Assembly (NCBI GenBank): GCA_937924525.1
Contig: CALDSU010000004.1
Span: 124,001-188,000 of the forward strand
Source: an uncultured Bryobacteraceae bacterium
GTDB lineage: Bacteria > Acidobacteriota > Terriglobia > Bryobacterales > Bryobacteraceae
Direction: 5' to 3'
DNA: 64,000 bases
This document shows positions 1 through 64,000 of the stretch, in pieces. The notes below the pieces were generated by a model, which saw only the letters and a list, made by a program, of their open reading frames with translations, was not told the origin of the DNA and ran no database searches. Made by a program: the position numbers and the translations under genes. Numbering within the stretch: the first letter of the stretch is position 1; the number at the start of each line of letters is the position of its first letter.

Positions 1-921
1 TTCTTCTCGCTGTTGGTGTTTGGCCTGGTGGTTTTCATGGCGGTCAAGTATCGCCGCAAGTCCGACCAGGACCAGCCCCGGGCGATCCTGGGCAGCGTGC
101 CGCTGGAAATCGTCTGGACCGCCATTCCGTTCCTCATCGGCATGGTGATGTTCGGCTGGAGCGCGAAGATCTTTTTCACGATCATGACGCCCCCGGAGGA
201 CGCCATCGAGATGTACGCCACCGGTAAGCAATGGATGTGGAAGATCCAGCACCGCAACGGCAAGCGCGAGATCAATGAACTGCACGTCCCGGTGGGCCAG
301 GCGATCAAGCTCAAGATGACTTCGGAAGACGTCATCCACAGCTTTTTTGTCCCCGCCTTTCGCACGAAGATGGACGTGCTGCCCGGCCGCTACACGACCA
401 CCTGGTTTCGGCCGACCAAGGTCGGCAAGTATCACCTGTTTTGCACCGAGTACTGCGGCACCAAGCACTCCGGGATGATTGGCTGGGTATATGTGATGCA
501 ACCCGAGGACTACCAGAAGTGGCTGCAAGGCGACTCCGGGGAGGGGACGCTGGCGCAGCGGGGAGAAAAGTTGTTTAACGAACTGGGGTGCGCGAACTGC
601 CATCGCACGGATGGCAAGGGGCGCGGCCCGTCGCTGGTGGGCGTCGCCGGGGAGATGGTGGAACTCGAACGCGGCGCTAAAGTGCTGGCCGACGAAGAGT
701 ACTTGCGTGAATCCATCCTGAATCCGCAGGCCAAGCTGGTAGCCGGCTACCAGGGCATCATGCCGGTCTTCCAAGGCCTGGTCAGCGAAGATCAACTGCT
801 CCAGTTGATCGAGTATTTGAAATCGATTGGCAAAACCCAGAAGGCGCCGGCCGCGAAACCCGCCGCGCCCGCCAGCCGCACCGCGGCGACTGCCGCCACT
901 GTACAGGGGAAGGGATTATGA
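1..921 (+). CDS. coxB: cytochrome c oxidase subunit II with fused cytochrome c domain (5' partial)
   Basis: Subunit II of a haem-copper terminal oxidase. It takes electrons into the binuclear CuA centre and passes them to subunit I. The reading frame is open from base 1, so the start and first membrane helix lie outside the window; part of a helix and the second hydrophobic segment (about bases 100-190) remain. The CuA site is complete: a His in the EDVIHSFF segment near base 337, then [12 protein letters not shown] at about 442-477, giving C-x3-C-x3-H-x2-M. After a linker, a class I haem site CANCH lies at 589-603 with a candidate axial Met in the GIMPVF segment. A haem c domain fused to subunit II marks a caa3-type oxidase, in which the domain can accept electrons directly from cytochrome c or a donor complex. 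The tail is Ala/Pro-rich. The stop overlaps the coxA start (ATGA), so the two are probably translationally coupled. Confidence 0.97.
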
Positions 922-2555
922 GCACGGTATCGTCGACGATTCCCGAGGCGAAGCCGAACTATTTGACCTCGGACTTTAGCATCAAGTCCTGGCTGTTGAC
1001 CACCGACCACAAGCGGATCGGGATTCTCTACCTGATCTCGATTTCGCTCATGTTCCTGCTGGGTGGGATCCTGGCCGGGTTGATCCGCCTGGAACTGCTG
1101 ACTCCCACCGGAGACGTCTTCCAGCCGGAGAATTACAACAAGATTTTCACCATGCACGGCGTGGTGATGATCTTCTTCTTCCTGATCCCCTCGATCCCGG
1201 CGACGCTGGGGAACTTTCTGATTCCGCTGATGATCGGCGCGCGGGACTTGGCGTTTCCGCGTATCAACCTGCTGAGCTGGTACATATACCTGGTCGGTGG
1301 CGTCCTGACGCTCAGCGCGATGGCGCTGGGGGGCGTGGATACCGGTTGGACATTTTACACGCCCTACAGCAGTACGTACTCCAATACGTACGTCATGTTG
1401 ACCGCGCTCGGCGTGTTCGTTTCCGGGTTCTCGTCGATTCTTACGGGCCTGAACTTCATCGTCACCATTCACCGCATGCGGGCGCCGGGGCTGACGTGGT
1501 TTCGGCTGCCGCTCTTCGTCTGGGGTCACTACGCCACCAGCCTGATTATGATCCTGGGCACACCGGTGGTGGCGGTGACCATTTTGCTGGTGGCCCTCGA
1601 GCGCGGATTGCGGATCGGCTTCTTCGATCCGGCGCTAGGTGGCGACCCGGTGCTTTTTCAGCACTTGTTCTGGTTCTACTCTCACCCGGCTGTCTACATT
1701 ATGATTCTGCCGGGCATGGGCGTGCAAAGCGAGCTGATCGCGGCCATGTCCCGAAAGAAGGTCTTTGGCTACGAAGTGGTGGCCATTTCCAGCGTAGCAA
1801 TCGCCGTCATCGGTTTTCTGGTTTGGGGACACCATATGTTCGTCTCCAGCCAGAGTTGGTACGCAGGTCTGGTGTTCTCGTTCCTCAGCTTCCTGGTGGC
1901 CGTCCCCTCGGCAATCAAGGTGTTCAACTGGACGGCGACGCTTTACCGAGGATCCAACGCGTTCCTGACGCCCATGCTCTACGCGTACGGGTTCATCGGC
2001 CTGTTTACGATTGGGGGTTTAACGGGTTTGTTCCTGTCGGCGATGGGCCTGGACGTGCACATGCACGACACCTACTTCGTGGTCGCCCATTTCCATTACG
2101 TGATGGTCGGGGGCGCGATCATGGCGTTCCTGGGCGGCTTGCACTTCTGGTGGCCGAAGATGACCGGCCGGATGTACTACGAACCGCTCGCTCGGCTGTC
2201 GGCGGTGCTGATCTTTGTCGGATTCAATCTCACCTTCTTTCCGCAGTTCATTCTGGGGTACCTGGGCATGCCGCGGCGTTACCACGCCTATCCGGAGGAG
2301 TTCCAGGTGCTGAACGTGCTCTCCACCGCGGGCGCGACTGTGCTGGCCATCGGCTACCTGTTCCCGGCGACTTACCTGCTCTATTCGCTGTTCAAGGGCG
2401 AGAAGGCGCCAGCCAATCCCTGGAACGCCAAGGGGCTGGAATGGGAGCAGGCCCCTTCGCCACCGCCCACCTTTAATTTCGACCACACCCCCGAAGTGCA
2501 CGAGCCGGCATACGCCTACGCCCCCGAGAAGGAGAAGGAAGTTGTCCACTCATAG
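918..2555 (+). CDS. coxA: cytochrome c oxidase subunit I (A2-type)
   Basis: Catalytic subunit, 545 aa with about 12 membrane helices. It carries low-spin haem a, high-spin haem a3 and CuB, reduces O2 to water and pumps protons. Ligands visible: His80 in TMHGVV, the cross-linked His256/Tyr260 pair in YSHPAVY, the CuB pair His305-His306 in WGHHMF, and the haem His391/His393 in VAHFHYV. The residues YS occur just before HPAVY, and the Glu found in HPEVY-type oxidases is absent. By the standard classification this indicates the A2 subfamily of A-type oxidases (as in Thermus and Rhodothermus caa3), where Tyr and Ser replace the D-channel glutamate. The start overlaps coxB by 4 bases and the end overlaps coxC by 14 bases, consistent with one operon. 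Confidence 0.98.
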
Positions 2556-3225
2556 TGTGACGGCGGGGAACCCCGCCGCGGTGTTGCACCATTTCGACAC
2601 CGCCGAGCAACAACGGGACGCCGCCACGCTGGGGATGTGGCTGTTCCTGATTACGGAAGTCATGTTCTTCGGCGGGTTTTTCACCGCCTATATCTGCTAT
2701 CGCCATTACTACTACGACGCGTTCGTCGCGGCCAGCCACACCTTGAATATTCCGCTTGGGGCGTTTAACACCGCGGTGCTGATTTGCAGTTCGCTGACGA
2801 TGGCCATGGCCGTGCACTCGGCGCAACTGGGCCAGCGGAAGAAGATCGTCACCTATCTGCTGCTGACGATGCTGCTGGGGGCGACCTTCCTGGGCGTCAA
2901 AACCATCGAGTACGCCGACAAGTTCGAACATCACCACGTTCCGGGTCCGAACTTCTCGTTCCCCGGCGTCGAGAACGCACAGTTGTTCTTCTCTCTCTAC
3001 TTCGGTATGACAGGGTTGCACGCGGCGCACATGGTGGTCGGCATTGGAGTGATGATTCCCATGCTGCTGGCGGCCATGAAGGGCAAGTACACCTCCGATT
3101 ACTACACCCCGGTCGAGAACTTCGGGCTGTACTGGCACTTCGTCGATATCGTTTGGATTTTCCTGTTCCCGCTGCTCTACCTGCTCGGCGGCCATTTGAC
3201 TCCTGGAGGAGGCGCGCACCACTGA
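2542..3225 (+). CDS. coxC: cytochrome c oxidase subunit III
   Basis: Subunit III of the oxidase, 227 aa, about five membrane helices. It carries no redox centre; in the family it stabilises the complex and proton uptake. Typical segments are the [18 protein letters not shown] helix and the C-terminal [18 protein letters not shown] helix. The chosen start is TTG at 2542, preceded by a purine-rich GGAGAAGGAAG ribosome-binding stretch inside the end of coxA. An overlap with coxA is therefore unavoidable and the start is reasonably secure. The stop TGA shares a base with the ATG of coxD. Confidence 0.96.
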
Positions 3226-3539
3226 TGTCGGCTCAGAATGGTTCGGGCGAAACCCACCACATCGTCCCTGTAAAGGCCTATCTCGGGGTGTTTGCTTTTC
3301 TGATGGTGATGACCGTCGTCACCGTCGTGGTCTCCTGGGTGGACCTCGGGATCTTCAACACGCTCGTGGCCATGTTGATCGCGGTGGCGAAAGCGATCGC
3401 GGTGGTCATGATCTTCATGCACGTGCGCTGGGCCAATAAGCTGGCGCGCCTGTTCGTCGCCGGGGGCTTCTTCTGGCTGCTGCTCCTGTTCGTGCTGGTG
3501 ATGATGGATTACTTCCAGCGCGCCACGCTTGGTTTCTGA
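3225..3539 (+). CDS. coxD: cytochrome c oxidase subunit IV (caa3 type)
   Basis: Small membrane subunit, 104 aa, with three predicted helices (AYLGVFAFLMVMTVVTVVVSW, the VAMLIAVAKAIAVVMIFMH segment and LFVAGGFFWLLLLFVLVMM). The AKAIAVVMIFMHVRW segment is characteristic of prokaryotic COX4-type subunits. It begins in the TGATG overlap with coxC and is the last gene of the oxidase operon. A 134-bp non-coding gap follows, in which I see no clear intrinsic terminator. Confidence 0.93.
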   Translation: MSAQNGSGETHHIVPVKAYLGVFAFLMVMTVVTVVVSWVDLGIFNTLVAMLIAVAKAIAVVMIFMHVRWANKLARLFVAGGFFWLLLLFVLVMMDYFQRATLGF

Positions 3540-3673
3540 CGGCGCATCGTGAATAGGGAGGCGACGGGTATTCGATTCTGTGCCTGGGGGCTGCCGTTTG
3601 CGCCCTTGGTCGGCGTGCCGAACACGCGCGACTCCGGTAACGCCGCGGCTGCCGGGACAGATGCGGGAGTTCC

Positions 3674-4417
3674 GTGCCGATGACCTCGGGCCGGAGCGCC
3701 GCCGCGGCGGTTCTTCTGAAATTCGCACTGGCGCTCCTGGTGGGGCTGATCGCGGGCGCAGCGGGCATGCAGCGCTACCTGAAGCAGCCCGACCGTGTGG
3801 TGGAGCGTTTTCACCGCCTGTATCACGCACGTGGCGCGCAGACTTTCAATAATACTTTCTGGCTGGGAGTTCCCACTCAGAAGCTGCCGCTCGACCTGTG
3901 GGTGTTTCAGGAATTAATCTTCGCGTTGCGCCCGGACGTGATCGTCGAGACGGGCACGTATCACGGCGGCAGTTCGTACTTTTATGCGACGCTGTGCGAC
4001 CTAATGGGGCATGGGCGCATCATCACCGTGGATATCGAGGACTATCCCAATAAACCCAAACATCCGCGAGTGACGTTTCTGCACGGTTCTTCCACCGACC
4101 CGCGCATCGTGGAGCAGGTCAGGAGCCTGATTCATGCCGGGGAGACGGTCATGGTGATGCTCGACTCCGACCACCGGGGATCGCACGTTGGCGAGGAACT
4201 GAGACTTTACGGTCCGCTGGTGACGCCGGGTAGCTACCTGATTGTCGAAGACACACATTTCAACGGGCATCCCATTCTGCCGAAGTTTGGACCGGGACCG
4301 TGGGAGGCGGCGCGGGAGTTTGTCGCTGCCAACCCGCAATTCCAGGTTGACCGGACGCCAGAGAAGTTCCTCTTCACCTTCAACCCCAGCGGGTATCTCA
4401 AGCGAACCGGGCGATAA
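3674..4417 (+). CDS. membrane-anchored CmcI-family methyltransferase/hydroxylase-like protein
   Basis: 247 aa with one N-terminal hydrophobic segment (about residues 12-35), then a Rossmann-type domain. The VETGTYHGGSSYFYA motif is the SAM-binding loop, and TVDIEDY and VMLDSDHRGSHV match the CmcI / rhamnosyl O-methyltransferase family (PF04989). In that family the enzyme methylates a sugar or antibiotic hydroxyl; the substrate here is unknown. The start is GTG at 3674 with GGAG five bases upstream; an ATG two codons later (3680) is the alternative. No neighbour suggests a pathway. An anchored O-methyltransferase acting on a surface glycan or lipid is my inference. Confidence 0.8.
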   Translation: MPMTSGRSAAAAVLLKFALALLVGLIAGAAGMQRYLKQPDRVVERFHRLYHARGAQTFNNTFWLGVPTQKLPLDLWVFQELIFALRPDVIVETGTYHGGSSYFYATLCDLMGHGRIITVDIEDYPNKPKHPRVTFLHGSSTDPRIVEQVRSLIHAGETVMVMLDSDHRGSHVGEELRLYGPLVTPGSYLIVEDTHFNGHPILPKFGPGPWEAAREFVAANPQFQVDRTPEKFLFTFNPSGYLKRTGR

Positions 4418-4551
4418 GCGGCACGGGCCGGACACCCTCATGCGGACGACACCACGATTCACGCTGCTGGCAGAAAACGGTGAGGAGCAGCTCCCCTTGG
4501 CCGCTTCCTGAGGAAAACCACTACAATGGAGGAGGAAGACAGAAAAAGGCC

Positions 4552-4627
4552 TGGTGGACGGCATGGGATTCGAACCCACGACCCCGGCGTTGCGAACGCC
4601 GTGCTCTCCCAACTGAGCTAGCCGCCC
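4552..4627 (-). tRNA. tRNA-Ala, anticodon CGC
   Basis: Read on the minus strand this is a complete 76-nt cloverleaf. The acceptor stem GGGCGGC pairs with GCCGTCC and includes the G3:U70 wobble that is the alanine identity element. The D arm carries the GCTCAGTTGGGAGAGC pattern. The anticodon stem CGGCG/CGCCG holds loop TTCGCAA with anticodon CGC, reading the GCG codon. The T arm contains GTTCGAATCC. The discriminator is A and the CCA end is encoded. It lies between two methyltransferase genes and on the opposite strand. Confidence 0.97.
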
Positions 4628-4660
4628 ACGCTTCTTCCTACTTATAACATAACCCGCGGC

Positions 4661-5338
4661 ATGTCTGAAACGGATCTTCGCAAAACCCTCGAGCGGATGC
4701 GGCAGGACTGGGATGAGCGCGCCCGCCAGAACGCCCGCCATTTCGTGAACACTGAGAAACAGGTCTGGACCGACGAGGAATTCTTCCGCTCGGGCGAACA
4801 AACCGTGAAGGAAGAGATTCTCACAGACATGATCAACATCTGCCAGGGCAAGGATCCCAAACAGATGCGCGTGCTGGAGATCGGCTGCGGCGCCGGACGG
4901 ATCACGCGGGCGCTCGGGAATCTGTTCGGCACGGTATACGCGGTGGACGTCAGCGGGGAGATGATCCGGCAGGCGCGCCAGGCCCTGGCGGACATGCCGA
5001 ATGTCCAGCTTTTCCAGAACAATGGCGTGGACCTGGAGGTTCTCGGCCCAATCGAGGTGGACTTTGCCTTCTCGATGATCGTGTTCCAGCACATTCCCAG
5101 CCGGGACGTGATCGAGAACTATGTCCGGGAGACCGGCAAGCGCCTGCGCCGGGGAGGGCTGTTCAAGTTTCAAGTCCAAGGGGACACCTCCATCCAAACC
5201 AGCCCGGACGATACCTGGCTGGGCGTGCCGTTCTCCGAGCAGGATGCCATCGAGATGGCCGAGCGGTGCGGATTCGAGAATCGGTACCGGCACGGGGCGG
5301 GCTCGCAGTACTTCTGGCTCTGGTATTTCAAGCGATAG
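4661..5338 (+). CDS. class I SAM-dependent methyltransferase
   Basis: 225 aa, soluble. The SAM-binding motif I VLEIGCGAGRITRAL lies at about residues 68-82, an acidic residue in VYAVDVSGEM ends strand 2, and FSMIVFQHIPSRDVI corresponds to the motif IV region of Methyltransf_25/31-type enzymes. The acceptor substrate cannot be told. The ATG at 4661 is the first start after the tRNA gene, which is transcribed divergently. It is unrelated in sequence to the CmcI-like methyltransferase upstream. Confidence 0.85.
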   Translation: MSETDLRKTLERMRQDWDERARQNARHFVNTEKQVWTDEEFFRSGEQTVKEEILTDMINICQGKDPKQMRVLEIGCGAGRITRALGNLFGTVYAVDVSGEMIRQARQALADMPNVQLFQNNGVDLEVLGPIEVDFAFSMIVFQHIPSRDVIENYVRETGKRLRRGGLFKFQVQGDTSIQTSPDDTWLGVPFSEQDAIEMAERCGFENRYRHGAGSQYFWLWYFKR

Positions 5339-5393
5339 CCGGTGTGAGGGCAACCCGGGAACACCGGTGCGGGTGGTGGCGTCTCATCTTCAG

Positions 5394-6587
5394 ATGCACC
5401 GCGTCCTCCTGCCGCTGCTGCTCTTGGCGGCGCCGCTGCCAGCCCAGGTGATCGGCGGCCCGGACGTGCGCGACTGGCAGGAAGCGGCGGACCTCGAGCG
5501 CCTGCTGGAATCCCGTCCCGCGGACACCGATGCACGCCGCAAACTGCTCGCCTGGTACACGGTGCATTACCGCGACTTGCGCGCCGGACGCAGGGTGGAG
5601 CACATCCTCTGGACCATCCGCTATCAACCCGAGCTACGGTTGAGCGACAGCCGTTCTCTGCGGATTGACGAACGCGACCCGGCTTTTGCGGACGTCACCG
5701 CGGCGTGGGAAGCGCAACTTCGCAGGACGCCGGACCACCCCATCGTCCTGCTCCGGGCCGCCGAGCACCTGCTGCGCACCACGCCCGGGCGCGCGGAGGC
5801 GTGGCTTCACCTTGTCCGGACACAAGCGCGCGCCCGGCTGGAGCCGGACGGGCAGGATCCTCCGCCACGTCCCGGCGGGCGCTGGTGGACATGGTCTTGG
5901 GCGGATGGGGAAGTCACGGGCTTGCAGGCACGGCTGTATGTAGATGCAATCTTGGGCGTGACGGCGCGCTCGCCGTGGGAAGCGCCCACCGGCTACGATC
6001 CCTCCCGGGCGCAATCGCAGTTCGCCCGGGAAGCCCGGCGGAAGCTGGACGGATCCGGGGACGCCCGCCTGCTGGCCGAGGCAGCCTGGTGGCTCCACCT
6101 GGCGGAGCAGGCGAGACCGCAGCCCTCGCCGTGGGGCGTAACAGTGGCGTGGTCGTGGTTCCAGCGGGCGGAAAGACTCGATCCCGGCTGCCACGCCCTG
6201 GCGGCTTACCAGGACGCGTTTCAGCAGCACTGGTCCCGGCAACAGCCGCCGCGCCTGCCGCCGCCGGTCCGCCGGGTGCGCCGAACGGCCGCGGACGCCC
6301 CTCAACCAACATTCACCGTGCGCGTGGCGTGTCCGGATGCCGCGCGTGCGGTCGCGCCTCCGGAAGGGCTGGACGCAAACTTCCGGCTGATTCTCCGGCC
6401 GGACGGCACAGTGCGGTTTGCGCTGTTGGAGGGATCGCACCCCGCCGCCGTCGGCCCCGCGGCGGTGGCGGTGCGGCAGTGGCGGTTCGCGCCCCAGTCC
6501 GACGGCTCCATCCCGGTGGAGACGGAAACGCGGGTGCGGGTGCGCGTCTGCGGCCCCGAAACCGGTGAACAAAATCTGTCCCCATAG
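5394..6587 (+). CDS. secreted protein with TonB-C-like C-terminal domain
   Basis: 397 aa when started at the ATG at 5394, which gives a clean signal peptide (MHRVLLPLLLLAAPLPAQ). The same frame is open upstream without a likely start. The central part is Arg/Ala/Trp-rich and helical, with repeated short motifs such as AEAAWWLHLAEQAR that suggest TPR/Sel1-like helices. The last ~85 residues (FRLILRPDGTVRFALLEG, then VRQWRFAP) resemble the beta-sheet domain of TonB/energy-transducer C-termini. Function unknown; a periplasmic protein is inferred. Confidence 0.6.
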   Translation: MHRVLLPLLLLAAPLPAQVIGGPDVRDWQEAADLERLLESRPADTDARRKLLAWYTVHYRDLRAGRRVEHILWTIRYQPELRLSDSRSLRIDERDPAFADVTAAWEAQLRRTPDHPIVLLRAAEHLLRTTPGRAEAWLHLVRTQARARLEPDGQDPPPRPGGRWWTWSWADGEVTGLQARLYVDAILGVTARSPWEAPTGYDPSRAQSQFAREARRKLDGSGDARLLAEAAWWLHLAEQARPQPSPWGVTVAWSWFQRAERLDPGCHALAAYQDAFQQHWSRQQPPRLPPPVRRVRRTAADAPQPTFTVRVACPDAARAVAPPEGLDANFRLILRPDGTVRFALLEGSHPAAVGPAAVAVRQWRFAPQSDGSIPVETETRVRVRVCGPETGEQNLSP

Positions 6588-6621
6588 GCTCCCGGCTCGT
6601 GTGATCCGCTCACGACGAACC

Positions 6622-7012
6622 ATGCGGGCTTCCCTGCTCATCGTCCTGCTGTGCGCCGTGGGTCCGGCGCAGAGCCCGCCAGGATGGCGCCCCTACGAGG
6701 GCGGGCTGCTGAAATACCGGGTGCAGATCCGCTTTGGCGAAGAACCCAACACCATGCCTGAGGGGTGGAAATTCGGCCGGGTTTCGGCGGTTGCGGCAAG
6801 TCCCGACTCCGCGTCGACCGGCGGGGACATGTGTGGGCGGTCGACTATGGCGGGCGCCAGGTGTTCGAGTTCACGCCTCGGGGGAAACGCTGCGCATCCT
6901 GGGCGTGAACCGAAAGTCGGGCGCGGACGAGCGGTCGTTCAACCGGCCGACCGACATCGCGTTCGCCCCCAACGGCGATTTCTCCGTGTCGGACAGCTAC
7001 GGCAACTCGTAG
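6622..7012 (+). pseudogene. decayed NHL-repeat (beta-propeller) protein fragment
   Basis: Remains of a secreted six-bladed beta-propeller protein of the NHL/peptidylglycine-lyase-like type. An intact start and signal peptide (MRASLLIVLLCAVGPAQ) open the first frame and run into VSAVAASPDSA. Propeller sequence then continues in a second frame as WAVDYGGRQVFEFTPRGKR (about 6834-6890) and in a third as LRILGVNRKSG and NRPTDIAFAPNGDFSVSDSYGNS, ending at a stop at 7010-7012. Family members would continue for several more blades. At least two frameshifts and a 3' truncation are visible. Confidence 0.75.
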
Positions 7013-7068
7013 CCGCGTCTGGCGCCGGCCGAAAAAAGCGTCGCCGGGCGCCACTCCCGCGAACTCTG

Positions 7069-7542
7069 TCAGAGGGCTTTGGCGACCGCGGCCTCGAGCT
7101 CGCGGAGTTCGACCTCGCCGAAGAAGGAGCGGACTTTCCGCCCCTTGCGATCGTAGAGGAAGGTGGCGGGGAGTTCGCCGCTCCAGGCGGGGTCGAGGGC
7201 GCGGATGAAGGCGTCATCGTCGCGTGCGCGCTTCAGGAAAGATGGGCCGGTGATGCCGCTTTGCTGAAGGAAGGATGCGGCGGCAGGCGCATCCTCCGGT
7301 TCGTCGGCGCTGATGGTGACCAGGACCATGCCGCGGTCCGCGAACTTCCTCGCGATCGCCGCCAGGCCGGGCATTTCGTTCCGGCACGGGGCGCACCAAG
7401 TGGCCCAAAAGTTGACGAGGACCACTTTGCCTCGCTGCGCGCCGATCGTTTTGGCGTACCCGGTCTCATCCACCTCCGGGAGCCCGGCGGCAGTCGCGCT
7501 GAGGACGGCGCTGAGCGCGAAAAAAATCCACCGCGCCCGCAT
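7069..7542 (-). CDS. TlpA/ResA-like thiol-disulfide oxidoreductase
   Basis: 157 aa, signal peptide MRARWIFFALSAVLSATAAG, then a thioredoxin fold. The active site is WCAPC in NFWATWCAPCRNEMPG (about residues 48-52) and the cis-proline is in ELPATFLYDRKG. This is the TlpA/ResA arrangement of exported reductants used in cytochrome c maturation or disulfide reduction. The start at 7542 overlaps the stop of the upstream redoxin gene (TGATG), so the two form an operon. The ORF can be extended upstream in frame, but that part lies inside the redoxin gene and is not credible. Confidence 0.9.
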   Translation of the reverse strand: MRARWIFFALSAVLSATAAGLPEVDETGYAKTIGAQRGKVVLVNFWATWCAPCRNEMPGLAAIARKFADRGMVLVTISADEPEDAPAAASFLQQSGITGPSFLKRARDDDAFIRALDPAWSGELPATFLYDRKGRKVRSFFGEVELRELEAAVAKAL

Positions 7543-8117
7543 CAGGAGATCTTCTTCACCCTTTTGATGGTGCAACCGAAAGCTTTGTGTTCCTTTACGG
7601 GCGCCTCCTTGCCGGCCAGGACGGCCTCGAGGGCATCGCGCAAGGGCCGTTTGGTGATCTTCGCGGCGTTGCGGGAATCGTCGATGGCGCCGTGGTAGAC
7701 CACCGTGCCGATCTTGTCGAACAGGAACACCTCCGGCGTGACCGCGGCGTGGAGCAGATCGGCAAGCTTGTTGTGAGGGTCCTTGTAGACCGGGAAGGTG
7801 AAGCGGTTGTCCTGCATGTGTTTCCTCACTTCCGCGGCCGGTTCGGTATCGTTGGAGTTCACAAACACAAAGGCAATGCCCCTGTGTTGATAGTCGTTTA
7901 CCAGCGCCTGCATCCGCTCGTTGTAGTCGTTCGAAATGGGGCATTGGGTGGCGATGAAAAACAGGGCGGTGATTTTGCCCGCCGTTTCCATGGTTACGGG
8001 CGCCCCATCCAGATCTTCGAGTGAGAACTTGTCGAGCTTCGAGCCGGGCTGGCCCATCTGCTGACCAAAAATGACAATCGCATTCAGCGCCAGTATGGCG
8101 CCCAATCGGGTCATCAT
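7542..8117 (-). CDS. exported redoxin-domain protein with CPxS active site
   Basis: 191 aa, with a signal peptide followed by an AhpC/TSA-Redoxin fold. The FIATQCPISNDYNERM motif has a single Cys followed by Pro and a Ser where thioredoxins have the second Cys. A cis-Pro is visible in AVTPEVFLFD. The Cys near the end (FGCTIKR) could serve as a resolving residue. A ribosome site (GGAGA) lies 8-9 bases before the ATG-ATG start. Co-transcribed with the TlpA-like gene, so the pair likely handles thiol chemistry or peroxide in the periplasm. Confidence 0.82.
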   Translation of the reverse strand: MMTRLGAILALNAIVIFGQQMGQPGSKLDKFSLEDLDGAPVTMETAGKITALFFIATQCPISNDYNERMQALVNDYQHRGIAFVFVNSNDTEPAAEVRKHMQDNRFTFPVYKDPHNKLADLLHAAVTPEVFLFDKIGTVVYHGAIDDSRNAAKITKRPLRDALEAVLAGKEAPVKEHKAFGCTIKRVKKIS

Positions 8118-8144
8118 CGTGGTTGTCTCCTAACCTAAGAAATA

Positions 8145-8256
8145 GTTGAAAAACCGGGACAGGCTTCGCTGCCCCGGGGGCGCACCAAACCTACATCAGG
8201 AACTTGCGACAATCCGCATGGGCAGAGTGGCTGTCCCAGCGTTTCTCAACAAGCTC
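8145..8256 (-). repeat. ~110-bp dispersed repeat, copy A (MITE/REP-like)
   Basis: Read on the minus strand it starts GAGCTTGTTGAGAAACGC and ends CGGTTTTTCAAC. The two ends form an imperfect inverted repeat: GTTGAAAAAC-CGGGACAG at 8145-8162 against GTTGAGAAACGCTGGGACAG on the other strand at 8231-8250. The interior matches a second copy at 25153-25252 (for example TTGGTGCG, CGGGGCAG and AGCCTGTCC in the same order and spacing). No coding capacity. It lies between the redoxin gene and the sulfatase pseudogene. Confidence 0.6.
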
Positions 8257-8306
8257 CTATTCAATTCTACCGGCTTCACGGGGGGCCCCGCTGCCCATCA
8301 ACTCCG

Positions 8307-8688
8307 TCACGGGCGTGGGCGGGGGCGCAGCGACGCCGGATAGCACAGCATGGACTCCGGGCGGAGCCGGAGCTTGCCGCCACGAACCCACTGGTCGCCC
8401 CGCGGTTCCAGGTGGGCGATCAGGCGTTGACGCCACGCGCGCAGGACCGGTGTGCTGGCCGGGTCCCCTGCGAAGTCGCGCCGGTTTCCGGGATCGCGTT
8501 CCAGATCGAAAAGCTGCTCTTCGCCGCTTTGGGCGTGGAAGATGTTTCCCGTCCGCGCCCAGGCAATCGCGGTGATGCTGATCCGTCATGAGCCGGAGGA
8601 TGTGCGGGCGCGTCCGCCGCATCTGGGCGCGAATCGAAGCCGGCGCGCTGACGCCGCCGGCCGCCAGGAAGGCTCTGCGGCTCCACAT
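8307..8688 (-). pseudogene. sulfatase remnant with large internal deletion
   Basis: The first part (MWSRRAFLAAGG signal, then RPHILRLMTDQHHRDCLGADG) is the N-terminus of an arylsulfatase-type enzyme, where DQH-x-CLGADG normally leads to the metal-binding core. At about 8541-8549 the sequence jumps, with a frame change, to what looks like the family's C-terminus: EEQLFDLERDPGNRRDF, then LRAWRQRLIAHLEPRGDQWV and RLRPESMLCYPAS, with a stop at 8307-8309. Roughly 350-400 residues, including the Cys-x-Pro/Ser-x-Arg catalytic motif, are missing. It cannot be active. Confidence 0.75.
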
Positions 8689-8771
8689 GCGAGGAAGTCT
8701 CCTTTACGGTGCTCTTTCAGCACAGTCGACGGCGGGCGCGGCGTCCGCCGATAATGTGGGAGGTGCCTTCC

Positions 8772-11210
8772 ATGCCTGAACAAACTCCGGCCCCGCTTCC
8801 TCCCGAGGACCTGCGCCGCGTCTGCGACCCGGCCTCGTTCGACTTTGAGACCACGGAAAGCCTTCCGGCTCTGCAAGAGGTGTTGGGCCAGCCGCGCGCC
8901 GTGGCGGCGCTGGAATTCGGCGCGGGCATCGCCAGCCACGGATTCAATCTCTTTGCGCTGGGTCTGCCCGGCTCAGGGAAGACCACCCTGATCCGCGGCT
9001 ACCTGGAGCGGAGTGCCGCCGGCTTGCCGGCGCCTCCGGATCTTTGCTACGTGAACAACTTTGCGGACCCGCGCCGACCCGTGCCGCTGCGCCTGCCGCC
9101 CGGCATGGCCGTGCAGCTCAAGAAAGACATCGCGGCGCTGATCGACGAGCTAAAGACCGCCATCCCGCGGGCGTTTGAAGCCAAAGAATATATGGTCCAG
9201 CGTGACCGGATCGTGCGCGAACTCGAGGAGCGCCGCCGCGAAGAGTTCGCCCGGATGGAGCAACGGGTCACCGCCTCCGGGTTGCAGTTGGTGAAGACGC
9301 CGGGCGGATTGATGCTGGTCCCGGCGACCGACGGGCGGCCGATGACGGATCAGGAGGTGGAAGCGCTTTCGCCGGAGCGCAAAGAACAGTTGCTGGCCGC
9401 CCGCCAGGTGCTGGAACGCGAGATTGAGGAACGCGCGCGGGCCATTCGGGAGATCGAAAAAGGGGCGCGGGATGCCCTGCAGGCGCTGGATACGGAGACG
9501 GCGGCCTTCGCGGCGCGGCACGTGATGGAGGACTTGCGGGCCCGCTACCGCGAGCAGATCGCCGTGCTGGAATTTCTGGAGGCCTTGCAGGCCGACATCA
9601 TCTCGCGCGCCGACGATTTCCGGAAAGGGAAGGAGGCGGAGGCGCAGACGCCGCAGCCCCCTTCGCCCCTGGGTCCGGCGCCGCTGATCGCGGAGCCGCT
9701 GAGTTCCCGCTACGAGGTGAATGTGCTGGTGGACAACTCGGGGCTGGCGGGCGCGCCGGTGATCGTCGAGTCGAACCCAACCTATCACAACCTCACCGGG
9801 CGAATTGAGCACCAGGCCACCTGGACGGGGGCGGTGACGCACTTCACGATGATCAAGCCCGGCGCGCTGCATCGCGCCAATGGCGGCTACCTGATGATTC
9901 CCGCGCGGGAGTGCCTGTTGAACCCCTTCGCCTGGGAGGGTCTCAAACGCGCGCTGAAAGACCGGGTGTTGCGGATCGAGGAACTCGGGGCGCAACTCAG
10001 CCTCATCAGTACGGTGACGCTGGACCCGGGCCCGGTGCCGCTGGACGTGAAAGTGGTGCTAATCGGCAGCCCGCTGCTCTACTATCTGCTCTACGCCTAT
10101 GACGAGGACTTCCAGAAGCTGTTCAAGGTCAAAGCGGAATTTACCACCCACATGGAGCGCACGCCGGAAGCCGAACGCGCCTACGCCCTGTTTGTGCGCA
10201 CCATCACCGAACAGGAACGCTACCTGCCGTTCGACCGCGGGGCGGTGGCGCGCGTGGTCGAATACGGATCGCGGGCCGCGGCCGATCAGGACAAGCTGTC
10301 GACGCGCTTTGGCGATATCGCCGACCTCATCCGGGAAGCGGCCCACCGCGCCGCGCGGAACGCCCACCGGGCCGTGACGGCGGAGGATGTCCGCGCCGCC
10401 GAGGAAGCCCGGCGTTTTCGCGACAGCCTGCTGGAGGAGCGCATGCGGGAAGCGATCCTGAAAGGCACGGTGCTGGTGGATACCGAAGGCGCCGCCGCCG
10501 GCCGGATCAACGGGCTTACCGTCCTGAGCCTGGGGGATTACGCCTTTGGCTCGCCTACCCGCTTGACCGCCACGGTCGGGCCTGGCCGGCGGGGCGTGGT
10601 CAGCATCGAACGGGAGGTCAAACTCAGTGGGCCGATTCACGGCAAGGGGGTGCTGATCCTCAGCGGGTATCTGCTCCGGCAATACGGGCAGAGCGCGCCG
10701 CTCAGCCTCTCGGCCAGCCTGGTGTTCGAACAGTCTTACGGGATGGTGGAAGGGGACAGCGCGTCGCTGGCGGAATTGTGCGTGCTGCTGTCGGCGGTTT
10801 CCGGCGCTCCACTTCGCCAGGACATCGCCGTCACCGGTTCGGTCAACCAGCACGGGGAGGTGCAACCGGTCGGCGGCGTCACCGAGAAGATCGAGGGCTT
10901 CTTCGAAGTCTGCCGGGCACGCGGTTTCACCGGCACTCAGGGAGTACTGATCCCCGCTCCCAACCGGCGTCATTTGCAGCTTCGCGACGAAGTGGTGGCA
11001 GCCGCGCGGGCGAGGCAGTTTCACATCTGGGCGGTCCGCACGGTCGACCAGGCCCTGGAACTGCTCACCGGCATGCCCGCGGGCGTCCTTGCGGAAGGGG
11101 GCCCGTTCGCAGAGGGAAGCCTGCACCGCGCGGTCGCCGACCAGCTCCAACGCTACGCCGACACGCTGAAAGCAGGCGCGGGCGGCGAGGAGAAGAAGAA
11201 TGCGACCTAG
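8772..11210 (+). CDS. Lon-like ATP-dependent protease (COG1067 type)
   Basis: 812 aa, soluble. N-terminal AAA region with Walker A GLPGSGKT at 64-71, split by a long charged helical insertion (about 140-300) as in the AAA_32/LonB-like group, then a Lon-C peptidase domain. The Ser-Lys dyad is Ser663 in GDSAS and Lys706 in VTEKIEG. Unlike classical Lon it lacks the N-terminal LAN substrate-binding domain. It presumably degrades damaged or specific regulatory proteins in the cytoplasm. The ATG at 8772 is preceded by GGGAGGTG at optimal spacing; an ATG six codons upstream lacks such a site. Single gene, divergent from the sulfatase remnant. Confidence 0.93.
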   Translation: MPEQTPAPLPPEDLRRVCDPASFDFETTESLPALQEVLGQPRAVAALEFGAGIASHGFNLFALGLPGSGKTTLIRGYLERSAAGLPAPPDLCYVNNFADPRRPVPLRLPPGMAVQLKKDIAALIDELKTAIPRAFEAKEYMVQRDRIVRELEERRREEFARMEQRVTASGLQLVKTPGGLMLVPATDGRPMTDQEVEALSPERKEQLLAARQVLEREIEERARAIREIEKGARDALQALDTETAAFAARHVMEDLRARYREQIAVLEFLEALQADIISRADDFRKGKEAEAQTPQPPSPLGPAPLIAEPLSSRYEVNVLVDNSGLAGAPVIVESNPTYHNLTGRIEHQATWTGAVTHFTMIKPGALHRANGGYLMIPARECLLNPFAWEGLKRALKDRVLRIEELGAQLSLISTVTLDPGPVPLDVKVVLIGSPLLYYLLYAYDEDFQKLFKVKAEFTTHMERTPEAERAYALFVRTITEQERYLPFDRGAVARVVEYGSRAAADQDKLSTRFGDIADLIREAAHRAARNAHRAVTAEDVRAAEEARRFRDSLLEERMREAILKGTVLVDTEGAAAGRINGLTVLSLGDYAFGSPTRLTATVGPGRRGVVSIEREVKLSGPIHGKGVLILSGYLLRQYGQSAPLSLSASLVFEQSYGMVEGDSASLAELCVLLSAVSGAPLRQDIAVTGSVNQHGEVQPVGGVTEKIEGFFEVCRARGFTGTQGVLIPAPNRRHLQLRDEVVAAARARQFHIWAVRTVDQALELLTGMPAGVLAEGGPFAEGSLHRAVADQLQRYADTLKAGAGGEEKKNAT

Positions 11211-11382
11211 CCGTCCGCCCAGGCGGAGACCAGGCGGGCGGCGGGGCGGCGGGTGAAAGCGGCGAGCACCAGATCTGCCGGGTCTCGCCAGTTTACGGTA
11301 CTGGTCCTCAGGGGTTTCCCCGAGCGCCGCGCCGCGCGTTCGTAGCTACGATACAGATAAGACAACGGCCCCGATCCTGGTT

Positions 11383-14205
11383 ATGGCGCGCCCGCGGTTC
11401 GAGGACATCAAGGCAAGGCTGGACGCCTGCAAGCGGGAAGATCCTCCCGACAGGGAAAAATTTCTGGAGGAGACCTGCGCGGATGATCCGGAGCTGCGCG
11501 CACAGGCCAACTGGCTGTACGAGCAGCGATTCGGCGCGCGGCGGCCGGCGCTGGCCAAGTTCGGCCCCTATGAACTCGAGCGCGAGATCGGCCGCGGCGG
11601 GATGGGCGTCGTCTATCTGGCCGCCCGCGCCGACGATCAATTCGAGCGCCGGGTCGCGATCAAGCTGCTGCATCCGGGCGCCGATTCCGGCGGCCTGATC
11701 GAACGGTTTCGCAACGAGCGGCAAATCCTGGCTCATCTCGATCACCCCAACATCTGCCGGCTGTTCGATGGCGGCGTCACGGAACTGGGCGAGCCGTACC
11801 TGGTGATGGAATATGTGCGGGGCGCGCTGCCGATCGACGAATACTGCGACCAGCAGCGGCTGACCGTACGCGAACGCGTCCGGCTATTCCTGCAAGTGTG
11901 CGACGCGGTCCAGCATGCTCACCGGTTGCTGATCGTGCATCGCGATCTGAAGCCCGACAACATTCTGGTTTCCAGCGAAGGCCACGTCAAGCTGATGGAT
12001 TTCGGCCTGGCCAAGAATCTGTTCGAACCGCTGGCGGTGCGCCGGATGATGTTGCAGACGCTGGACGGATCCCAGCCGATGACCCCGGCGTACGCCAGCC
12101 CCGAGCAGGTGCAGGGCGGTCCGATCGGCACCAGCACGGACGTCTACTCGCTCGGCGTGATTCTCTATGAGCTGCTGTCGGGCACGCATCCGTTTGACCG
12201 GCACGACCGGGGCAATTTGCAGACGCTCCTCGAAGCCATTCGCAGCGAGGAGCCGGAGGCGCCCAGCGCACGGCTGCTCGAGCGGGGGCGGCATCCGTCG
12301 CCGGAACTGGAGCGGATCGCCGAGCAGCGCCGGGCCGAGTCGACGCGGACCCTGGCCCGGGAACTGCGGGGGGACCTCGACGCCATCCTGCTGACGGCGC
12401 TCCGCAAGGATCCTGAGCGGCGTTACGGCTCGGTCAGCCTGCTGCGCGACGACTTGCAGCGGTATCTGGACGGCGCGGCGGTGCGGGCGCGTCCCGATTC
12501 CTGGGGCTACCGCACCGGCAAGCTGATCCGTCGGCACCTGGCGCTGGCGGCGGCGGCCTTTCTGGTGCTGGCCATGAGTTTGGGGTTCGCCGTCACGATG
12601 GCGTTTCAGGCGCGCCGGCTGGCCGTCGAGCGCGACAGCGCCGAGCAGGTGGCGGCCCTGCTGGTGAGCCTCTTTCGGGCTTCCGACCCGGATGAGGACC
12701 GCGCGGGGGGCGCCACCGCGCGGGATGCCCTGGATCGCGCCGAGGAGAAACTGGGCACGCTGGACCAGAGCCCCGAGGTGCAGTCGCGGTTGCTGCTGGC
12801 TCTCGGCTCGGCCTACCGGGGGCTGGGCGAACTCCAGCGGGCGAAGGCGCTGGTCGTGCGCGGCCTGCATTTGCGGCGCAAAGCGTTTGGCGACGCTTCG
12901 CTGCCTGCGGCCGAGGCGTACCAGTTGCTGGCCGAAGTCGGCTATGACCTGAGCGAATACCAGGAAGCCGAGCGCTCGGCCAGACGCGCGCTGGAGATCC
13001 GGCGGCGTCATCTGAAACCCGACGACGACCGGATCGCCGACGGATTGAATACGCTGGGCATGGTCCTCGACCGGCGCGGCGCTTATGCGGAGGCCGAACA
13101 GGTGCTGCAACAGGCGATCGGGCTTCGCCAGCAGCATCGCGGCGGGCAGCACGAATACACGCTGCGCGCGTACTCCAATCTGGGCCTGATCTACTTGCAC
13201 CGCGGCGAATACACCAAGGCCCGAACGGTTTTCGAGCGGGTGCTGGAGCAGCGCCGCCAGGCGCTCGGGCCGCGCCATCACCGCGTGGCGTTAACGCTCA
13301 ACCGTCTGGGGCAGATTGCCAACGCCAGCGGCGACCTGGATCACGCCGGACAATTGTTTACCGAGGCGCTTTCCATTGAGCAGGAGAAGCTCCGGCCGGG
13401 CCATCCGCGCATCGCCGAGACCCTCAGCAACCTCGCGTCGCTGCTCCAGGATCAAGGCAAGTACGAAAGGGCGGGGGAGCTGTATCAAGCGGCGTTGGAC
13501 ATTCAGGTCCAGAACGCGGGACTCGAGCACGCCCAAGCGGCAGTCACGCTCAACAACCTGGCGACTCTGCTCGAAGACCAGGGCCGTTACGAGGAAGCCG
13601 TCCGCATGCACCGGCAATCGCTCGCGGTGCGCCAGAAGGTGTACGGCCCGGAACATGCCGCGACGGCGCGCTCGATGCATAATCTGGCCCGGGCGCTGGG
13701 CCGCGCCGGCGGCCGGTATGAGGCGGAGGACCTGGCGCAGCGCGCCCTTTCGATCCGCATCGCGCAGTTTGGCCCGCGGCACGCGGAAACCGCGGCGAGC
13801 TGGCATGGCCTGGGCGCGCTGGCGGAGTGGCGGGGCGAGCTCAACGAAGCGCAGCACTGGTTCGGGAAGGCGTTGGCAGCCCGTCGCGAACTGGGTTTGC
13901 CGCTGCCCACGGCCGATTCGGCCGCGGCCTTGGGCAGCCTGCTCTTGCGCACTGGCCGGGTGCAGGAAGCGGAACCGTTGCTGCGCGAGGCGCTGGAGAT
14001 CCGGACCCAGCGGCTGCGGGGCGACCATCGGCAGGTGGCGGAAGCCGAAAGCCTGCTGGGCGAATGCCTGATGCGGCAGAAGCGCTATGCCGACGCCATG
14101 GGTTTGCTGACCCGCAGCGATGCGGTCCTGCGCAGACAGCCGGTTACTCCGGAGATCCGGGCGGCGCTCGAACGCTTGCCGGAATTGAGACGCCGGTTCC
14201 GGTAA
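11383..14205 (+). CDS. serine/threonine protein kinase with C-terminal TPR repeats
   Basis: 940 aa. The kinase domain (about 64-370) is complete: glycine loop IGRGGMGVVYL, ATP Lys in VAIKLL, catalytic loop HRDLKPDN (His186), DFGLA (Asp206) and the YASPEQ activation segment. One membrane helix follows at about 385-408. The extracytoplasmic half is made of ~42-residue TPR/kinesin-light-chain-like repeats (for example AVTLNNLATLLEDQGRYEEA). The layout is a Hanks-type receptor kinase whose TPRs could bind a periplasmic protein signal. Such kinase-TPR fusions are strongly expanded in Solibacter-type genomes. No good ribosome site is visible before the ATG. Confidence 0.94.
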   Translation: MARPRFEDIKARLDACKREDPPDREKFLEETCADDPELRAQANWLYEQRFGARRPALAKFGPYELEREIGRGGMGVVYLAARADDQFERRVAIKLLHPGADSGGLIERFRNERQILAHLDHPNICRLFDGGVTELGEPYLVMEYVRGALPIDEYCDQQRLTVRERVRLFLQVCDAVQHAHRLLIVHRDLKPDNILVSSEGHVKLMDFGLAKNLFEPLAVRRMMLQTLDGSQPMTPAYASPEQVQGGPIGTSTDVYSLGVILYELLSGTHPFDRHDRGNLQTLLEAIRSEEPEAPSARLLERGRHPSPELERIAEQRRAESTRTLARELRGDLDAILLTALRKDPERRYGSVSLLRDDLQRYLDGAAVRARPDSWGYRTGKLIRRHLALAAAAFLVLAMSLGFAVTMAFQARRLAVERDSAEQVAALLVSLFRASDPDEDRAGGATARDALDRAEEKLGTLDQSPEVQSRLLLALGSAYRGLGELQRAKALVVRGLHLRRKAFGDASLPAAEAYQLLAEVGYDLSEYQEAERSARRALEIRRRHLKPDDDRIADGLNTLGMVLDRRGAYAEAEQVLQQAIGLRQQHRGGQHEYTLRAYSNLGLIYLHRGEYTKARTVFERVLEQRRQALGPRHHRVALTLNRLGQIANASGDLDHAGQLFTEALSIEQEKLRPGHPRIAETLSNLASLLQDQGKYERAGELYQAALDIQVQNAGLEHAQAAVTLNNLATLLEDQGRYEEAVRMHRQSLAVRQKVYGPEHAATARSMHNLARALGRAGGRYEAEDLAQRALSIRIAQFGPRHAETAASWHGLGALAEWRGELNEAQHWFGKALAARRELGLPLPTADSAAALGSLLLRTGRVQEAEPLLREALEIRTQRLRGDHRQVAEAESLLGECLMRQKRYADAMGLLTRSDAVLRRQPVTPEIRAALERLPELRRRFR

Positions 14206-14221
14206 AAGGGGCTGCCCGGCA

Positions 14222-15508
14222 TCAATCCGGGGATTGGGTGTCGGCAACCTCTGTCTGGGACGCGGACTCGGGCCGGAAATGGGCGAAATAATCCCGTTCC
14301 GCCAGTTTCCTGTAGAAGGCGCCCGCGATGCCCGCGGCGGTGGGACCCACGCTCGGCCGTCCTCCCGTCAACAAGACCACAGCTACCAGCCGGCTGGGCC
14401 CGGCATCCAGAAACGAGGCGAACCAGCCTAAGTGAATCCGGTCCTCGCTGCACGTACCGGTCTTGCCCAGGATGGGCTCTTCCGTGATGGACAGAATCCG
14501 CCTCGCGGTGCCAAACTGTACGGCGCCCGCCATCCCCGGCAGCACCTCGGGAATGTAATCCTGAATCTCCAATTTGCGTTTGACGCGAGGGGTAAAGTGG
14601 TCGATTTCTTCCTGCGAGCGAGGGTACTGAAGGTAATATAACGTTCCGCCGTTCGCGATGGCCGCCGTGATGGCGGCCAGTTGCAGCGGCGTCATGCGTA
14701 TCTGCTCGCCAAAGCTGGTCAGCATGCCCATCCCGCCGGATTTCGGAGGGGCCGGCGGCCAATAGCCAGGTTGTTCGCCCGGGATGTCCCAACCCGCCTT
14801 CTCGCCCAGGCCGAACAGCCGGGCATAATAATCCATTCGCTCATAGCCAAGTTGGGTTCCCAGCACCGCGAAGTAGGGATTATTCGATTTCGCCAGCGCC
14901 TCCGTCAAATCCATGCGCAGGCGCCCGCCGACCGGAACCCTCGTTTCGCGGTTGTCGATCACGCCCTCGCGGAGCGCCGCCAACGCCACCGGAACCTTTA
15001 TCGTGGAGCAAGGCTGGAACCCTCCCGCCAACGCGAGTTTCTGATTCACGATGCTCAGGATCCGGCCGCTGTCCGGGTCAACGACCACCACGGAGCCGTT
15101 GAAAGGCCCCAGGGCCTCGACGGCCGCGGCCCGGACCTCGAGGTCCTCACCTTCTGTACTATCGCCCAGCGTCGAATCGGCATAGGTCGGTTCGGTCCAT
15201 GGGCTGGCCACTCGCCGGGAACGCCGGCGGGTGGCGGGGTTTCGGTGGCTAGCCGCCCGCGACACGGCGGGCTTGGCCGCGGATGCCTTCACGGCAGACG
15301 CAGGCTTGCGGGCAGACGCCGGCTTGGCGGGAACAGCCTTCCTGCTCGAAACCGAATTCGCCGATTTGGCGGACGCGCGCCGCACGGCGGGCTTCTTGCC
15401 GGAAGCCTGAGCCGCCGCTTCCGCAGGAAGGGGAGACCAAATGGGTACCAGCAGCGCCGGTAAGAGGAGGGACAACGCCCGGAGGAAATCAAACCCAGTT
15501 TTCGCCAT
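14222..15508 (-). CDS. penicillin-binding protein-type transpeptidase
   Basis: 428 aa. An N-terminal signal/anchor (FLRALSLLLPALLVPIW) is followed by a low-complexity Ala/Lys/Ser/Pro linker (about 35-100) and one transpeptidase domain. All three active-site motifs are present: STIK (Ser168), SNN (Ser208) and KTGT. It should cross-link peptidoglycan or act as a class D-like acyl-serine enzyme. No PBP dimerisation or transglycosylase domain is present, so it is shorter than PBP2/3. The basic Ala-rich linker may span or bind the wall. Start: ATG at 15508 with AAAAGG upstream; an in-frame GTG at 15523 is possible. Ends 16 bases from the convergent kinase gene. Confidence 0.88.
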   Translation of the reverse strand: MAKTGFDFLRALSLLLPALLVPIWSPLPAEAAAQASGKKPAVRRASAKSANSVSSRKAVPAKPASARKPASAVKASAAKPAVSRAASHRNPATRRRSRRVASPWTEPTYADSTLGDSTEGEDLEVRAAAVEALGPFNGSVVVVDPDSGRILSIVNQKLALAGGFQPCSTIKVPVALAALREGVIDNRETRVPVGGRLRMDLTEALAKSNNPYFAVLGTQLGYERMDYYARLFGLGEKAGWDIPGEQPGYWPPAPPKSGGMGMLTSFGEQIRMTPLQLAAITAAIANGGTLYYLQYPRSQEEIDHFTPRVKRKLEIQDYIPEVLPGMAGAVQFGTARRILSITEEPILGKTGTCSEDRIHLGWFASFLDAGPSRLVAVVLLTGGRPSVGPTAAGIAGAFYRKLAERDYFAHFRPESASQTEVADTQSPD

Positions 15509-15904
15509 CGACCTTTTCGCCACTCTATTGATCGAAAGAAAAGGCGCAGACCACCAGCCTCATCGCCAACCGTGGCGACGCCACGCTGATCCGGAGCACT
15601 TTCCAGTCTGCCACAAAGCCTGCATCCCCGTCAATAAAAAGGGGATCGACTTGCCACTAAACTTAGGTGGTAAATCTGGAGAGGGGCGTTTTGCGTCCCG
15701 GCGCCTCCCTGGCCGCGCCGATAACGGCGGGGTTTCGCGGAAAAAAGATTCCCTGGGCAGAGCCAGCAACCGGTTCGGCGGCGGCGGTTCCGGCGTTTGG
15801 ATGCGCCGTCCGGGAATTCCCGCGCAATGCGGGCGGAGGGAAGGGACCCAGGGGCGGAATTCGGGAGGCATAGAACCCTGTTCTGTTTTTGGAACAAGAA
15901 ATTG

Positions 15905-15933
15905 TTGAAATCCCGGTGGATGTGCGGTAGAAC
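15905..15933 (+). promoter_or_regulatory. candidate sigma70 promoter for the AT-hook-like gene
   Basis: TTGAAA (15905-15910), 17-bp spacer, TAGAAC (15928-15933). Transcription would start near 15940 and leave a ~70-nt leader that includes the palindrome at 15963. The -10 element is weak. Confidence 0.4.
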
Positions 15934-15962
15934 TGCATTGAGTAGGCCAGTTCCGTGAGATT

Positions 15963-15978
15963 GTTCCGAATTCAGAAC
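15963..15978. promoter_or_regulatory. 16-bp near-palindrome GTTCCGAATTCAGAAC
   Basis: The two halves mirror each other at 14 of 16 positions, centred on GAATTC. It lies 32 bp before the AT-hook-like gene and downstream of its candidate promoter, a location suited to a repressor site. Whether the small DNA-binding protein itself acts here is only a guess. Confidence 0.35.
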
Positions 15979-16010
15979 GGAATCGCCCTTCCGATTTTGC
16001 AGGGGGAGAT

Positions 16011-16211
16011 ATGGACATCACGAAGATCCTGACGGAATTGCGTCAGGAACGAGAACAGCTCGAAGAAGCGATCATCAGTTTGGAGCGCCTGGCGCGAGGC
16101 AGGGGCAAACGGCGGGGCCGGCCGCCCGCCTGGCTGGCGCAACCCAAGCGGCGGGGCCGTCCTCCGGGCAGCAAGAACAAGAAAACAACCTCGTCTACAA
16201 ACACCGAATAG
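16011..16211 (+). CDS. small AT-hook-like DNA-binding protein
   Basis: 66 aa. An N-terminal amphipathic helix (about 5-30, TKILTELRQEREQLEEAI) suited to coiled-coil pairing is followed by a basic tail with two KRRGRPP motifs about 17 residues apart, then GSKNKK. RGRPP/RGRP cores are AT-hook minor-groove binding elements. The ribosome site AGGGGGAG sits directly before the ATG. It likely acts as a nucleoid or architectural protein; the helix-plus-two-hooks layout suggests a dimer holding four hooks (inference). Confidence 0.72.
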   Translation: MDITKILTELRQEREQLEEAIISLERLARGRGKRRGRPPAWLAQPKRRGRPPGSKNKKTTSSTNTE

Positions 16212-16250
16212 TCTGCCACGGAAAAAGGAGTCCCTGGCCGCGGGTGGCCG

Positions 16251-18581
16251 CTAGCGGTAGAGCAGGTATTTTTCCCGGACGCGGAGAAATCCGCCCAGGG
16301 ACTCTTCCCACTCCTCGACGATCCTCGCGGGGTCGCGACCCGCGCGGAGCGCGTCCATCGTCTTGCGGCTTCCGATCAACCGCGCGTTGGTTTCCAGATC
16401 CAGTTTCCCCGGGTACAGTTTGAGCAGCGCCGCCGCGATTTCCAAACCGAGCTGGACGCTGTGGAGCTCCTCGCGGCCGGTCACGAGGATGCGGATCCCT
16501 TGGATCCACTGTCCCGCCAAGCGCGAGGACTCGGGCCGGAAACGAGTGGGATAAACCCGCACGCCCGGGATCCGGCGAGCGTTCAGGTGGCGGGCCAGCG
16601 CGGGCCCGTCGACGAAATCCGCACCGGCCAACTCGAACGGGCTATCCGTGCCGCGGCCCACCGAGTAGTTTGGGGAGCTCTCCAGCAGGGCCACACCCGG
16701 ATAAAGGGTGGCTGCGGTCAGGGTGCGCATGTTCGGAGATGGCGGGATCCAAGGCAGTCCCGTCGCATCGAACCAGTCCCCGCGTTCCCAGCCCTCCATC
16801 GCCACCACCTCGAGGCGCGCGCCCCAGCGTTGTTCTCCGTTCAATAAGCGGGCCAGTTCGCCCAGGGTCATGCCGTGGCGCACGGGCATCGGAAAGCAGC
16901 CCACGAACGAAATCAGGTCGGCATCCAGCATCGGCCCTTCCACGTGGACTCCGGTGATCGGGTTTGGCCGGTCGAGCACATAGAAAGGAATCTGGTGGCG
17001 CGCCGCTTCTTCCAGGCAGTAGGCCAGCGTGGACACGTACGTGTAAAAGCGGGCGCCGATATCTTGAATATCAAACACCAGCGCGTCGAGCCCCCGCAGC
17101 ATTTCCGCCGACGGACGCCGGTTCTCGCCGGCGTACAGACTGAATACCCGGATGCCTGTTTGCGGATCGCGGGTGTCGCGAACGTTTTCCTCGTCCGCGG
17201 CGCCGAAGAAACCATGTTCGGGCGAGAACAGCGCCGCGACCTTCACCCCGGCTTCCCGCATCAGATCCAGGTTGCGCCGCCCTTGCCGGTCGATGCCGGT
17301 GTGGTTGGTGATGAGCCCGACCCGGCGGCCTTGCAGCGGCGCGAAGCGGCTCCGCACCCAGACGTCCAGGCCCGTGCGCACATCTCCATCCCGGGCGACC
17401 ACGCGGCGCACGCCCGGGCCCAGCATGGTTTCGTTGTATCCGGTCAGCGTAATGCCCGGACCCGTGACGCCCAGCGCCGCCGCTACGATGGTGGCGACGC
17501 GGCCGCGCAGCGAGGTGATGGGACCGCCGCGGTAAACCGGATGAACGGCATTGGTCAGCAGCACGACGAACGCGGAGGAATGGGGGTCGAGCCAGAGCGA
17601 CGTGCCTGTGAAACCCGTGTGTCCATAGGAACCAACCGGAAACAAATCGCCGCGCGCTCCCGAGAACGGAGAGTCAATATCCCAGCCCAACCCGCGCAAA
17701 ACCGGCTGTCCGGCGGGCGATTGCGGCGTGGTGAATTTGTCCACCGTCGCGGCCGCATACAGCCGGCGGCCCTGCCATTCACCGCGGTTCAGCATCATGT
17801 GGGCGAACCGCGCCAAGTCATCCGCGGTCGAGAACATCCCGGCGTGGCCGGCCACGCCTCCCATAAACCGCGCGGTCGGATCGTGCACCACGCCGCGCAG
17901 CGGCGGACCGTTTCGCGGCGTTTGCTCGGTAGGCGCGATGCGGTCCTTCCATTCCGGCGGCGGCTGAAACAGGGTGTCGCGCATGCCCAGCGGATCCCAC
18001 ACCGTCTGCCGGACGAACTCCGGCAGGGGCAGACCGGAAACCCGCCGCACGATTTCTCCGAGCAGGACGAAATTAATGTCGCTGTAGACAAACCGCTGGC
18101 CGGGGCGGTACCGAGGCTTGTCGCTCAGGGCCAGCCTGATTCCCGTTTCGTATCCGCTCCATTCCGGCTTCAGGTCCACGTCAGGGCGCAGCCCGGAGAA
18201 ATGCGTCAGCAAGTCCCGCACGGAAATGTCGCTCTTGCCGTTCTGGAATTCGGGCAGGTACTGGGTCACCGGGTCGTTGAGGCGGATCTTTCCCTGTTCG
18301 AATAGCTTCATCACTGCGGCGGAGGTGGCCACCACCTTGGTGAGCGAGGCGCAGTCGAAAATCGTATCGACGGTCATGGGCTCGCGCGCGGGAAAGAGCG
18401 CGCGCGCGCCGTAGGCCTTGCGATGCACGATCGAACCGCGGCTCCCGACTACGACGACCGCGCCGGGGATTTGCCGCTGGGCGATGGCTGCCTCGATAGC
18501 CGCATCCAGGTCCGCCGCCCCGGAAAACGTCTGCGCGCCGAGCGCCGGAACCAGACCGGCCGCCAAAACGAGCTTCCACAT
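16251..18581 (-). CDS. serine hydrolase (beta-lactamase fold) fused to NamZ/DUF1343 exo-muramidase domain
   Basis: 776 aa with a signal peptide (MWKLVLAAGLVPALGAQ). Residues ~25-370 form a class C beta-lactamase/esterase-fold domain with Ser79-x-x-Lys82 (SLTK), Tyr166-Ser-Asp (YSD) and a GHTG motif. Residues ~415-776 form a DUF1343 domain, the family of NamZ exo-beta-N-acetylmuramidase, with TNHTG, SPEHGFFG and FDIQDIGARFYTY motifs. The combined protein could trim muropeptides: the hydrolase half acting on peptide or ester bonds and the NamZ half releasing MurNAc. It lies 18 bp downstream of the pterin dehydratase gene on the same strand and is likely co-transcribed. Confidence 0.9.
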   Translation of the reverse strand: MWKLVLAAGLVPALGAQTFSGAADLDAAIEAAIAQRQIPGAVVVVGSRGSIVHRKAYGARALFPAREPMTVDTIFDCASLTKVVATSAAVMKLFEQGKIRLNDPVTQYLPEFQNGKSDISVRDLLTHFSGLRPDVDLKPEWSGYETGIRLALSDKPRYRPGQRFVYSDINFVLLGEIVRRVSGLPLPEFVRQTVWDPLGMRDTLFQPPPEWKDRIAPTEQTPRNGPPLRGVVHDPTARFMGGVAGHAGMFSTADDLARFAHMMLNRGEWQGRRLYAAATVDKFTTPQSPAGQPVLRGLGWDIDSPFSGARGDLFPVGSYGHTGFTGTSLWLDPHSSAFVVLLTNAVHPVYRGGPITSLRGRVATIVAAALGVTGPGITLTGYNETMLGPGVRRVVARDGDVRTGLDVWVRSRFAPLQGRRVGLITNHTGIDRQGRRNLDLMREAGVKVAALFSPEHGFFGAADEENVRDTRDPQTGIRVFSLYAGENRRPSAEMLRGLDALVFDIQDIGARFYTYVSTLAYCLEEAARHQIPFYVLDRPNPITGVHVEGPMLDADLISFVGCFPMPVRHGMTLGELARLLNGEQRWGARLEVVAMEGWERGDWFDATGLPWIPPSPNMRTLTAATLYPGVALLESSPNYSVGRGTDSPFELAGADFVDGPALARHLNARRIPGVRVYPTRFRPESSRLAGQWIQGIRILVTGREELHSVQLGLEIAAALLKLYPGKLDLETNARLIGSRKTMDALRAGRDPARIVEEWEESLGGFLRVREKYLLYR

Positions 18582-18599
18582 GGAGCACTCTACGCCGAA

Positions 18600-18902
18600 T
18601 TAGTCCATCAGCCGTCGCGCCAGCGGCTCGAGTTTGCGCGCCAAGTCGACGTCTTTCGCCGTAATGCCCCCCGCATCGTGCGTCTGAAGATCGACGCACA
18701 CCCGGTTCCACACGTTGCTCCATTCGGGATGGTGGTTCATGGCCTCGATCGCCACCGCCGCCGCGGCCATGAACCCGAAGGCGTGCACAAAATCGGGAAA
18801 CTGGTATTCGCGGTGCAGTTTGCCGCCGGCGACCGTCCACCCGTCCAGCCCCGCGAGGGCTTCGGCGATTTCCTGGCTGCTCAACAATCGTTCTTTGGGC
18901 AT
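18600..18902 (-). CDS. phhB: 4a-hydroxytetrahydrobiopterin dehydratase (PCD/DCoH)
   Basis: 100 aa, the full family length. Dehydrates 4a-hydroxy-tetrahydrobiopterin, regenerating cofactor for aromatic hydroxylases. The signature is present: FVHAFGFMAAAAVAIEAMNHHPEW with the catalytic double His, and VDLQTHDAGGITAKDVDLA. The start at 18902 gives the normal N-terminus (LLSSQEIAEAL). No phenylalanine hydroxylase is in the window, so its partner may be elsewhere; a moonlighting or molybdopterin role is also known for the family. Confidence 0.93.
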   Translation of the reverse strand: MPKERLLSSQEIAEALAGLDGWTVAGGKLHREYQFPDFVHAFGFMAAAAVAIEAMNHHPEWSNVWNRVCVDLQTHDAGGITAKDVDLARKLEPLARRLMD

Positions 18903-18995
18903 TTGCTCTTGATTCTCCCACAATGGCGCGCGACTCCTTCCCGCGGGGAAGAAAAGCGGACGCACGGCGCGGGCGGGCTTGGTAGAGTATGGAGC

Positions 18996-19625
18996 ATGAT
19001 GCGAACCGCAATTGTGATCCTGGCCGCCGCGGCCACCCTCCAGGCTCAGTCCCGGCCAAAGCCACCCGACCCCGGCTGGGTCTCCCTTTTCAATGGGAAG
19101 GACCTCACCGGCTGGGTGAAGGTCGGCAACGAGAAGTGGGACGTGGTGGACGGCGTCATCCACGGGCAGGGAATCACCAAGGAGTACGGATACCTGCGTA
19201 CGGAAAAAATGTACCAGGACTTCCACATGTCGCTCCGCTTCAAGTGCGAGGCCGACGGCAACAGCGGCGTCTTCTTCCACGTGGACTTCAAGCCCGGCAC
19301 CGCCGATGTCTCCCAAGGGCTGCAGTTTGAAATCGACCGGACGCTGAACCATCACACGGGGGGAATTTACGGCGATGGCCGGGGCTGGATTGCGTGGCCC
19401 GCGCCGGAATTCGAGACCGTGATCCGGCCCTACGACTGGAACGACATGCTCGTCAAGGTGGAAGGGAACCGCTACGTGGCCCGTTTGAACGGGGTGGTGG
19501 TGTTGGACTTCACGGATCCGACGCCAAAGTCCTTCGATGGGTACATCGCGCTGCAACTCCACTCCGGAGGGCAAGGCAACATGAAGTTCAAAGATCTCTA
19601 TGTGCGAGATCTCAGCCGGCGATAG
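18996..19625 (+). CDS. secreted DUF1080 (3-keto-disaccharide hydrolase-like) protein
   Basis: 209 aa, signal peptide MMRTAIVILAAAATLQAQ, then one concanavalin-like jelly-roll domain. The family opening LFNGKDLTGW, the GVIHGQG segment, SGVFFHVD and the closing GYIALQLHSGG are clear. The fold resembles LamG/GH16-type lectins, and recent work links the family to 3-keto-glycoside cleavage. Probably binds or cleaves extracellular carbohydrate. Monocistronic, divergent from the pterin dehydratase. Confidence 0.85.
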   Translation: MMRTAIVILAAAATLQAQSRPKPPDPGWVSLFNGKDLTGWVKVGNEKWDVVDGVIHGQGITKEYGYLRTEKMYQDFHMSLRFKCEADGNSGVFFHVDFKPGTADVSQGLQFEIDRTLNHHTGGIYGDGRGWIAWPAPEFETVIRPYDWNDMLVKVEGNRYVARLNGVVVLDFTDPTPKSFDGYIALQLHSGGQGNMKFKDLYVRDLSRR

Positions 19626-20035
19626 CCCTGCTGGAAACCGCCGTCCGGCGCCGTCTGGGGCGCGCCGAAAGGGGCAGCAAACGTGGCTGAGAGCCGCAGG
19701 GCGAGCCGGTAAGCTGCGCGCCGCAAGCGTTGGCTCCGCCCGCGCCGGGGGCCCCATGGCATCCCAAGACTCGCGTGGGGCGACTCTCCGTATTGTCTCG
19801 TGGGCGCATCGGCTGGCGGCCCGTGGCTAAGCCGGAAAATGCCCGTTCCCGTGAAAATCAAGCTTGGCGGAGGACGTGGCCAACGATTCCCTCACACTGG
19901 CGGCTGCGCTGGTCCCATGCGGAATACTCGCATCGCCAACGTTGAACTCGCAGCGGCGGCGGCGGTTGATCCTGGGATTTTGCGGTGTTGACGGGGAGCG
20001 GGTCCTTTATTATAGTTAACTCAGTCATACGAACT
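19626..20035. other. 410-bp intergenic region before the Nramp-USP gene
   Basis: No frame here has a credible start and ribosome site, and I recognise no RNA fold. The last 50 bp are distinctly AT-richer than the surroundings and hold the promoter and inverted repeats listed separately. Confidence 0.6.
19988..20016 (+). promoter_or_regulatory. candidate sigma70 promoter of the Nramp-USP gene
   Basis: TTGACG (19988-19993), 17-bp spacer, TATAGT (20011-20016). The -10 overlaps a perfect 8-bp palindrome AGTTAACT (20014-20021). Transcription would begin near 20023, only ~13 nt before the proposed ATG. Confidence 0.5.
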
Positions 20036-20047
20036 ATGCTTAGTTCG
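20030..20047. promoter_or_regulatory. 7+7 inverted repeat over the Nramp start codon
   Basis: CGAACTA-TGCT-TAGTTCG, a perfect 7-bp inverted repeat with a 4-base spacer. It spans the proposed ATG (20036). It could be an operator for a metal-responsive repressor at the transcription start, or an RNA hairpin masking the start. Position and symmetry are seen; the regulator is not known. Confidence 0.45.
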
Positions 20048-21919
20048 CCCTCCCGGTCTCTTTCCGACGTCCATTCCAGCGTTTCCACCTCCTACCCGAC
20101 CTTATGGCGCAGGATGTTCGCGTTCGCCGGTCCGGCTTACCTGGTGAGCGTGGGCTACATGGACCCCGGAAACTGGGCAACCGACCTGGAAGGCGGCGCT
20201 CGTTTTGGCTACCAACTCCTGTGGGTCCTGGTCATGTCGAATGCCATGGCGGTGCTTTTGCAAACGCTCAGCGCCCGCCTGGGGATCGTGACGGGGCGGG
20301 ATCTGGCGCAGGCCTGCCGGGAGGCGTACCCGCGGCCGATCAGCCTAGCTCTGTGGTTTCTCTGCGAAATCGCCATTGCGGCCTGCGACCTGGCGGAAAT
20401 CCTGGGAGCGGCGATCGGCCTGAAGTTGCTGTTTGGGATTCCGCTGCTGGCCGGGGTGTTGATCACGGCGTTCGATACGTTGTTGCTGCTCTATTTGCAG
20501 CGCTTCGGAATGCGAACCATGGAGGCGTTCATCCTCGTCCTCGTTTCGACGATCGGCGGGTGTTTTCTCATCGAGATTGCGCTGGCGCGTCCGGACGCCC
20601 GCGAGTTGGCGAGCGGGCTAATCCCTCGCCTGAACCGCGAGAGCCTGTACGTCGCCATCGGGATGCTGGGCGCCACCGTGATGCCGCATAACCTGTACCT
20701 GCACTCGGCGCTGGTGCAAACCCGCCGGATTGGCGCCTCCTTGGAATCGAAGCGAATGGCGTGCCGCTACAACCTGATCGACTCGGTGATCGCCTTGAAC
20801 GGGGCCTTGCTGGTAAATGCCGCGATCCTGATTGTGGCGGCGTCGGTGTTTTTCAAACGCGGCATCGTGGTCACGGAAATCGAGCAGGCCCACCTGCTGT
20901 TGGCGCCTCTGCTGGGGACCACGGCCGCCAGTATTGCGTTCGCGCTGGCCCTGCTTTGCGCCGGGCAATCTTCAACCATCACAGGAACCCTTGCCGGCCA
21001 AATTGTTATGGAAGGTTTCCTTAACTTTCGCATGAGGCCGTGGCTGCGCCGCTTGATCACGCGCTTGATCGCCATTGTTCCGGCTGTCCTGGTGATCACC
21101 TCCTCCGGGGAGCAGGGTACCTACCGGTTGCTCATCTTCAGCCAGGTGGTCCTCAGCATGCAACTGCCCTTCGCGGTAATTCCCCTGATCCATTTCACCA
21201 GCGACCGGACGAAGATGGGAGTGTTCGCCAACCGCTCCTGGGTTCAAGTTTTGGCTTGGAGCAGTGCCTCGATCATCATCACTTTAAACATGGTTCTGCT
21301 GGTCTCCACTGTGCGTGAGTGGCTGGAGGAAGCGGGCCGGTGGCGCTGGCTGGTTTCTACGCTCGTCGCCGTGGCAGGGTCGGGATTGGCGTTGTTGCTT
21401 GCCTGGATCCTGATCGAGCCCTTACTTCAGAAATGGCGCGCGCGTCCCACTCGCAGACCGATCTCCCTGCCGCCCACCGAGGTCGAGACCTTGGCGGTCC
21501 CGGTCTACAAGCGGATTCTGGTTCCGCTGGATCACACGGCCCTCGATCAACACGCCCTGCGACATGCGGTTTCCCTGGCCCGGCAGCACCAAGCCAAGTT
21601 GTTTCTGCTGCACGTCGAGGAAGGGGTGACGAGCCAAGTCTACGGTGAGATTGCTTCGACCCTGGAAGTCACCACCGGAGAAACTTATATTGAAGAGATC
21701 GCACGAGGTTTACGAGCGCAATCAATTGAAGTGGAGACGTTTGTCGCTCATGCCCCGAACCCCAGGGTGCAGATCGTGCGGTACGCGCGCCAAGTGGAGC
21801 CGGATTTGCTCATCATGGGCGCGCATGGGCATAACCGTCTGAAAGATTTGATTTTCGGCGACACCATCAATCCCGTGAGGCACCAGTTACAGGTTCCGAT
21901 TCTGGTGGTGAGGCAGTAG
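20036..21919 (+). CDS. Nramp-family divalent metal transporter fused to a universal stress protein domain
   Basis: 627 aa. Residues ~20-460 form an Nramp (MntH-like) transporter with about 11 membrane helices. The metal-binding DPGN motif is at 43-46 and the MPH motif at 216-218, both intact. After a short linker a UspA domain begins (VYKRILVPLDHT, about 488) and ends with a GAHGHNRLKDLIFGDT nucleotide-binding-like loop. Mn/Fe import driven by protons is the family role; the cytosolic Usp domain may tune activity by ATP or stress. The ATG at 20036 is chosen because the promoter leaves no room upstream; an ATG at 20114 is possible. Confidence 0.88.
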   Translation: MLSSPSRSLSDVHSSVSTSYPTLWRRMFAFAGPAYLVSVGYMDPGNWATDLEGGARFGYQLLWVLVMSNAMAVLLQTLSARLGIVTGRDLAQACREAYPRPISLALWFLCEIAIAACDLAEILGAAIGLKLLFGIPLLAGVLITAFDTLLLLYLQRFGMRTMEAFILVLVSTIGGCFLIEIALARPDARELASGLIPRLNRESLYVAIGMLGATVMPHNLYLHSALVQTRRIGASLESKRMACRYNLIDSVIALNGALLVNAAILIVAASVFFKRGIVVTEIEQAHLLLAPLLGTTAASIAFALALLCAGQSSTITGTLAGQIVMEGFLNFRMRPWLRRLITRLIAIVPAVLVITSSGEQGTYRLLIFSQVVLSMQLPFAVIPLIHFTSDRTKMGVFANRSWVQVLAWSSASIIITLNMVLLVSTVREWLEEAGRWRWLVSTLVAVAGSGLALLLAWILIEPLLQKWRARPTRRPISLPPTEVETLAVPVYKRILVPLDHTALDQHALRHAVSLARQHQAKLFLLHVEEGVTSQVYGEIASTLEVTTGETYIEEIARGLRAQSIEVETFVAHAPNPRVQIVRYARQVEPDLLIMGAHGHNRLKDLIFGDTINPVRHQLQVPILVVRQ

Positions 21920-22041
21920 CGGGAACCTGCGGAACACGCTGCTGTGTCGATAGGATACAGGCAGGGGGGGCTGGGCTAGCCTAAGTTCGTGAGGGAATAA
22001 GTCGCCGAATTGGCCCCTGAAATGCATGTCGGAGAGGTGAG

Positions 22042-22593
22042 ATGTTTTGCCGCACGCTTGTCGTCGCATGCGCCGCGCTGGCTTTGCCGGTGTCGGCGAC
22101 CACCATCGCGCGGGCGACGCTGGATGAGCTGATTGAAAAATCGACCTCGATTGTGCGCGGCAAGGTGTTGCGCGTGTATGGCGTCCGGAACGGTGGGTTG
22201 GTGTCGACCTACGTCCGGGTGGGTGTCATCGAGCGCCTGAAGGGTCCGGAAGCGGCCGAGGTGGAAGTGGTGCTTCCTGGAGGAACAGCCGGCGGTTTGA
22301 TTCAAAAGGTGAGCGGCGTTCCTCAACTCGTGGAGGGCGCCGAACACGTGCTGTTTCTTTGGACAGGCCGCAGCGGTCGGACTCGGCTGCTCGGCTTGGG
22401 TCAGGGTGTGCTCGATTTGGGCAAGGGTCCCGCCGGCGAGTCGATGGTGACCCGTCAGGCGATGGATGCGTACGTCGTGGATCCCGCCTCGGGGCGGGCG
22501 GCCGAACCCGAAGCAGTATCGTTGCGTTACGCGGACTTTGCCGCGCGAGTGAAGCGCGTGCTGGCGTCGGCCAGCCGCACGGAGGCCAAGTAA
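22042..22593 (+). CDS. secreted protein of unknown function
   Basis: 183 aa, signal peptide (MFCRTLVVACAALALPVSA) and a small beta-rich domain beginning ATTIARATLDELIEKSTSIVRGKV. I do not recognise a named family, but the text resembles companions of matrixin-like proteins in related bacteria. A strong ribosome site (GGAGAGGTG) precedes the ATG. The stop overlaps the next start (TAATG), so it is coupled to the metalloprotease gene and may act with it, perhaps as partner or inhibitor (inference). Confidence 0.65.
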   Translation: MFCRTLVVACAALALPVSATTIARATLDELIEKSTSIVRGKVLRVYGVRNGGLVSTYVRVGVIERLKGPEAAEVEVVLPGGTAGGLIQKVSGVPQLVEGAEHVLFLWTGRSGRTRLLGLGQGVLDLGKGPAGESMVTRQAMDAYVVDPASGRAAEPEAVSLRYADFAARVKRVLASASRTEAK

Positions 22594-25112
22594 TGCGGCG
22601 GGCGCTGGCCATGGTCATGCTTTTCGCGGCCGGCGCCGTGCATGGATGGGCATACTACCATTTCGTCCGCTATGTGGGCCCCGCGGGATTCACCCAGACG
22701 GTTCCCGAGAAGTTCGATCTGGCGGCGCTCCCGAATGGCACGGTTTCCTTTTTCGTTGCGGAGGACGCGGCGGCGCTCCTTTCGGACCCGGGCGCGTTTC
22801 CGGCCGTGCTCAACCTCGTCCGCGAAGCGTGCCAGACCTGGAATGCGGCGCCCACCTCGGCCCTGCGAGTCGCCTTTGGCGGCCTGTTCCGCCCCGGCTC
22901 GCCCCAGACGACGCCCGGCGCAGAGATCTATTTTGAAGAACTGGATCCCCTGACCCTGGGCGTCGGCGGACCCACCAGCCGGGGCACGCCCGTAGCCGGT
23001 CCCGGCGGACTGTTCGTTCCGATCACCCGCTCCGTGGTCCGGCTCAACCAAAACCTGAGCTTATGGTCCGGCCCCAGCTTCGCCGAGGCCTTTTACCTGA
23101 CGGTCGCGCACGAATTGGGGCATGCGCTTGGGTTGCAGCACACGTTTACCGCCGCGACCATGTCTACCGAAGTCACCCGCTCGACGTCGCTGGCGCGCGC
23201 GCTGGACGACGATGACCTCGCGGGGATCTCGGCGCTTTATCCTGCCGCGGGATTCGCCGAAAAAACCGGAACGATCACGGGGCGCGTGGTGTATGAAGAC
23301 GGCTCTCCGGTGCATTTGGCTTCCGTGGTGGCCATCCGTCCGTCAGGGTCCGCGGTCAGCGCGCTGACCGATTTGGAAGGACGTTATCGGATTGAGGGCG
23401 TGCCCCCTGGAACGTACCAGATTTATGTGCATCCGCTTCCTTCTTCGGGGAGGGCGAACGCGGGTCTGGGCGACATTGTGCTGCCCCGGGATGGGCAGGA
23501 GCGGCAGATAGAGGCCAGTTCGCCGTTTGACACGGTATTTTTATCGGGAAACCAGACTACGCGCGATCACCGCCTCGCCGCGTTCTTTCCGGTAGCGCCC
23601 GGCAAGAGGGAAGAGAACGACACCATCACCGTCCGGCGCCGAAGCGGGTATCGTTTTTCTCCGCTGACGACGTATTCATTCTTTGGACAGACCGCCGTCC
23701 GGCCTGCGATCGTGAATGCCGCCGAGGCCAGCGTCCGCACCGTGGCGGCGTTTTCGCGGGGCTTGGCGGCCAACAACATTCCCGCTGCGGGTTTGCAACT
23801 GGAATTTCTGGGCGGAACGCCGCTGATCGCTCCCAACGGAGTGCGGGCCTACAACGGGGAATGGCTGGCGGTGGACCTTCAGCCCACCTCTTTGTTTGGC
23901 GCTTCCGGGGTGCGGCACCTCGTGGTCAGTCTGGGGGACGACATCTACGTCCGGCCGAACGCGGTGCGCCTGGTGAGCAGCGACCCGCCTCTGGTGGAAA
24001 CGCTGGCGAGCAATCCGGACGGGTCCGTCACCGTGCGCGGCCGGAATCTCAGCGCGTTTACGCGGTTCCTCTTCGATGGGGTGCGGAGCACCATTCTGTC
24101 GGTGGATCCCGAGTCCGGCATTCGGCTGGCGCCGCCGCCGGGCATTCGGGGAAAACAGGCCGTCCTCACGGCGGTGAACCCGGACGGGCAGAATTCGGCG
24201 TTCCTCCGGACCGCCCAGGCGGGCGCGGTGCACTCGTTCACGTACGATTCCGGCGAGACCGGGATTCTCCAGGCCGTGACGCCTTCGATCGCGGCGGGCG
24301 CGGAATCGATGGTGGAGGTGACGGGTATCGGCGTCCAGTTTGATGCGGCGGTCACCACGATTGGATTCGGTTCCAGCGATGTCCAGGTGAGGCGTTTCTG
24401 GGTCACCGAACGCAACCGGTTGCTTGCGAATGTGTGGGTCGCTCCCGAAGCGGCTCTCGGACCGGTCACGCTGACGGCGGTAAATGGTTTCCGGGTGTTA
24501 TCGCAGCCCGCGGCAGTGGTGATCCGGCCTGCGGATCCGTTGGCGGTTACGGTGAGCTCGACGGTGGTGAACGCCGTACCGGGCCAGAGCGGCGTATTTC
24601 CCGGCGCGCTGGTGGCGGTCGCGGGCGCCAACCTGACGGAGGCGACGGTTTCGATCGGGGGGCAGTCGGCGGAGGTGGTTTCTGCGGAGGCGCGGCGGCT
24701 GGTGGTTCGAGTGCCGTTGAACCTCCCGGTCGGGCCGGCGCTGCTGCGGGTGAGTTCGGCTCAGTCGTCGGCTACGGTGGTGGTAGGAATTGAGCCGACG
24801 CCGCCGGAGATTGTCGCGGTGAGGGGCGCCGCTGGGGAAGCGGTACGCGCATTTCGGGCTGGCGACTCCATCGTGGTGGAGGCCACTGGCCTGGTGGAAC
24901 CTTCCGGCCCGGTCGCTCTCCCGCGCTTGCGCGTGATTTGCGGCGGAATCGCACATCCGGTGATCGAATTGACGCCGGTAGCCGGAGAGCCCGGGGTCGC
25001 GCGCGTGCATTTTGTGCTCTCCGCGCTGGTTCCGGCCGGCGCTCAGGTTCCGCTCACCATCGCGGTCGACGGGCGCACCTCGCAACCCGCGTTGCTCACC
25101 GTGCTGGACTGA
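22593..25112 (+). CDS. secreted matrixin-like metalloprotease with carboxypeptidase-regulatory and IPT-like domains
   Basis: 839 aa. Signal peptide, then a metzincin catalytic domain with the zinc motif HELGHALGLQH (about residues 172-182) and a downstream Met-turn candidate in ATMST. Next a carboxypeptidase-regulatory-like beta-sandwich (TGRVVYEDGSPVHLASVVAI, about 228-310). The rest is a row of IPT/TIG-like domains with the GSVTVRGRNLSAFT and GALVAVAGANLTEATV pattern. Likely a secreted or surface protease for proteinaceous substrates. Start at 22593 in TAATG overlap with the upstream gene. Confidence 0.85.
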   Translation: MRRALAMVMLFAAGAVHGWAYYHFVRYVGPAGFTQTVPEKFDLAALPNGTVSFFVAEDAAALLSDPGAFPAVLNLVREACQTWNAAPTSALRVAFGGLFRPGSPQTTPGAEIYFEELDPLTLGVGGPTSRGTPVAGPGGLFVPITRSVVRLNQNLSLWSGPSFAEAFYLTVAHELGHALGLQHTFTAATMSTEVTRSTSLARALDDDDLAGISALYPAAGFAEKTGTITGRVVYEDGSPVHLASVVAIRPSGSAVSALTDLEGRYRIEGVPPGTYQIYVHPLPSSGRANAGLGDIVLPRDGQERQIEASSPFDTVFLSGNQTTRDHRLAAFFPVAPGKREENDTITVRRRSGYRFSPLTTYSFFGQTAVRPAIVNAAEASVRTVAAFSRGLAANNIPAAGLQLEFLGGTPLIAPNGVRAYNGEWLAVDLQPTSLFGASGVRHLVVSLGDDIYVRPNAVRLVSSDPPLVETLASNPDGSVTVRGRNLSAFTRFLFDGVRSTILSVDPESGIRLAPPPGIRGKQAVLTAVNPDGQNSAFLRTAQAGAVHSFTYDSGETGILQAVTPSIAAGAESMVEVTGIGVQFDAAVTTIGFGSSDVQVRRFWVTERNRLLANVWVAPEAALGPVTLTAVNGFRVLSQPAAVVIRPADPLAVTVSSTVVNAVPGQSGVFPGALVAVAGANLTEATVSIGGQSAEVVSAEARRLVVRVPLNLPVGPALLRVSSAQSSATVVVGIEPTPPEIVAVRGAAGEAVRAFRAGDSIVVEATGLVEPSGPVALPRLRVICGGIAHPVIELTPVAGEPGVARVHFVLSALVPAGAQVPLTIAVDGRTSQPALLTVLD

Positions 25113-25152
25113 AGCGTGTCTGGCGGGGCCTCCTTCTAATTTTTTAATTTAA

Positions 25153-25252
25153 GAGCTTGTTGAAAAACGCCGGGAAAGGCAACCCGCCCTCTCGGGTTGA
25201 TCGTGAGTCCCTGATTCTCGCTTGGTGCGTGTCGGGGCAGAGCAGCCTGTCC
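25153..25252 (+). repeat. ~100-bp dispersed repeat, copy B
   Basis: Starts GAGCTTGTTGAAAAACGCCGGG and ends at AGCCTGTCC. By eye about three quarters of positions match copy A (minus strand of 8145-8256) across the whole length, including CCTGAT, TTGGTGCG, CGGGGCAG and AGCCTGTCC. It lacks the distal inverted end of copy A and stops five bases before the stop codon of the dehydratase gene at 25258. Non-coding. Confidence 0.55.
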
Positions 25253-25257
25253 TTAAT

Positions 25258-26172
25258 CTAAAGCACTTCCTGGTAGATCTCCATCAACTTGCGTAAATCG
25301 TCCAGGTCGCCGGGGCGGAGCGGGCACAGCGGCGGCCGGACTGGGCCTGCCCGCCTGCCGAGAAGCTCCAACGCCTGCTTCATGGCGGCCACTTCATAGC
25401 CGCGCAGCCGTTCGCGGATGGCGAACAAGGGATCCACGTACCGCGACATCAACCGGCCGAGCGCCGCGAAGTCTCGCCGCAGCCCGGCTTCTGCAATGGC
25501 GATGGCAAGCTTCGGCGCGATGGCGGAAATGCTGGAAGTGTACGCCTGAACGCCAATGGCGAAGTACGCCGGCGCGTTGTCATCGCCCGAGCCGCCGAAC
25601 CAGGCCAGCCGCTCGCCGCAGTGGCTCATGATGCGCCGCAATTTGCGGACGTCTCCCTGGCCGTCCTTCCACCCGTGCAGGGTAGGCACCCGTTCGGCGA
25701 GGCGCTCCACCATCGGCGGCGTAAACGCAGCCCAGTCACGGGAGTACAGCAGGAGCGGCAGGTCCGTGGCCCGCCCGATGGCTTCGTAATAGCGGAACAG
25801 ACCTTCTTCCGGGGCGTTGGGGTAATAGGGCGGGAATACGAGGAGGCCCTGGGCGCCGGCGCGGGCCGCACGCCGGGCCAGGTCCGCGCCCAAAACGGCG
25901 TGATAGCCCGTGCCCGCCAGCACCGGGATGCCGCGGGCGTGCGCCACGGTCACCCGGACCACCGCCTCCACTTCCTCGGGAGACAGCGAGTACAGCTCCC
26001 CCAATCCGCCCGCCGGAATCAGGGCGCAGAACGGATGCGCCGCCAGCTCCTCCACATGGGCGGCCAGCGCCTCCAGGTCCAGCGTCAGATCGTCGTGGAA
26101 AGGCGTGACCGGAAAGCCGAACACGCCGCGGAAACCGCGCACCAGGTCGCTCATGCGGTTCCAAGCTACCAT
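25258..26172 (-). CDS. kdgD: 5-dehydro-4-deoxyglucarate dehydratase (DHDPS superfamily)
   Basis: 304 aa from the ATG at 26172, the usual family length; an ATG at 26154 is also possible. Converts 5-keto-4-deoxy-glucarate to 2-oxoglutarate semialdehyde with loss of water and CO2 in glucarate/galactarate breakdown. Features: GVFGFPVTPF near the N-terminus, the GGLGELYSLSPEE loop, Tyr in LLLYSRDW and the Schiff-base Lys in GWKDGQGD. The GPVRPPL motif near the C-terminus is typical of this branch rather than of DapA. Divergent from the 64-aa gene. It may complement the acid-sugar dehydratases at 47-54 kb. Confidence 0.88.
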   Translation of the reverse strand: MVAWNRMSDLVRGFRGVFGFPVTPFHDDLTLDLEALAAHVEELAAHPFCALIPAGGLGELYSLSPEEVEAVVRVTVAHARGIPVLAGTGYHAVLGADLARRAARAGAQGLLVFPPYYPNAPEEGLFRYYEAIGRATDLPLLLYSRDWAAFTPPMVERLAERVPTLHGWKDGQGDVRKLRRIMSHCGERLAWFGGSGDDNAPAYFAIGVQAYTSSISAIAPKLAIAIAEAGLRRDFAALGRLMSRYVDPLFAIRERLRGYEVAAMKQALELLGRRAGPVRPPLCPLRPGDLDDLRKLMEIYQEVL

Positions 26173-26240
26173 GCCGCCGCCCGTTTTTTCTTCCCATCCG
26201 GGCGGCTTGGGGCTAGGATAGGGCCAGGAGGGAGCTTGCC

Positions 26241-26435
26241 ATGACGCAACCACCTGTCCTTACCGCGGAAGAATGGGTCCTGCTGCAGGAGTTGCTGGAT
26301 CACGAACGGGTGAAACTGCTTACGGAAATCCGCCGTACGGACACGCATACGTTCCGCGACGAATTGCGCGCTCGCCTGGCGATGGTCGAGCGGGTGATGG
26401 AAAAGACCGCGGCGGCCGTGCAGCCCGCGGCGTAG
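26241..26435 (+). CDS. small conserved-looking hypothetical protein
   Basis: 64 aa, all-helical, charged: a first helix (TAEEWVLLQELLDHERVKLL) and a second (FRDELRARLAMVERVMEKTA). Two amphipathic helices suggest a helical hairpin. The ribosome site AGGAGGG lies 8 bases before the ATG. No family recognised; no neighbour points to a role. Confidence 0.6.
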   Translation: MTQPPVLTAEEWVLLQELLDHERVKLLTEIRRTDTHTFRDELRARLAMVERVMEKTAAAVQPAA

Positions 26436-26451
26436 GCCGGCGCGCCCGCCA

Positions 26452-27201
26452 TTACCGATAGGTCACGGACTCCAGGAAAAGTCCTGACGCCGGCGCCGTC
26501 CAGGCGGCGACGTCCAGGCCGGTGTCGGCTTGCGCAGCGAGCAGGCGGTCAAAATCCTGCCCGGCGATTTCCCCTCTGCCTAGTTTCACCACCACGCCAA
26601 CAATCCGCCGGACCATGCGCCACAGGAAGTGCGAAGCCTCCAGGCGGATCAGGAGCAAGGGATCGTCTTGCTCCACGGTTGCCGCATGCACCACGACTAT
26701 GGGAGATTCATCGGGCTTGGACGGGTCGACGGCGCGAAAGCAGGAAAAGTCGTGCCGCCCGCGTAGCCTTTCGACCGCCCGGGTCATGGCCGTCACATCG
26801 AGCGGTTCTTTGATCCACCAGACGTAGCGCTTGGAGAAGGCGCTCTTGCGGGTGGCGATCTGGTAAACATAGGTACGGGCGACGGCGTCATGACGGGCGT
26901 GAAAGCGCGCCGGCGCGGGTTCGAGGGCCAGGACCGCGATGTCGGCGGGCAAGCGGTCATTGAGCGCATCCCGCAGGGCCGAGGCGGTCCAGCGGCGCGG
27001 CGACGCCGCCCGGAGGTGCGCCACTTGTCCGGCGGCGTGAACGCCGGCGTCCGTGCGTCCCGCACCCTGCAACTCCACGCGACTGCCCAGCAACGCTTCC
27101 GCCGCCTGGCGGATCGCGCCGGCTACCGTGCGGGCGTTCGACTGTTCCTGCCAGCCGCGGTACCGCGTGCCGTCATACTCCAAAGTCAGCTTCCAGGTCA
27201 T
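26452..27201 (-). CDS. truA: tRNA pseudouridine synthase A
   Basis: 249 aa, full length. Isomerises uridines 38-40 of the tRNA anticodon arm to pseudouridine. The catalytic Asp51 is in the family motif GAGRTDAGVHA; the opening LTLEYDGTRYRGWQ and the LWRMVRRIVGVVV segment are also diagnostic. It lies 12 bp downstream of the quinoprotein gene on the same strand, so probably shares its transcript although the functions are unrelated. Confidence 0.97.
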   Translation of the reverse strand: MTWKLTLEYDGTRYRGWQEQSNARTVAGAIRQAAEALLGSRVELQGAGRTDAGVHAAGQVAHLRAASPRRWTASALRDALNDRLPADIAVLALEPAPARFHARHDAVARTYVYQIATRKSAFSKRYVWWIKEPLDVTAMTRAVERLRGRHDFSCFRAVDPSKPDESPIVVVHAATVEQDDPLLLIRLEASHFLWRMVRRIVGVVVKLGRGEIAGQDFDRLLAAQADTGLDVAAWTAPASGLFLESVTYR

Positions 27202-27213
27202 GCCGTCCGGACT

Positions 27214-29508
27214 TTACGGCAGCGCGAACGCAAACAACGCCGAGTCGCTCGCGATGGCGATGTACTGCTTGCCGTCGACGGCGTAGGCGATCGGCGAGTT
27301 GCGAATCTGGGCGCCCGTCTGGTAGCGCCATAATTCCTTGCCGGTCCGGGCGTCGAGCGCAAAAATATACCCGTCGCCGGAGCAGCCGAAAACAACGCCG
27401 GTGGCGGTGCTGAGGACGCCCGCCGCCACGTTGCCGATGTGCAGGGGAAAACTCCAACGGATGTCGCCGGTGAGCGCGTCGAGAGCCCGAATCGCCCCGG
27501 CGCCGCCCATGCGCGGGTCCTCCTGCTGCCCGGATCCGGTGTAGGGCTGTCCCGGTTCCGGCTCCTTGAATTTGCTGAAGTAGGTGGCGCAGGATTCGCG
27601 CACGGCCACGAACAGGAACCCAAGACGGGCGTCGTAGGAGGGCGCGGCCCAATTCGCGCCGCCCGAGGCGTCCGGGCAGACATAGTTGCCTTCGGGCGTC
27701 GGATCGGTGTGGGGAATCACCAGCGGCCGGCCTTTGGCGTCCAGACCCGTCGCCCAGGTGATTTTGACGAACGGCTTCCCGTGCAGAAATTCTCCCGTGA
27801 GCCGGTCCAGCACGTAGTAGAAGCCGTTGCGGTTGGCCTGGATCAGCAGTTTCCGCGGCTGTCGGCGAAAGACGGCGTCGATGAGCACCGGCGTCTCATT
27901 GGCGTCCCAGTCGTGGGTGTCGTGCGGCGTGAACTGGAAGTGCCACTTCATGCGTCCGGTGTCGGGATCGATTGCGAGCACGCTGCACGTGTACAGGTTG
28001 TCGCCCAGGCGGACGGAGCCGTCATAGTCGGGCGCCGGGTTGCCGGTCGTCCAGTACAGGGTATGGGTTTCGGCGTCGTAGGTTCCGGTCATCCACGTCG
28101 GCCCTCCGCCGGTGTCGGCGGAGTTGCCGGACCAGGTGGCGCGGTTCGGGTCGCCGGGCTGCGCGATGGCCCATAGTCTCCACAGTCGTTTGCCGGTGGC
28201 GGCGTCGTAGGCATCGACGAACCCGTTCAGCCCGCACTCGCCCGAGGTGACGCCGACGATGATCTTGCCGTCGATCGCCAGCGGCGCGTGCGTGATCGAG
28301 AAACCCTTTTTGTAATCGTCGACGGGAACCTCCCAGATGCGATTGCCCGTCTTGGCGTCCAGCGCGACCAGGAACGCGTCGAGCGTCGCCATGTAGAGCC
28401 GGTCGCCCAGGATCGCGAAACCGCGGTTGGTCATCACGGTGCAGAAGCTATGGACATCGTCGGGAATGCGCCGCCGGTAGGTCCACAAGGTCCGGCCGGT
28501 GCGCGCGTCCAGGGCGGCTGCATCGTTGTTCGGACCGGTGACGAACATCAGGCCGTCCACCACGATGGGCGTCGACTCATTGCGCGGTCCGCCGAACTGA
28601 TAGGCCCAGACGCCGCGCAGCGCGCCCGCGTTGGCGGGAGTGATCTGGGTGAGCGCCGTCGCGTGCGTGCCGCGGTAATCGCCCCAGTAGGTGAGCCAGT
28701 TTTGCGGCTCGCGCCCGGCCTGGCGGATGCGCGCGAAGGAGACGTTCAGATCCGCGGCGGGCGTCCAGCGCGAGAAATCGCGCGCGGGTTTGGAACCTAG
28801 GTACGCCAGCAAGTCGTCCAGGTCCGTCGCGGCCAGTTTGAAGGCGGGCATGGCGGATTCTTCGACGCGTTCGACCGCGCGCACCTGTTTCTTGAGCAGC
28901 AGGTGGATTTTCTCGGTTTCGTCCATCAGTTGGACGGAAAAGGTGTCCTCGTTGCGCTTGACGCCCCGGAGCACAGACCCGTCGGCGCGCCGCACCCGCA
29001 CGCTCTGGAAACCGGGGTGGATGGCGGCGCTCGGCTCCAGAATGGCGCGGCGGAGTTCGGCGGGCTTCAGCTGCTCGGTGATGGAGGACAGGTCGGGACC
29101 CAGCCGTCCGCCCTGGCCATGAAACATGTGGCAGCGGGCGCACCTTTGTTCAAAGATTCGTCCGCCGGCCGCCGCGTCGCCGCGCACGGTTTCGCCGGGT
29201 TCGGCCGCCGACAGCGTCCGCAGAAAAGCCACCATCGCCCGCCCGTCCGCTTCGCCCACCGGGAAGGCCGGCATGGAAGTGCCGGGAATGCCTTTCAGGA
29301 TGTTGCGCAGCAGATCGTCGTCCGACCCGCCCCACTTCCAGTTGCCGGAGGTGAGGTCGGGGCCGCGGCCGCCCTTGGCGTTCTCGCCATGACAGCCCGA
29401 GCACATCTTGCTGTAAAGCACTTTTCCTTTGTCTTCCAGGCGGGTATGAGGGGACTGCGCCTGCGCGAGCGCCACCGAGCCGAAGCAAACCAGGAGCCAG
29501 CGGGACAT
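27214..29508 (-). CDS. PQQ-type beta-propeller dehydrogenase with two N-terminal haem c domains
   Basis: 764 aa with a signal peptide. Two cytochrome c segments come first: CSGCH (about residue 36) and CARCH (about 110), the second followed by a variable heme-binding-domain sequence. An eight-bladed quinoprotein propeller (about 250-764) follows with tryptophan-docking repeats (DARTGRTLWTY, DAKTGNRIWE, DAATGKRLWR, DARTGKELWRY) and the GDNLYTCSVLAIDPDTG segment that carries the expected catalytic Asp. The adjacent Cys-Cys disulfide of many PQQ alcohol dehydrogenases is not seen. Usual quinohaemoproteins have the haem at the C-terminus; here both are N-terminal. Likely a periplasmic alcohol or aldose dehydrogenase feeding the respiratory chain. 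The open frame continues upstream of 29508, but the signal peptide fixes the start. Confidence 0.87.
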   Translation of the reverse strand: MSRWLLVCFGSVALAQAQSPHTRLEDKGKVLYSKMCSGCHGENAKGGRGPDLTSGNWKWGGSDDDLLRNILKGIPGTSMPAFPVGEADGRAMVAFLRTLSAAEPGETVRGDAAAGGRIFEQRCARCHMFHGQGGRLGPDLSSITEQLKPAELRRAILEPSAAIHPGFQSVRVRRADGSVLRGVKRNEDTFSVQLMDETEKIHLLLKKQVRAVERVEESAMPAFKLAATDLDDLLAYLGSKPARDFSRWTPAADLNVSFARIRQAGREPQNWLTYWGDYRGTHATALTQITPANAGALRGVWAYQFGGPRNESTPIVVDGLMFVTGPNNDAAALDARTGRTLWTYRRRIPDDVHSFCTVMTNRGFAILGDRLYMATLDAFLVALDAKTGNRIWEVPVDDYKKGFSITHAPLAIDGKIIVGVTSGECGLNGFVDAYDAATGKRLWRLWAIAQPGDPNRATWSGNSADTGGGPTWMTGTYDAETHTLYWTTGNPAPDYDGSVRLGDNLYTCSVLAIDPDTGRMKWHFQFTPHDTHDWDANETPVLIDAVFRRQPRKLLIQANRNGFYYVLDRLTGEFLHGKPFVKITWATGLDAKGRPLVIPHTDPTPEGNYVCPDASGGANWAAPSYDARLGFLFVAVRESCATYFSKFKEPEPGQPYTGSGQQEDPRMGGAGAIRALDALTGDIRWSFPLHIGNVAAGVLSTATGVVFGCSGDGYIFALDARTGKELWRYQTGAQIRNSPIAYAVDGKQYIAIASDSALFAFALP

Positions 29509-29597
29509 ATTTCGCCAGTATAGTAAGAGCGGCGCGCGGTTCGCCGCCGGGCCGTGCGCCGGCCCTGATTGCGGCGGAGGCAGGCTGCCAGGTGAGG

Positions 29598-31298
29598 TCA
29601 GGGCGCCCGGACCACCACGGTGTGGGCGCCACCGCGTGGCAGGTCGATTACCAGCCTGCCTTCCGCCGGTTCGGCGTGTCCGTCCTTGCGATACGGATTG
29701 TGCGGCAGCACGGGCCACAGGAGCGTGGCCGTTGGCGGAAACTCCAGGCGGAAGGCGGCGTGCGCCAGCCATCCGGTGACGCCCGGCGCGATGGGAAACG
29801 GAGCCGCTTCCAGCCTGGCCCAACGCTTGCCCTCGATGCGGAGCGGCGCCGCCGGGCGAGGCAGCACGGTGACGTGTCCTTGCAGTGCCGGCGCGGCATG
29901 CCAGGTGAGGTCCGCGCGCCCGGCGTCCACCACCCGCACCGTGACGCGCCCTGGCGCGCCGCCGTAGTCGAGTTCGACGCCGAAGTCGTCGCCCGTCAGC
30001 AGACGCGCCGCGGAGGGCACATGCCGCAGTCCCGGCGGCGGGAGGAAGTCGGGATTCTGGTCGCCGGGCCGGTGGTTCCACAGGCTAAGGTCGCCTCGGG
30101 TGAAGGTGCTCCACCGGGGCTGCAACTTGGTGTTGCCTCCGCCGAGGATCAACCCGGCGCGATCGTGGAAGACGCTGAGAAAGTTCTGGCGGTCCTGCTG
30201 CCAGCGGGTTGCGGGCACGGGCGCCGTAAACGCGGAGGCCACCAGCGTCCACGGTCCCCGCCGCCTGATTGCCGCTCCGCCGCCGGGCAGCGAATAGTCA
30301 AAGTCCGCTCCGGCGGGGTCGAATCCGGCGGCCTCCCCTTCGGTTCCCCACAGCAGCAGCGCCGCCGCTTCGTCCCACGGCAGGGGCTGCGAGTGCCGGC
30401 GCAGTTGCCGTGCCGTGTAGGCGCGGCCTTCGGGAGTTTGCGGGAAGCCCGCGTTGGGAACCCGCACGGTTTCCTGATAGGCGTTGCGTTCGTCGATCGT
30501 TTCGACGTCGGTCCCGTTGGGATAGGTGAAGTAGGCGTGAAAGCGCGCCGCTCGTTCGAGCGCGGGCCGCACTTCCCGGTCGCCCGACACCGCGTAGTAG
30601 ATGCCCAGCGCTTCCACGTAGACGGTTCCATACCGCACGACGGGACCGGCATGTTCCGACCAGTAGCCGTCCGGGTGTTGATGGGCGGCGATCCGGCGCA
30701 GGAAATCGCGCGCCTGGTCCGCCCAGGAAGGTTCCCCCAGCGCCCGCGCCGCGAAGTACAGGCCCATGGCGTGGTGCGCCGGAATGTTGTGCAACCGCCC
30801 GCCGGCCAATTCTCTCGCGATCCCGGAATAGCCGAGGCGAAGCGCCCGTTCCCACCTCGCGCGGCGGGGCGCGGGCATCGCCTCCCGCACCAGGTGGAAG
30901 GTGCGGATCCAGCGGGAGTAGGTCCACGGCATGTAGATTGCGCCCCAGGTGGAACCGTCCTTCTTGCGGAATTCCCACTTGCCGCTGGCGTCCTGATCGG
31001 CGATCAAGGCGTCGCCGGCGGCCATGATCGCGCTCAGCAAATCCGCCGCTTGGAAGTAGGGATTCTCCTCCGCTCGAGTAGCCCAGAGGGCGGCCAGCGG
31101 GAGCATGGCGTGCTGGTCGTTCACGATCCAGATGCCTTCGCCGAAGCGTCCGGTGCGCTTGTCCTGCGAGGCGAGGATGGCGGGCGCCTGCGCCACCAGG
31201 TCGCGCAGACAGCGGTCTTTGAAGGTGATCCGCGATGCCGCAGCAAGCGCGTGGGCCAGCGTAACCACCAGGACCAGGGGCGTAAGGAGCGATCTCAT
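29598..31298 (-). CDS. secreted (alpha/alpha)6-barrel-like protein, possible glycan-active enzyme
   Basis: 566 aa from the ATG at 31298, which begins a signal peptide (MRSLLTPLVLVVTLAHALA). The N-terminal ~330 residues are helical with Trp/His-rich turns (WTYSRWIRTFHLV, NIPAHHAMGLYFAARALG, HPDGYWSEHAGPVVRYG) like six-hairpin glycosidases and polysaccharide lyases. The C-terminal part is beta-rich. No exact family can be named. A TATACT box lies 12 bases before the ATG, hinting at a near-leaderless transcript. It precedes the quinoprotein gene by 89 bp on the same strand. Confidence 0.68.
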   Translation of the reverse strand: MRSLLTPLVLVVTLAHALAAASRITFKDRCLRDLVAQAPAILASQDKRTGRFGEGIWIVNDQHAMLPLAALWATRAEENPYFQAADLLSAIMAAGDALIADQDASGKWEFRKKDGSTWGAIYMPWTYSRWIRTFHLVREAMPAPRRARWERALRLGYSGIARELAGGRLHNIPAHHAMGLYFAARALGEPSWADQARDFLRRIAAHQHPDGYWSEHAGPVVRYGTVYVEALGIYYAVSGDREVRPALERAARFHAYFTYPNGTDVETIDERNAYQETVRVPNAGFPQTPEGRAYTARQLRRHSQPLPWDEAAALLLWGTEGEAAGFDPAGADFDYSLPGGGAAIRRRGPWTLVASAFTAPVPATRWQQDRQNFLSVFHDRAGLILGGGNTKLQPRWSTFTRGDLSLWNHRPGDQNPDFLPPPGLRHVPSAARLLTGDDFGVELDYGGAPGRVTVRVVDAGRADLTWHAAPALQGHVTVLPRPAAPLRIEGKRWARLEAAPFPIAPGVTGWLAHAAFRLEFPPTATLLWPVLPHNPYRKDGHAEPAEGRLVIDLPRGGAHTVVVRAP

Positions 31299-31399
31299 CG
31301 TTGTCCGGTAGTATACGTGCGCGAGCGGCCGCTGCCTATGGCCCACCGAAATTCCGTTCTTAAGCTCTCAGCCAAGCGGACGCCATTTCGCCAGGCTCC

Positions 31400-31428
31400 T
31401 TGGGTTTCGCCGGCTCGCGTTGTATAGT
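31400..31428 (+). promoter_or_regulatory. candidate promoter for the large Ig-repeat protein
   Basis: TTGGGT (31400-31405), 17-bp spacer, TATAGT (31423-31428), about 160 bp before the ATG at 31590. The -35 is imperfect. The 291-bp gap holds nothing else I recognise. Confidence 0.35.
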
Positions 31429-31589
31429 TTAGAAATGCCTTGGCGAAGCCGGTTGCAAAAGGCTGGCTTTCGCGGGCGGGCAAGCGGACTGAATCCCCTT
31501 GTCCTGCGCTCCGCAACCGGCCCCGATCCCTCCTCGCCGGGTTTCCTGATCGTGGACGTTGGCGGCGCTACTTTGGTTTGGGGGGGGCG

Positions 31590-34500
31590 ATGAGATTGTC
31601 TTACGCACACGCTGGGGCCCGTTCCTTCCGGCTTGCCATCCTGCTGCTGGCGCTCGCCGCGGCCCCGCTGTGGGCGCAACTGGCCATTACCACCCCTTCG
31701 CCGCTTCCGCCCGCTACGCTGGGTCAGCCCTATGAAGTTGTTCTTGCGGCGAACGGAGGTTTGCCGCCCTATTTCTGGTTTACCGAAGCGCCGCTGCCGT
31801 CGGGTCTGGAGTTGCTCTCCGATGGGAGACTGACCGGCACCCCGACGGTGAGCGGAGAGTTCTCTTTCTGGATTGCGGTCGTCGACGAATACATGGGGTA
31901 TGACCAAAGGGATTTCGTCCTCGTCGTCGGATCCGGAGTCACGATCAGCCCCGCCGGACCACCGCCGGGCACGGCAGGCACGCCGTACTCCCCCTTCTTT
32001 TTCACCGCCAGCGGAGGATCGTCTCCGTATACCTGGTCGCTGGTGGGCGGCTCGCTGCCGGAAGGAATGACGCTGTTGCCCACGGGAGCACTCCAGGGCA
32101 CCCCCGCGCTCCCTGGTCTCTACCCGATCACGGTGCGGGTGATTGATGGGTTTGGAAGCCAGGCGCAGCAGGATTTTCTGCTGACCATCGGCGCGCCCAC
32201 GCAGCCCTTGACGATCTCTTCGACCTCCCCATTGCCTAACGGTGTGCAGGGCACGCCCTACAGTTTCGCCTTGCAGGCCACCGGCGGAGCTCCCGGCTAC
32301 ACCTGGTCGCTCCAGGCCGGCAATCTTCCGCCGGGTGTGAACCTGACCATCAGCGGCACGTTGACCGGCATCCCTACCTCCGCAGGGACGTTCAACTTCA
32401 CGGTGCGCGTCACCGACGCGGCGCAGAACAGCGCGACGCGAGCGTTCACCGTCAACATTGGGGGTCTGATCACGATCACGAGCGATCCTCCCCTCCCTGA
32501 AAGCATGGTGGGCCTGGCGTACAGCTTTGCGTTTACCGCCACGGGCGGTACGGCTCCCTATCAGTGGAACCTGACTGCGGGCCAACTGCCTCCCGGATTG
32601 ACTTTAGGCGCCGGCGGCGCGCTGAGCGGGACGCCCACCACCCCCGGTACGTTCCACTTCTCGGTAACCGCGGCGGCGGGCAATGTCACGTCGCCGGCGA
32701 AGGCTTTTGCGATTACCATCGTTCCGCCGCTGCAAATCACGTCGACGTCGCCCCTTCCGGCTGGTTTGCAGCCGCAAGCCTACGCCTTCACGTGTGCGGC
32801 CAGCGGAGGGTTTCCGCCTTACGCGTGGGCGCAGACCGGCGGCGCGTTGCCGGCCGGGTTGATCCTGAATGCGGCCAATGGCGTGCTGTCCGGCACGCCC
32901 GCCACGAGCGGTCAGTTTACTTTCGAGATCCGTGTGACGGATGCGCGCGGGAACCGCGTGACGCGCGCCTTTACGTTGAACATCGCCTCCGCAGTGACCA
33001 TCACCACGCGCTCGGCGCCGGATGGCAGGGTAGGCCAGCCGTACCGCCAGATCTTTGCCGCCGCAGGCGGTGCGCTGCCATACGCGTGGCGGCTCACCGG
33101 CGGGATTCCGCCTCCCGGCCTGACGTTCACCGAGGCCGGCGTGCTGGCCGGGACTCCGACCGGCGCCGGGCCGTACATTCTGACGATCCAGGTGCGCGAC
33201 GCGCAGGGCGCCACCGATTCGGTATCGGTGTCGTTCCGCATCGCGGCCGCACCCCTGACTTCCGGCACGCCGGCGCTGCTGCCACAAGCGATCCTGAACC
33301 AGCCCTATTCGCAAACGCTCGTCGCGCAGGGCGGGATTCCGCCCTACACGTGGACGCTCGCCGAGGGCTCGCTTCCGCCGGGATTTACCCTCACGTCAGG
33401 CGGCGAAATCCGCGGCACGCCAACGGCGCTGGGCGTTTTCGACTTCACTGTCCGTCTCACCGACATCGATCCGGAACTCGCCGAGTCGGGGCCGGCGCTC
33501 TTTGCCGCAGCCTTCAAGGGCGGGGAGCAGATGGCGAGGGGCGGGGAGCGGCTGGCCACCGCGACGCTGCCTTTCCGTCTGGTTGTGACGGCGCCGCCGA
33601 TCGCGATCGCGACGACTTCGCCCCTGCCGGAAGGGCTGGTGGGTTCGCCCTACTCGCTGACCATGGTGGCGACCGGCGGCCGGGCGGCCATCATCTGGGC
33701 CGTGACCTCCGGCGCGCTGCCGCCCGGCCTGAGTCTGGCCTCCTCAGGTTTGCTCTCGGGCGTTCCCAACGGCCCCGGTACGTTCACGTTCACGGTGCAG
33801 GCGCGCGACGATCTCGGTCCGTCGGCGCTGCGCACATTCACGCTGGTGATCCGCGCCGATGCCGACCTGGTGCTCTCTGCGACGGAAGCCCGGTTCCGCG
33901 GCTTCGTGGCAGGAGGGACGCCGCCGGCGCAGTCGATCTCGGTCGTGTCCCGGTTTAACCAGTTGACTCCCTACCGGGTCACAGCCGAGCCGGCTTCCTG
34001 GTTCACGCTGATTTCGGGAGCGGAGGCCTCCACGCCGGGACGGTTTGTGTTCGCGGTCAGCCCGGCCGGACTCCAGGCGGGAACGTACCGCACGAACCTG
34101 CGCGTGGAGTCCCTGGGTTCGAATCAAGTGCTGGTGGTGCCGGTCACGTTCGAGGTGGCTCAGGCGGCTCCGCAAGTCATCGCGGTCCCCGACCTGGTTC
34201 AGGTGAACCGGCGCGCGCCCGATGAGAACCTCGCGCCGGACGTCGTGCTCCGGAATACTGGTGGCGGCGGGCCTCTCGCGTTTACGGCGGCGGTGATCCA
34301 GGGAGCGGCCTGGTTGCGGGTAGATCCGGCCAGTGGCGCCTTGCGGCCGGATGGTTCCGTGCCAATCCGCTTCCACGTCAACCCCGCGAACCTGGGCCCA
34401 GGGTACTCCCGCGGACTAGTGCGGGTGACCACCGCGGCCGGAACCACCGACGTTCCCGTAGTGGTCGCCAATCCGTCCGCGCCGCGGAACCTGCGCCTGG

Positions 34501-36197
34501 ATCCGGACGGGTGGTTTTTCCTGGCTCGCCAGGGAAATGGCGCCCTGCGGGGCGAGCGGTCCTTCAGCGTGCTGAACAACAGTCTGGAGACGATGCCGTA
34601 TACGGTCGAAGTCGTCTCCGGCGGCGATTGGCTGCGGCTGAACAAAACCGGCGGCACGATTCCGCCGGGGGGCGGCGACACGATCGGTTTCCGGGTGGAG
34701 CCGTCCGCGCTGACCACGAACAATTACTATGGCCGCATCGCCGTGACCGCTCCGGGCGCGCGCAACAGCCCGGCGGACTTCGTGGCGGTTCTTCAAGTAG
34801 TTCCCGCCGAAGAAGCGCCGGCGCCCGACCTCTGGCCGTCCGGCCTGGTGTTTGTCGCGGCTGAGGGCGGCTCGGCGTCCGCGGCGCAGACCGTGCAATT
34901 GTACGCCAGCAGCAACATCCCAGTGTCTTATCAGGCTTCCACGGTGACGGAGGACCGGACCGGCTGGCTGTCGGCGTCGCCCGCGATTGGCGTCACCTCC
35001 ACGGACACGCCGGCCAGCCTGCGCGTTACGGTGAATCCCGGCAATCTGAAGCGCGGCGTATACACAGGCCGCGTCAACGTATCGCTTTCCAGTACGGTGG
35101 TGCGGTCCGTGCAAGTCACCGCGATCATCACGCCCGCGGTTCCTGTCACGGCGGCGGCCGCCGGAGAGCGGAACCTGACCGGTTGCACGCCGTCGCGGCT
35201 GGTGGTGACGCACACCGGTCTCACCGGGAATTTCTCCTCCCCGGTGGCCTGGCCGACGCCGCTGGCGGTCCGCGTGGCCGACGACTGCGGCGAGGCGGTG
35301 CGGTCGGCGCAGGTAGTGGCAAGTTTCTCGAACGGCGACCCGCCGCTGCCGCTGCGGCTGGCCGATCCGGCGGCTGGCGTTTATTCGGCAACCTGGGCGC
35401 CGGTGGGCTCGGCCCGGCAACTGACGATCACCGCGACGGCCAGCGCGCCCGACTTCGCTCCGGCCACCGCCGAACTGATCGGCGCGGTGACTGCCAATCG
35501 CGCGCCCGCGGTGGGCCGCAGCGGTGTGCTGCACGCGTTCTTCCCGCAGGTCGGGGGCCCGGTAGCTCCGGGCGCCCTGGTCGAGATTCTGGGCCAGAAT
35601 CTGGCCGCCAGCGAGGCCACCGCTACTTTACCGGCGCCCGACACCTTGAATGGCGTCACCGTGCTGATCAGCGGCCGTCCCGCCCCGCTGTTGTTCGTAA
35701 GCCCCACCCAGATCAACGCGCAGGTGCCCTTTGGCCTCGCGCCGGAAACGCCTCACACCGTGTTGGTCGCCACCGGCGCAGCTTTGGCCATGCCCCAGCC
35801 GCTACCGCTGAATGCGGTGCAGCCGGGGATCGCCTCCGAAGCGGACGCGCTCGCGGTCGCGCTGCGCGCGGACGGCACCCCGGTTACTAGGGCAAATCCG
35901 GCGCGGCCGGGCGAACTAGTTTCCCTGTTCATGGCCGGTCTGGGAACGACCGAACCCGAGGTCGCCGCTGGGGCTGTGTCGCCGGAAGATCCGCCGGCGC
36001 TGGTCGTGACGCCTGTCACGGCGCGGGTGGACGGCCGCGAGGCGGCCGTGTCGTTTGCCGGTCTGGCGCCTGGACTGGTGGGCGTGTACCGGGTCACCAT
36101 CGAGGTGCCTGCGGAAACCTCGGCGGGTGTCCACGAAGTCGCCATCGAGCAAGGCGGAATTGTCTCGAACGTGGTCCGGCTGCCGGTCGCGCCCTAA
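31590..36197 (+). CDS. giant secreted protein: eight He_PIG repeats, BACON-like domains, Solibacter C-terminal domain
   Basis: 1535 aa. Signal peptide (about 9-30), then eight ~85-residue putative-Ig repeats, each opening with a TSPLP-type strand, then GxPYS, PPYxW, LPxGL and LSGTP-type turns, and closing with FTVRVTDA-like strands. Repeat 7 carries a ~25-residue insertion near its end. After ~residue 750 come three BACON-like beta-sandwiches (for example NSLETMPYTVEVVSGGDWLRL) and a filamin-like segment. The last ~220 residues are the TIGR03437 domain (VSPTQINAQVPFG; LVSLFMAGLG). Likely an extracellular adhesin or carbohydrate-contacting scaffold. Start: ATG at 31590 after a G-tract. Confidence 0.88.
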   Translation: MRLSYAHAGARSFRLAILLLALAAAPLWAQLAITTPSPLPPATLGQPYEVVLAANGGLPPYFWFTEAPLPSGLELLSDGRLTGTPTVSGEFSFWIAVVDEYMGYDQRDFVLVVGSGVTISPAGPPPGTAGTPYSPFFFTASGGSSPYTWSLVGGSLPEGMTLLPTGALQGTPALPGLYPITVRVIDGFGSQAQQDFLLTIGAPTQPLTISSTSPLPNGVQGTPYSFALQATGGAPGYTWSLQAGNLPPGVNLTISGTLTGIPTSAGTFNFTVRVTDAAQNSATRAFTVNIGGLITITSDPPLPESMVGLAYSFAFTATGGTAPYQWNLTAGQLPPGLTLGAGGALSGTPTTPGTFHFSVTAAAGNVTSPAKAFAITIVPPLQITSTSPLPAGLQPQAYAFTCAASGGFPPYAWAQTGGALPAGLILNAANGVLSGTPATSGQFTFEIRVTDARGNRVTRAFTLNIASAVTITTRSAPDGRVGQPYRQIFAAAGGALPYAWRLTGGIPPPGLTFTEAGVLAGTPTGAGPYILTIQVRDAQGATDSVSVSFRIAAAPLTSGTPALLPQAILNQPYSQTLVAQGGIPPYTWTLAEGSLPPGFTLTSGGEIRGTPTALGVFDFTVRLTDIDPELAESGPALFAAAFKGGEQMARGGERLATATLPFRLVVTAPPIAIATTSPLPEGLVGSPYSLTMVATGGRAAIIWAVTSGALPPGLSLASSGLLSGVPNGPGTFTFTVQARDDLGPSALRTFTLVIRADADLVLSATEARFRGFVAGGTPPAQSISVVSRFNQLTPYRVTAEPASWFTLISGAEASTPGRFVFAVSPAGLQAGTYRTNLRVESLGSNQVLVVPVTFEVAQAAPQVIAVPDLVQVNRRAPDENLAPDVVLRNTGGGGPLAFTAAVIQGAAWLRVDPASGALRPDGSVPIRFHVNPANLGPGYSRGLVRVTTAAGTTDVPVVVANPSAPRNLRLDPDGWFFLARQGNGALRGERSFSVLNNSLETMPYTVEVVSGGDWLRLNKTGGTIPPGGGDTIGFRVEPSALTTNNYYGRIAVTAPGARNSPADFVAVLQVVPAEEAPAPDLWPSGLVFVAAEGGSASAAQTVQLYASSNIPVSYQASTVTEDRTGWLSASPAIGVTSTDTPASLRVTVNPGNLKRGVYTGRVNVSLSSTVVRSVQVTAIITPAVPVTAAAAGERNLTGCTPSRLVVTHTGLTGNFSSPVAWPTPLAVRVADDCGEAVRSAQVVASFSNGDPPLPLRLADPAAGVYSATWAPVGSARQLTITATASAPDFAPATAELIGAVTANRAPAVGRSGVLHAFFPQVGGPVAPGALVEILGQNLAASEATATLPAPDTLNGVTVLISGRPAPLLFVSPTQINAQVPFGLAPETPHTVLVATGAALAMPQPLPLNAVQPGIASEADALAVALRADGTPVTRANPARPGELVSLFMAGLGTTEPEVAAGAVSPEDPPALVVTPVTARVDGREAAVSFAGLAPGLVGVYRVTIEVPAETSAGVHEVAIEQGGIVSNVVRLPVAP

Positions 36198-36203
36198 ACT
36201 CAT

Positions 36204-36231
36204 GGCCGCCCGGCCTCTTGTGCGGGCGGCC
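36204..36231 (+). terminator. strong hairpin after the giant secreted protein gene
   Basis: GGCCGCCCG (36204-36212) pairs perfectly with CGGGCGGCC (36223-36231) around a 10-base loop, seven bases after the stop codon. No T-run follows, so it may be a processing or Rho-assisted end rather than a classic intrinsic terminator. Confidence 0.5.
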
Positions 36232-36254
36232 TCCATCTGGTTCAATCGGACCTG

Positions 36255-37334
36255 ATGGATTCGTCCTCCCGCCTGGCGTCGCTGGATGCCTTCCGCGGCG
36301 CAACTATCGCCGCGATGATTCTGGTTAACAACCCAGGGAACCGGACCTACACTTACGCACCGCTGCTGCACGCGGAATGGCACGGGTGGACGTTTACCGA
36401 CCTCATCTTTCCCTCCTTCCTGTGGATGGTCGGCGTGGCTTTGACACTCTCGTTCGCCAAGCGCGTGGAACGCGGGGAAGACAGGAGACGGCTGGCCATC
36501 CACACGGCCCGCCGAGCGGCGCTCCTGTTTCTGACGGGCCTCTTCCTCAACGCCTTCCCACACTTTTCTCTGGCGACCCTGCGCATTCCGGGCGTGCTCC
36601 AACGCATTGCCGTGTGTTACCTGATTGCGGCCTTGCTGTACCTGTACTGCTCGCGCCGCGCCCGGGTCTTCACCACCTGGGGGCTGTTGGCTGTCTATCC
36701 GGCGCTCATGGCGCTGGGACCGGGCTGGGACATGGGCGACAACTTTGCCGCTACCGTCGACCGGATGTTTCTTACGGGCCACATGTGGTCGGCGACTAAG
36801 ACTTGGGACCCGGAGGGCATCGTCAGCACGCTCCCGGCGATCGCTACCGCCCTGTTCGGGATCTTCGCCGGTGAGACCCTACGGCAGCGGCGGCCGCCCG
36901 GGGAAACCGCCGCCAGCCTTTTCACGATGGGCGTCTCGCTGTTGGTGGTCGGCAACGTCGCTGGCCTCTGGATTCCCATCAACAAGAGCTTGTGGACTTC
37001 CTCCTTCGCCCTGCTGATGGCGGGAATCTCCACGCTGGGCTTCGCCTGGTGCTACTGGGTGATCGATATCCGCCAGTGGCGAAGCTGGGCCCGCCCGTTC
37101 GTCATCTACGGATCGAACGCGATTGGCGTGTACGTGCTTTCCGGACTGCTGGCCAGCGCCCTGGGAATGTGGAAGCTGGATGGCGTGTCCTTCAAGCGCC
37201 GCGCCTGGGAGGCGCTGGCGGACATAGGCGCTTCCGCCCACCTCGCGTCCCTGCTCTACGCTTTGGCGAATGTGCTCGTTTTGTACCTGGCCGCGTGGCT
37301 CCTCTGGCGGAAGCGCTGGTTTTTGAGGTTTTAG
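36255..37334 (+). CDS. HGSNAT/NagX-like membrane acyltransferase
   Basis: 359 aa, about ten membrane helices. The opening RLASLDAFRGATIAAMILVN, the HGWTFTDLIFPSFLWMVG segment with the conserved His, and LRIPGVLQRIAVCYL are signatures of the heparan-alpha-glucosaminide N-acetyltransferase family (DUF5009/DUF1624). The family moves an acetyl group across the membrane from acetyl-CoA to an amino sugar. In bacteria it often accompanies glycan use; here it follows a giant surface protein, with a hairpin between them, so it is probably its own unit. Confidence 0.85.
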   Translation: MDSSSRLASLDAFRGATIAAMILVNNPGNRTYTYAPLLHAEWHGWTFTDLIFPSFLWMVGVALTLSFAKRVERGEDRRRLAIHTARRAALLFLTGLFLNAFPHFSLATLRIPGVLQRIAVCYLIAALLYLYCSRRARVFTTWGLLAVYPALMALGPGWDMGDNFAATVDRMFLTGHMWSATKTWDPEGIVSTLPAIATALFGIFAGETLRQRRPPGETAASLFTMGVSLLVVGNVAGLWIPINKSLWTSSFALLMAGISTLGFAWCYWVIDIRQWRSWARPFVIYGSNAIGVYVLSGLLASALGMWKLDGVSFKRRAWEALADIGASAHLASLLYALANVLVLYLAAWLLWRKRWFLRF

Positions 37335-37400
37335 CTCTGGACTACCGTCCCCTGCACCAGGCGACCAACGACGCCGGCCGCCGCGCACCGCAGCGCCGCC

Positions 37401-38432
37401 CTAAAAGCCCGTAGCGCGAATCCAAAAGCTCTCCCGCCACTCTTCGCCCGGCGGAACGGTTTGCAGGTCGCGATAGACTCCCGCGTGCGCCAGGTTGAAC
37501 GCGTTCGTAATCGCCGTCATCGGTTCGAAACAGATAAACTCGCGCCCGGGCGGGGCATAGACCACCGCGACGGGGTATTTCGGCCCGTACGACACCTGAA
37601 GCCGCTGCGCCTTGCCCGTTACCCAAAACTCCGCCCGGCCGTCCGCTCCCCGCACCAAGTCGCCGAACACATCGTCGAGTTGGCCGCCTTTCAACGGAAC
37701 TGGGTCCGGAAACTGCACCGGCTCGGTTTCCCCGGTGGGAATCAATTGTTCGGAGAGCTTGTAGCGGCTCCGCGCGGCAAGGTGCACGGTCCATGCCTCG
37801 CGCGGCGCGTCGTGCAACCGGAAGTAGGGGTGGTAGCCGATGGCGACGGGCATGGTCTCGGCGGACTGGTTGCGCAGCACCGTCTCCACTTCCAGCACGC
37901 CCCCGGACAGCCGGTACGTCATCTCAATCGTGTGGGCGAAGGGAAACTGCGCCATCAGGTCCGGATATTTCCAGTAGTCGAGGCGGCTGGTGACCTCCGC
38001 GCGCGATTCACTGGCGTGCTGGCGAATCACCTCCCAGAGCGGCGAAAACATCAGCAACCCGTGAATGGGCTTCTGATTGCCGTCGCGGCGGACATTGCCC
38101 AAATCCGCATTTAGCAGGTACTTTCTGCCCCCCACGAAATACGCGTCCTGATCGATGCGGTTGGCCCACGGCGCCAGAAACGGGTTGCCGCACAGCGCGG
38201 GTTTGACCTTCAGTTCTCCCAGCGGCGCCGGCGTCCAAAAGACGTTCAGGCCCTTCACCTTCATCTCGTAAGCAAGGTTGCCGACGGAGGGAGCGATCGA
38301 GACTTCGACCTGGGCTTCGCGGTCGGCGAGTTGTACGACGGGCACTCCATCGAGCTGCGTCGTGGTAACGGAATATCGGGCGGCGGTAGCAGCAGACATG
38401 GCAATGGTGAGGAACAACGCGGAGAGCTTCAT
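37401..38432 (-). CDS. secreted aldose 1-epimerase-family protein
   Basis: 343 aa with a signal peptide (MKLSALFLTIAMSAATA). The galactose-mutarotase beta-supersandwich is indicated by NPFLAPWANRI, IHGLLMFSPLWEV (His in the active-site region), the GYHPYFRLHD motif with the second conserved His, and FICFEPMTAITNAFNLAHAG near the end. Catalyses anomer interconversion of sugars, here outside the cytoplasm. The start overlaps the stop of the upstream gene (ATGA), giving a two-gene operon. Confidence 0.88.
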   Translation of the reverse strand: MKLSALFLTIAMSAATAARYSVTTTQLDGVPVVQLADREAQVEVSIAPSVGNLAYEMKVKGLNVFWTPAPLGELKVKPALCGNPFLAPWANRIDQDAYFVGGRKYLLNADLGNVRRDGNQKPIHGLLMFSPLWEVIRQHASESRAEVTSRLDYWKYPDLMAQFPFAHTIEMTYRLSGGVLEVETVLRNQSAETMPVAIGYHPYFRLHDAPREAWTVHLAARSRYKLSEQLIPTGETEPVQFPDPVPLKGGQLDDVFGDLVRGADGRAEFWVTGKAQRLQVSYGPKYPVAVVYAPPGREFICFEPMTAITNAFNLAHAGVYRDLQTVPPGEEWRESFWIRATGF

Positions 38433-38857
38433 GGGGATTCGTCGCTGGGCAGGGATTCCCGCAGATCCAACGCGGTCTCTTCCTGGCAGCACCAGCAGAT
38501 GCCAGGCGTGTAGGTACGAATGGAGCACACGTCGCACCAATACGTGACCAACAGTTTTTTGCCGTTCCGGCGCACGTGCACGGCGCGGGTGTGGATGGGA
38601 CCCACCGTAAACCCGCCCTGCGAATCGAACTTGCCCTGTAACTCGAGCGTGGCGCCGGCCAGGCGTTTGTCTTGCAGAACGCCCATCGTGTCGGCGTCGC
38701 CGGAGAGCGGTACGCGGCGGGTACCGGTGTCCAGGACAGGCGGCTTACCAGGGATCTGGGCGAGCTTTCCCTGGATGGCGACGTCCTCGGCAGCCCGCAG
38801 CGCCGGGGCTGCGGAAATGCCTAGAAAGCCGCTCAGAACGCTGCGCCGGGAGTACAC
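38429..38857 (-). CDS. Tat-exported small Cys-rich protein
   Basis: 142 aa. A twin-arginine-like signal (SRRSVLSGFLGISAAPAL) is followed by a beta-rich domain (IQGKLAQIPGKPPVLDTG, then ATLELQGKF) and a C-terminal cysteine cluster, CDVCSIRTYTPGICWCCQ, with five Cys that could bind zinc or another metal. Family not recognised by name. Coupled by ATGA to the epimerase gene downstream; divergent from the gene at 38947 across 89 bp. Confidence 0.65.
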   Translation of the reverse strand: MYSRRSVLSGFLGISAAPALRAAEDVAIQGKLAQIPGKPPVLDTGTRRVPLSGDADTMGVLQDKRLAGATLELQGKFDSQGGFTVGPIHTRAVHVRRNGKKLLVTYWCDVCSIRTYTPGICWCCQEETALDLRESLPSDESP

Positions 38858-38946
38858 TCTGTTCTCAGTTTATCCCTCCGGGGACCTTTTTGGGTTTACG
38901 TTCGGCCGCTAGGAATCGTCTATCCTCCAGGAAGGGAGCCAGAGCG

Positions 38947-40725
38947 ATGCGGCGATGGATTTGTCTGTTGGCGGCGGGGGTGCTGTGGGCGCAACCCCCA
39001 GGAGGAATGCGGCAGCGTCCAGGGGGATTGGGCGGCTTTGGCGGAACGCCCGGCGTCCGTGGCGGCCCAGGTCAGGCTCAAACCGCGGCGGGCGTCCCCA
39101 GGGAACAGGAGGAAAAACCGCCCACGCCTCCCGAGGATCTCTGCCGGATCGAGGGACGAGTGACGGTTCAGGGCTCGGGAGAGCCCCTGCGCAAGGCGAC
39201 GGTGATGCTGATGCCCCAGGAGCGGCAACCTGGCTGGACACCGTATACCGCGAGCACGGGCGAGGACGGCAGCTTCGCCATGAAAGACATCGAGCCCGGG
39301 CGATACCGCCTGTCGGTCATACGCAACGGCTATGTCCGTCTGGAATACGGGGCGCGCGGTCCGGGCCGTCCGGGCGCCACCCTGAACCTGAACCGCGGGC
39401 AGCGGCTCACGGAACTCAACTTCGCCCTCGTAAGACAGTCGGTGATTACCGGCCGAGTGGTGGACGAAGACGGCGAACCGGTCTCCCGCGCGTCGGTGTT
39501 CGCGTCCCGCTATGCGTGGATCCAGGGCCGCAAAGTCCTGCGCCCGTATGGGTTCTCGCAATCCGACGACCGGGGCCTCTACCGGATCCACGATCTGCCG
39601 GCGGGCAAGTACCTGGTGGCGGCTAGCCCGACGGCCATGGGCTTCGACTGGATGGCGCAGAGCCGCTCGGCGCTGGAGGAACCGGAGGAGTCCTACACGC
39701 CGACGTATTATCCGGGCACGACGGACGTGGCCACGGCGGCCCAGGTGGAAGCCGGCGTAGGCACGGAAACGCAGGGCATTGATATTCGCCTGATCAAGGC
39801 GCCCACCGTGCGAGTGCGCGGCCGGGTGGTCAACCCGTTCTCCACCCGGCCAGGACGCACGATGGTCACGCTGCTGCCAAAGGGGGTGCACGTGTTTTCC
39901 TCGGCGGACCGCCGTCCGGCGATGGTGGACCGCCGGGGCAACTTCGAGTTTCGGGGAGTGACACCTGGCGCGTACATCCTCAGCGCCAATTACTTCGAAG
40001 GCGGTAACCGCTACGCGGCTCAGGCGACGCTGGACGTCGGCCGCTCACCGGTGGACGGCATCACGCTGACCATCGGCCCCGGCGCGGTTGTGGAGGGCGC
40101 TGTCAAACTCGAGGGCGACACCCCCCTGCCGGCGGGTACGGATTTGCGCATCGCGCTGGAGAACCGCGACGCCCCGATGTTCGGCTCCGCGATGGGCGAG
40201 ATCAAGGACGACCTCTCATTTAAGGTGTCCAACGTGCAGCTGGGGGTGGTGCAGGTGCGGCTCTTTGGATTGCCGAGCGGGTATTACCTCAAGGCCGCCC
40301 GGTACGGCCAGGAAGACGTCCTCGCCCATGGCCTCGATTTGACCCAAGGTGCGGCGGGCAAACTGGAAGTGACCCTCAGCCCGGCGGCGGCGCGCGTGGA
40401 AGGCGTGGTGCTCGATGCGAAACAGCAGCCCGTCAAGGGCGCCAGCGTGGCGCTGGCGCCGGACCTTGCGGCTCCGCCCGCCCGTGGCGATCTCTTCCGC
40501 AGCGCCACCACCGATCAGAACGGACAGTACCGGTTGGAAAGCCTGCCGCCCGGCAAGTACCGGCTTTTTGCCTTTGAGGACCTGGAGGAAGGGGCCTACC
40601 AGGATGTGGACTTGCTCAAGCAGCACGAGACGAAGGCGGAGAAACTGGACCTGGCCGAGCGGGACAGCGCCACCAGGCCATTGACCGTCATTCCCGCCGA
40701 AGCTTTGGCCTCGGCTGCGCCATAA
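38947..40725 (+). CDS. secreted multi-domain carboxypeptidase-regulatory-like protein
   Basis: 592 aa with signal peptide (MRRWICLLAAGVLWAQ) and a Gly/Arg/Pro-rich linker (about 20-55). At least three prealbumin-like beta-sandwich repeats follow, each with a G-V-V-D-x-x-G-x-P-V-x-x-A-x-V opening and a PPGKYRLFAF-type end (GRVVDEDGEPVSRASVF; GVVLDAKQQPVKGASVAL). No enzyme domain is present. Such proteins are very abundant in Acidobacteria and probably serve as surface or periplasmic binding scaffolds. The start is supported by GGAAGGGAG upstream. Confidence 0.82.
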   Translation: MRRWICLLAAGVLWAQPPGGMRQRPGGLGGFGGTPGVRGGPGQAQTAAGVPREQEEKPPTPPEDLCRIEGRVTVQGSGEPLRKATVMLMPQERQPGWTPYTASTGEDGSFAMKDIEPGRYRLSVIRNGYVRLEYGARGPGRPGATLNLNRGQRLTELNFALVRQSVITGRVVDEDGEPVSRASVFASRYAWIQGRKVLRPYGFSQSDDRGLYRIHDLPAGKYLVAASPTAMGFDWMAQSRSALEEPEESYTPTYYPGTTDVATAAQVEAGVGTETQGIDIRLIKAPTVRVRGRVVNPFSTRPGRTMVTLLPKGVHVFSSADRRPAMVDRRGNFEFRGVTPGAYILSANYFEGGNRYAAQATLDVGRSPVDGITLTIGPGAVVEGAVKLEGDTPLPAGTDLRIALENRDAPMFGSAMGEIKDDLSFKVSNVQLGVVQVRLFGLPSGYYLKAARYGQEDVLAHGLDLTQGAAGKLEVTLSPAAARVEGVVLDAKQQPVKGASVALAPDLAAPPARGDLFRSATTDQNGQYRLESLPPGKYRLFAFEDLEEGAYQDVDLLKQHETKAEKLDLAERDSATRPLTVIPAEALASAAP

Positions 40726-40732
40726 TGAATCC

Positions 40733-40752
40733 GGGCGGCGTTCCGGCCGCCC
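40733..40752 (+). terminator. hairpin touching the next ribosome site
   Basis: GGGCGGC (40733-40739) pairs with GCCGCCC (40746-40752) around a 6-base loop, just after the upstream stop. The stem ends one base before AGGAGG (40754-40759), the ribosome site for the gene at 40763. It could be a partial terminator or a structure affecting translation. Confidence 0.35.
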
Positions 40753-40762
40753 CAGGAGGCTC

Positions 40763-42670
40763 ATGACCCGCCGGAATCTCACCGCCCTGCTCGCCGCCCC
40801 GCTTTGGCTGCGCGGCGCCGACCGCGTGCCGGCCATCGCCGCGACGCGCCGCCAGGCCCCTCCCGCCTGGGCGCTGCTGCAACGCCGTCTGATGCGCGCC
40901 ATCGAGGAGGCCGCGCCTGTCTACTGGGACGCGATGACCGAGCGCGGCGGCACGCTGCGCCGGGGCGGCAAGGTGGACGACGACTACGAATCGTTCGCAA
41001 GCTGGCCGTTGTTCTATGCCATCGGCGGTTCGCCCTGGATTCTTGACCGGTCGATCGAAGCCTGGAACGGCATCACCCGCCAGTGGACCGAGCGCGGCAG
41101 CCTCCGCGGCGAGTTCGTCAGACATTACGACATGCTCCACACCAGCGAGGGGTATGTCGGTTTCCAGTACTTTGCCCTGGCCGATCCTCACATCAGCGAA
41201 AACGTTCGCCGCGCCCGCCGCTTCGCGGGTTTCTACCTGAACGAGGATCCGGAGGCGCCCAACTACGATCCGGCGCTCAGGCTGATCCGCTCCCCCCTGA
41301 ACGGGAGCGCCGGGCCGCAATTTTCCGCGGACGCCAAGTATATCCTCGACTATGGGCACGCCAGCCTCTATCCGCTGGTCGAGCGCCTGGAACTGGGCTG
41401 GGACCGCGATCCGGTCGCGCGGGAGCGTATCCAGAAACTCTACGACGACGTCGTGCTGCGCGGCGACGTCCCCATGAACCTCGCGGTGTGCGGGCTCATC
41501 GCCCATGCCGCGCTGCTCACCGGCGAAGCCAAATACCGGCAGTGGATTGTCGACTACACCAGCGCGTGGCGGGAGCGCATCCAGCAAAACCAGGGCATTC
41601 TACCGGATAACGTCGGGCTCACCGGAAAGATTGGCGAGTACCGCCGCGGCCAGTGGTGGGGCGGCTTCTTTGGCTGGAGCGGCCGTTACTCGGTCGAGAT
41701 GATTTTTAATGCGCTGATCACGGCGGCCGAGTGCGCCCTGCTGGTCACCGGCGACGCCGGACACCTGGAGATGCTCCGTTCCCAGGTCGATATGCTGCTG
41801 GCGCGCGCGGTCATGCGCGACGGCGACCTGCTGGCGCCCTACAAGATGAGCCCCGCCGGTTGGAGCGACTTCCGTCCCCTCGAACCGCACATTCTGAGCC
41901 ACCTGTGGCACGCCTCGCTCGACCCGGCGGACTGGGCGCGCCTCGAGCGCGTGCGGGAGGGCAGCAAGCACGGCCCGCGGCCGTACGCCTATGCCGATTC
42001 TCCGGAACCGCCCGCGCCCGGGGCCGAGGTCTGGCGGCCCGACGGGTCCCTGGTGGACTGGACGCAGATCTTCGAGGATCCGCCCCACCGCAACCAGTAC
42101 CGCCACAACGAACCGCCGCACCTGATGTACCTGGCGGGCCGGAATCCGGACTGGCCGGTGCGGGTCCTGGAAGCCGAGTACCGCCAGGTGCTGCGCTGCG
42201 TCGCGCGCATCCGCGATCCCGCCTGGGAGCATCGGTGGAAGAGCCAGACCGTCACCGAGAAGAACCCGGTGCTGACCACCGGTCTGGCCCAGGCGACGAT
42301 GGGCGCGCCGTTCACCGGTTTCAACGGCGGCTTGTTGCAGGCCGTGGTGCGGTACTTCGATGACGAAGCGCGGCGGCCGGGGTTGCCGCTAGACGTGGCG
42401 GCGCTGGTGGAATCCATCCAGCCCCGCAGCGTTGTGGTGCATCTGGTCAATCTTCACCCGGCCCAGGAACGGACGGTGGTGATGCAAGCCGGGGCCTTCG
42501 GCGAGCACCGCTTCACCACAGCGCAGCCGCTGCCGGAGGAAGGGCCGGCGCGCGACGTGGAGGGGAAACTCCTGCGCGTCCAGCTCCCCGCAGGAACGGC
42601 GCTGCGCCTGCAACTGGGCCTCCGGCGGTTCGCCAACCGCCCCTCGTACGCTCTGCCTTGGGACGGGTAG
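40763..42670 (+). CDS. exported protein with six-hairpin-like fold, function unknown
   Basis: 635 aa. Short signal-like N-terminus (TRRNLTALLAAPLWLRGAD). The body is helical and rich in Trp, Tyr and His (DDYESFASWPLFYAIGGSP, FVRHYDMLHTSEGYVGFQYF, RGQWWGGFFGWSGRYSVEMI), like (alpha/alpha)6 toroid carbohydrate enzymes, with a beta-rich C-terminus from about 530. I recognise no named family. AGGAGG precedes the ATG. The fold call is by pattern only. Confidence 0.65.
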   Translation: MTRRNLTALLAAPLWLRGADRVPAIAATRRQAPPAWALLQRRLMRAIEEAAPVYWDAMTERGGTLRRGGKVDDDYESFASWPLFYAIGGSPWILDRSIEAWNGITRQWTERGSLRGEFVRHYDMLHTSEGYVGFQYFALADPHISENVRRARRFAGFYLNEDPEAPNYDPALRLIRSPLNGSAGPQFSADAKYILDYGHASLYPLVERLELGWDRDPVARERIQKLYDDVVLRGDVPMNLAVCGLIAHAALLTGEAKYRQWIVDYTSAWRERIQQNQGILPDNVGLTGKIGEYRRGQWWGGFFGWSGRYSVEMIFNALITAAECALLVTGDAGHLEMLRSQVDMLLARAVMRDGDLLAPYKMSPAGWSDFRPLEPHILSHLWHASLDPADWARLERVREGSKHGPRPYAYADSPEPPAPGAEVWRPDGSLVDWTQIFEDPPHRNQYRHNEPPHLMYLAGRNPDWPVRVLEAEYRQVLRCVARIRDPAWEHRWKSQTVTEKNPVLTTGLAQATMGAPFTGFNGGLLQAVVRYFDDEARRPGLPLDVAALVESIQPRSVVVHLVNLHPAQERTVVMQAGAFGEHRFTTAQPLPEEGPARDVEGKLLRVQLPAGTALRLQLGLRRFANRPSYALPWDG

Positions 42671-42702
42671 CGTGCGGCGCCGCGCCGCTACCATAGTGAA
42701 GA

Positions 42703-43335
42703 ATGTCCGTCCTGCTGCTGACCGAGGTTGAGGCGCGCGTGCTGGGATGCCTGATCGAAAAAGACCTGGCTACGCCGGAGTACTACCCGCTCTCACTGAA
42801 TGCGCTGGTGAATGCGTGCAACCAGAAGACGAACCGCGAACCCGTGCTGCACCTTGAAGAAGAGACCGTACGGGACGCCGTCGAGAGCCTGCGCGCCAAG
42901 CAACTCGCCTGGGTGATTTCCGGGCGCGAGATGCGGGTGCCCAAGTATTCGCATCGCGCCGCCGAGACGCTCGACGCTGGCAACCGCGAGTTGGCGGTGC
43001 TGGCGGTGCTGTTGCTGCGCGGACCGCAGACCGTGGCCGAAATCAAGGAGAGAACCCAACGCCTGCACGAGTTCGACGACGCCGAAGCGGTAGAGGCGTG
43101 TTTGCGCCGGCTGGCGGGACGCGAGTCCGCACCGCTGGTCCGGCAACTGGCGCGGCAGCCCGGCGCCCGGGAACCGCGGTGGGCGCACCTGCTGTGCGGC
43201 GAGCCCGCCACGGCGGTCGCCGCCGCGTCTTTGACGGAACCGCAGGAGGTCCTTACGGAGCGAGTCGCCCGCCTGGAAGAAGAGATTCGCCAATTGCGCG
43301 CCGAGGTCGCGGACCTGCGGAGAATGTTCGAGTAA
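42703..43335 (+). CDS. yceH: YceH/UPF0502 (DUF480) family protein
   Basis: 210 aa. Two winged-helix-like modules: EARVLGCLIEKDLATPEYYP and LNALVNACNQKTNREPV are the family's N-terminal signature, and LLLRGPQTVAEIKERTQRLH starts the second module. The C-terminal 35 residues (VARLEEEIRQLRAEVADLRRMF) form a coiled coil. Function is poorly known. It begins 32 bp after the previous gene. Confidence 0.93.
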   Translation: MSVLLLTEVEARVLGCLIEKDLATPEYYPLSLNALVNACNQKTNREPVLHLEEETVRDAVESLRAKQLAWVISGREMRVPKYSHRAAETLDAGNRELAVLAVLLLRGPQTVAEIKERTQRLHEFDDAEAVEACLRRLAGRESAPLVRQLARQPGAREPRWAHLLCGEPATAVAAASLTEPQEVLTERVARLEEEIRQLRAEVADLRRMFE

Positions 43336-43509
43336 ACAAACAAACCCGGGGACAGACGGAACGTTTCGGGGTTTCGCTCCCGGGTGGGCGGACCTGTAAC
43401 CGCATGGGCTGGCGATTCACCCGTCGCCCTAGTGCAAAACCAAGCGACGCTCGACGCCAACGCCGGGGCCGAATGCGAAAGCCGAACCAGTCGCAGGGGC
43501 GGGCGGCGG

Positions 43510-44250
43510 TCACCGCGTGCGTACGGAACCCAGTCCTCCATCGACGCCCAGCACTTGGCCGGTCACCCAACTTTGCGCCGGATCGAGAAACCAGGCGATC
43601 GCGGCAGCGACCTCTTCGGCGTTGCCGATGCGACCGAGGGGGTGGAGTGCGATCGAGGCGTCCAGGGCCGGCTTTGACGAGGTGACGCGTTGCGCCAACG
43701 GAGTCGCCACCAAGCCGGGCGCGATGCAGTTCACCCGGATTCCTTCGCGGGCGTACGAGGCTGCCGCCGAGAGGGTCAACCCGATGATGCCCGCCTTCGC
43801 CGCGGCGATCGCCTCATGGTTAGGCAGGCCGACTCGGGCGGCGGCCGAAGACATCAACACCACCGCACCCCCGCCGCCGCGCATCGCTCTGGCGGCGCCG
43901 CGCACGACGTAGAAGGCGCTCGTCAGATTCAGTCGGAGCGTCTCGTCCCATTCCGCGTCGGACGTGCGGTCGGCAGGCTTGAGCAGGATCGAGCCGACGC
44001 AATGCGCCACCGCGGAAACGCGCCCAAAGCGTCGCGAGCCTTGCGAGAAGGCCTCGGCGACGGCTGAAGAGTCAGTGGCATCGGTCGCGACGGCCAGGGC
44101 GCCCAGCTCACCCGCCAGCGCATCCAACCGCTCGCGCCCCCGCGCGGCCAGCACCAACGGGCGCCCGGACGCCGCCAACTGCCGCGCCAGAGCGGAGCCG
44201 ATCCCACCGGTTCCGCCGAAAATCAGAGTTGCTCCCTCAGATGGAGTCAT
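43510..44250 (-). CDS. SDR-family protein lacking the catalytic tyrosine
   Basis: 246 aa, Rossmann fold. NAD(P)-binding GGTGGIGSALA at the N-terminus, the NLTSAFYV helix, MSSAAARVGLP with the usual Ser, and RVNCIAPGLVATP are all SDR features. At the YxxxK position the sequence is IAAAK (in NHEAIAAAKAG): Lys is kept, Tyr is Ile. A variant active site or non-catalytic role is likely. It follows the fasciclin gene by 79 bp on the same strand. Confidence 0.88.
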   Translation of the reverse strand: MTPSEGATLIFGGTGGIGSALARQLAASGRPLVLAARGRERLDALAGELGALAVATDATDSSAVAEAFSQGSRRFGRVSAVAHCVGSILLKPADRTSDAEWDETLRLNLTSAFYVVRGAARAMRGGGGAVVLMSSAAARVGLPNHEAIAAAKAGIIGLTLSAAASYAREGIRVNCIAPGLVATPLAQRVTSSKPALDASIALHPLGRIGNAEEVAAAIAWFLDPAQSWVTGQVLGVDGGLGSVRTR

Positions 44251-44329
44251 CGCCGATTCCTTCTTGGAAAAACAATAGGGCGCTTAGCCGGTCGGCCGCG
44301 CGCCCTTTCCAGAGCCTCTTTGCGAAACG

Positions 44330-44824
44330 TTACTTCACAGCAGGCAAGATCACGGAGTCGATTACGTGGATCACTCCGTTCGAACCCATAATATCCGTCT
44401 TAATGACCTTGGCGCCGTCAACCATTACATTGCCATTGCGTACCGCGATCTTTATACTCTGGCCCTGCACAGTCTTCGCTTCGGTCAGGTTCACCACCTG
44501 GTTGGCGGTCACCCGCCCGGGCACCACGTGGTAGGTCAGGATGGCGGTGAGCTTCCCGCGATTCTCCGGCTTCAACAGCTCTTCCACCGTGCCGGCCGGC
44601 AACTTGGCGAACGCCTCGTCGGTGGGGGCAAAGACAGTAAACGGTCCCTCGCCCTTCAGCGTATCCACCAGGCCGGCAGCCTTGACGGCGGCCACCAGTG
44701 TATTGAAACTACCCGCCGACGCGGCGATGTCCACGATATCCGCATTCGCGGCCTTGGCACTGCCACCAAACGTCGAGACAGCCAGGGCTACGGTGAGAGC
44801 GACGACAAACTTGATTCGGTTCAT
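44330..44824 (-). CDS. secreted fasciclin (FAS1) domain protein
   Basis: 164 aa: signal peptide ([25 protein letters not shown]) and one FAS1 domain with the [17 protein letters not shown] motif, YHVVPGRV, and the closing [16 protein letters not shown]1 domains mediate adhesion or small-molecule contact outside the cell. The ATG at 44824 gives a normal signal peptide; the open frame reaching 44980 has no good start. Divergent from the photolyase gene over 166 bp. Confidence 0.94.
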
Positions 44825-44990
44825 GTTTCGAAATCCCTTTCGCGTGATATGCCTGCGCGTTTCGTCGAGCTTGGCGTCGATCCGTATATCGCGCGGCATA
44901 AGGAGGGATTCGGGTCGCGGCGCGGGCGGTGCACGATTTTCGATGAAAAACAAATTCCTGCCGCACCGTGCGGCCATCATCTAACCGAAG

Positions 44991-46547
44991 GTGCGGAACC
45001 TCGTCTTAGTCCTGGGAGACCAACTCAATCGCGATTCTGCGGCCTTCGACGGTTTCGATTCGAGGCAAGACGTGGTCTGGATGGCGGAGGCTGCGGAAGA
45101 AGCCCGGCACGTCTGGTCGCACAAGGCGCGCATCGCCCTGTTCCTGAGCGCGATGCGGCACTTCCGCGAGGCGCTGCTGCGAGAGGGAATTTGTGTCGAG
45201 TACCTGGCCCTCGACCGCAACGGGGGAGCGCGGAGCCTGGCCGAAGCGCTGGCGTCGTCCGTGGGACGCCTGGGTCCGGATCGCCTGATTGTCGTCGAAC
45301 CTGGCGAATGGCGCGTGGAACAGGCGTTGCGGGAAGCCGCGGTCCGGCTGGGCCGGCCTCTCGAGATCCGCCCTGACCGGCATTTCTACTGCTCTCGCGA
45401 GGAGTTCGCCGCGTATGCGCGCGAGCGCCGCGCCCTGCGGCTGGAATTCTTCTATCGCGCGCAGCGGCATAAGCATGGCGTGCTGATGGATGGCAGGGAT
45501 CCCGAAGGCGGGCGGTGGAACTTCGACGCGGCCAATCGCGAATCTTTCGGAAAAGACGGACCCGGCGCTGTGCCGCGCCCGCGGCGGTTCGCGCCCGATG
45601 GCCTGACCGCCGCGGTGCTGCGTCTGGTAGAGGAGCGCTTTCCCGAGCACCCGGGCGACCTGGACACGTTTGCCTGGCCGGTGACGCGGGAGCAGGCGCT
45701 CGAAGCGCTGGACGATTTCATCATGTACCGATTGCCGTGGTTTGGCGCGCATCAGGATGCGATGTGGACCGGCGAACCGTTTCTTTCCCACTCGCTGCTG
45801 TCGGCGGCGCTCAATCTCAAACTGCTGGATCCCAGAGAAGTGGTGAGCGCCGCTGAGTTGGCCTACCGCGACGGCTACGCGCCCTTGGCCGCCGTGGAAG
45901 GCTTCATTCGCCAGATTCTTGGCTGGCGGGAGTACGTACGGGGCATTTATTGGACGTTCATGCCGGAATACCTGCACCGCAACCATCTGGACGCCCGCCA
46001 GCCTTTGCCCGGCTTCTATTGGACCGGGGACACCCGGATGGCCTGCCTGCGGGAGGTCGTTCGTCAGACGCTCCGCTACGGTTACGCACACCATATTCAG
46101 CGCCTGATGGTGACCGGCCTGTTTGCGCTGCTGCTCGGCGTCCGTCCCGCAGAGGTCCACCAGTGGTATTTGGCGGTGTATGTCGATGCGGTCGAATGGG
46201 TGGAGTTGCCGAACACGCTCGGCATGGCGCAGTATGCCGACGGCGGCGTGATGGCGTCGAAGCCGTACGCAGCCTCGGGCAAGTACATTCAGCGCATGTC
46301 CAACTATTGCGCCGGCTGCGCGTTTCGTCCGGAAAAGGCGGCGGGCGCGGACGCGTGCCCGTTCACCACGCTGTACTGGGATTTCCTGATGCGGCACGAG
46401 GCGCGCCTGCGCGCCAACCCGCGCATGCGGCCGCAAGTAAATAACCTGGCGAGGCTGGACGGCGCGTTGCGCCAGGCGATTCAGGAACAAGCGGCGCGAA
46501 TTCGGGAAGAGTGCCGTTCGGCGCCGGCGGCGCCCGTTCTCGATTGA
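44991..46547 (+). CDS. Fe-S bacterial cryptochrome/(6-4) photolyase (PhrB-like)
   Basis: 518 aa. The N-terminal photolyase-related domain starts LVLVLGDQLNRDS; the C-terminal FAD domain contains WREYVRGIYW and AHHIQRLMVTGLFALL. Four cysteines suited to a [4Fe-4S] cluster are Cys352, Cys440, Cys443 and Cys456, the spacing known from Agrobacterium PhrB, so this is an FeS-BCP type enzyme repairing (6-4) photoproducts with light. Start is GTG at 44991, where the family N-terminus begins. Next to a fasciclin gene, as is often seen in stress-related sets, but no shared regulator is visible. Confidence 0.92.
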   Translation: MRNLVLVLGDQLNRDSAAFDGFDSRQDVVWMAEAAEEARHVWSHKARIALFLSAMRHFREALLREGICVEYLALDRNGGARSLAEALASSVGRLGPDRLIVVEPGEWRVEQALREAAVRLGRPLEIRPDRHFYCSREEFAAYARERRALRLEFFYRAQRHKHGVLMDGRDPEGGRWNFDAANRESFGKDGPGAVPRPRRFAPDGLTAAVLRLVEERFPEHPGDLDTFAWPVTREQALEALDDFIMYRLPWFGAHQDAMWTGEPFLSHSLLSAALNLKLLDPREVVSAAELAYRDGYAPLAAVEGFIRQILGWREYVRGIYWTFMPEYLHRNHLDARQPLPGFYWTGDTRMACLREVVRQTLRYGYAHHIQRLMVTGLFALLLGVRPAEVHQWYLAVYVDAVEWVELPNTLGMAQYADGGVMASKPYAASGKYIQRMSNYCAGCAFRPEKAAGADACPFTTLYWDFLMRHEARLRANPRMRPQVNNLARLDGALRQAIQEQAARIREECRSAPAAPVLD

Positions 46548-46592
46548 GCGCCATTTCTCACACCAGCCCCAACTCGACGTATGATGTAGCGA

Positions 46593-47624
46593 ATGCCGCA
46601 GGTCATCTACGATCCGGGGCGGATTGATTTTACGCGGCCCGGAAAACATCACTACCAGGTCGCCTTCGGGTACGACGGCGCGTGGGGATTCGCCCTGGTG
46701 CCCCTTACGGTCATCAACGGGACGCGCCCGGCGCCGGAGGGCGCGCCGGAACCGCCGGGCGTCTACATCAACGGCGGAAACCACGGCAACGAATACGAGG
46801 GGCAGGTGGCGGTCAAGCGCCTGGCGCACGACCTGGATCCCGCCGCGCTGCGGGGGCGCGTGATTCTGATCCCGCAGCTCAACCAGCCGGCTTGCGTGGC
46901 AGGCACGCGCGAATCGCCGCTCGACGGGGTGAACATGAACCGCGCGTTTCCGGGAAATCCGCGCGGCTCCATCACGTCTCGCATCGCGCACTTCGTCAAG
47001 ACTCGGGTGTTTCCGCAGGTGCGCGTGGTGATCGACATTCACTCCGGGGGCAGGGAAGGCGCATTCGCCATGTGCACGTCGTTTCATCCCATGGCGGACC
47101 AGGCGCAGCAGGCGGAAACCGCGCGCGTGGCGAAACTGTTCGATACGCCGGTGGTGATGATCTACTCGCGGTCGCTCCATGCCGGGCTGCTGCCCGATGA
47201 GGCGGAGGACGAAGGCAAGATCACCATCGGGAGCGAATTTGGCGCCGGCGAGACCACCAGCATTCCAGGTGTGAAGTTCGCCTACGAGGGCTGCCTGAAC
47301 GTGCTGCGGCACTACGGGCATCTGGAAGGCGAGATCCAGCGGATCGATCCCGCACGTCCGCATCCGCCGCGGCTGATCGCCGCGCCCACCCTCGACTACT
47401 ACGTTCCCTGCCCGTCCGGCGGCGTCTGGGAACCCGTTGTGCCGCTGGGCGCGGACGTCCGGCAGGGGGACCTGTTGGGGCGTATCCACGATTTCGACGA
47501 TCACACGTCCGCGCCCGTCGAAATCCGCTCGCCGCGGGACGGCGTCCTGATGATGGAATACCTGGGCGCGGTGGTCCGCAAGGGCGCGACGCTGTTCGTC
47601 ATCGGGGAGGAGATCGAGCTGTGA
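46593..47624 (+). CDS. succinylglutamate desuccinylase/aspartoacylase-family zinc deacylase
   Basis: 343 aa. Zinc ligands His64 and Glu67 in GGNHGNEYEG and His150 in VIDIHSGG are present, with the MNRAFPG loop that binds the carboxylate end of the substrate. The ~90-residue C-terminal beta-barrel (PCPSGGVWEPVVPLGADVR...) is typical of the group. It cleaves an acyl group from an acylated amine; the exact substrate is unknown. First gene of a coupled series: the next gene starts in a GTGA overlap. Confidence 0.87.
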   Translation: MPQVIYDPGRIDFTRPGKHHYQVAFGYDGAWGFALVPLTVINGTRPAPEGAPEPPGVYINGGNHGNEYEGQVAVKRLAHDLDPAALRGRVILIPQLNQPACVAGTRESPLDGVNMNRAFPGNPRGSITSRIAHFVKTRVFPQVRVVIDIHSGGREGAFAMCTSFHPMADQAQQAETARVAKLFDTPVVMIYSRSLHAGLLPDEAEDEGKITIGSEFGAGETTSIPGVKFAYEGCLNVLRHYGHLEGEIQRIDPARPHPPRLIAAPTLDYYVPCPSGGVWEPVVPLGADVRQGDLLGRIHDFDDHTSAPVEIRSPRDGVLMMEYLGAVVRKGATLFVIGEEIEL

Positions 47625-48772
47625 AGATCACCGCGGTGGAGGCCCTGGTCCTCAAGTCCGAGGGCCTCTACCAGAGCCCGGAGGGCAGCGAAGAGCCGCC
47701 CGGCGCGACCTACCTCGGCCTAGTCAAGGTGTCGACGGACGCCGGCATCTGTGGGTATTCCGACGTGGAAACGTCCGCGTTCGTGGCCAAGGCCGCCATC
47801 GAAGCGCCCCGGTGGAGCGAGCCCGGCATGGAATGCTTCGACGGACTGGCCTCGCTGGTGGTGGGCGAGAATCCGCTGGAGGTGGAAAGGCTCTGGTACA
47901 AGATGTGGCGCGGCAGCGTGTACTACGGGCGCCGCGGCGTGGCCATTCAGGCGATTTCCGCCATCGACATCGCCCTGTGGGACATCATGGGCAAGTTCTA
48001 CGGGCAACCGATCCACATCCTGCTTGGCGGCAGCAATTGCACGCGCGTGCGCGCCTACGCCAGCACGCTGTTCCGCCCTACGCCGCACGCGATGCGCGAA
48101 GCCGCGCGGCGATACCTGGATGAAGGGTTCACCGCGATCAAATTCGGCTGGGGCGTTTTCGGCCGCGACGCGGATCACGATGTCCGCCTGGTGGAAGCGG
48201 CGCGCGAGGCGATGGGGGATCGACGGGACCTGCTGGTGGATACCGGCTGGTTCGTCGAGCGCACCCCGAAACAGGCGATTCAACTGGTCCACCGGCTGGA
48301 GCCGTTCCGGCCTTTCTTCATTGAGGAACTGCTGCATCCGGAGGACTACGACGGCTACGCGCGCGTCGCCGAGGCGGTCGATACCCCGGTGGCGTGCGGC
48401 GAGCAGGAGGGAACCGAGTGGGGGTTCCACGAGCTGATTTACCGCGGCAAGGTGGACATTCTGCAGCCGGACCTGACGCGCTGCGGCGGCTTCACCGCGG
48501 CGCGGAAGATCGTCCACATGGCGGAACTGGCCAACCGGCTGGTGATTCCGCATTCGTGGTCGTCCGATCTGCTCACCGCCGCGTCGCTGCACCTGAACGC
48601 GTTTCAACGCCGTCCCGTCCTAATTGAATTCAATACGTCGCAGGGCCCTTTGAGCCGCGCCATGGTGCGCGAGCCGCTGCGGCTGGAGGACGGCCATGTC
48701 GCCGTGCCGCAGGGTCCGGGACTGGGAGTCGACGTCAATGAAGACACTGTCCAGCGCTACCGCATCGCCTGA
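47621..48772 (+). CDS. enolase-superfamily enzyme 1 (mandelate racemase/acid-sugar dehydratase type)
   Basis: 383 aa. N-terminal capping domain and a (beta/alpha)7-beta barrel. The second-strand catalytic Lys lies in AIKFGWG, metal ligands in LVDTGW, FIEELL and CGEQEG, and the catalytic His in VIPHSWSSD, giving the mandelate-racemase/acid-sugar dehydratase arrangement. Likely dehydrates an aldonic or aldaric acid. GTG start at 47621 overlaps the deacylase stop; its end overlaps the MFS gene by 35 bases. Confidence 0.88.
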   Translation: MKITAVEALVLKSEGLYQSPEGSEEPPGATYLGLVKVSTDAGICGYSDVETSAFVAKAAIEAPRWSEPGMECFDGLASLVVGENPLEVERLWYKMWRGSVYYGRRGVAIQAISAIDIALWDIMGKFYGQPIHILLGGSNCTRVRAYASTLFRPTPHAMREAARRYLDEGFTAIKFGWGVFGRDADHDVRLVEAAREAMGDRRDLLVDTGWFVERTPKQAIQLVHRLEPFRPFFIEELLHPEDYDGYARVAEAVDTPVACGEQEGTEWGFHELIYRGKVDILQPDLTRCGGFTAARKIVHMAELANRLVIPHSWSSDLLTAASLHLNAFQRRPVLIEFNTSQGPLSRAMVREPLRLEDGHVAVPQGPGLGVDVNEDTVQRYRIA

Positions 48773-50018
48773 GTCCCCGGCTTCCGCGCTGCCCTCCTGG
48801 CGCGCCTGGAGCGTCGTAGGCCTGCTGTGGGTGGCCTTCCTGATCAACTACGTCGACCGGCAGGTGGTGTTCTCGATTTTTCCCGTGCTGCGGCGGGACA
48901 TGGGTTTCACCAATGAGCAGCTAGGCCTGGTCGGCACCGTTTTTATTTGGGTTTACTCGCTGGGCAACCCGATTGTCGGGCGGCTGGCGGATTTGTTTTC
49001 GCGCAAGCTGCTGATCCTGTCGAGCATCGTCCTGTGGAGCCTGGCCACGCTGGGGACGGGCTGGAGCCAGAGCCTCGGGGCGTTTCTCGGCTGGCGCGCC
49101 ATGATGGGCATCACCGAGGCGATGTACGTGCCGCCGGCGCTGGCGGTGATCAGCACGCTGCACTCGACGGCGACGCGCTCGACGGCGCTGGCGCTACACG
49201 GGACGGCGCAATTCGCCGGCATCGTGCTGGGAAGCTGGTTTGGCGGCTGGATGGCCGACGTCGCCGGATGGCGGATGGCGTTTGTCGTGCTGACGGTGGT
49301 GGGTCTTGCCTATACGCCCGTGCTGGCCTGGGGACTGCGGGGCGTCAAGGTGCAGCCCGCGGCCTCGGAACGCGGAGCCAAGGCGCCGCCGGTGTCGGCC
49401 CTGTTCCACAATGCCACCTATCTGGCGCTGGCGGCGGCTTTCTTCTTTCTGTGCGTGATGCTGTGGATGATCTACGCCTGGCTGCCGAATCATGTGTACG
49501 AGAAAATGGGGCTTTCGCTGGCCGAGGCGGGGTTGACGGCGACCTTCTGGGTGCAGTCCGGCAACATCATCGGCAACCTGGCCGGAGGTTTGCTGGGCGA
49601 CCGCCTGTCGGGGAGAATTCGCGCGGCGCGCTTCCTGATGATTTGCGGGGGACTGGCCATTTGCGCCCCGTTCGCCTGGGCGGCGCTGGCTACCGCGTCG
49701 CTCGCCACGCTGAAACTCACCGCGTTCGCTTTCGGCCTGTTCGCCGGTTTCATGACCGGCAATGTCTTCGCCGCCTGCTGCGACGTCAATCCGGTGTCGG
49801 CCTACGGCTTATCGACGGGCGCGCTCAACATGGTGGGCGGACTTTCCGGCGGCGCGGCGATTTTCGTAGCCGGCCGCCTGAAAGACACGCTGGGAATTCA
49901 CGGGTTGATGGCTTGGGCCGCCGCCTTCGCCGTGGGCGCGGCCGTGCTGCTCGCTTTTACCGTGCGGGTGCGTTTCGCCCGCGATTACGCCTCCGCCCGC
50001 GCGGGACTCACCTCATGA
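48738..50018 (+). CDS. MFS transporter 1 (hexuronate/acid-sugar porter-like)
   Basis: 426 aa, 12 predicted helices. The NYVDRQVVFSIFPVLRRDMGFTNEQLGL opening is typical of the anion:cation symporter/ExuT-like branch of MFS, and GRLADLFSRK is the loop 2-3 motif. The ATG at 48738 lies inside the end of the preceding gene; no later start fits the first helix. Clearly paralogous to the porter at 51125. Its stop overlaps the next start (ATGA). Confidence 0.86.
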   Translation: MKTLSSATASPESPASALPSWRAWSVVGLLWVAFLINYVDRQVVFSIFPVLRRDMGFTNEQLGLVGTVFIWVYSLGNPIVGRLADLFSRKLLILSSIVLWSLATLGTGWSQSLGAFLGWRAMMGITEAMYVPPALAVISTLHSTATRSTALALHGTAQFAGIVLGSWFGGWMADVAGWRMAFVVLTVVGLAYTPVLAWGLRGVKVQPAASERGAKAPPVSALFHNATYLALAAAFFFLCVMLWMIYAWLPNHVYEKMGLSLAEAGLTATFWVQSGNIIGNLAGGLLGDRLSGRIRAARFLMICGGLAICAPFAWAALATASLATLKLTAFAFGLFAGFMTGNVFAACCDVNPVSAYGLSTGALNMVGGLSGGAAIFVAGRLKDTLGIHGLMAWAAAFAVGAAVLLAFTVRVRFARDYASARAGLTS

Positions 50019-51115
50019 AAATTACCGAAATCGTTGCACAACCGCATACGCTGACGGTCGATCCGTCGATCGCCATTCGCAGTTCCCTGGGCTTTCACCG
50101 GGTGTCGCGCTACGTGCTGGTCACGGTCCGGACCGACGCCGGCGTGGAAGGGTATGGCGAAGCCACGGTCATGCCCGTGTGGAGCGGCGAAACGCAGGAA
50201 AGCGCCCTGGCCGCGATCCGGACCATACTCGCCCCCGCGCTGGTGGGCGCGGATGCGCGGGATCTGACGGCGGCCATCGCCACCATGGACCGCATCCTCT
50301 ATCAGAACTGGTTTGCCAAAGCCGCCGTGGAGATGGCGCTCTGCGACGCCGTGGCGCGCAGCCTCGGGGTCGGCGTCTGGCAACTGTTCGGAGGACGGCG
50401 GCGGGAGCCGGGCATCTGGCTCAAGATGTCGATCGGCGCGTTCTCGCCCGAGGACGCCGCGCGGATCGCGTTGTACGCCAAAGCGGCCGGACTGCGCTCG
50501 TGCAAGGTAAAGGTGGGCACGGGCGTGGCGGCCGACCTTGCGCGGGTCGCCGCGGTGCGCGACGCGGTCGGCCCCGACTTTCGCGTGGGCGTGGACGCCA
50601 ACGGCGGCTGGTGCGAGGCCGAGTGCGTCGCGGCGCTGGCCGGCCTGGAGAAACTCGGCGTCAACATGATCGAGCAGCCGCTGCCGCGCGGCGGTGGCGA
50701 GTTCCGCGCCTGCGCGCGCATCCGCCGGCGCACCTCGATTCCGCTGATGCTGGACGAATCGATCTTCTCAATCGAAGAGGCCCTGGAAGCCATCCGCGCG
50801 GACGCCTGCGACATCATCAGCATTTACCCCGGCAAGAATGGCGGCATGCACCGGTCGGTGCAGATCGCGAAGATGGCCGAGGCCGCCGGCCTCGAGTGCG
50901 TGATCGGCAGCAACCTCGAGTGGGACCTGGCCAGCTCCGCCATGCTGCAAGTGGCGGTGTCGATTCCCAACCTGTCCGAGCGCGTGGACCACGACATCAT
51001 CGGCGCCTTTTATCATCAGCAGCCGGTCACCGAGCCCGGCTTGCGCGTCGAGAGCGGCCGCGCGTGGTTGCCGGAAGGGCCAGGATTGGGCCTGAAGCTG
51101 AAAGCGCTCGCGTAG
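50015..51115 (+). CDS. enolase-superfamily enzyme 2 (muconate-cycloisomerase/epimerase-like)
   Basis: 366 aa. Barrel motifs: KVKVG (Lys-x-Lys) on strand 2, metal ligands in GVDANGGW, MIEQPLP and MLDESIF, and a candidate Lys in IYPGKNGGM on strand 6. This is the muconate-lactonising subgroup arrangement (racemase, epimerase or cycloisomerase activity). ATGA overlap with the upstream porter; 9 bp before the next porter. Confidence 0.87.
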   Translation: MKITEIVAQPHTLTVDPSIAIRSSLGFHRVSRYVLVTVRTDAGVEGYGEATVMPVWSGETQESALAAIRTILAPALVGADARDLTAAIATMDRILYQNWFAKAAVEMALCDAVARSLGVGVWQLFGGRRREPGIWLKMSIGAFSPEDAARIALYAKAAGLRSCKVKVGTGVAADLARVAAVRDAVGPDFRVGVDANGGWCEAECVAALAGLEKLGVNMIEQPLPRGGGEFRACARIRRRTSIPLMLDESIFSIEEALEAIRADACDIISIYPGKNGGMHRSVQIAKMAEAAGLECVIGSNLEWDLASSAMLQVAVSIPNLSERVDHDIIGAFYHQQPVTEPGLRVESGRAWLPEGPGLGLKLKALA

Positions 51116-51124
51116 AGCATTGCC

Positions 51125-52372
51125 GTGCGGGCCCTGTTTCGCGAACACCGGCGCGCCTGGCAAGTGGTCGGCCTCCTCGGGGTCGCATTCTTTCTCGCCT
51201 ACGTCGCGCGGCAGTCCGTGTTCTCCATCTTCGGGGTTCTGCGCGCCGACCTGGGCTTCACGGAAACGCAGCTCGGTTTGACGAGCACGGTCTTCCTGTG
51301 GGTCTACGCCTCGATGAACCTGTTCGCCGGGCAGATCGGGGACCGGTTTCCCAAGCACCAGGTGGTGACGGCCAGCGTGGCGCTGTGGGCGCTGGCGACG
51401 GCATGGATGGGGGCGGCGGCTTCGCCGGTGGCGCTGCTGGCGGGCCGTGCGGTCCTGGCCGTCACCCAGGGAGTCTACGCACCCACCGCGGTGGCCTATA
51501 TCTCCCAGGTGCACTCACCGGCGACGCGCGGCAGCGCCATTACGGCCCACGGCACCGCGCAATACCTCGGCGTGATGGTGGGCGGCTGGTACGGGGGGTA
51601 TCTCGCGGAAGCCTGGAGCTGGCGCTGGATGTTTTGGCTGGTGGCTTTGGCCACGTTCGCCTACGCGGCGGTGTTGTACTCGCTGCTGCGGCGGAATCCG
51701 GCGGCGGCTGCCGCCACCGGCGCCGCGAGCGCCTCCGCCCGGGTTTCCTCTGTTTGGCCGATTCTGCGGACGCCTTCCTACCTGACGATCTCGCTGGCGT
51801 TTATTGCGGTCAACGCGATGCTCTGGATCGTCTACACCTGGCTGCCGGACATTTTGCAGAAGAAATACTCGCTGTCGGCGGCCTCGGCCGGTTTCAACGC
51901 CACGGCTTACGTGCAGATCGCGATGATCGCGGGACTGGCGGCGGGCGCGCCGCTGGGCGACTGGCTGACCCCGCGCCGGCCCCGGGCTCGGCTGTGGCTG
52001 ATGGCCGCGGGACTGCTGGTGAGCTCCCCCTGCGTGTACGGCGTCGTCGCGGCGGACACCCTGGGCGAAATGCGCCTGGCGGCCCTCGGCTACGGTTTCT
52101 TCAAAGGCGTGTTCTCCGGCAATGTGTGGGCCGCCCTGCTGGCCGTAGTTCCCCATGACCGGCGCGCCTTCGGCGTCGGCTTCACCAACGCCTTGGGCGG
52201 AATGGTGGGGGGCGTTGCGTCGTACCTGGTGGGCTACTTCCGCGGACACTATGCGGTGGAGACCATGCTGGGCGCGGCGGGCGTCCTGGGCTGGGTCGCG
52301 ACGCTGGCGCTCGGCTATGCCATCCGCCGCACCTACCTGGCGGATTGCGCCCGCGTTTGCCAGCGCGCTTAG
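51125..52372 (+). CDS. MFS transporter 2, paralogue of MFS 1
   Basis: 415 aa, 12 helices. The run AYVARQSVFSIFGVLRADLG, then FTETQLGLTSTVFLWVYA, aligns closely with the same region of the porter at 48738, as do the HGTAQYLGVMVGGWYGG and HGTAQFAGIVLGSWFGG segments. An enzyme-porter pair was probably duplicated. GTG start at 51125. Last gene of the plus-strand series; the minus-strand DUF3830 gene ends 38 bp beyond. Confidence 0.86.
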   Translation: MRALFREHRRAWQVVGLLGVAFFLAYVARQSVFSIFGVLRADLGFTETQLGLTSTVFLWVYASMNLFAGQIGDRFPKHQVVTASVALWALATAWMGAAASPVALLAGRAVLAVTQGVYAPTAVAYISQVHSPATRGSAITAHGTAQYLGVMVGGWYGGYLAEAWSWRWMFWLVALATFAYAAVLYSLLRRNPAAAAATGAASASARVSSVWPILRTPSYLTISLAFIAVNAMLWIVYTWLPDILQKKYSLSAASAGFNATAYVQIAMIAGLAAGAPLGDWLTPRRPRARLWLMAAGLLVSSPCVYGVVAADTLGEMRLAALGYGFFKGVFSGNVWAALLAVVPHDRRAFGVGFTNALGGMVGGVASYLVGYFRGHYAVETMLGAAGVLGWVATLALGYAIRRTYLADCARVCQRA

Positions 52373-52410
52373 TTTCGGAGAGACGAGCCGCGAGCGGGAG
52401 ACGCCGGCGG

Positions 52411-52881
52411 CTACCCTGCAACCCGTTCGAACCGCAGTGGTTGCGGGCCCTCCAGCCGCACCCGGCGGCAAGCGTCGGCGAACGCGACCCAGTCCGTTTT
52501 CCAATCGCCCGGGATGCGGGCGAACAAGCTGCACACCGTGTTCTGGCCTTCCGGCCCGCGCAGTGTAACGCCGCGCCCGTAGACCAGACAAATTTCTCCG
52601 ATCTGCCTCCGTCCGGTGGTGACGCTGCCTCCGCCGTCGTAAAAGTACAGGATCTCGCCCGGCAGCGGCAGCGTGACCAGGTTCTCATGGGGCATGGGCT
52701 TGGCCTCCGGCGTCAGAACAAAGATTTCCTGTCCGGAAAACATGCCATGCTGCGGCTTCAGTTCGAGCGGCAGCATCTCCCAGACGAGCTGCGCCGTATG
52801 GGGCGCTTCGTCATCGAGCAGATCGGCGACCACCGACTCGCCGGTGACTGCAAACGTCACGCGCATGCTCCGTTTCGCCAT
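52411..52881 (-). CDS. DUF3830 (cyclophilin-like fold) protein
   Basis: 156 aa. MRVTFAVTGESVVADLLDD, then ENLVTLPLPGEILYFYDG and the IPGDWKTDWVAFADACRRVR tail match DUF3830, a cyclophilin-like family commonly beside amidase and enolase-superfamily genes. Biochemical role unknown. GGAGGA six bases before the ATG at 52881 decides the start. It lies 2 bp after enzyme 3 on the same strand, so the two are coupled. Confidence 0.85.
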   Translation of the reverse strand: MAKRSMRVTFAVTGESVVADLLDDEAPHTAQLVWEMLPLELKPQHGMFSGQEIFVLTPEAKPMPHENLVTLPLPGEILYFYDGGGSVTTGRRQIGEICLVYGRGVTLRGPEGQNTVCSLFARIPGDWKTDWVAFADACRRVRLEGPQPLRFERVAG

Positions 52882-52883
52882 GG

Positions 52884-54002
52884 CTATTCCTCCACGGTCC
52901 ACTCCGCCAGGACCTCCTCGTTCAGCGTAACCCCGAGTCCCGTGCCCTCGGCCGGGTACAGGAACCCGTTGTCGATGCGCGTAGCGGGCTGGACGATTTC
53001 CCTGGTGTAGCGGAGCGGACCGAATGTCTCCCAGGCGTGCGTGAAGTTGGGCACGGCGACGCCGAGGTGCGCCGCCGCGGCCGTGCCCACGCCCATTTCG
53101 GCCTGGCTGCCGAGGATGCAGGGAATGTCCAGCGCCGCCGCCAGCGCGAAGATCTGCGCCGCCGCCAGCAGACCGCCGGCTTCGCAAATGTAGACGTTGA
53201 ACACGTCGGCGGCCTCGGCGCGCGCGATTTCGTAAGCGTCGTGCAGCGTTTGCAGGCTCTCATCCACCATCACGGGCGCGATCGCCTGCTGCCGCAACAA
53301 ACGCAAGCCGGATAAGTTGTTCCGAGGGAGCGGCTGCTCGAACCACTCGACGGCCGCCTCCGCGGCGAGGGCGCGCATCGCTTGGGAGGCCTGCGGCACG
53401 GAGCGCCAGGCCTCGTTGGCATCCAACCGCAGCGGGGTCTGGCGGCCCACGGCGGCGGCCACTGCGCGCACCGCGGCGACATCGTCGTCAAGCGCCCGGC
53501 CCACTTTCAGTTTGATCGCGTGAAAGCCCGCCGCCAGCCCTGCCCCCGCGTCCCGGGCCATCTCCTCCGGCGTCTTCTGGTAGATTCCCCAGGCGAGCGG
53601 AACGCGTTCCCGCGCCCGGCCGCCGAGCAGTTGCCACACGGGGACGCCATAATGCTTGCCTGTCCAGTCGAGCAGCGCCATTTCGAACGCGGCCCGGAGG
53701 TAAGGCGCGCTGAGTTCGCCCGCCAGCGTCGCGTCGATCAGGCTCAGTAACTCGGGGAGGCGGCGCGGGTCGCGCCCGACCAGACGCGGCACGATCAGAC
53801 GCCGCGCGGCGTGGCACAACGTGAACCCGATACGCGGATAGGTGATCGAGATCTCGCCCAGACCTTCGCGGCCGTCATCCACGCGCAGGCGGACGATCCC
53901 GAACTCCGACACGCTGACCGGGGTGGCCCCGGTCGTGCCCGAGCGGACCGCCTCCTTGCGAGGCCCCCGCACCGGGCACACGTCGATGGCTTCGATGTTC
54001 AT
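52884..54002 (-). CDS. enolase-superfamily enzyme 3 (muconate-lactonising type)
   Basis: 372 aa from the ATG at 54002 (MNIEAIDVCPVRG, a usual family start); an ATG at 54032 adds ten residues. Strand 2 AIKLKVG (Lys-x-Lys), metal ligands in RLDANEAW, WFEQPLP and MVDESLQ. Distinct in sequence from enzymes 1 and 2. Divergent from the dimethylformamidase-like gene, with a 52-bp interval that must hold both starts. Probably an epimerase or dehydratase in the same pathway. Confidence 0.87.
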   Translation of the reverse strand: MNIEAIDVCPVRGPRKEAVRSGTTGATPVSVSEFGIVRLRVDDGREGLGEISITYPRIGFTLCHAARRLIVPRLVGRDPRRLPELLSLIDATLAGELSAPYLRAAFEMALLDWTGKHYGVPVWQLLGGRARERVPLAWGIYQKTPEEMARDAGAGLAAGFHAIKLKVGRALDDDVAAVRAVAAAVGRQTPLRLDANEAWRSVPQASQAMRALAAEAAVEWFEQPLPRNNLSGLRLLRQQAIAPVMVDESLQTLHDAYEIARAEAADVFNVYICEAGGLLAAAQIFALAAALDIPCILGSQAEMGVGTAAAAHLGVAVPNFTHAWETFGPLRYTREIVQPATRIDNGFLYPAEGTGLGVTLNEEVLAEWTVEE

Positions 54003-54054
54003 GCCGGAAAGGCGATAGGATATACCATTCATCCCGCTTCTGGAAAGGCTGCCG

Positions 54055-55680
54055 ATGCTGGTCGGATACGTCAGTGACGAAAACTATGTCGCCTTGGGCG
54101 ACGTCCTGGTGGACTTCGAAAGCGGCGGGCGGATTGTCGCGGCGGTGCGCTCCACCGCCCGCGGCGCCGTGCTCGCCGACGTACCGCCCGGCGAGTACCG
54201 GGTGTCGCTGGTCAAGGCCGGCTTCGGCTCCAAGAGCGTGATGCTCAGCGTGCCACACGCCGAGCCGTACCAGTTTCGCCTGCTGTCCGACCGGCTGCTG
54301 GGTTATGTGTGGCCGAAGTGGGTCCGCGCCGGCGAGCGCGCCGAATTCCGGGTGCACGCGGTAGAGCCGTACCGGCTGAGCCTGTGGCGCTACGGTCTGC
54401 GCAAGGAGTTTGTCAAGCTCTGCGGCTGGTTCGACGAGCCCGGGCCGCGGGCCGTGATGCAGATTACCCCGGACGGCGATTACACGCAGACGGGCGTGCG
54501 GTGGAACCAGGTAGGTTACGGCAGCAAACACCATACGCAGTTCGCCACGGGTCCCGAGCGCTCGGGTCTATACTACTTTCACGCAAAAGCGGAGCGCTCC
54601 GGCGAATTCTTCTCGTTCCCGTGGATCGTCGCGCCGGCGCAGCCGCAAGCGCGCATCGCGGTGCTGGCGTCCAGCAACGACTGGAACGCGTACAACAACT
54701 TCGGCGGCCGGAGCAACTACGTGAACCCCATCGGCCTGCCGCCGACCCCGACGGTCAACGCCCGCCAGGACCTGCCGCGCTACACCGGCGGCACCTTCGG
54801 CGCGTGGCAAGCGCCGGATGAAATGTACCTGCCCCTCTCGTTCGACCGCCCGGAGCTCGGCAACCACGTTCCCGAGCACGTGGAAGCCGGCGACCCGGTG
54901 GAGGGACGCCTGGCGTGCGGCCAGGCTCCCGCCGAGTGGCGCTTGCTTGCCTGGTTGGAACGCGAAGGCTTCGCCTACGATTACTACGCGGAAGCGCAAC
55001 TTCACGACGGCACGCTGGACCTGGACGCCTATCGCGTGCTGATCCTGAGCGTGCACCCCGAATACTGGTCGCGGACGATGTACACGCGGGTCAAAGAGTG
55101 GGTGTTCGCGCGCGGCGGCCGCCTGATGTACCTGGGCGGCAACGGGCTGAACTGCGAGATCGAATTCCTGGACGCGGCGACGATGCGCTGCAAGTCCCAA
55201 CTGGTGAGCATGAGCGACGGTTCGCTGGCGATGCGCGACCCCGAGAACCCCGAGGTGATCTGGGAGAGCCGCTTCCACCGCACCTTTGAATCGGAGGCGA
55301 ACCTTACCGGGGTGGTCACCACGGACACCGGCATCATGACCGGCGCGCCCTACCGGTGTCTGCGTCCGGAGCACTGGGTATTTGCCGGCACCGGACTGGC
55401 TCGGGGCCAGTTGTTCGGGGAAGCCAGCCAGCACGAGCGGTGCCACGGCGGCGCTTCCGGGCACGAAACCGACAAGATGAGCCCCCACACACCCAAGCAT
55501 GCCGTACTGCTGGCTAAGGGCGCCAACCCGGATGAGGGCGGCGCGGAGATGGTGCACTTCGACACGCCCTCCGGCGGCGCGGTGTTCTCGGTTGGTTCGA
55601 TCAACTATGTGTTGTCGCTGCTGGTGGACCGGCACGTTTCCCGGGTGACCGCCAACGTGCTAGGCCGTTTCCTGAGCTGA
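54055..55680 (+). CDS. N,N-dimethylformamidase beta-subunit-like protein
   Basis: 541 aa, no signal peptide. A beta-sandwich N-terminus (DVPPGEYRVSLVKAGF) is followed by the large domain of the DMFase large subunit: VLASSNDWNAYNNFGGRSNY, LSVHPEYWSRTMY and VFARGGRLMYLGGNGLN. DMFase splits a C-N amide bond using mononuclear iron; candidate ligands are Tyr/Glu/His in this region but I cannot assign them safely. It is longer-lived in context as an amide- or N-glycoside-cleaving enzyme of the local pathway (inference). Confidence 0.75.
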   Translation: MLVGYVSDENYVALGDVLVDFESGGRIVAAVRSTARGAVLADVPPGEYRVSLVKAGFGSKSVMLSVPHAEPYQFRLLSDRLLGYVWPKWVRAGERAEFRVHAVEPYRLSLWRYGLRKEFVKLCGWFDEPGPRAVMQITPDGDYTQTGVRWNQVGYGSKHHTQFATGPERSGLYYFHAKAERSGEFFSFPWIVAPAQPQARIAVLASSNDWNAYNNFGGRSNYVNPIGLPPTPTVNARQDLPRYTGGTFGAWQAPDEMYLPLSFDRPELGNHVPEHVEAGDPVEGRLACGQAPAEWRLLAWLEREGFAYDYYAEAQLHDGTLDLDAYRVLILSVHPEYWSRTMYTRVKEWVFARGGRLMYLGGNGLNCEIEFLDAATMRCKSQLVSMSDGSLAMRDPENPEVIWESRFHRTFESEANLTGVVTTDTGIMTGAPYRCLRPEHWVFAGTGLARGQLFGEASQHERCHGGASGHETDKMSPHTPKHAVLLAKGANPDEGGAEMVHFDTPSGGAVFSVGSINYVLSLLVDRHVSRVTANVLGRFLS

Positions 55681-55902
55681 AGGATACGCCGGGGAGCGGC
55701 CTCGGAAGCGAACGAGCCTCCGGGGAAGAGGGTGCGCCTTGTCCGTTGTTCCGTCACGCCGGGGACGGTTCCGTAAATCCGCCCGCATGCGGCTGCCTGC
55801 GCCGCCCGCCGGGGCCCGTCAGCCAGCGTTTGGGATTCCGCATGAAAACAAGGTGATTGGGGCGCTCGGTCCGGCTCTCCTTACGCTTGTCTCAGAAAAA
55901 CG

Positions 55903-55931
55903 TTGACATTCGTGAAACGTGAGCCTAGCAT
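55903..55931 (+). promoter_or_regulatory. strong sigma70-type promoter for the TonB-receptor operon
   Basis: TTGACA (55903-55908), 17-bp spacer, TAGCAT (55926-55931). A consensus -35 is rare in this GC-rich window. Transcription would start at about 55938, inside the palindrome below. Confidence 0.65.
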
Positions 55932-55936
55932 GAATC

Positions 55937-55952
55937 TAATCGATATCGATTA
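55937..55952. promoter_or_regulatory. perfect 16-bp palindrome TAATCGATATCGATTA
   Basis: Perfect dyad symmetry over 16 bp, beginning six bases after the -10 and covering the expected transcription start. This is a classic repressor position. The protein is not known: a LacI-type or the nearby GntR regulator at 62586 are the candidates. Confidence 0.65.
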
Positions 55953-55975
55953 TTTGCATCAGGAACGTATCGCCC

Positions 55976-58900
55976 ATGTCTGGCACCCTGCTTCGCCTTT
56001 GCCTGCTGACCGGCGTCCTCGCGGCCATCCTGCCGGCACAAACCACCACGGGACGCATCGTGGGAGTGGTCCGCGACTCCTCGGGCGCCGTCATCCCGAA
56101 CGCGACCGTTCAGGTCCGCAACCTCGGCACGAACGTCGTCCGCGAGACATCCACGAGCGCCGCTGGCGACTACGTCGTCACCAACCTGCCAATCGGTACG
56201 TACGAGGTTTCCGCCTCGACCCCCGGATTCAAGCGGTTCGTCCAGGGCTCGGTGCCGCTAGCGATCGAGCAGACCGTCCGCGTGGACGTGACTCTTCAGC
56301 CGGGAGAGGTCACGGAAAGCATCGCTGTCACCGCGGGAGCGGCGCTTATCGAAACCGAGCAGTCGAGCGTCTCGAAGGTCGTCGACAATCAAACGATTGT
56401 GCAACTGCCGCTTACCGCGCGGAACTTCATCTCGCTAGGCAGCCTGGTGCCGGGGACGACGGCGGGCGCGCCGGGCAACAGCATCGTGCGCAGCCGCCAG
56501 GAAGGGGTGGCTCTGACCGCGAATGGCCAGCGGGCGGAGAACAACAACTTCCTGCTCGACGGGGCGGACAACACGGCGAACTTCGTGGGCGTCGTGGTGG
56601 TGGTGCCGTCGATTGACGCGATCCAGGAGTTCAAGGTTCAGACGTCAAACTACTCGGCCGAGTTCGGCCGCGCCGCGGGCGCGATTGTGAACATCGCCAT
56701 CAAATCCGGCTCGAACAACTTCCACGGCACGGCCTACGAGTTTCTGCGCAACGACAAGATGGATGCGCGGGACTTCTTCTCCCCGGAGCGGAACCCGCTG
56801 CGCCGAAACAATTTCGGCGGGTCGCTCGGCGGACCGGTCCTGCGCGACAAGACATTCTTCTTCGTGAACTACGAGGGGCTGCTGGAACGGCGGTTCTCCT
56901 ATCCAGGCTCCATCGTGCCGACGCGCGCGCAGCGCCAGGGCGACTTTTCGGGAGGTCCACCGATCTTCGACCCGCTTTCGGTCACCAACAACCAGCGCGC
57001 CCCGTTCGCCAATAACCGCATTCCGGCCGATCGCATCCACCCGGCCTCACAGCGCATCATCCCGATCTGGCCGGAACCCAACAATCCCGGCGACCCGGCG
57101 CGCAACTTCCTGGGCAATTTCAATAACCCGCTGAACCGGCATCAGTTTCACGTCCGCGGCGACCACTACCTCACGCAGCGGGACCAGATCATGGCCCGCA
57201 TCTCCTGGACCGGCACCGATGACATCTCCCGCGCCGTCGCTCTCGGGGGGCAGACCACCGAGAACGCCCACCAGAGCGGGGTGGTTGGCTGGACGCGCAT
57301 TCTGTCGCCCGCGATGCTGAACGATCTGCGCTTTTCCGCGATGGATTACAACTTCAACCTGCTGCCTGAAGGTCTAGGGACGGACTACGCCTCGCAGTAC
57401 GGTCTGCCTAGCTTCGCCAGCCGCGAGGACATCCAGCGCCACCCCTCGATCTCGGTGCGCAACATGGTGGGAGCGGGTGGCGGAGATACCACTCCGTTGT
57501 TCCGCCGGGAGGTCTTCTACCAGGTGGTGGAGCAGTTTACGGTTACAAAAGCCCGCCATACCGTCAAGATGGGCGGCGATATCCGCCTGTACCGTTCGAA
57601 CAACTTTCAGCCGCAGAGCGCCAGCGGGCTGTACAGTTTCACGGGCGCGTATACGGCGCAGCGCGGCGGTCTCTATCCGCACGGTTTCGCCGACTTCCTG
57701 CTGGGCGTGCCGCAATCGCAGCGGATCCTGATCCCCATCAGCTATGACGCCACCCGTATTCACAATGGCCGGGTGAACCTCTACGTGCAGGACGACTGGC
57801 AGATCCACTCCCGCCTGACGATGAACATCGGCCTGCGCTGGGAACGCGACGGCAATTGGTACGAGACCCAGGACCGTTGGGCGTACATCGACTTCCACAA
57901 GGGCGACATGGTCTATCCCCGCACTTTCCGCAACCCGTTCACCCTGCCGTTCCGCCACCGGACCGAAGAGATCCGCTCGATGAAGCCGCCGACCAACAGG
58001 GCGTTCGCCCCGCGCATCGGCTTTGCCCTGCGGCCCTTTGGCGACAACCGCACCGTCCTCCGTACGGCGTACGGCATCTTCTGGGGCGTGCCCCAGGGCT
58101 TCATCCTGCTCAACAGCGCGTCGACTCCACCTCCGTTCTATTTGCGCTCGGAATTCAACAGCGGCGCCACCGATCCGGAACTACGGTTTGGGGTATTTCC
58201 GGGCGTGTCGGCGGAAAACTTCATTCCGCGCGTCCCGGCCGTCTTCACGCATGACCCGCGGAACTTCTCGAACGGGTACACGCAGCAGTGGAACTTCGGC
58301 ATCGAGCGCCAGATCGGACGGAACCTGGCCGTGTCGGGATCCTACGTGGGCAACAAGGCGACTCACCTCGACCGGCGCTGGGAGGGCAACCCCGCGCTGC
58401 CCCCGGGGCCCGGCGCGATCCAGGCGCGGCGCCTGTTCCCGCATCTGGGCGCCACGGTCTACCAGGCCTCGAACAGTTTTTCCACCTATCACTCGCTTCA
58501 GATGTCGGCCGAGCGCCGGTTCAGCAAGGGCTTGCAGTTCCTCGCCGCGTATACGTGGTCGAAGTCGCTGGACGACACCTCGACGTGGAGTGGACTCGGC
58601 GGCCAGGAGAGCCAGTTCGCGCAAGATCCGCGCCGGTTCGATCTCGAAAAGGGGCGGTCCGGATTTGACCTGCGGCACCGCTTCACGCTTTCGTATGTGT
58701 ATGAACTGCCGTTCCGGTTCCGCAATCGTTGGTTGCACGGCGTCCTCGGCGGCTGGCAGCAGGCGGGCATCGTGACGCTCCAGACCGGGTTCCCGCTCAC
58801 CGCGACCGTGGGCGGCGACATTCCCAACGCCGGCACCCGGACGACGCGGCCAGACCTCAACGGGCCGGGCAACCTGCCTCCCGGCGAGCGCCACATCGAC

Positions 58901-59188
58901 CGCTGGTTCAACACGGCGGCCTTCACGCAACCCGCGGCCTTTCACTTCGGCACGGCGGGACGCAATCTCATCGACGGTCCCGGGACGCGGGCCTACACGG
59001 CGTCGCTGATGAAGATGTTTGAGATCACCGAAGGCCACCGCCTCCAGTTGCGCGGCGAGTTCAACAACGTCCTGAACCACCCGAACTTCGGCCTGCCCAA
59101 CGCGTCTTTCGGCAACGCCGCCTTCGGATTTATTCGCTCGGGCGGCGGCGGACGCGAGACGCAGTTGGGATTGAAGTACATTTTCTAG
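55976..59188 (+). CDS. Oar-like TonB-dependent receptor
   Basis: 1070 aa. Signal peptide, carboxypeptidase-regulatory domain (about 25-105, GRIVGVVRDSSGAVIPNATV), a plug domain with LPLTARNFISLG and the LDGADNTANFV segment, then a large outer-membrane beta-barrel ending in an aromatic residue (LGLKYIF). Members of this Oar-like group import or bind large glycans or peptides. First gene of an operon with the symporter (7 bp) and the sialidase-like protein. The ATG at 55976 gives the expected signal peptide. Confidence 0.94.
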   Translation: MSGTLLRLCLLTGVLAAILPAQTTTGRIVGVVRDSSGAVIPNATVQVRNLGTNVVRETSTSAAGDYVVTNLPIGTYEVSASTPGFKRFVQGSVPLAIEQTVRVDVTLQPGEVTESIAVTAGAALIETEQSSVSKVVDNQTIVQLPLTARNFISLGSLVPGTTAGAPGNSIVRSRQEGVALTANGQRAENNNFLLDGADNTANFVGVVVVVPSIDAIQEFKVQTSNYSAEFGRAAGAIVNIAIKSGSNNFHGTAYEFLRNDKMDARDFFSPERNPLRRNNFGGSLGGPVLRDKTFFFVNYEGLLERRFSYPGSIVPTRAQRQGDFSGGPPIFDPLSVTNNQRAPFANNRIPADRIHPASQRIIPIWPEPNNPGDPARNFLGNFNNPLNRHQFHVRGDHYLTQRDQIMARISWTGTDDISRAVALGGQTTENAHQSGVVGWTRILSPAMLNDLRFSAMDYNFNLLPEGLGTDYASQYGLPSFASREDIQRHPSISVRNMVGAGGGDTTPLFRREVFYQVVEQFTVTKARHTVKMGGDIRLYRSNNFQPQSASGLYSFTGAYTAQRGGLYPHGFADFLLGVPQSQRILIPISYDATRIHNGRVNLYVQDDWQIHSRLTMNIGLRWERDGNWYETQDRWAYIDFHKGDMVYPRTFRNPFTLPFRHRTEEIRSMKPPTNRAFAPRIGFALRPFGDNRTVLRTAYGIFWGVPQGFILLNSASTPPPFYLRSEFNSGATDPELRFGVFPGVSAENFIPRVPAVFTHDPRNFSNGYTQQWNFGIERQIGRNLAVSGSYVGNKATHLDRRWEGNPALPPGPGAIQARRLFPHLGATVYQASNSFSTYHSLQMSAERRFSKGLQFLAAYTWSKSLDDTSTWSGLGGQESQFAQDPRRFDLEKGRSGFDLRHRFTLSYVYELPFRFRNRWLHGVLGGWQQAGIVTLQTGFPLTATVGGDIPNAGTRTTRPDLNGPGNLPPGERHIDRWFNTAAFTQPAAFHFGTAGRNLIDGPGTRAYTASLMKMFEITEGHRLQLRGEFNNVLNHPNFGLPNASFGNAAFGFIRSGGGGRETQLGLKYIF

Positions 59189-59195
59189 TCCTGGG

Positions 59196-60683
59196 ATGAC
59201 CGCCCTCGACTACACGATCCTTGCGGTCTATCTGCTGGGGGTGATCTCCCTGGGCGGGTACTTCTGCCGCGGCCAGAAGTCGCTGCGGGAGTACCTGTTG
59301 GGGGGGCGGTCGATTCCCTGGTGGGCGGCGGCGTTTTCCGGCATCGCCACGATGGCCAGCGCCGTGGGCTATCTCGGCGCGCCCGGCCAGGCGTTTCACT
59401 CGGACCTTACCTACTGGCAACTCCGCCTCGCGATTCCGTTTGCGATCCTGGCGCTGTGCCTGCTGTTCATTCCGATTTTCTACAAGCTGGACGTTTATAC
59501 GGCGTACGAGTATCTGGAGCGCCGCTTCGACCTGAAGACGCGGGTGCTGGCCGCCTCGCTGTTCACGCTGCTGAAGTGCGGCTATCTGGGCATCGTGATC
59601 TTCGCCCCGGCGCTGGTCCTGTCGCGCATGACGGGCGTCTCCGAGGTCTGGATCGTGCTGATCACCGGCGCCGTCACCACGCTCTACACGATGCTCGGCG
59701 GCATCCGCGGCGTAGTCTGGACGGATTCGCTGCAACTGGGTGTCCTGGTGGGGGGCGCGGTGGCGGCCTTCTGGATTGTGACCTCGCGGGTGCAAGGCGG
59801 CGTGGCCGCAGTCTTCCGCGTGGCGGGCGACGAAGGTAAACTTCGCATGGTGGATCTGTCGCCGAGCCTCACGGCCGAGTTCACGTTCTGGGGCGGCATG
59901 ATCGGCGGGACGTTCCTGCTGCTCAGCCAGTACGGCGTCGACCAGGCGGAGCTGCAGCGCTTCCTCACGACGACCTCCGTCCGCCACGCGCGGCTGGCCG
60001 TCAGTTGGACGATCGTCGCTTCGGCCGTGTACGGCAGCCTGCTGTTCCTCATCGGCAGCGCGCTCTATGTCTTCTATCTCCAGCATCCGGACAAAGGGGG
60101 ATTGGCGCTCAAACCGGACCAGGTGTTCCCGAAGTTCATCCTCGACGAGATGCCCCCGGGGCTGCGAGGGGTGCTGATCGCGGGCGTGCTGTCGGCGGGC
60201 ATGTCGACCATCAGCTCCGTGCTGAACTCGCTGACCACGGTCGCGCTGCGCGACTTCCACCACCGGCTGTCCGGGCGCGAGGGTTCGGTCCCGATGGCGC
60301 GGGCCTTGACGGTCGGGTTCGGCGCTCTGGGGACGGGGGTGGCGCTGTTCGGCGACTGGTTCGGAGGAATCCTGGTGGCGTCGGGAAAGATCGCGAACTT
60401 CTTCGGCGGCAGCCTGGTGGGGATTTTTCTGTTAGGCATGCTGGCGCCGCGCGTCAACGGGACGGCGGCGTTCTGGGGCGCGCTTACCGGGTTCGCAGGC
60501 GTGGCCTGGGCTGGGTCGCAGACCCAGGTCTCGTGGCTCTGGTACGGCGCGATCGCGGCCGGCGTGGCGTTCGGCTCGGGTCTGCTGTACAGCCGGTTTC
60601 TGCCCGCGCCGGGGTCCGCTCAACTATACGGTCTGACGTGGCGTCACCGGCGCCGTTTGGCGGCCAGGGAGGCATCATCATGA
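59196..60683 (+). CDS. sodium:solute symporter (SSS family)
   Basis: 495 aa, about 13 helices. The opening DYTILAVYLLGVISLGGYF, FLLGGRSIPWWAAAFSGIATMAS-like helix 1 region and the LSAGMSTISSVLNSLTTV sodium-site helix are SSS (sialic acid/sugar) family signatures. It would carry the product released outside or in the periplasm across the inner membrane. It lies 7 bp after the receptor and overlaps the next gene by 4 bases (ATGA). Confidence 0.92.
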   Translation: MTALDYTILAVYLLGVISLGGYFCRGQKSLREYLLGGRSIPWWAAAFSGIATMASAVGYLGAPGQAFHSDLTYWQLRLAIPFAILALCLLFIPIFYKLDVYTAYEYLERRFDLKTRVLAASLFTLLKCGYLGIVIFAPALVLSRMTGVSEVWIVLITGAVTTLYTMLGGIRGVVWTDSLQLGVLVGGAVAAFWIVTSRVQGGVAAVFRVAGDEGKLRMVDLSPSLTAEFTFWGGMIGGTFLLLSQYGVDQAELQRFLTTTSVRHARLAVSWTIVASAVYGSLLFLIGSALYVFYLQHPDKGGLALKPDQVFPKFILDEMPPGLRGVLIAGVLSAGMSTISSVLNSLTTVALRDFHHRLSGREGSVPMARALTVGFGALGTGVALFGDWFGGILVASGKIANFFGGSLVGIFLLGMLAPRVNGTAAFWGALTGFAGVAWAGSQTQVSWLWYGAIAAGVAFGSGLLYSRFLPAPGSAQLYGLTWRHRRRLAAREASS

Positions 60684-62404
60684 ACCAGAAGCGAAGAGAG
60701 GCGCTGACCGCGCTGCTAGGCGGCGTGGCTGGTGCTGCCTGTCGCACGGAGGCGCCGCGCGCCCAGCCGATGAGAGAGATCCCCGCCGCGGCGCGCTTTA
60801 CGGCGGCGGAAGAGGAAGGTTGGTATCTCTCCGTCGCCGGCATCGCCGAGGCGCAGGGAAACCTGATCGTCACCTATCGCCGGTCCGATGCGCATCGAGC
60901 TTCCGACACCTCCATCATGACGGCGCGCTCGGAGGACGGCGGTCGAACCTGGAAGGATCACCGCCCCATCCACCATCTGAGCTGGGAGAACCACCGCGCC
61001 TGCTGGGTCGCGCCGCAGCTTACCGCCTTACGCGACGGGAGGATGGTCCTGGTGGCGGACCGCGGCGCAAAAATCAACAAGGACGACTGGCCGATGCTGA
61101 GCCGCTGGCAGCAGAAGCCGCTCGGCATGTCGAATCATCTCTTCTGGAGCCGCGATGGAGGCCAGACCTGGGACGGTCCGCACAAAATCGACGACTGGGG
61201 CGGCGAGCCCGGCTACATCCTCGAGCTGGCCGACGGTACGCTCGTCTTCACCCGCACCGAAGCACAGCGAACGGAGAAGCTGGCCCATCCGCTGCCGCAG
61301 TGGGGCGAATACTACTACCGCAACACGGCTGTCTTCTCGGACGACGGCGGGAAAACCTGGAGGCGGACGGCGATCGTCGCCGACGACCCGTATTACTCGG
61401 ACTGCGAAGTAGGGCTCGCCGAATATGCTCCCGGCAAGCTTCTGGCGGCGACGCGCTGCGGCGATGCCGGCGCGCAGTTCGGGCAGCCGAGCCGCCTCAT
61501 CTATAGCGGCGATGCGGGGCGCACGTGGGGCAAGCCGAAACTGGCGCCTTTCTACGGGCATCGCGTGATTGTCGGCAAGCTGCAATCGGGCCGGCTGCTG
61601 GCGGTTTTCCGCAATGCGTGGGGCACGACGAGCAGCTATGCGTTCGTCTTCGACGCGGAGGAAAGCTTCGACTATCAGCCCAACTCCTGGATCTGGGAGG
61701 AATCGCGCTGCCGCCTGCGGGACGGCGTGATGGAACTGGACACCGCCGATGGCCGGCAAGGCGCCGCCGAGTTCACGCTGTACCCCTGCGAGTCCCTGAG
61801 CAGCCCGGTCGAAATCGAAGCGGAACTGGCGGTGCGCGAGGCGGGCGCGGAAGCGTGCCAGATCAGCGCCGGCTGCTGGGTCCGCTTCCGCCCGGACCGC
61901 GTCGAACTGGCCGACCGTCCCGAGCAGGGCTTCGCGATCGACGCCACGCGGTTTCACCGCTACCGGCTGGTGCGGCAAGGCGGCAAACTCACGATTCTGG
62001 CCGATGGAGAGACGAAGCTGGAAGCCCCGGTGGAAGGGATCGCCGTGCGGCAGGTCCGCTTCGGGAACCGTTCCTCGGCGCGCGGCCCCCGCGCCGCGCC
62101 CGAATGGTCGAACGGCGGGAACTCCTCGTGGCGGGCGGTCTCCGCGCGGGTGCGCAATCCCAATGATCACGCCATCGAGTGGGCGTGGCAGGCGACGCGT
62201 GGCTTCCCCGATCAGTTCCGGCGTGACCGCCTCGTCCTGCTCGAGCGCAACGGCAGCTTCTCCCCCGGGAACAATGGCTACCCCGACTGGATCCAGCGGC
62301 GCGACGGGACCATTCTCATCGCCGACTATACGAGCTCCGAGCCGCCCCGCGCGCGCCCGATCCTGCGCGTGTATCGGGTCCGCGAGGAGGAGGTGCGCGG
62401 GTGA
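60680..62404 (+). CDS. exported sialidase-like BNR/Asp-box protein
   Basis: 574 aa with a lipoprotein- or Tat-like N-terminus (RREALTALLGGVAGAAC). Four Asp-box motifs lie at the propeller turns: SEDGGRTW (about 84), SRDGGQTW, SDDGGKTW and SGDAGRTW. A jelly-roll-like insert (about 350-470, VEIEAELAVREAG) interrupts the C-terminal half. An exo-sialidase or other glycan hydrolase fold is supported; the Arg triad cannot be assigned, so activity is not proven. Coupled to the symporter by overlap. Confidence 0.82.
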   Translation: MNQKRREALTALLGGVAGAACRTEAPRAQPMREIPAAARFTAAEEEGWYLSVAGIAEAQGNLIVTYRRSDAHRASDTSIMTARSEDGGRTWKDHRPIHHLSWENHRACWVAPQLTALRDGRMVLVADRGAKINKDDWPMLSRWQQKPLGMSNHLFWSRDGGQTWDGPHKIDDWGGEPGYILELADGTLVFTRTEAQRTEKLAHPLPQWGEYYYRNTAVFSDDGGKTWRRTAIVADDPYYSDCEVGLAEYAPGKLLAATRCGDAGAQFGQPSRLIYSGDAGRTWGKPKLAPFYGHRVIVGKLQSGRLLAVFRNAWGTTSSYAFVFDAEESFDYQPNSWIWEESRCRLRDGVMELDTADGRQGAAEFTLYPCESLSSPVEIEAELAVREAGAEACQISAGCWVRFRPDRVELADRPEQGFAIDATRFHRYRLVRQGGKLTILADGETKLEAPVEGIAVRQVRFGNRSSARGPRAAPEWSNGGNSSWRAVSARVRNPNDHAIEWAWQATRGFPDQFRRDRLVLLERNGSFSPGNNGYPDWIQRRDGTILIADYTSSEPPRARPILRVYRVREEEVRG

Positions 62405-62585
62405 ACGATTCCGCCCCGGTCAGCCGCTTTCGTGAGCGATGTTCGCTTCCGCCGCTTTGGTTTCGACATTCGGATGGCCATCATGATCTGCCAGAAGAAG
62501 GGCGACGGCCGCGCCTGCGGGAGGGAGACGCTCCGGCCTCCTGTTCAGGCGAAGCGCGGCGCCGCACGCTAGGAGAGAAATTGAC

Positions 62586-63263
62586 ATGCTGACCACAGAC
62601 CGCAGATTCCCTGCGATGAAGGCCGGTCCGCTGCGTTCCCGCGTCGTCAACCTGCTCAAGGACGCCATCTTCTCAGGCAAGCTCGAGCCAGGCGAGGCGC
62701 TGCCCGAAATGCGTCTGGCGCGGGAATTGCAAGTCAGCCAGGCCACGATACGCGAAGCGCTGGTCCAGCTCGAACAGCTTGGGCTGGTGGTCCGGGAGGC
62801 CAATCGCGGGACGAACGTCACCCGGTTCTCCGCCCGCGAGATTGAAGAGCGGGCGCAACTGCGCATTCTGCTCGAAGGCGAAGCCATGGAGCAGGCCGCC
62901 CGCCAGCTCACCGAGGGCGACTACGCGCGGCTGGCCGCACTGCAGGCCGCCTTCGAGGAGAAGATCGACGGCGACGATCATTTCGGCCGCATCGAGGCGG
63001 ATCTGGCCTTCCATCGCTACATCTGGGAGCGCAGCGGCAACACGACGCTGCTGCGCCTGCTGGAGCAGTTGACCACACCTTTGTTTGCGTTCACCTGCAT
63101 GCTGCGCAGCCGGAAGATCGTCACCTCGCGGGTGGTCGTGAATCCGCATGAGCGCCTGATTGAGGCGATGCGCTCGGGGGACCGCGAATTGATGCGGAAG
63201 CGCATCCGTGAGCACATTGAGACGTCCTCCGCCGCCTTCCTGCGCGCGCAGGCCGGGCGCTAG
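62586..63263 (+). CDS. GntR/FadR-family transcriptional regulator
   Basis: 225 aa. N-terminal winged helix (LARELQVSQATIREALVQL, then LGLVVREANRGTNV) and an FCD ligand-binding domain with the metal-site pattern DLAFHRYIWERSGN and the later His in RKRIREHIETS. FCD regulators answer to organic acids such as glucuronate, gluconate or lactate. AGGAGAG precedes the ATG. It is 181 bp after the sialidase-like gene; that gap holds no clear gene. Co-transcribed with the aldolase (12 bp). Confidence 0.92.
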   Translation: MLTTDRRFPAMKAGPLRSRVVNLLKDAIFSGKLEPGEALPEMRLARELQVSQATIREALVQLEQLGLVVREANRGTNVTRFSAREIEERAQLRILLEGEAMEQAARQLTEGDYARLAALQAAFEEKIDGDDHFGRIEADLAFHRYIWERSGNTTLLRLLEQLTTPLFAFTCMLRSRKIVTSRVVVNPHERLIEAMRSGDRELMRKRIREHIETSSAAFLRAQAGR

Positions 63264-63275
63264 GCTAGGAGACCC

Positions 63276-64000
63276 ATGATCCGCAACCGCCTGAAGGAGA
63301 AGCTGGACGCGGGAACCACGGCGCTCGGCGCCGCCATTTCGATCCCTTCCACCGAAACCGTGGAGCTGCTGGCGAGGATGAGCTTCGACTGGCTGTTCGT
63401 CGATACCGAGCATGCGCCGCTCAGCCCGGAGTTATTGGGACCGTTGCTTCAGGTGGGGCGCCTGGGCGAAGCGACGCCGGTGGTGCGCGTGGCGTGGAAC
63501 GACCCCGTCGCCATCAAGAAATGCCTGGACGTGGGCGCCCAGGGCATCATCGTGCCGTGGGTCAACAACCGGGCGCAGGCCGAAGCCGCCGTGCGCGCGG
63601 CACGCTACCCGCCGCAGGGGCTGCGCGGTTTCGGACCCCGCTGGCTGGTGCTCGCCGGCGAGGACCTGATGACCTACAACCGCGAGGCCAACGAACAGAT
63701 CCTGGTCATCGTACAGATCGAGAGCCTGGAGGCGGTCGAGAACCTCGAAGCCATCCTGTCGGCGCCAGGAGTCGACGGTTTCATGATCGGACCCGCGGAC
63801 CTCGCCAATTCGATGGGGTTCCCAGGCGAGTTCGGCAATCCCGCGGTGGAGGACATGATCGCGCAGATCGTCGAGCGCGGGCGCCAGGTGAATGCGCTGG
63901 CCGCTTACCCGCCGGCGCCGCCGGCGGTCTGTCAGCAGCGGATCGAGCAGGGCTTCCGCATGGTCTGCCTGGGCAGCGACCTGTCTATGCCGCGGACGGG
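63276..64000 (+). CDS. HpcH/HpaI-family aldolase (3' partial)
   Basis: 241 residues visible, open at the window end; the family is ~250-260 aa. LFVDTEHAPLS with the metal-loop His, GAQGIIVPWVNN, the GLRGFGPRW loop, VQIESLEAVENLE (metal Glu) and VDGFMIGPADLANSMG (metal Asp) mark a class II 2-keto-3-deoxy-aldarate/rhamnonate-type aldolase. It cleaves a 2-keto-3-deoxy acid to pyruvate (or tartronate-linked product) and an aldehyde, the expected last step after acid-sugar dehydration. TAGGAGA supports the ATG. Confidence 0.92.
   Translation, partial: MIRNRLKEKLDAGTTALGAAISIPSTETVELLARMSFDWLFVDTEHAPLSPELLGPLLQVGRLGEATPVVRVAWNDPVAIKKCLDVGAQGIIVPWVNNRAQAEAAVRAARYPPQGLRGFGPRWLVLAGEDLMTYNREANEQILVIVQIESLEAVENLEAILSAPGVDGFMIGPADLANSMGFPGEFGNPAVEDMIAQIVERGRQVNALAAYPPAPPAVCQQRIEQGFRMVCLGSDLSMPRT

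Follow-up and report, generated by a model that had tools for sequence, protein, structure and literature searches.

Gene Content and Layout of the Locus

The window, a 64,000-nt stretch of DNA from an uncultured Bryobacteraceae bacterium, holds at positions 46593–64000 all thirteen genes that the original prediction had named, as judged from Pfam matches and a check of the start codons. The genes, together with the one that follows the window end, are

46593–47624, + strand, AstE, AstE/AspA-family zinc deacylase (PF24827 AstE_AspA, 115 bits)
47621–48772, + strand, ENO1, MR-type member of the enolase superfamily, probable acid dehydratase (MR_MLE, PF13378, 211 bits)
48738–50018, + strand, MFS porter 1 (PF07690, 164 bits)
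50015–51115, + strand, ENO2, MLE-subgroup enolase (MR_MLE, PF13378, 181 bits)
51125–52372, + strand, MFS porter 2 (PF07690, 155 bits)
52411–52881, − strand, DUF3830 protein, 2 nt after ENO3 (PF12903, 84 bits)
52884–54032, − strand, ENO3, MLE-subgroup enolase (MR_MLE, PF13378, 186 bits)
54055–55680, + strand, DMFB, DMFase-beta-like protein (DMFA2_C, PF20254, 191 bits)
55976–59188, + strand, Oar-like outer-membrane receptor (PF25183, 782 bits; PF13620)
59196–60683, + strand, SSS symporter (SSF, PF00474, 126 bits)
60680–62404, + strand, SIAL, sialidase-like BNR protein (BNR_2, PF13088, 61 bits)
62586–63263, + strand, GntR/FCD regulator (PF07729, PF00392)
63276–64000, + strand, HpcH/HpaI-family aldolase, first part, completed at L001:4055 (PF03328, 110 bits)
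L001:4039–5649, beyond the window end, FADox, FAD_oxidored (PF12831, 331 bits)

Comparison with orthologues suggests that ENO3 perhaps starts at 54002. The description of the genes as mostly coupled by overlaps holds for AstE/ENO1 (4 nt), ENO1/MFS porter 1 (35 nt), MFS porter 1/ENO2 (4 nt), and SSS/SIAL (4 nt), but not for ENO3 and DUF3830, which lie on the opposite strand, nor for DMFB, which is divergent from ENO3 and separated from the Oar gene by 295 nt. These genes form two systems, 46593–55680 and 55976 onward.

The two MFS porters are 40% identical and the three enolases are mutually 24–33% identical, values low enough that neither the pair nor the trio would be the product of recent duplication. 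The genome has 44 MR_MLE_C matches, or 43 places once the tail of a split gene is dropped, and ENO1–ENO2–ENO3 is its only enolase triplet within 4.9 kb. When the enolase places were distributed at random, at least one such triplet arose in 3% of trials, with the 4.9-kb span having been chosen post hoc. Pfam finds no aldolase and no regulator encoded in 46593–55680, and Rfam gives no match at gathering scores in 44000–64000. The ENO3/DMFB gap shares no 14-mer (≤2 mismatches) with the three other promoter regions, and a common operator is rejected; other pairs of promoter regions share two 14-mer matches each, against shuffle means of 0.4–1.05, and these lie in GC-rich stretches.

The C–N Hydrolases, ENO1, and the Porters

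AstE scores 219 bits against the DoeB model, about half the cut-off of 402.7 and below what an equivalog assignment takes. Its solved relatives (PDB 3cdx and the DoeB structure 6twm) include N-acetyl amino acid deacylases. The HGNE and NMNR motifs, His150, and Glu215 are invariant in 11 aligned sequences, and we take them to be the zinc-site and substrate motifs of the DoeB/AstE/AspA deacylases, which AstE resembles in this respect; it differs from DoeB in that score and in having an enolase as partner.

Profile matches for DMFB are 8huy, an N-acetyl-(R)-beta-phenylalanine acylase by its entry name, and 6lvb, a DMFase. The same two enzymes occupy Foldseek ranks 1–9 for the predicted model (pTM 0.85), with a loose superposition (TM-score about 0.5, rmsd 15–18). 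By sequence and predicted model, DMFB is a member of the fold and sequence family of DMFase and N-acyl-beta-phenylalanine acylase. In the Paracoccus N,N-dimethylformamidase, the iron site is formed by Tyr399, Tyr440, and Glu521, with His519 nearby, according to its report (PMC7686228; PDB 6lvb). DMFB shares with this enzyme and with 8huy the fold, the C-terminal domain, and three of these residues: its Tyr213, His334, and Glu336 are invariant in 24 sequences and align to Tyr399, His519, and Glu521. The column of Tyr440 holds no clear Tyr in the window DMFB, and the predicted model is weak in that region. DMFB is also shorter than these enzymes (541 versus 772–776 residues) and, unlike them, has enolases as genomic partners.

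The best model for ENO1 is galactonate dehydratase (213 bits, under the cut-off of 311), and its solved relatives are PDB 3sjn, 4ggb, and 5olc. The residue set of an MR-type dehydratase is present: K174, D207, E261, D284, and H311, presumably the metal ligands, the Lys, and the His-Asp dyad, are invariant in 11 sequences. Both MFS porters have the D-galactonate transporter subfamily as best model, at 110 and 100 bits and under the cut-off of 395, and MFS porter 1 has PDB 6e9n as a solved relative. For ENO1, the porters, AstE, and the HpcH aldolase alike, every named equivalog or subfamily model scores under its cut-off.

Co-occurrence and Neighborhoods in Related Genomes

Across 250 genomes of the order, AstE is present in 57 and ENO1 in 56, and 53 hold both (expected 12.8). 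DMFB is found in 41 genomes, 36 of which also have AstE (expected 9.3). All 24 genomes with ENO3 hold DMFB, AstE, and ENO1 as well (DMFB–ENO3 expected 3.9). These counts were made without a tree, and since genomes within a genus cannot be treated as independent we also counted genera, which gave 26 for AstE–ENO1 (expected 8.7), 15 for DMFB–AstE (5.1), and 8 for DMFB–ENO3 (1.5). That the same 250-genome set underlies each gene search was inferred, and the E-value cut-offs varied by gene from 1e-15 to 1e-130. SIAL, taken as a control, also co-occurs with DMFB (6/9, expected 1.5) and ENO3 (4/9, expected 0.9), so part of the co-occurrence would reflect habitat or genome size.

AstE and ENO1 are ≤300 nt apart in 46 of the 53 genomes that hold both. 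In other genomes with both partners, genes lie within 12 kb of each other in 3/35 cases for AstE–DMFB, 0/8 for AstE–ENO2, 1/23 for AstE–ENO3, 4/36 for DMFB–ENO1, and 6/23 for DMFB–ENO3. On the question of whether the units occur independently, raised by the original prediction, they do so in most genomes with regard to physical linkage but not with regard to presence and absence. ENO1 is within 5 kb of DMFB four times versus a rough chance expectation of 0.06 (35 DMFB loci, one ENO1 per 6.5 Mb). In one genome (G133, locus L177), DMFB and ENO1 are tightly packed on the same strand together with an ENO2-type gene, and DMFB and AstE overlap by 4 nt in the actinomycete Microlunatus speluncae (L126). 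AstE and ENO1 are also present in Bryobacterales bacterium F-183 (L097).

Neighbor genes were matched at E 1e-12 from crude gene calls (open frames by GC3), and the matches include distant paralogues: AstE relatives at 29–31% identity (L171, L173), creatininase-like genes at 28–35% in 5/17 loci, and MFS genes at 23–25% in 3/17. Among the 23 ENO3 places outside the window, 20 have at least one of three hydrolase genes (formamidase-like, creatininase-like, DMFB) no more than 5 kb away; the formamidase-like gene accounts for 17 (8 at ≥67% and 9 at 34–38% identity to the query), the creatininase-like gene for 4, and DMFB for 5, and an MFS gene is this close in 13. The places lacking all three hydrolases are in G196, G096, and G240, the last on a 3.2-kb contig. 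For the formamidase-like gene the window genome offers just a 40% match, which lies on a different contig, and the 20 kb around this match contain no gene of the 46593–55680 set. At 35 DMFB loci, taken from the 50 places listed outside the window, a second C–N hydrolase family is within 5 kb in 21 (14 at ≥50% identity) and an MFS gene in 17 (14 at ≥35%). The 79 AstE loci, drawn from 80 of the 125 stretches encoding a relative, contain an amidohydrolase_2 gene in 37, IclR in 25, and RraA in 24; ENO1 is not seen in 22, and only a weak ENO1 relative is present in 6. DUF3830 is paired with ENO3 outside the window in L242 only, and five DUF3830 loci from relatives contain no match to the other queries of the set.

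The co-occurrence, the AstE–ENO1 adjacency, and the hydrolases near 20 of 23 ENO3 places together indicate that the pairing of C–N hydrolases with acid-dehydrating enolases, as originally predicted, is real for 46593–55680. A reading of AstE–ENO1 as wholly independent of DMFB, drawn from the first 20 neighborhoods, was dropped after more loci and the 250-genome co-occurrence were considered.

A Proposed Route for an Amide-Bearing Hydroxy Acid

From the families of these genes, the conserved motifs of their active sites, and the way the genes co-occur and adjoin, we propose that 46593–55680 may encode most of a catabolic guild that imports and degrades an amide-bearing hydroxy acid, its genes being scattered over several loci in most relatives; we give this about even odds. 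Hydrolysis and dehydration of such an acid would be the likeliest role. An anion would be imported by a DgoT-like MFS porter, and its amide or acyl part would be removed by one or several C–N hydrolases, among them DMFB, AstE, and, in relatives, formamidase-like and creatininase-like enzymes. The enolases would remove the proton at the alpha carbon and dehydrate the acid to a 2-keto-3-deoxy-type product, and in relatives an RraA-type aldolase may be the last enzyme. Against an acid-sugar module, no aldolase lies in the same module, and RraA appears only elsewhere, at 24 of the 79 AstE loci. The substrate would be an acid sugar, as first proposed, by family resemblance only.

Non-phosphorylative sugar-acid catabolism employs enolase-superfamily dehydratases, one example being the enolase expansion of SAR202, as outlined in PMC10444878 and PMC6946804. 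Features shared with that system are numerous copies of MR-type dehydratases, porters for organic anions, and, in relatives, pyruvate-class aldolases. Here, in contrast, four C–N hydrolase families join the enolases, and two of the enolases are of the MLE subgroup and carry Tyr at beta-6. The main text of PMC6946804 mentions aspartoacylase and dimethylformamidase 0 times. In the literature library searched, no paper combines dimethylformamidase or aspartoacylase with mandelate racemase, or formamidase with the enolase superfamily, and none of the titles listed describes such a set of genes, in agreement with the original prediction. The recurring gene set in Acidobacteria, which are abundant in soil, points to a not-yet-worked-out route for an amide-bearing, sugar-like acid and could lead to a nitrogen-bearing acid that they use.

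It is possible, if somewhat doubtful, that three or more unrelated salvage routes are simply neighbors, with AstE–ENO1, ENO3–DUF3830, and DMFB each acting on its own acid and co-occurring through lifestyle and genome size. The loci are mostly apart in relatives, and the control SIAL co-occurs to some extent. DMFB is missing from 21 of the 57 genomes with AstE, and by the threshold applied AstE is missing from 5 of the 41 with DMFB. G009 is scored as lacking AstE even though a contig end cuts an AstE there. Unrelated routes do not, however, account well for the full nesting of ENO3 in genomes with DMFB, AstE, and ENO1, or for adjacency that recurs in differing gene orders and, for DMFB–AstE, in an actinomycete.

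A Tyr-Type Active Site in ENO2 and ENO3

Within the proposed guild, ENO2 and ENO3 have PDB 2p88 and 1jpm, a dipeptide epimerase, among their best solved relatives. These, along with the N-acetyl amino acid deacylases among the solved relatives of AstE and DMFB, are what one would expect if ENO2 and ENO3 racemised an N-acyl amino acid or dipeptide of which AstE or DMFB cuts one isomer. Both enolases have the KxK motif, but a Tyr, residue 281 in the window ENO3, aligns where 1jpm has Lys268, which we take to be the second catalytic Lys of the epimerase. This Tyr is present in 16/16 aligned sequences that reach the column, whereas of 15 paralogues parsed from the window genome (20 had been fetched) the two that are MLE-type keep Lys. 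Racemisation by ENO2 and ENO3 appears unlikely because of this replacement, and with ENO1 being MR-type we consider the racemisation and deacylation route as a whole very improbable.

The Lys-to-Tyr change is a testable active-site type. As a speculation that we think unlikely, Tyr-type ENO2/ENO3 could be a new kind of dehydratase that converts an N-acylated or amide-bearing beta-hydroxy acid to an enamide, from which AstE, DMFB, or a formamidase-like partner would then remove the acyl or amide part, so that keto acid and nitrogen are released together. Such an amide-first way of reaching 2-keto-3-deoxy acids would be so far undescribed, widespread in Bryobacterales, and partly represented in Actinobacteria.

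The Neighboring Sialidase-like Genes

The Oar, SSS, SIAL, GntR, HpcH, and FADox genes, which begin at 55976 and continue beyond the end of the window, look like another, separate system. Four of six related SIAL loci keep SSS and FADox, and three of those also keep Oar and GntR; in L214–L216, Oar relatives at 52–55% are found with SSS, FADox, and SIAL, and GntR is near Oar. AstE, ENO1, ENO2, ENO3, DMFB, and DUF3830 are absent from all six loci (E 1e-12). SIAL is present in 9/250 genomes, including the window genome, and in none of the other 8 is it within 12 kb of any of these six genes on the same contig. A single 17-kb pathway, as originally predicted, would gain its missing last step from the HpcH aldolase and agrees with genes that are contiguous and mostly on one strand, but the six SIAL loci and the eight unlinked genomes led us to reject one district and leave such a pathway highly unlikely. 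With the boundary corrected, the SIAL part does not belong in assays of the guild.

The HpcH aldolase, of the pyruvate class, scores 192 bits against the HpaI model, under the cut-off of 368.8. In comparison with sialic acid (nan) systems, the window locus carries HpcH and not N-acetylneuraminate lyase. A DHDPS-family gene is present in L215 and L216, and the one in L216 scores 77 bits against the TIGR nanA model (cut-off 382).

Gene Layout in the Window

The original prediction named thirteen genes in the window (G000:C4:124001-188000; genome size 5.52 Mb), and family searches, together with a check of start codons, found all of them at the predicted positions. The features discussed here are as follows.

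46593-47624, + strand: AstE/AspA-family zinc deacylase (AstE)
47621-48772, + strand: MR-type enolase-superfamily protein (ENO1)
50015-51115, + strand: MLE-subgroup enolase (ENO2)
52411-52881, - strand: DUF3830
52884-54032, - strand: MLE-subgroup enolase (ENO3)
54055-55680, + strand: DMFase-beta-like protein (DMFB)
55976-59188: Oar, followed by the SSS symporter, a sialidase-like BNR protein (SIAL), GntR, the HpcH aldolase and FAD_oxidored

AstE, ENO1, the porter MFS1, and ENO2 form a + strand run joined by overlaps, and ENO3 and DUF3830 lie on the - strand with 2 nt between them. DMFB is divergent from ENO3, with the two starts head to head (54002-54055) and ∼52 nt apart, or 22 nt from a longer ENO3 start. 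A spacing of 295 nt separates DMFB from the Oar gene, and the HpcH aldolase gene extends beyond the window end, where the FAD_oxidored gene overlaps it. The genome is rich in the superfamily, with 44 MR_MLE_C matches; of the 43 places considered, only the enolase trio here (24-33% identical among themselves) packs three into 4.9 kb (random expectation 0.03, for a span picked after the cluster was seen). We note that a PF04244 deoxyribodipyrimidine photolyase-related protein (44991-46547, same strand) ends 45 nt before AstE.

AstE and ENO1 Form One Unit

In 10 of the first 11 AstE loci from relatives (AstE identity of 53% or more), AstE is adjoined by an ENO1 (70-81% identical); the eleventh stretch (L048) ends inside AstE. 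A profile scan of 84,980 species genomes gave 125 AstE relatives, of which 79 loci were analysed. ENO1 of 63% identity or more is present in 51 of these, no more than 300 nt away from AstE in 48 of them, while 6 hold only a weak ENO1 relative and 22 hold none, the latter including all seven distant (36-40%) proteobacterial AstE loci. AstE and ENO1 are thus one unit. Further partners in the 79 loci are amidohydrolase_2 (37), IclR (25), RraA aldolase (24), and MFS1 (12), and more rarely ENO2-type enolases (10), DMFB (4), MFS2 (4), and ENO3 (2). Two records titled Akkermansia muciniphila (L080, L088) carry Bryobacterales-like AstE (61-62%) and ENO1 (73%), and their titles are probably wrong. In Microlunatus speluncae (L126:2367-11991), DMFB overlaps AstE, preceded by apparent peptide-type ABC transporter genes and followed by an alcohol-dehydrogenase-like gene; apart from DMFB and AstE, the genes here are named from their sequence starts.

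Co-occurrence and Linkage across the Order

Among 250 genomes of the order, AstE is found in 57, ENO1 in 56, DMFB in 41, ENO3 in 24, DUF3830 in 16, ENO2 in 14, and SIAL in 9. AstE and ENO1 are both present in 53 genomes (26 genera), DMFB and ENO1 in 37 (15 genera), and DMFB and AstE in 36 (15 genera); the ENO3 genomes all fall inside the DMFB, AstE, and ENO1 sets (8 genera). The control, SIAL, gives values that are weaker but not null (with DMFB in 6 of its 9 genomes, AstE in 5, ENO1 in 4, and ENO3 in 4), so part of the co-occurrence signal may reflect genome size or habitat. With the window genome excluded, AstE and ENO1 lie within 12 kb of each other in 45 of 52 genomes. The corresponding counts, which contig ends depress, are 6/23 for DMFB-ENO3, 4/36 for DMFB-ENO1, 3/35 for AstE-DMFB, 2/10 for DMFB-ENO2, 1/23 each for AstE-ENO3 and ENO1-ENO3, and 0/8 for AstE-ENO2, and no pair with SIAL or DUF3830 was found at this distance. 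The pieces therefore go together in presence and absence; on the chromosome they mostly sit at separate places, and the window brings them together.

C-N Hydrolases beside ENO3 and DMFB

The proposed pairing of C-N cleavage with acid dehydration was borne out and persists across genera. At least one formamidase-like, creatininase-like, or DMFB gene lies within 5 kb at 20 of the 23 ENO3 places that the 250 genomes hold besides the window; the places in G196, G096, and G240 have none of the three within that range. A formamidase-like gene is present at 17 (8 at 67% identity or more, and 9 at 34-38%, mostly from one genus), amidohydrolase_2 and MFS at 13 each, DMFB at 5, and a creatininase-like gene at 4. 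Pfam confirms the formamidase assignment for three of the ENO3-locus genes. The head-to-head ENO3/DMFB arrangement recurs in relatives: a formamidase-like gene sits between the two in L054, L163, L173, and L187 and is absent from the window gap, and the gap in L244 (G246) is short, at ∼30 nt, close to that of the window. In another family of the class (L242), formamidase-like, ENO3, and DUF3830 genes occur together, with ENO3 and DUF3830 ordered as in the window. The window genome has only a formamidase-like match of 40% identity, located elsewhere.

For DMFB, 35 of the 50 listed places besides the window were read over 5 kb, several being from sister species. MFS genes are found at 17 (14 at 35% or more), as are creatininase-like genes (12 of them reach 50%, including the locus from which the query came), followed by formamidase-like genes (6), amidohydrolase_2 (5), RraA (3), ENO1, ENO3, and ENO2-type enolases (4 each), and AstE (4, two of them distant paralogues). 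A second C-N hydrolase family is present at 21 of the 35, or 14 if 50% identity is required, one of the three enolase types at 11, and either at 24. Elsewhere, at L203:2854-9737, an ENO2 relative (56%) is flanked by histidinol-dehydrogenase-family and SDR-like genes, with RraA and amidohydrolase_2 nearby.

Predicted Chemistry

AstE keeps the AspA/DoeB-group motifs, invariant across the 11 sequences aligned. ENO1 is MR-type. Racemase or epimerase action requires a second base. ENO2 and ENO3 retain the KxK motif and metal ligands, and Lys268 of the solved dipeptide epimerase 1jpm is replaced by Tyr in both, as in all 16 aligned sequences covering that column, a set to which these two belong; such action is therefore disfavoured for both, which would leave elimination or cycloisomerisation. 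The position is Lys in 2 of the 15 parsed paralogues from the window genome, the other 13 being MR-type. A structure model and structure search, as well as a sequence profile, predict a DMFase fold for DMFB, which matches three of the four site residues given for DMFase (PMC7686228), with no clear counterpart to the fourth, Tyr440. Both MFS1 and MFS2 are nearest the D-galactonate transporter group, with scores below cut-off. An acid sugar is a plausible candidate substrate.

An Apparently Separate Sialidase-like Locus

The view of the 17 kb as one district did not hold: AstE, ENO1, ENO2, ENO3, DMFB, and DUF3830 are all missing from the six SIAL loci read, and SIAL does not lie within 12 kb of them in any of the 8 genomes among the 250 that, besides the window genome, hold SIAL relatives. 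FAD_oxidored and SSS genes accompany SIAL at four of the six (L213-L216), with Oar (52-55%) and GntR also in L214-L216; L215 and L216 add DHDPS-family and RraA-like genes to the run, and L181 and L182 have neither SSS nor FAD_oxidored. The genes from 55976 onward thus seem to make up a locus of their own for uptake and cleavage, one that includes a pyruvate-class aldolase. Family scores bearing on a nonulosonic acid as its possible substrate are weak.

Upstream of the Oar gene, a perfect 16-base palindrome (55937-55952) directly follows a promoter-like TTGACA-TAGCAT pair that begins at 55903 and was spotted by eye. The palindrome has no match upstream of Oar in L214-L216 at up to 4 mismatches. 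It is the sole match in the window at up to 3 mismatches and is possibly an operator.
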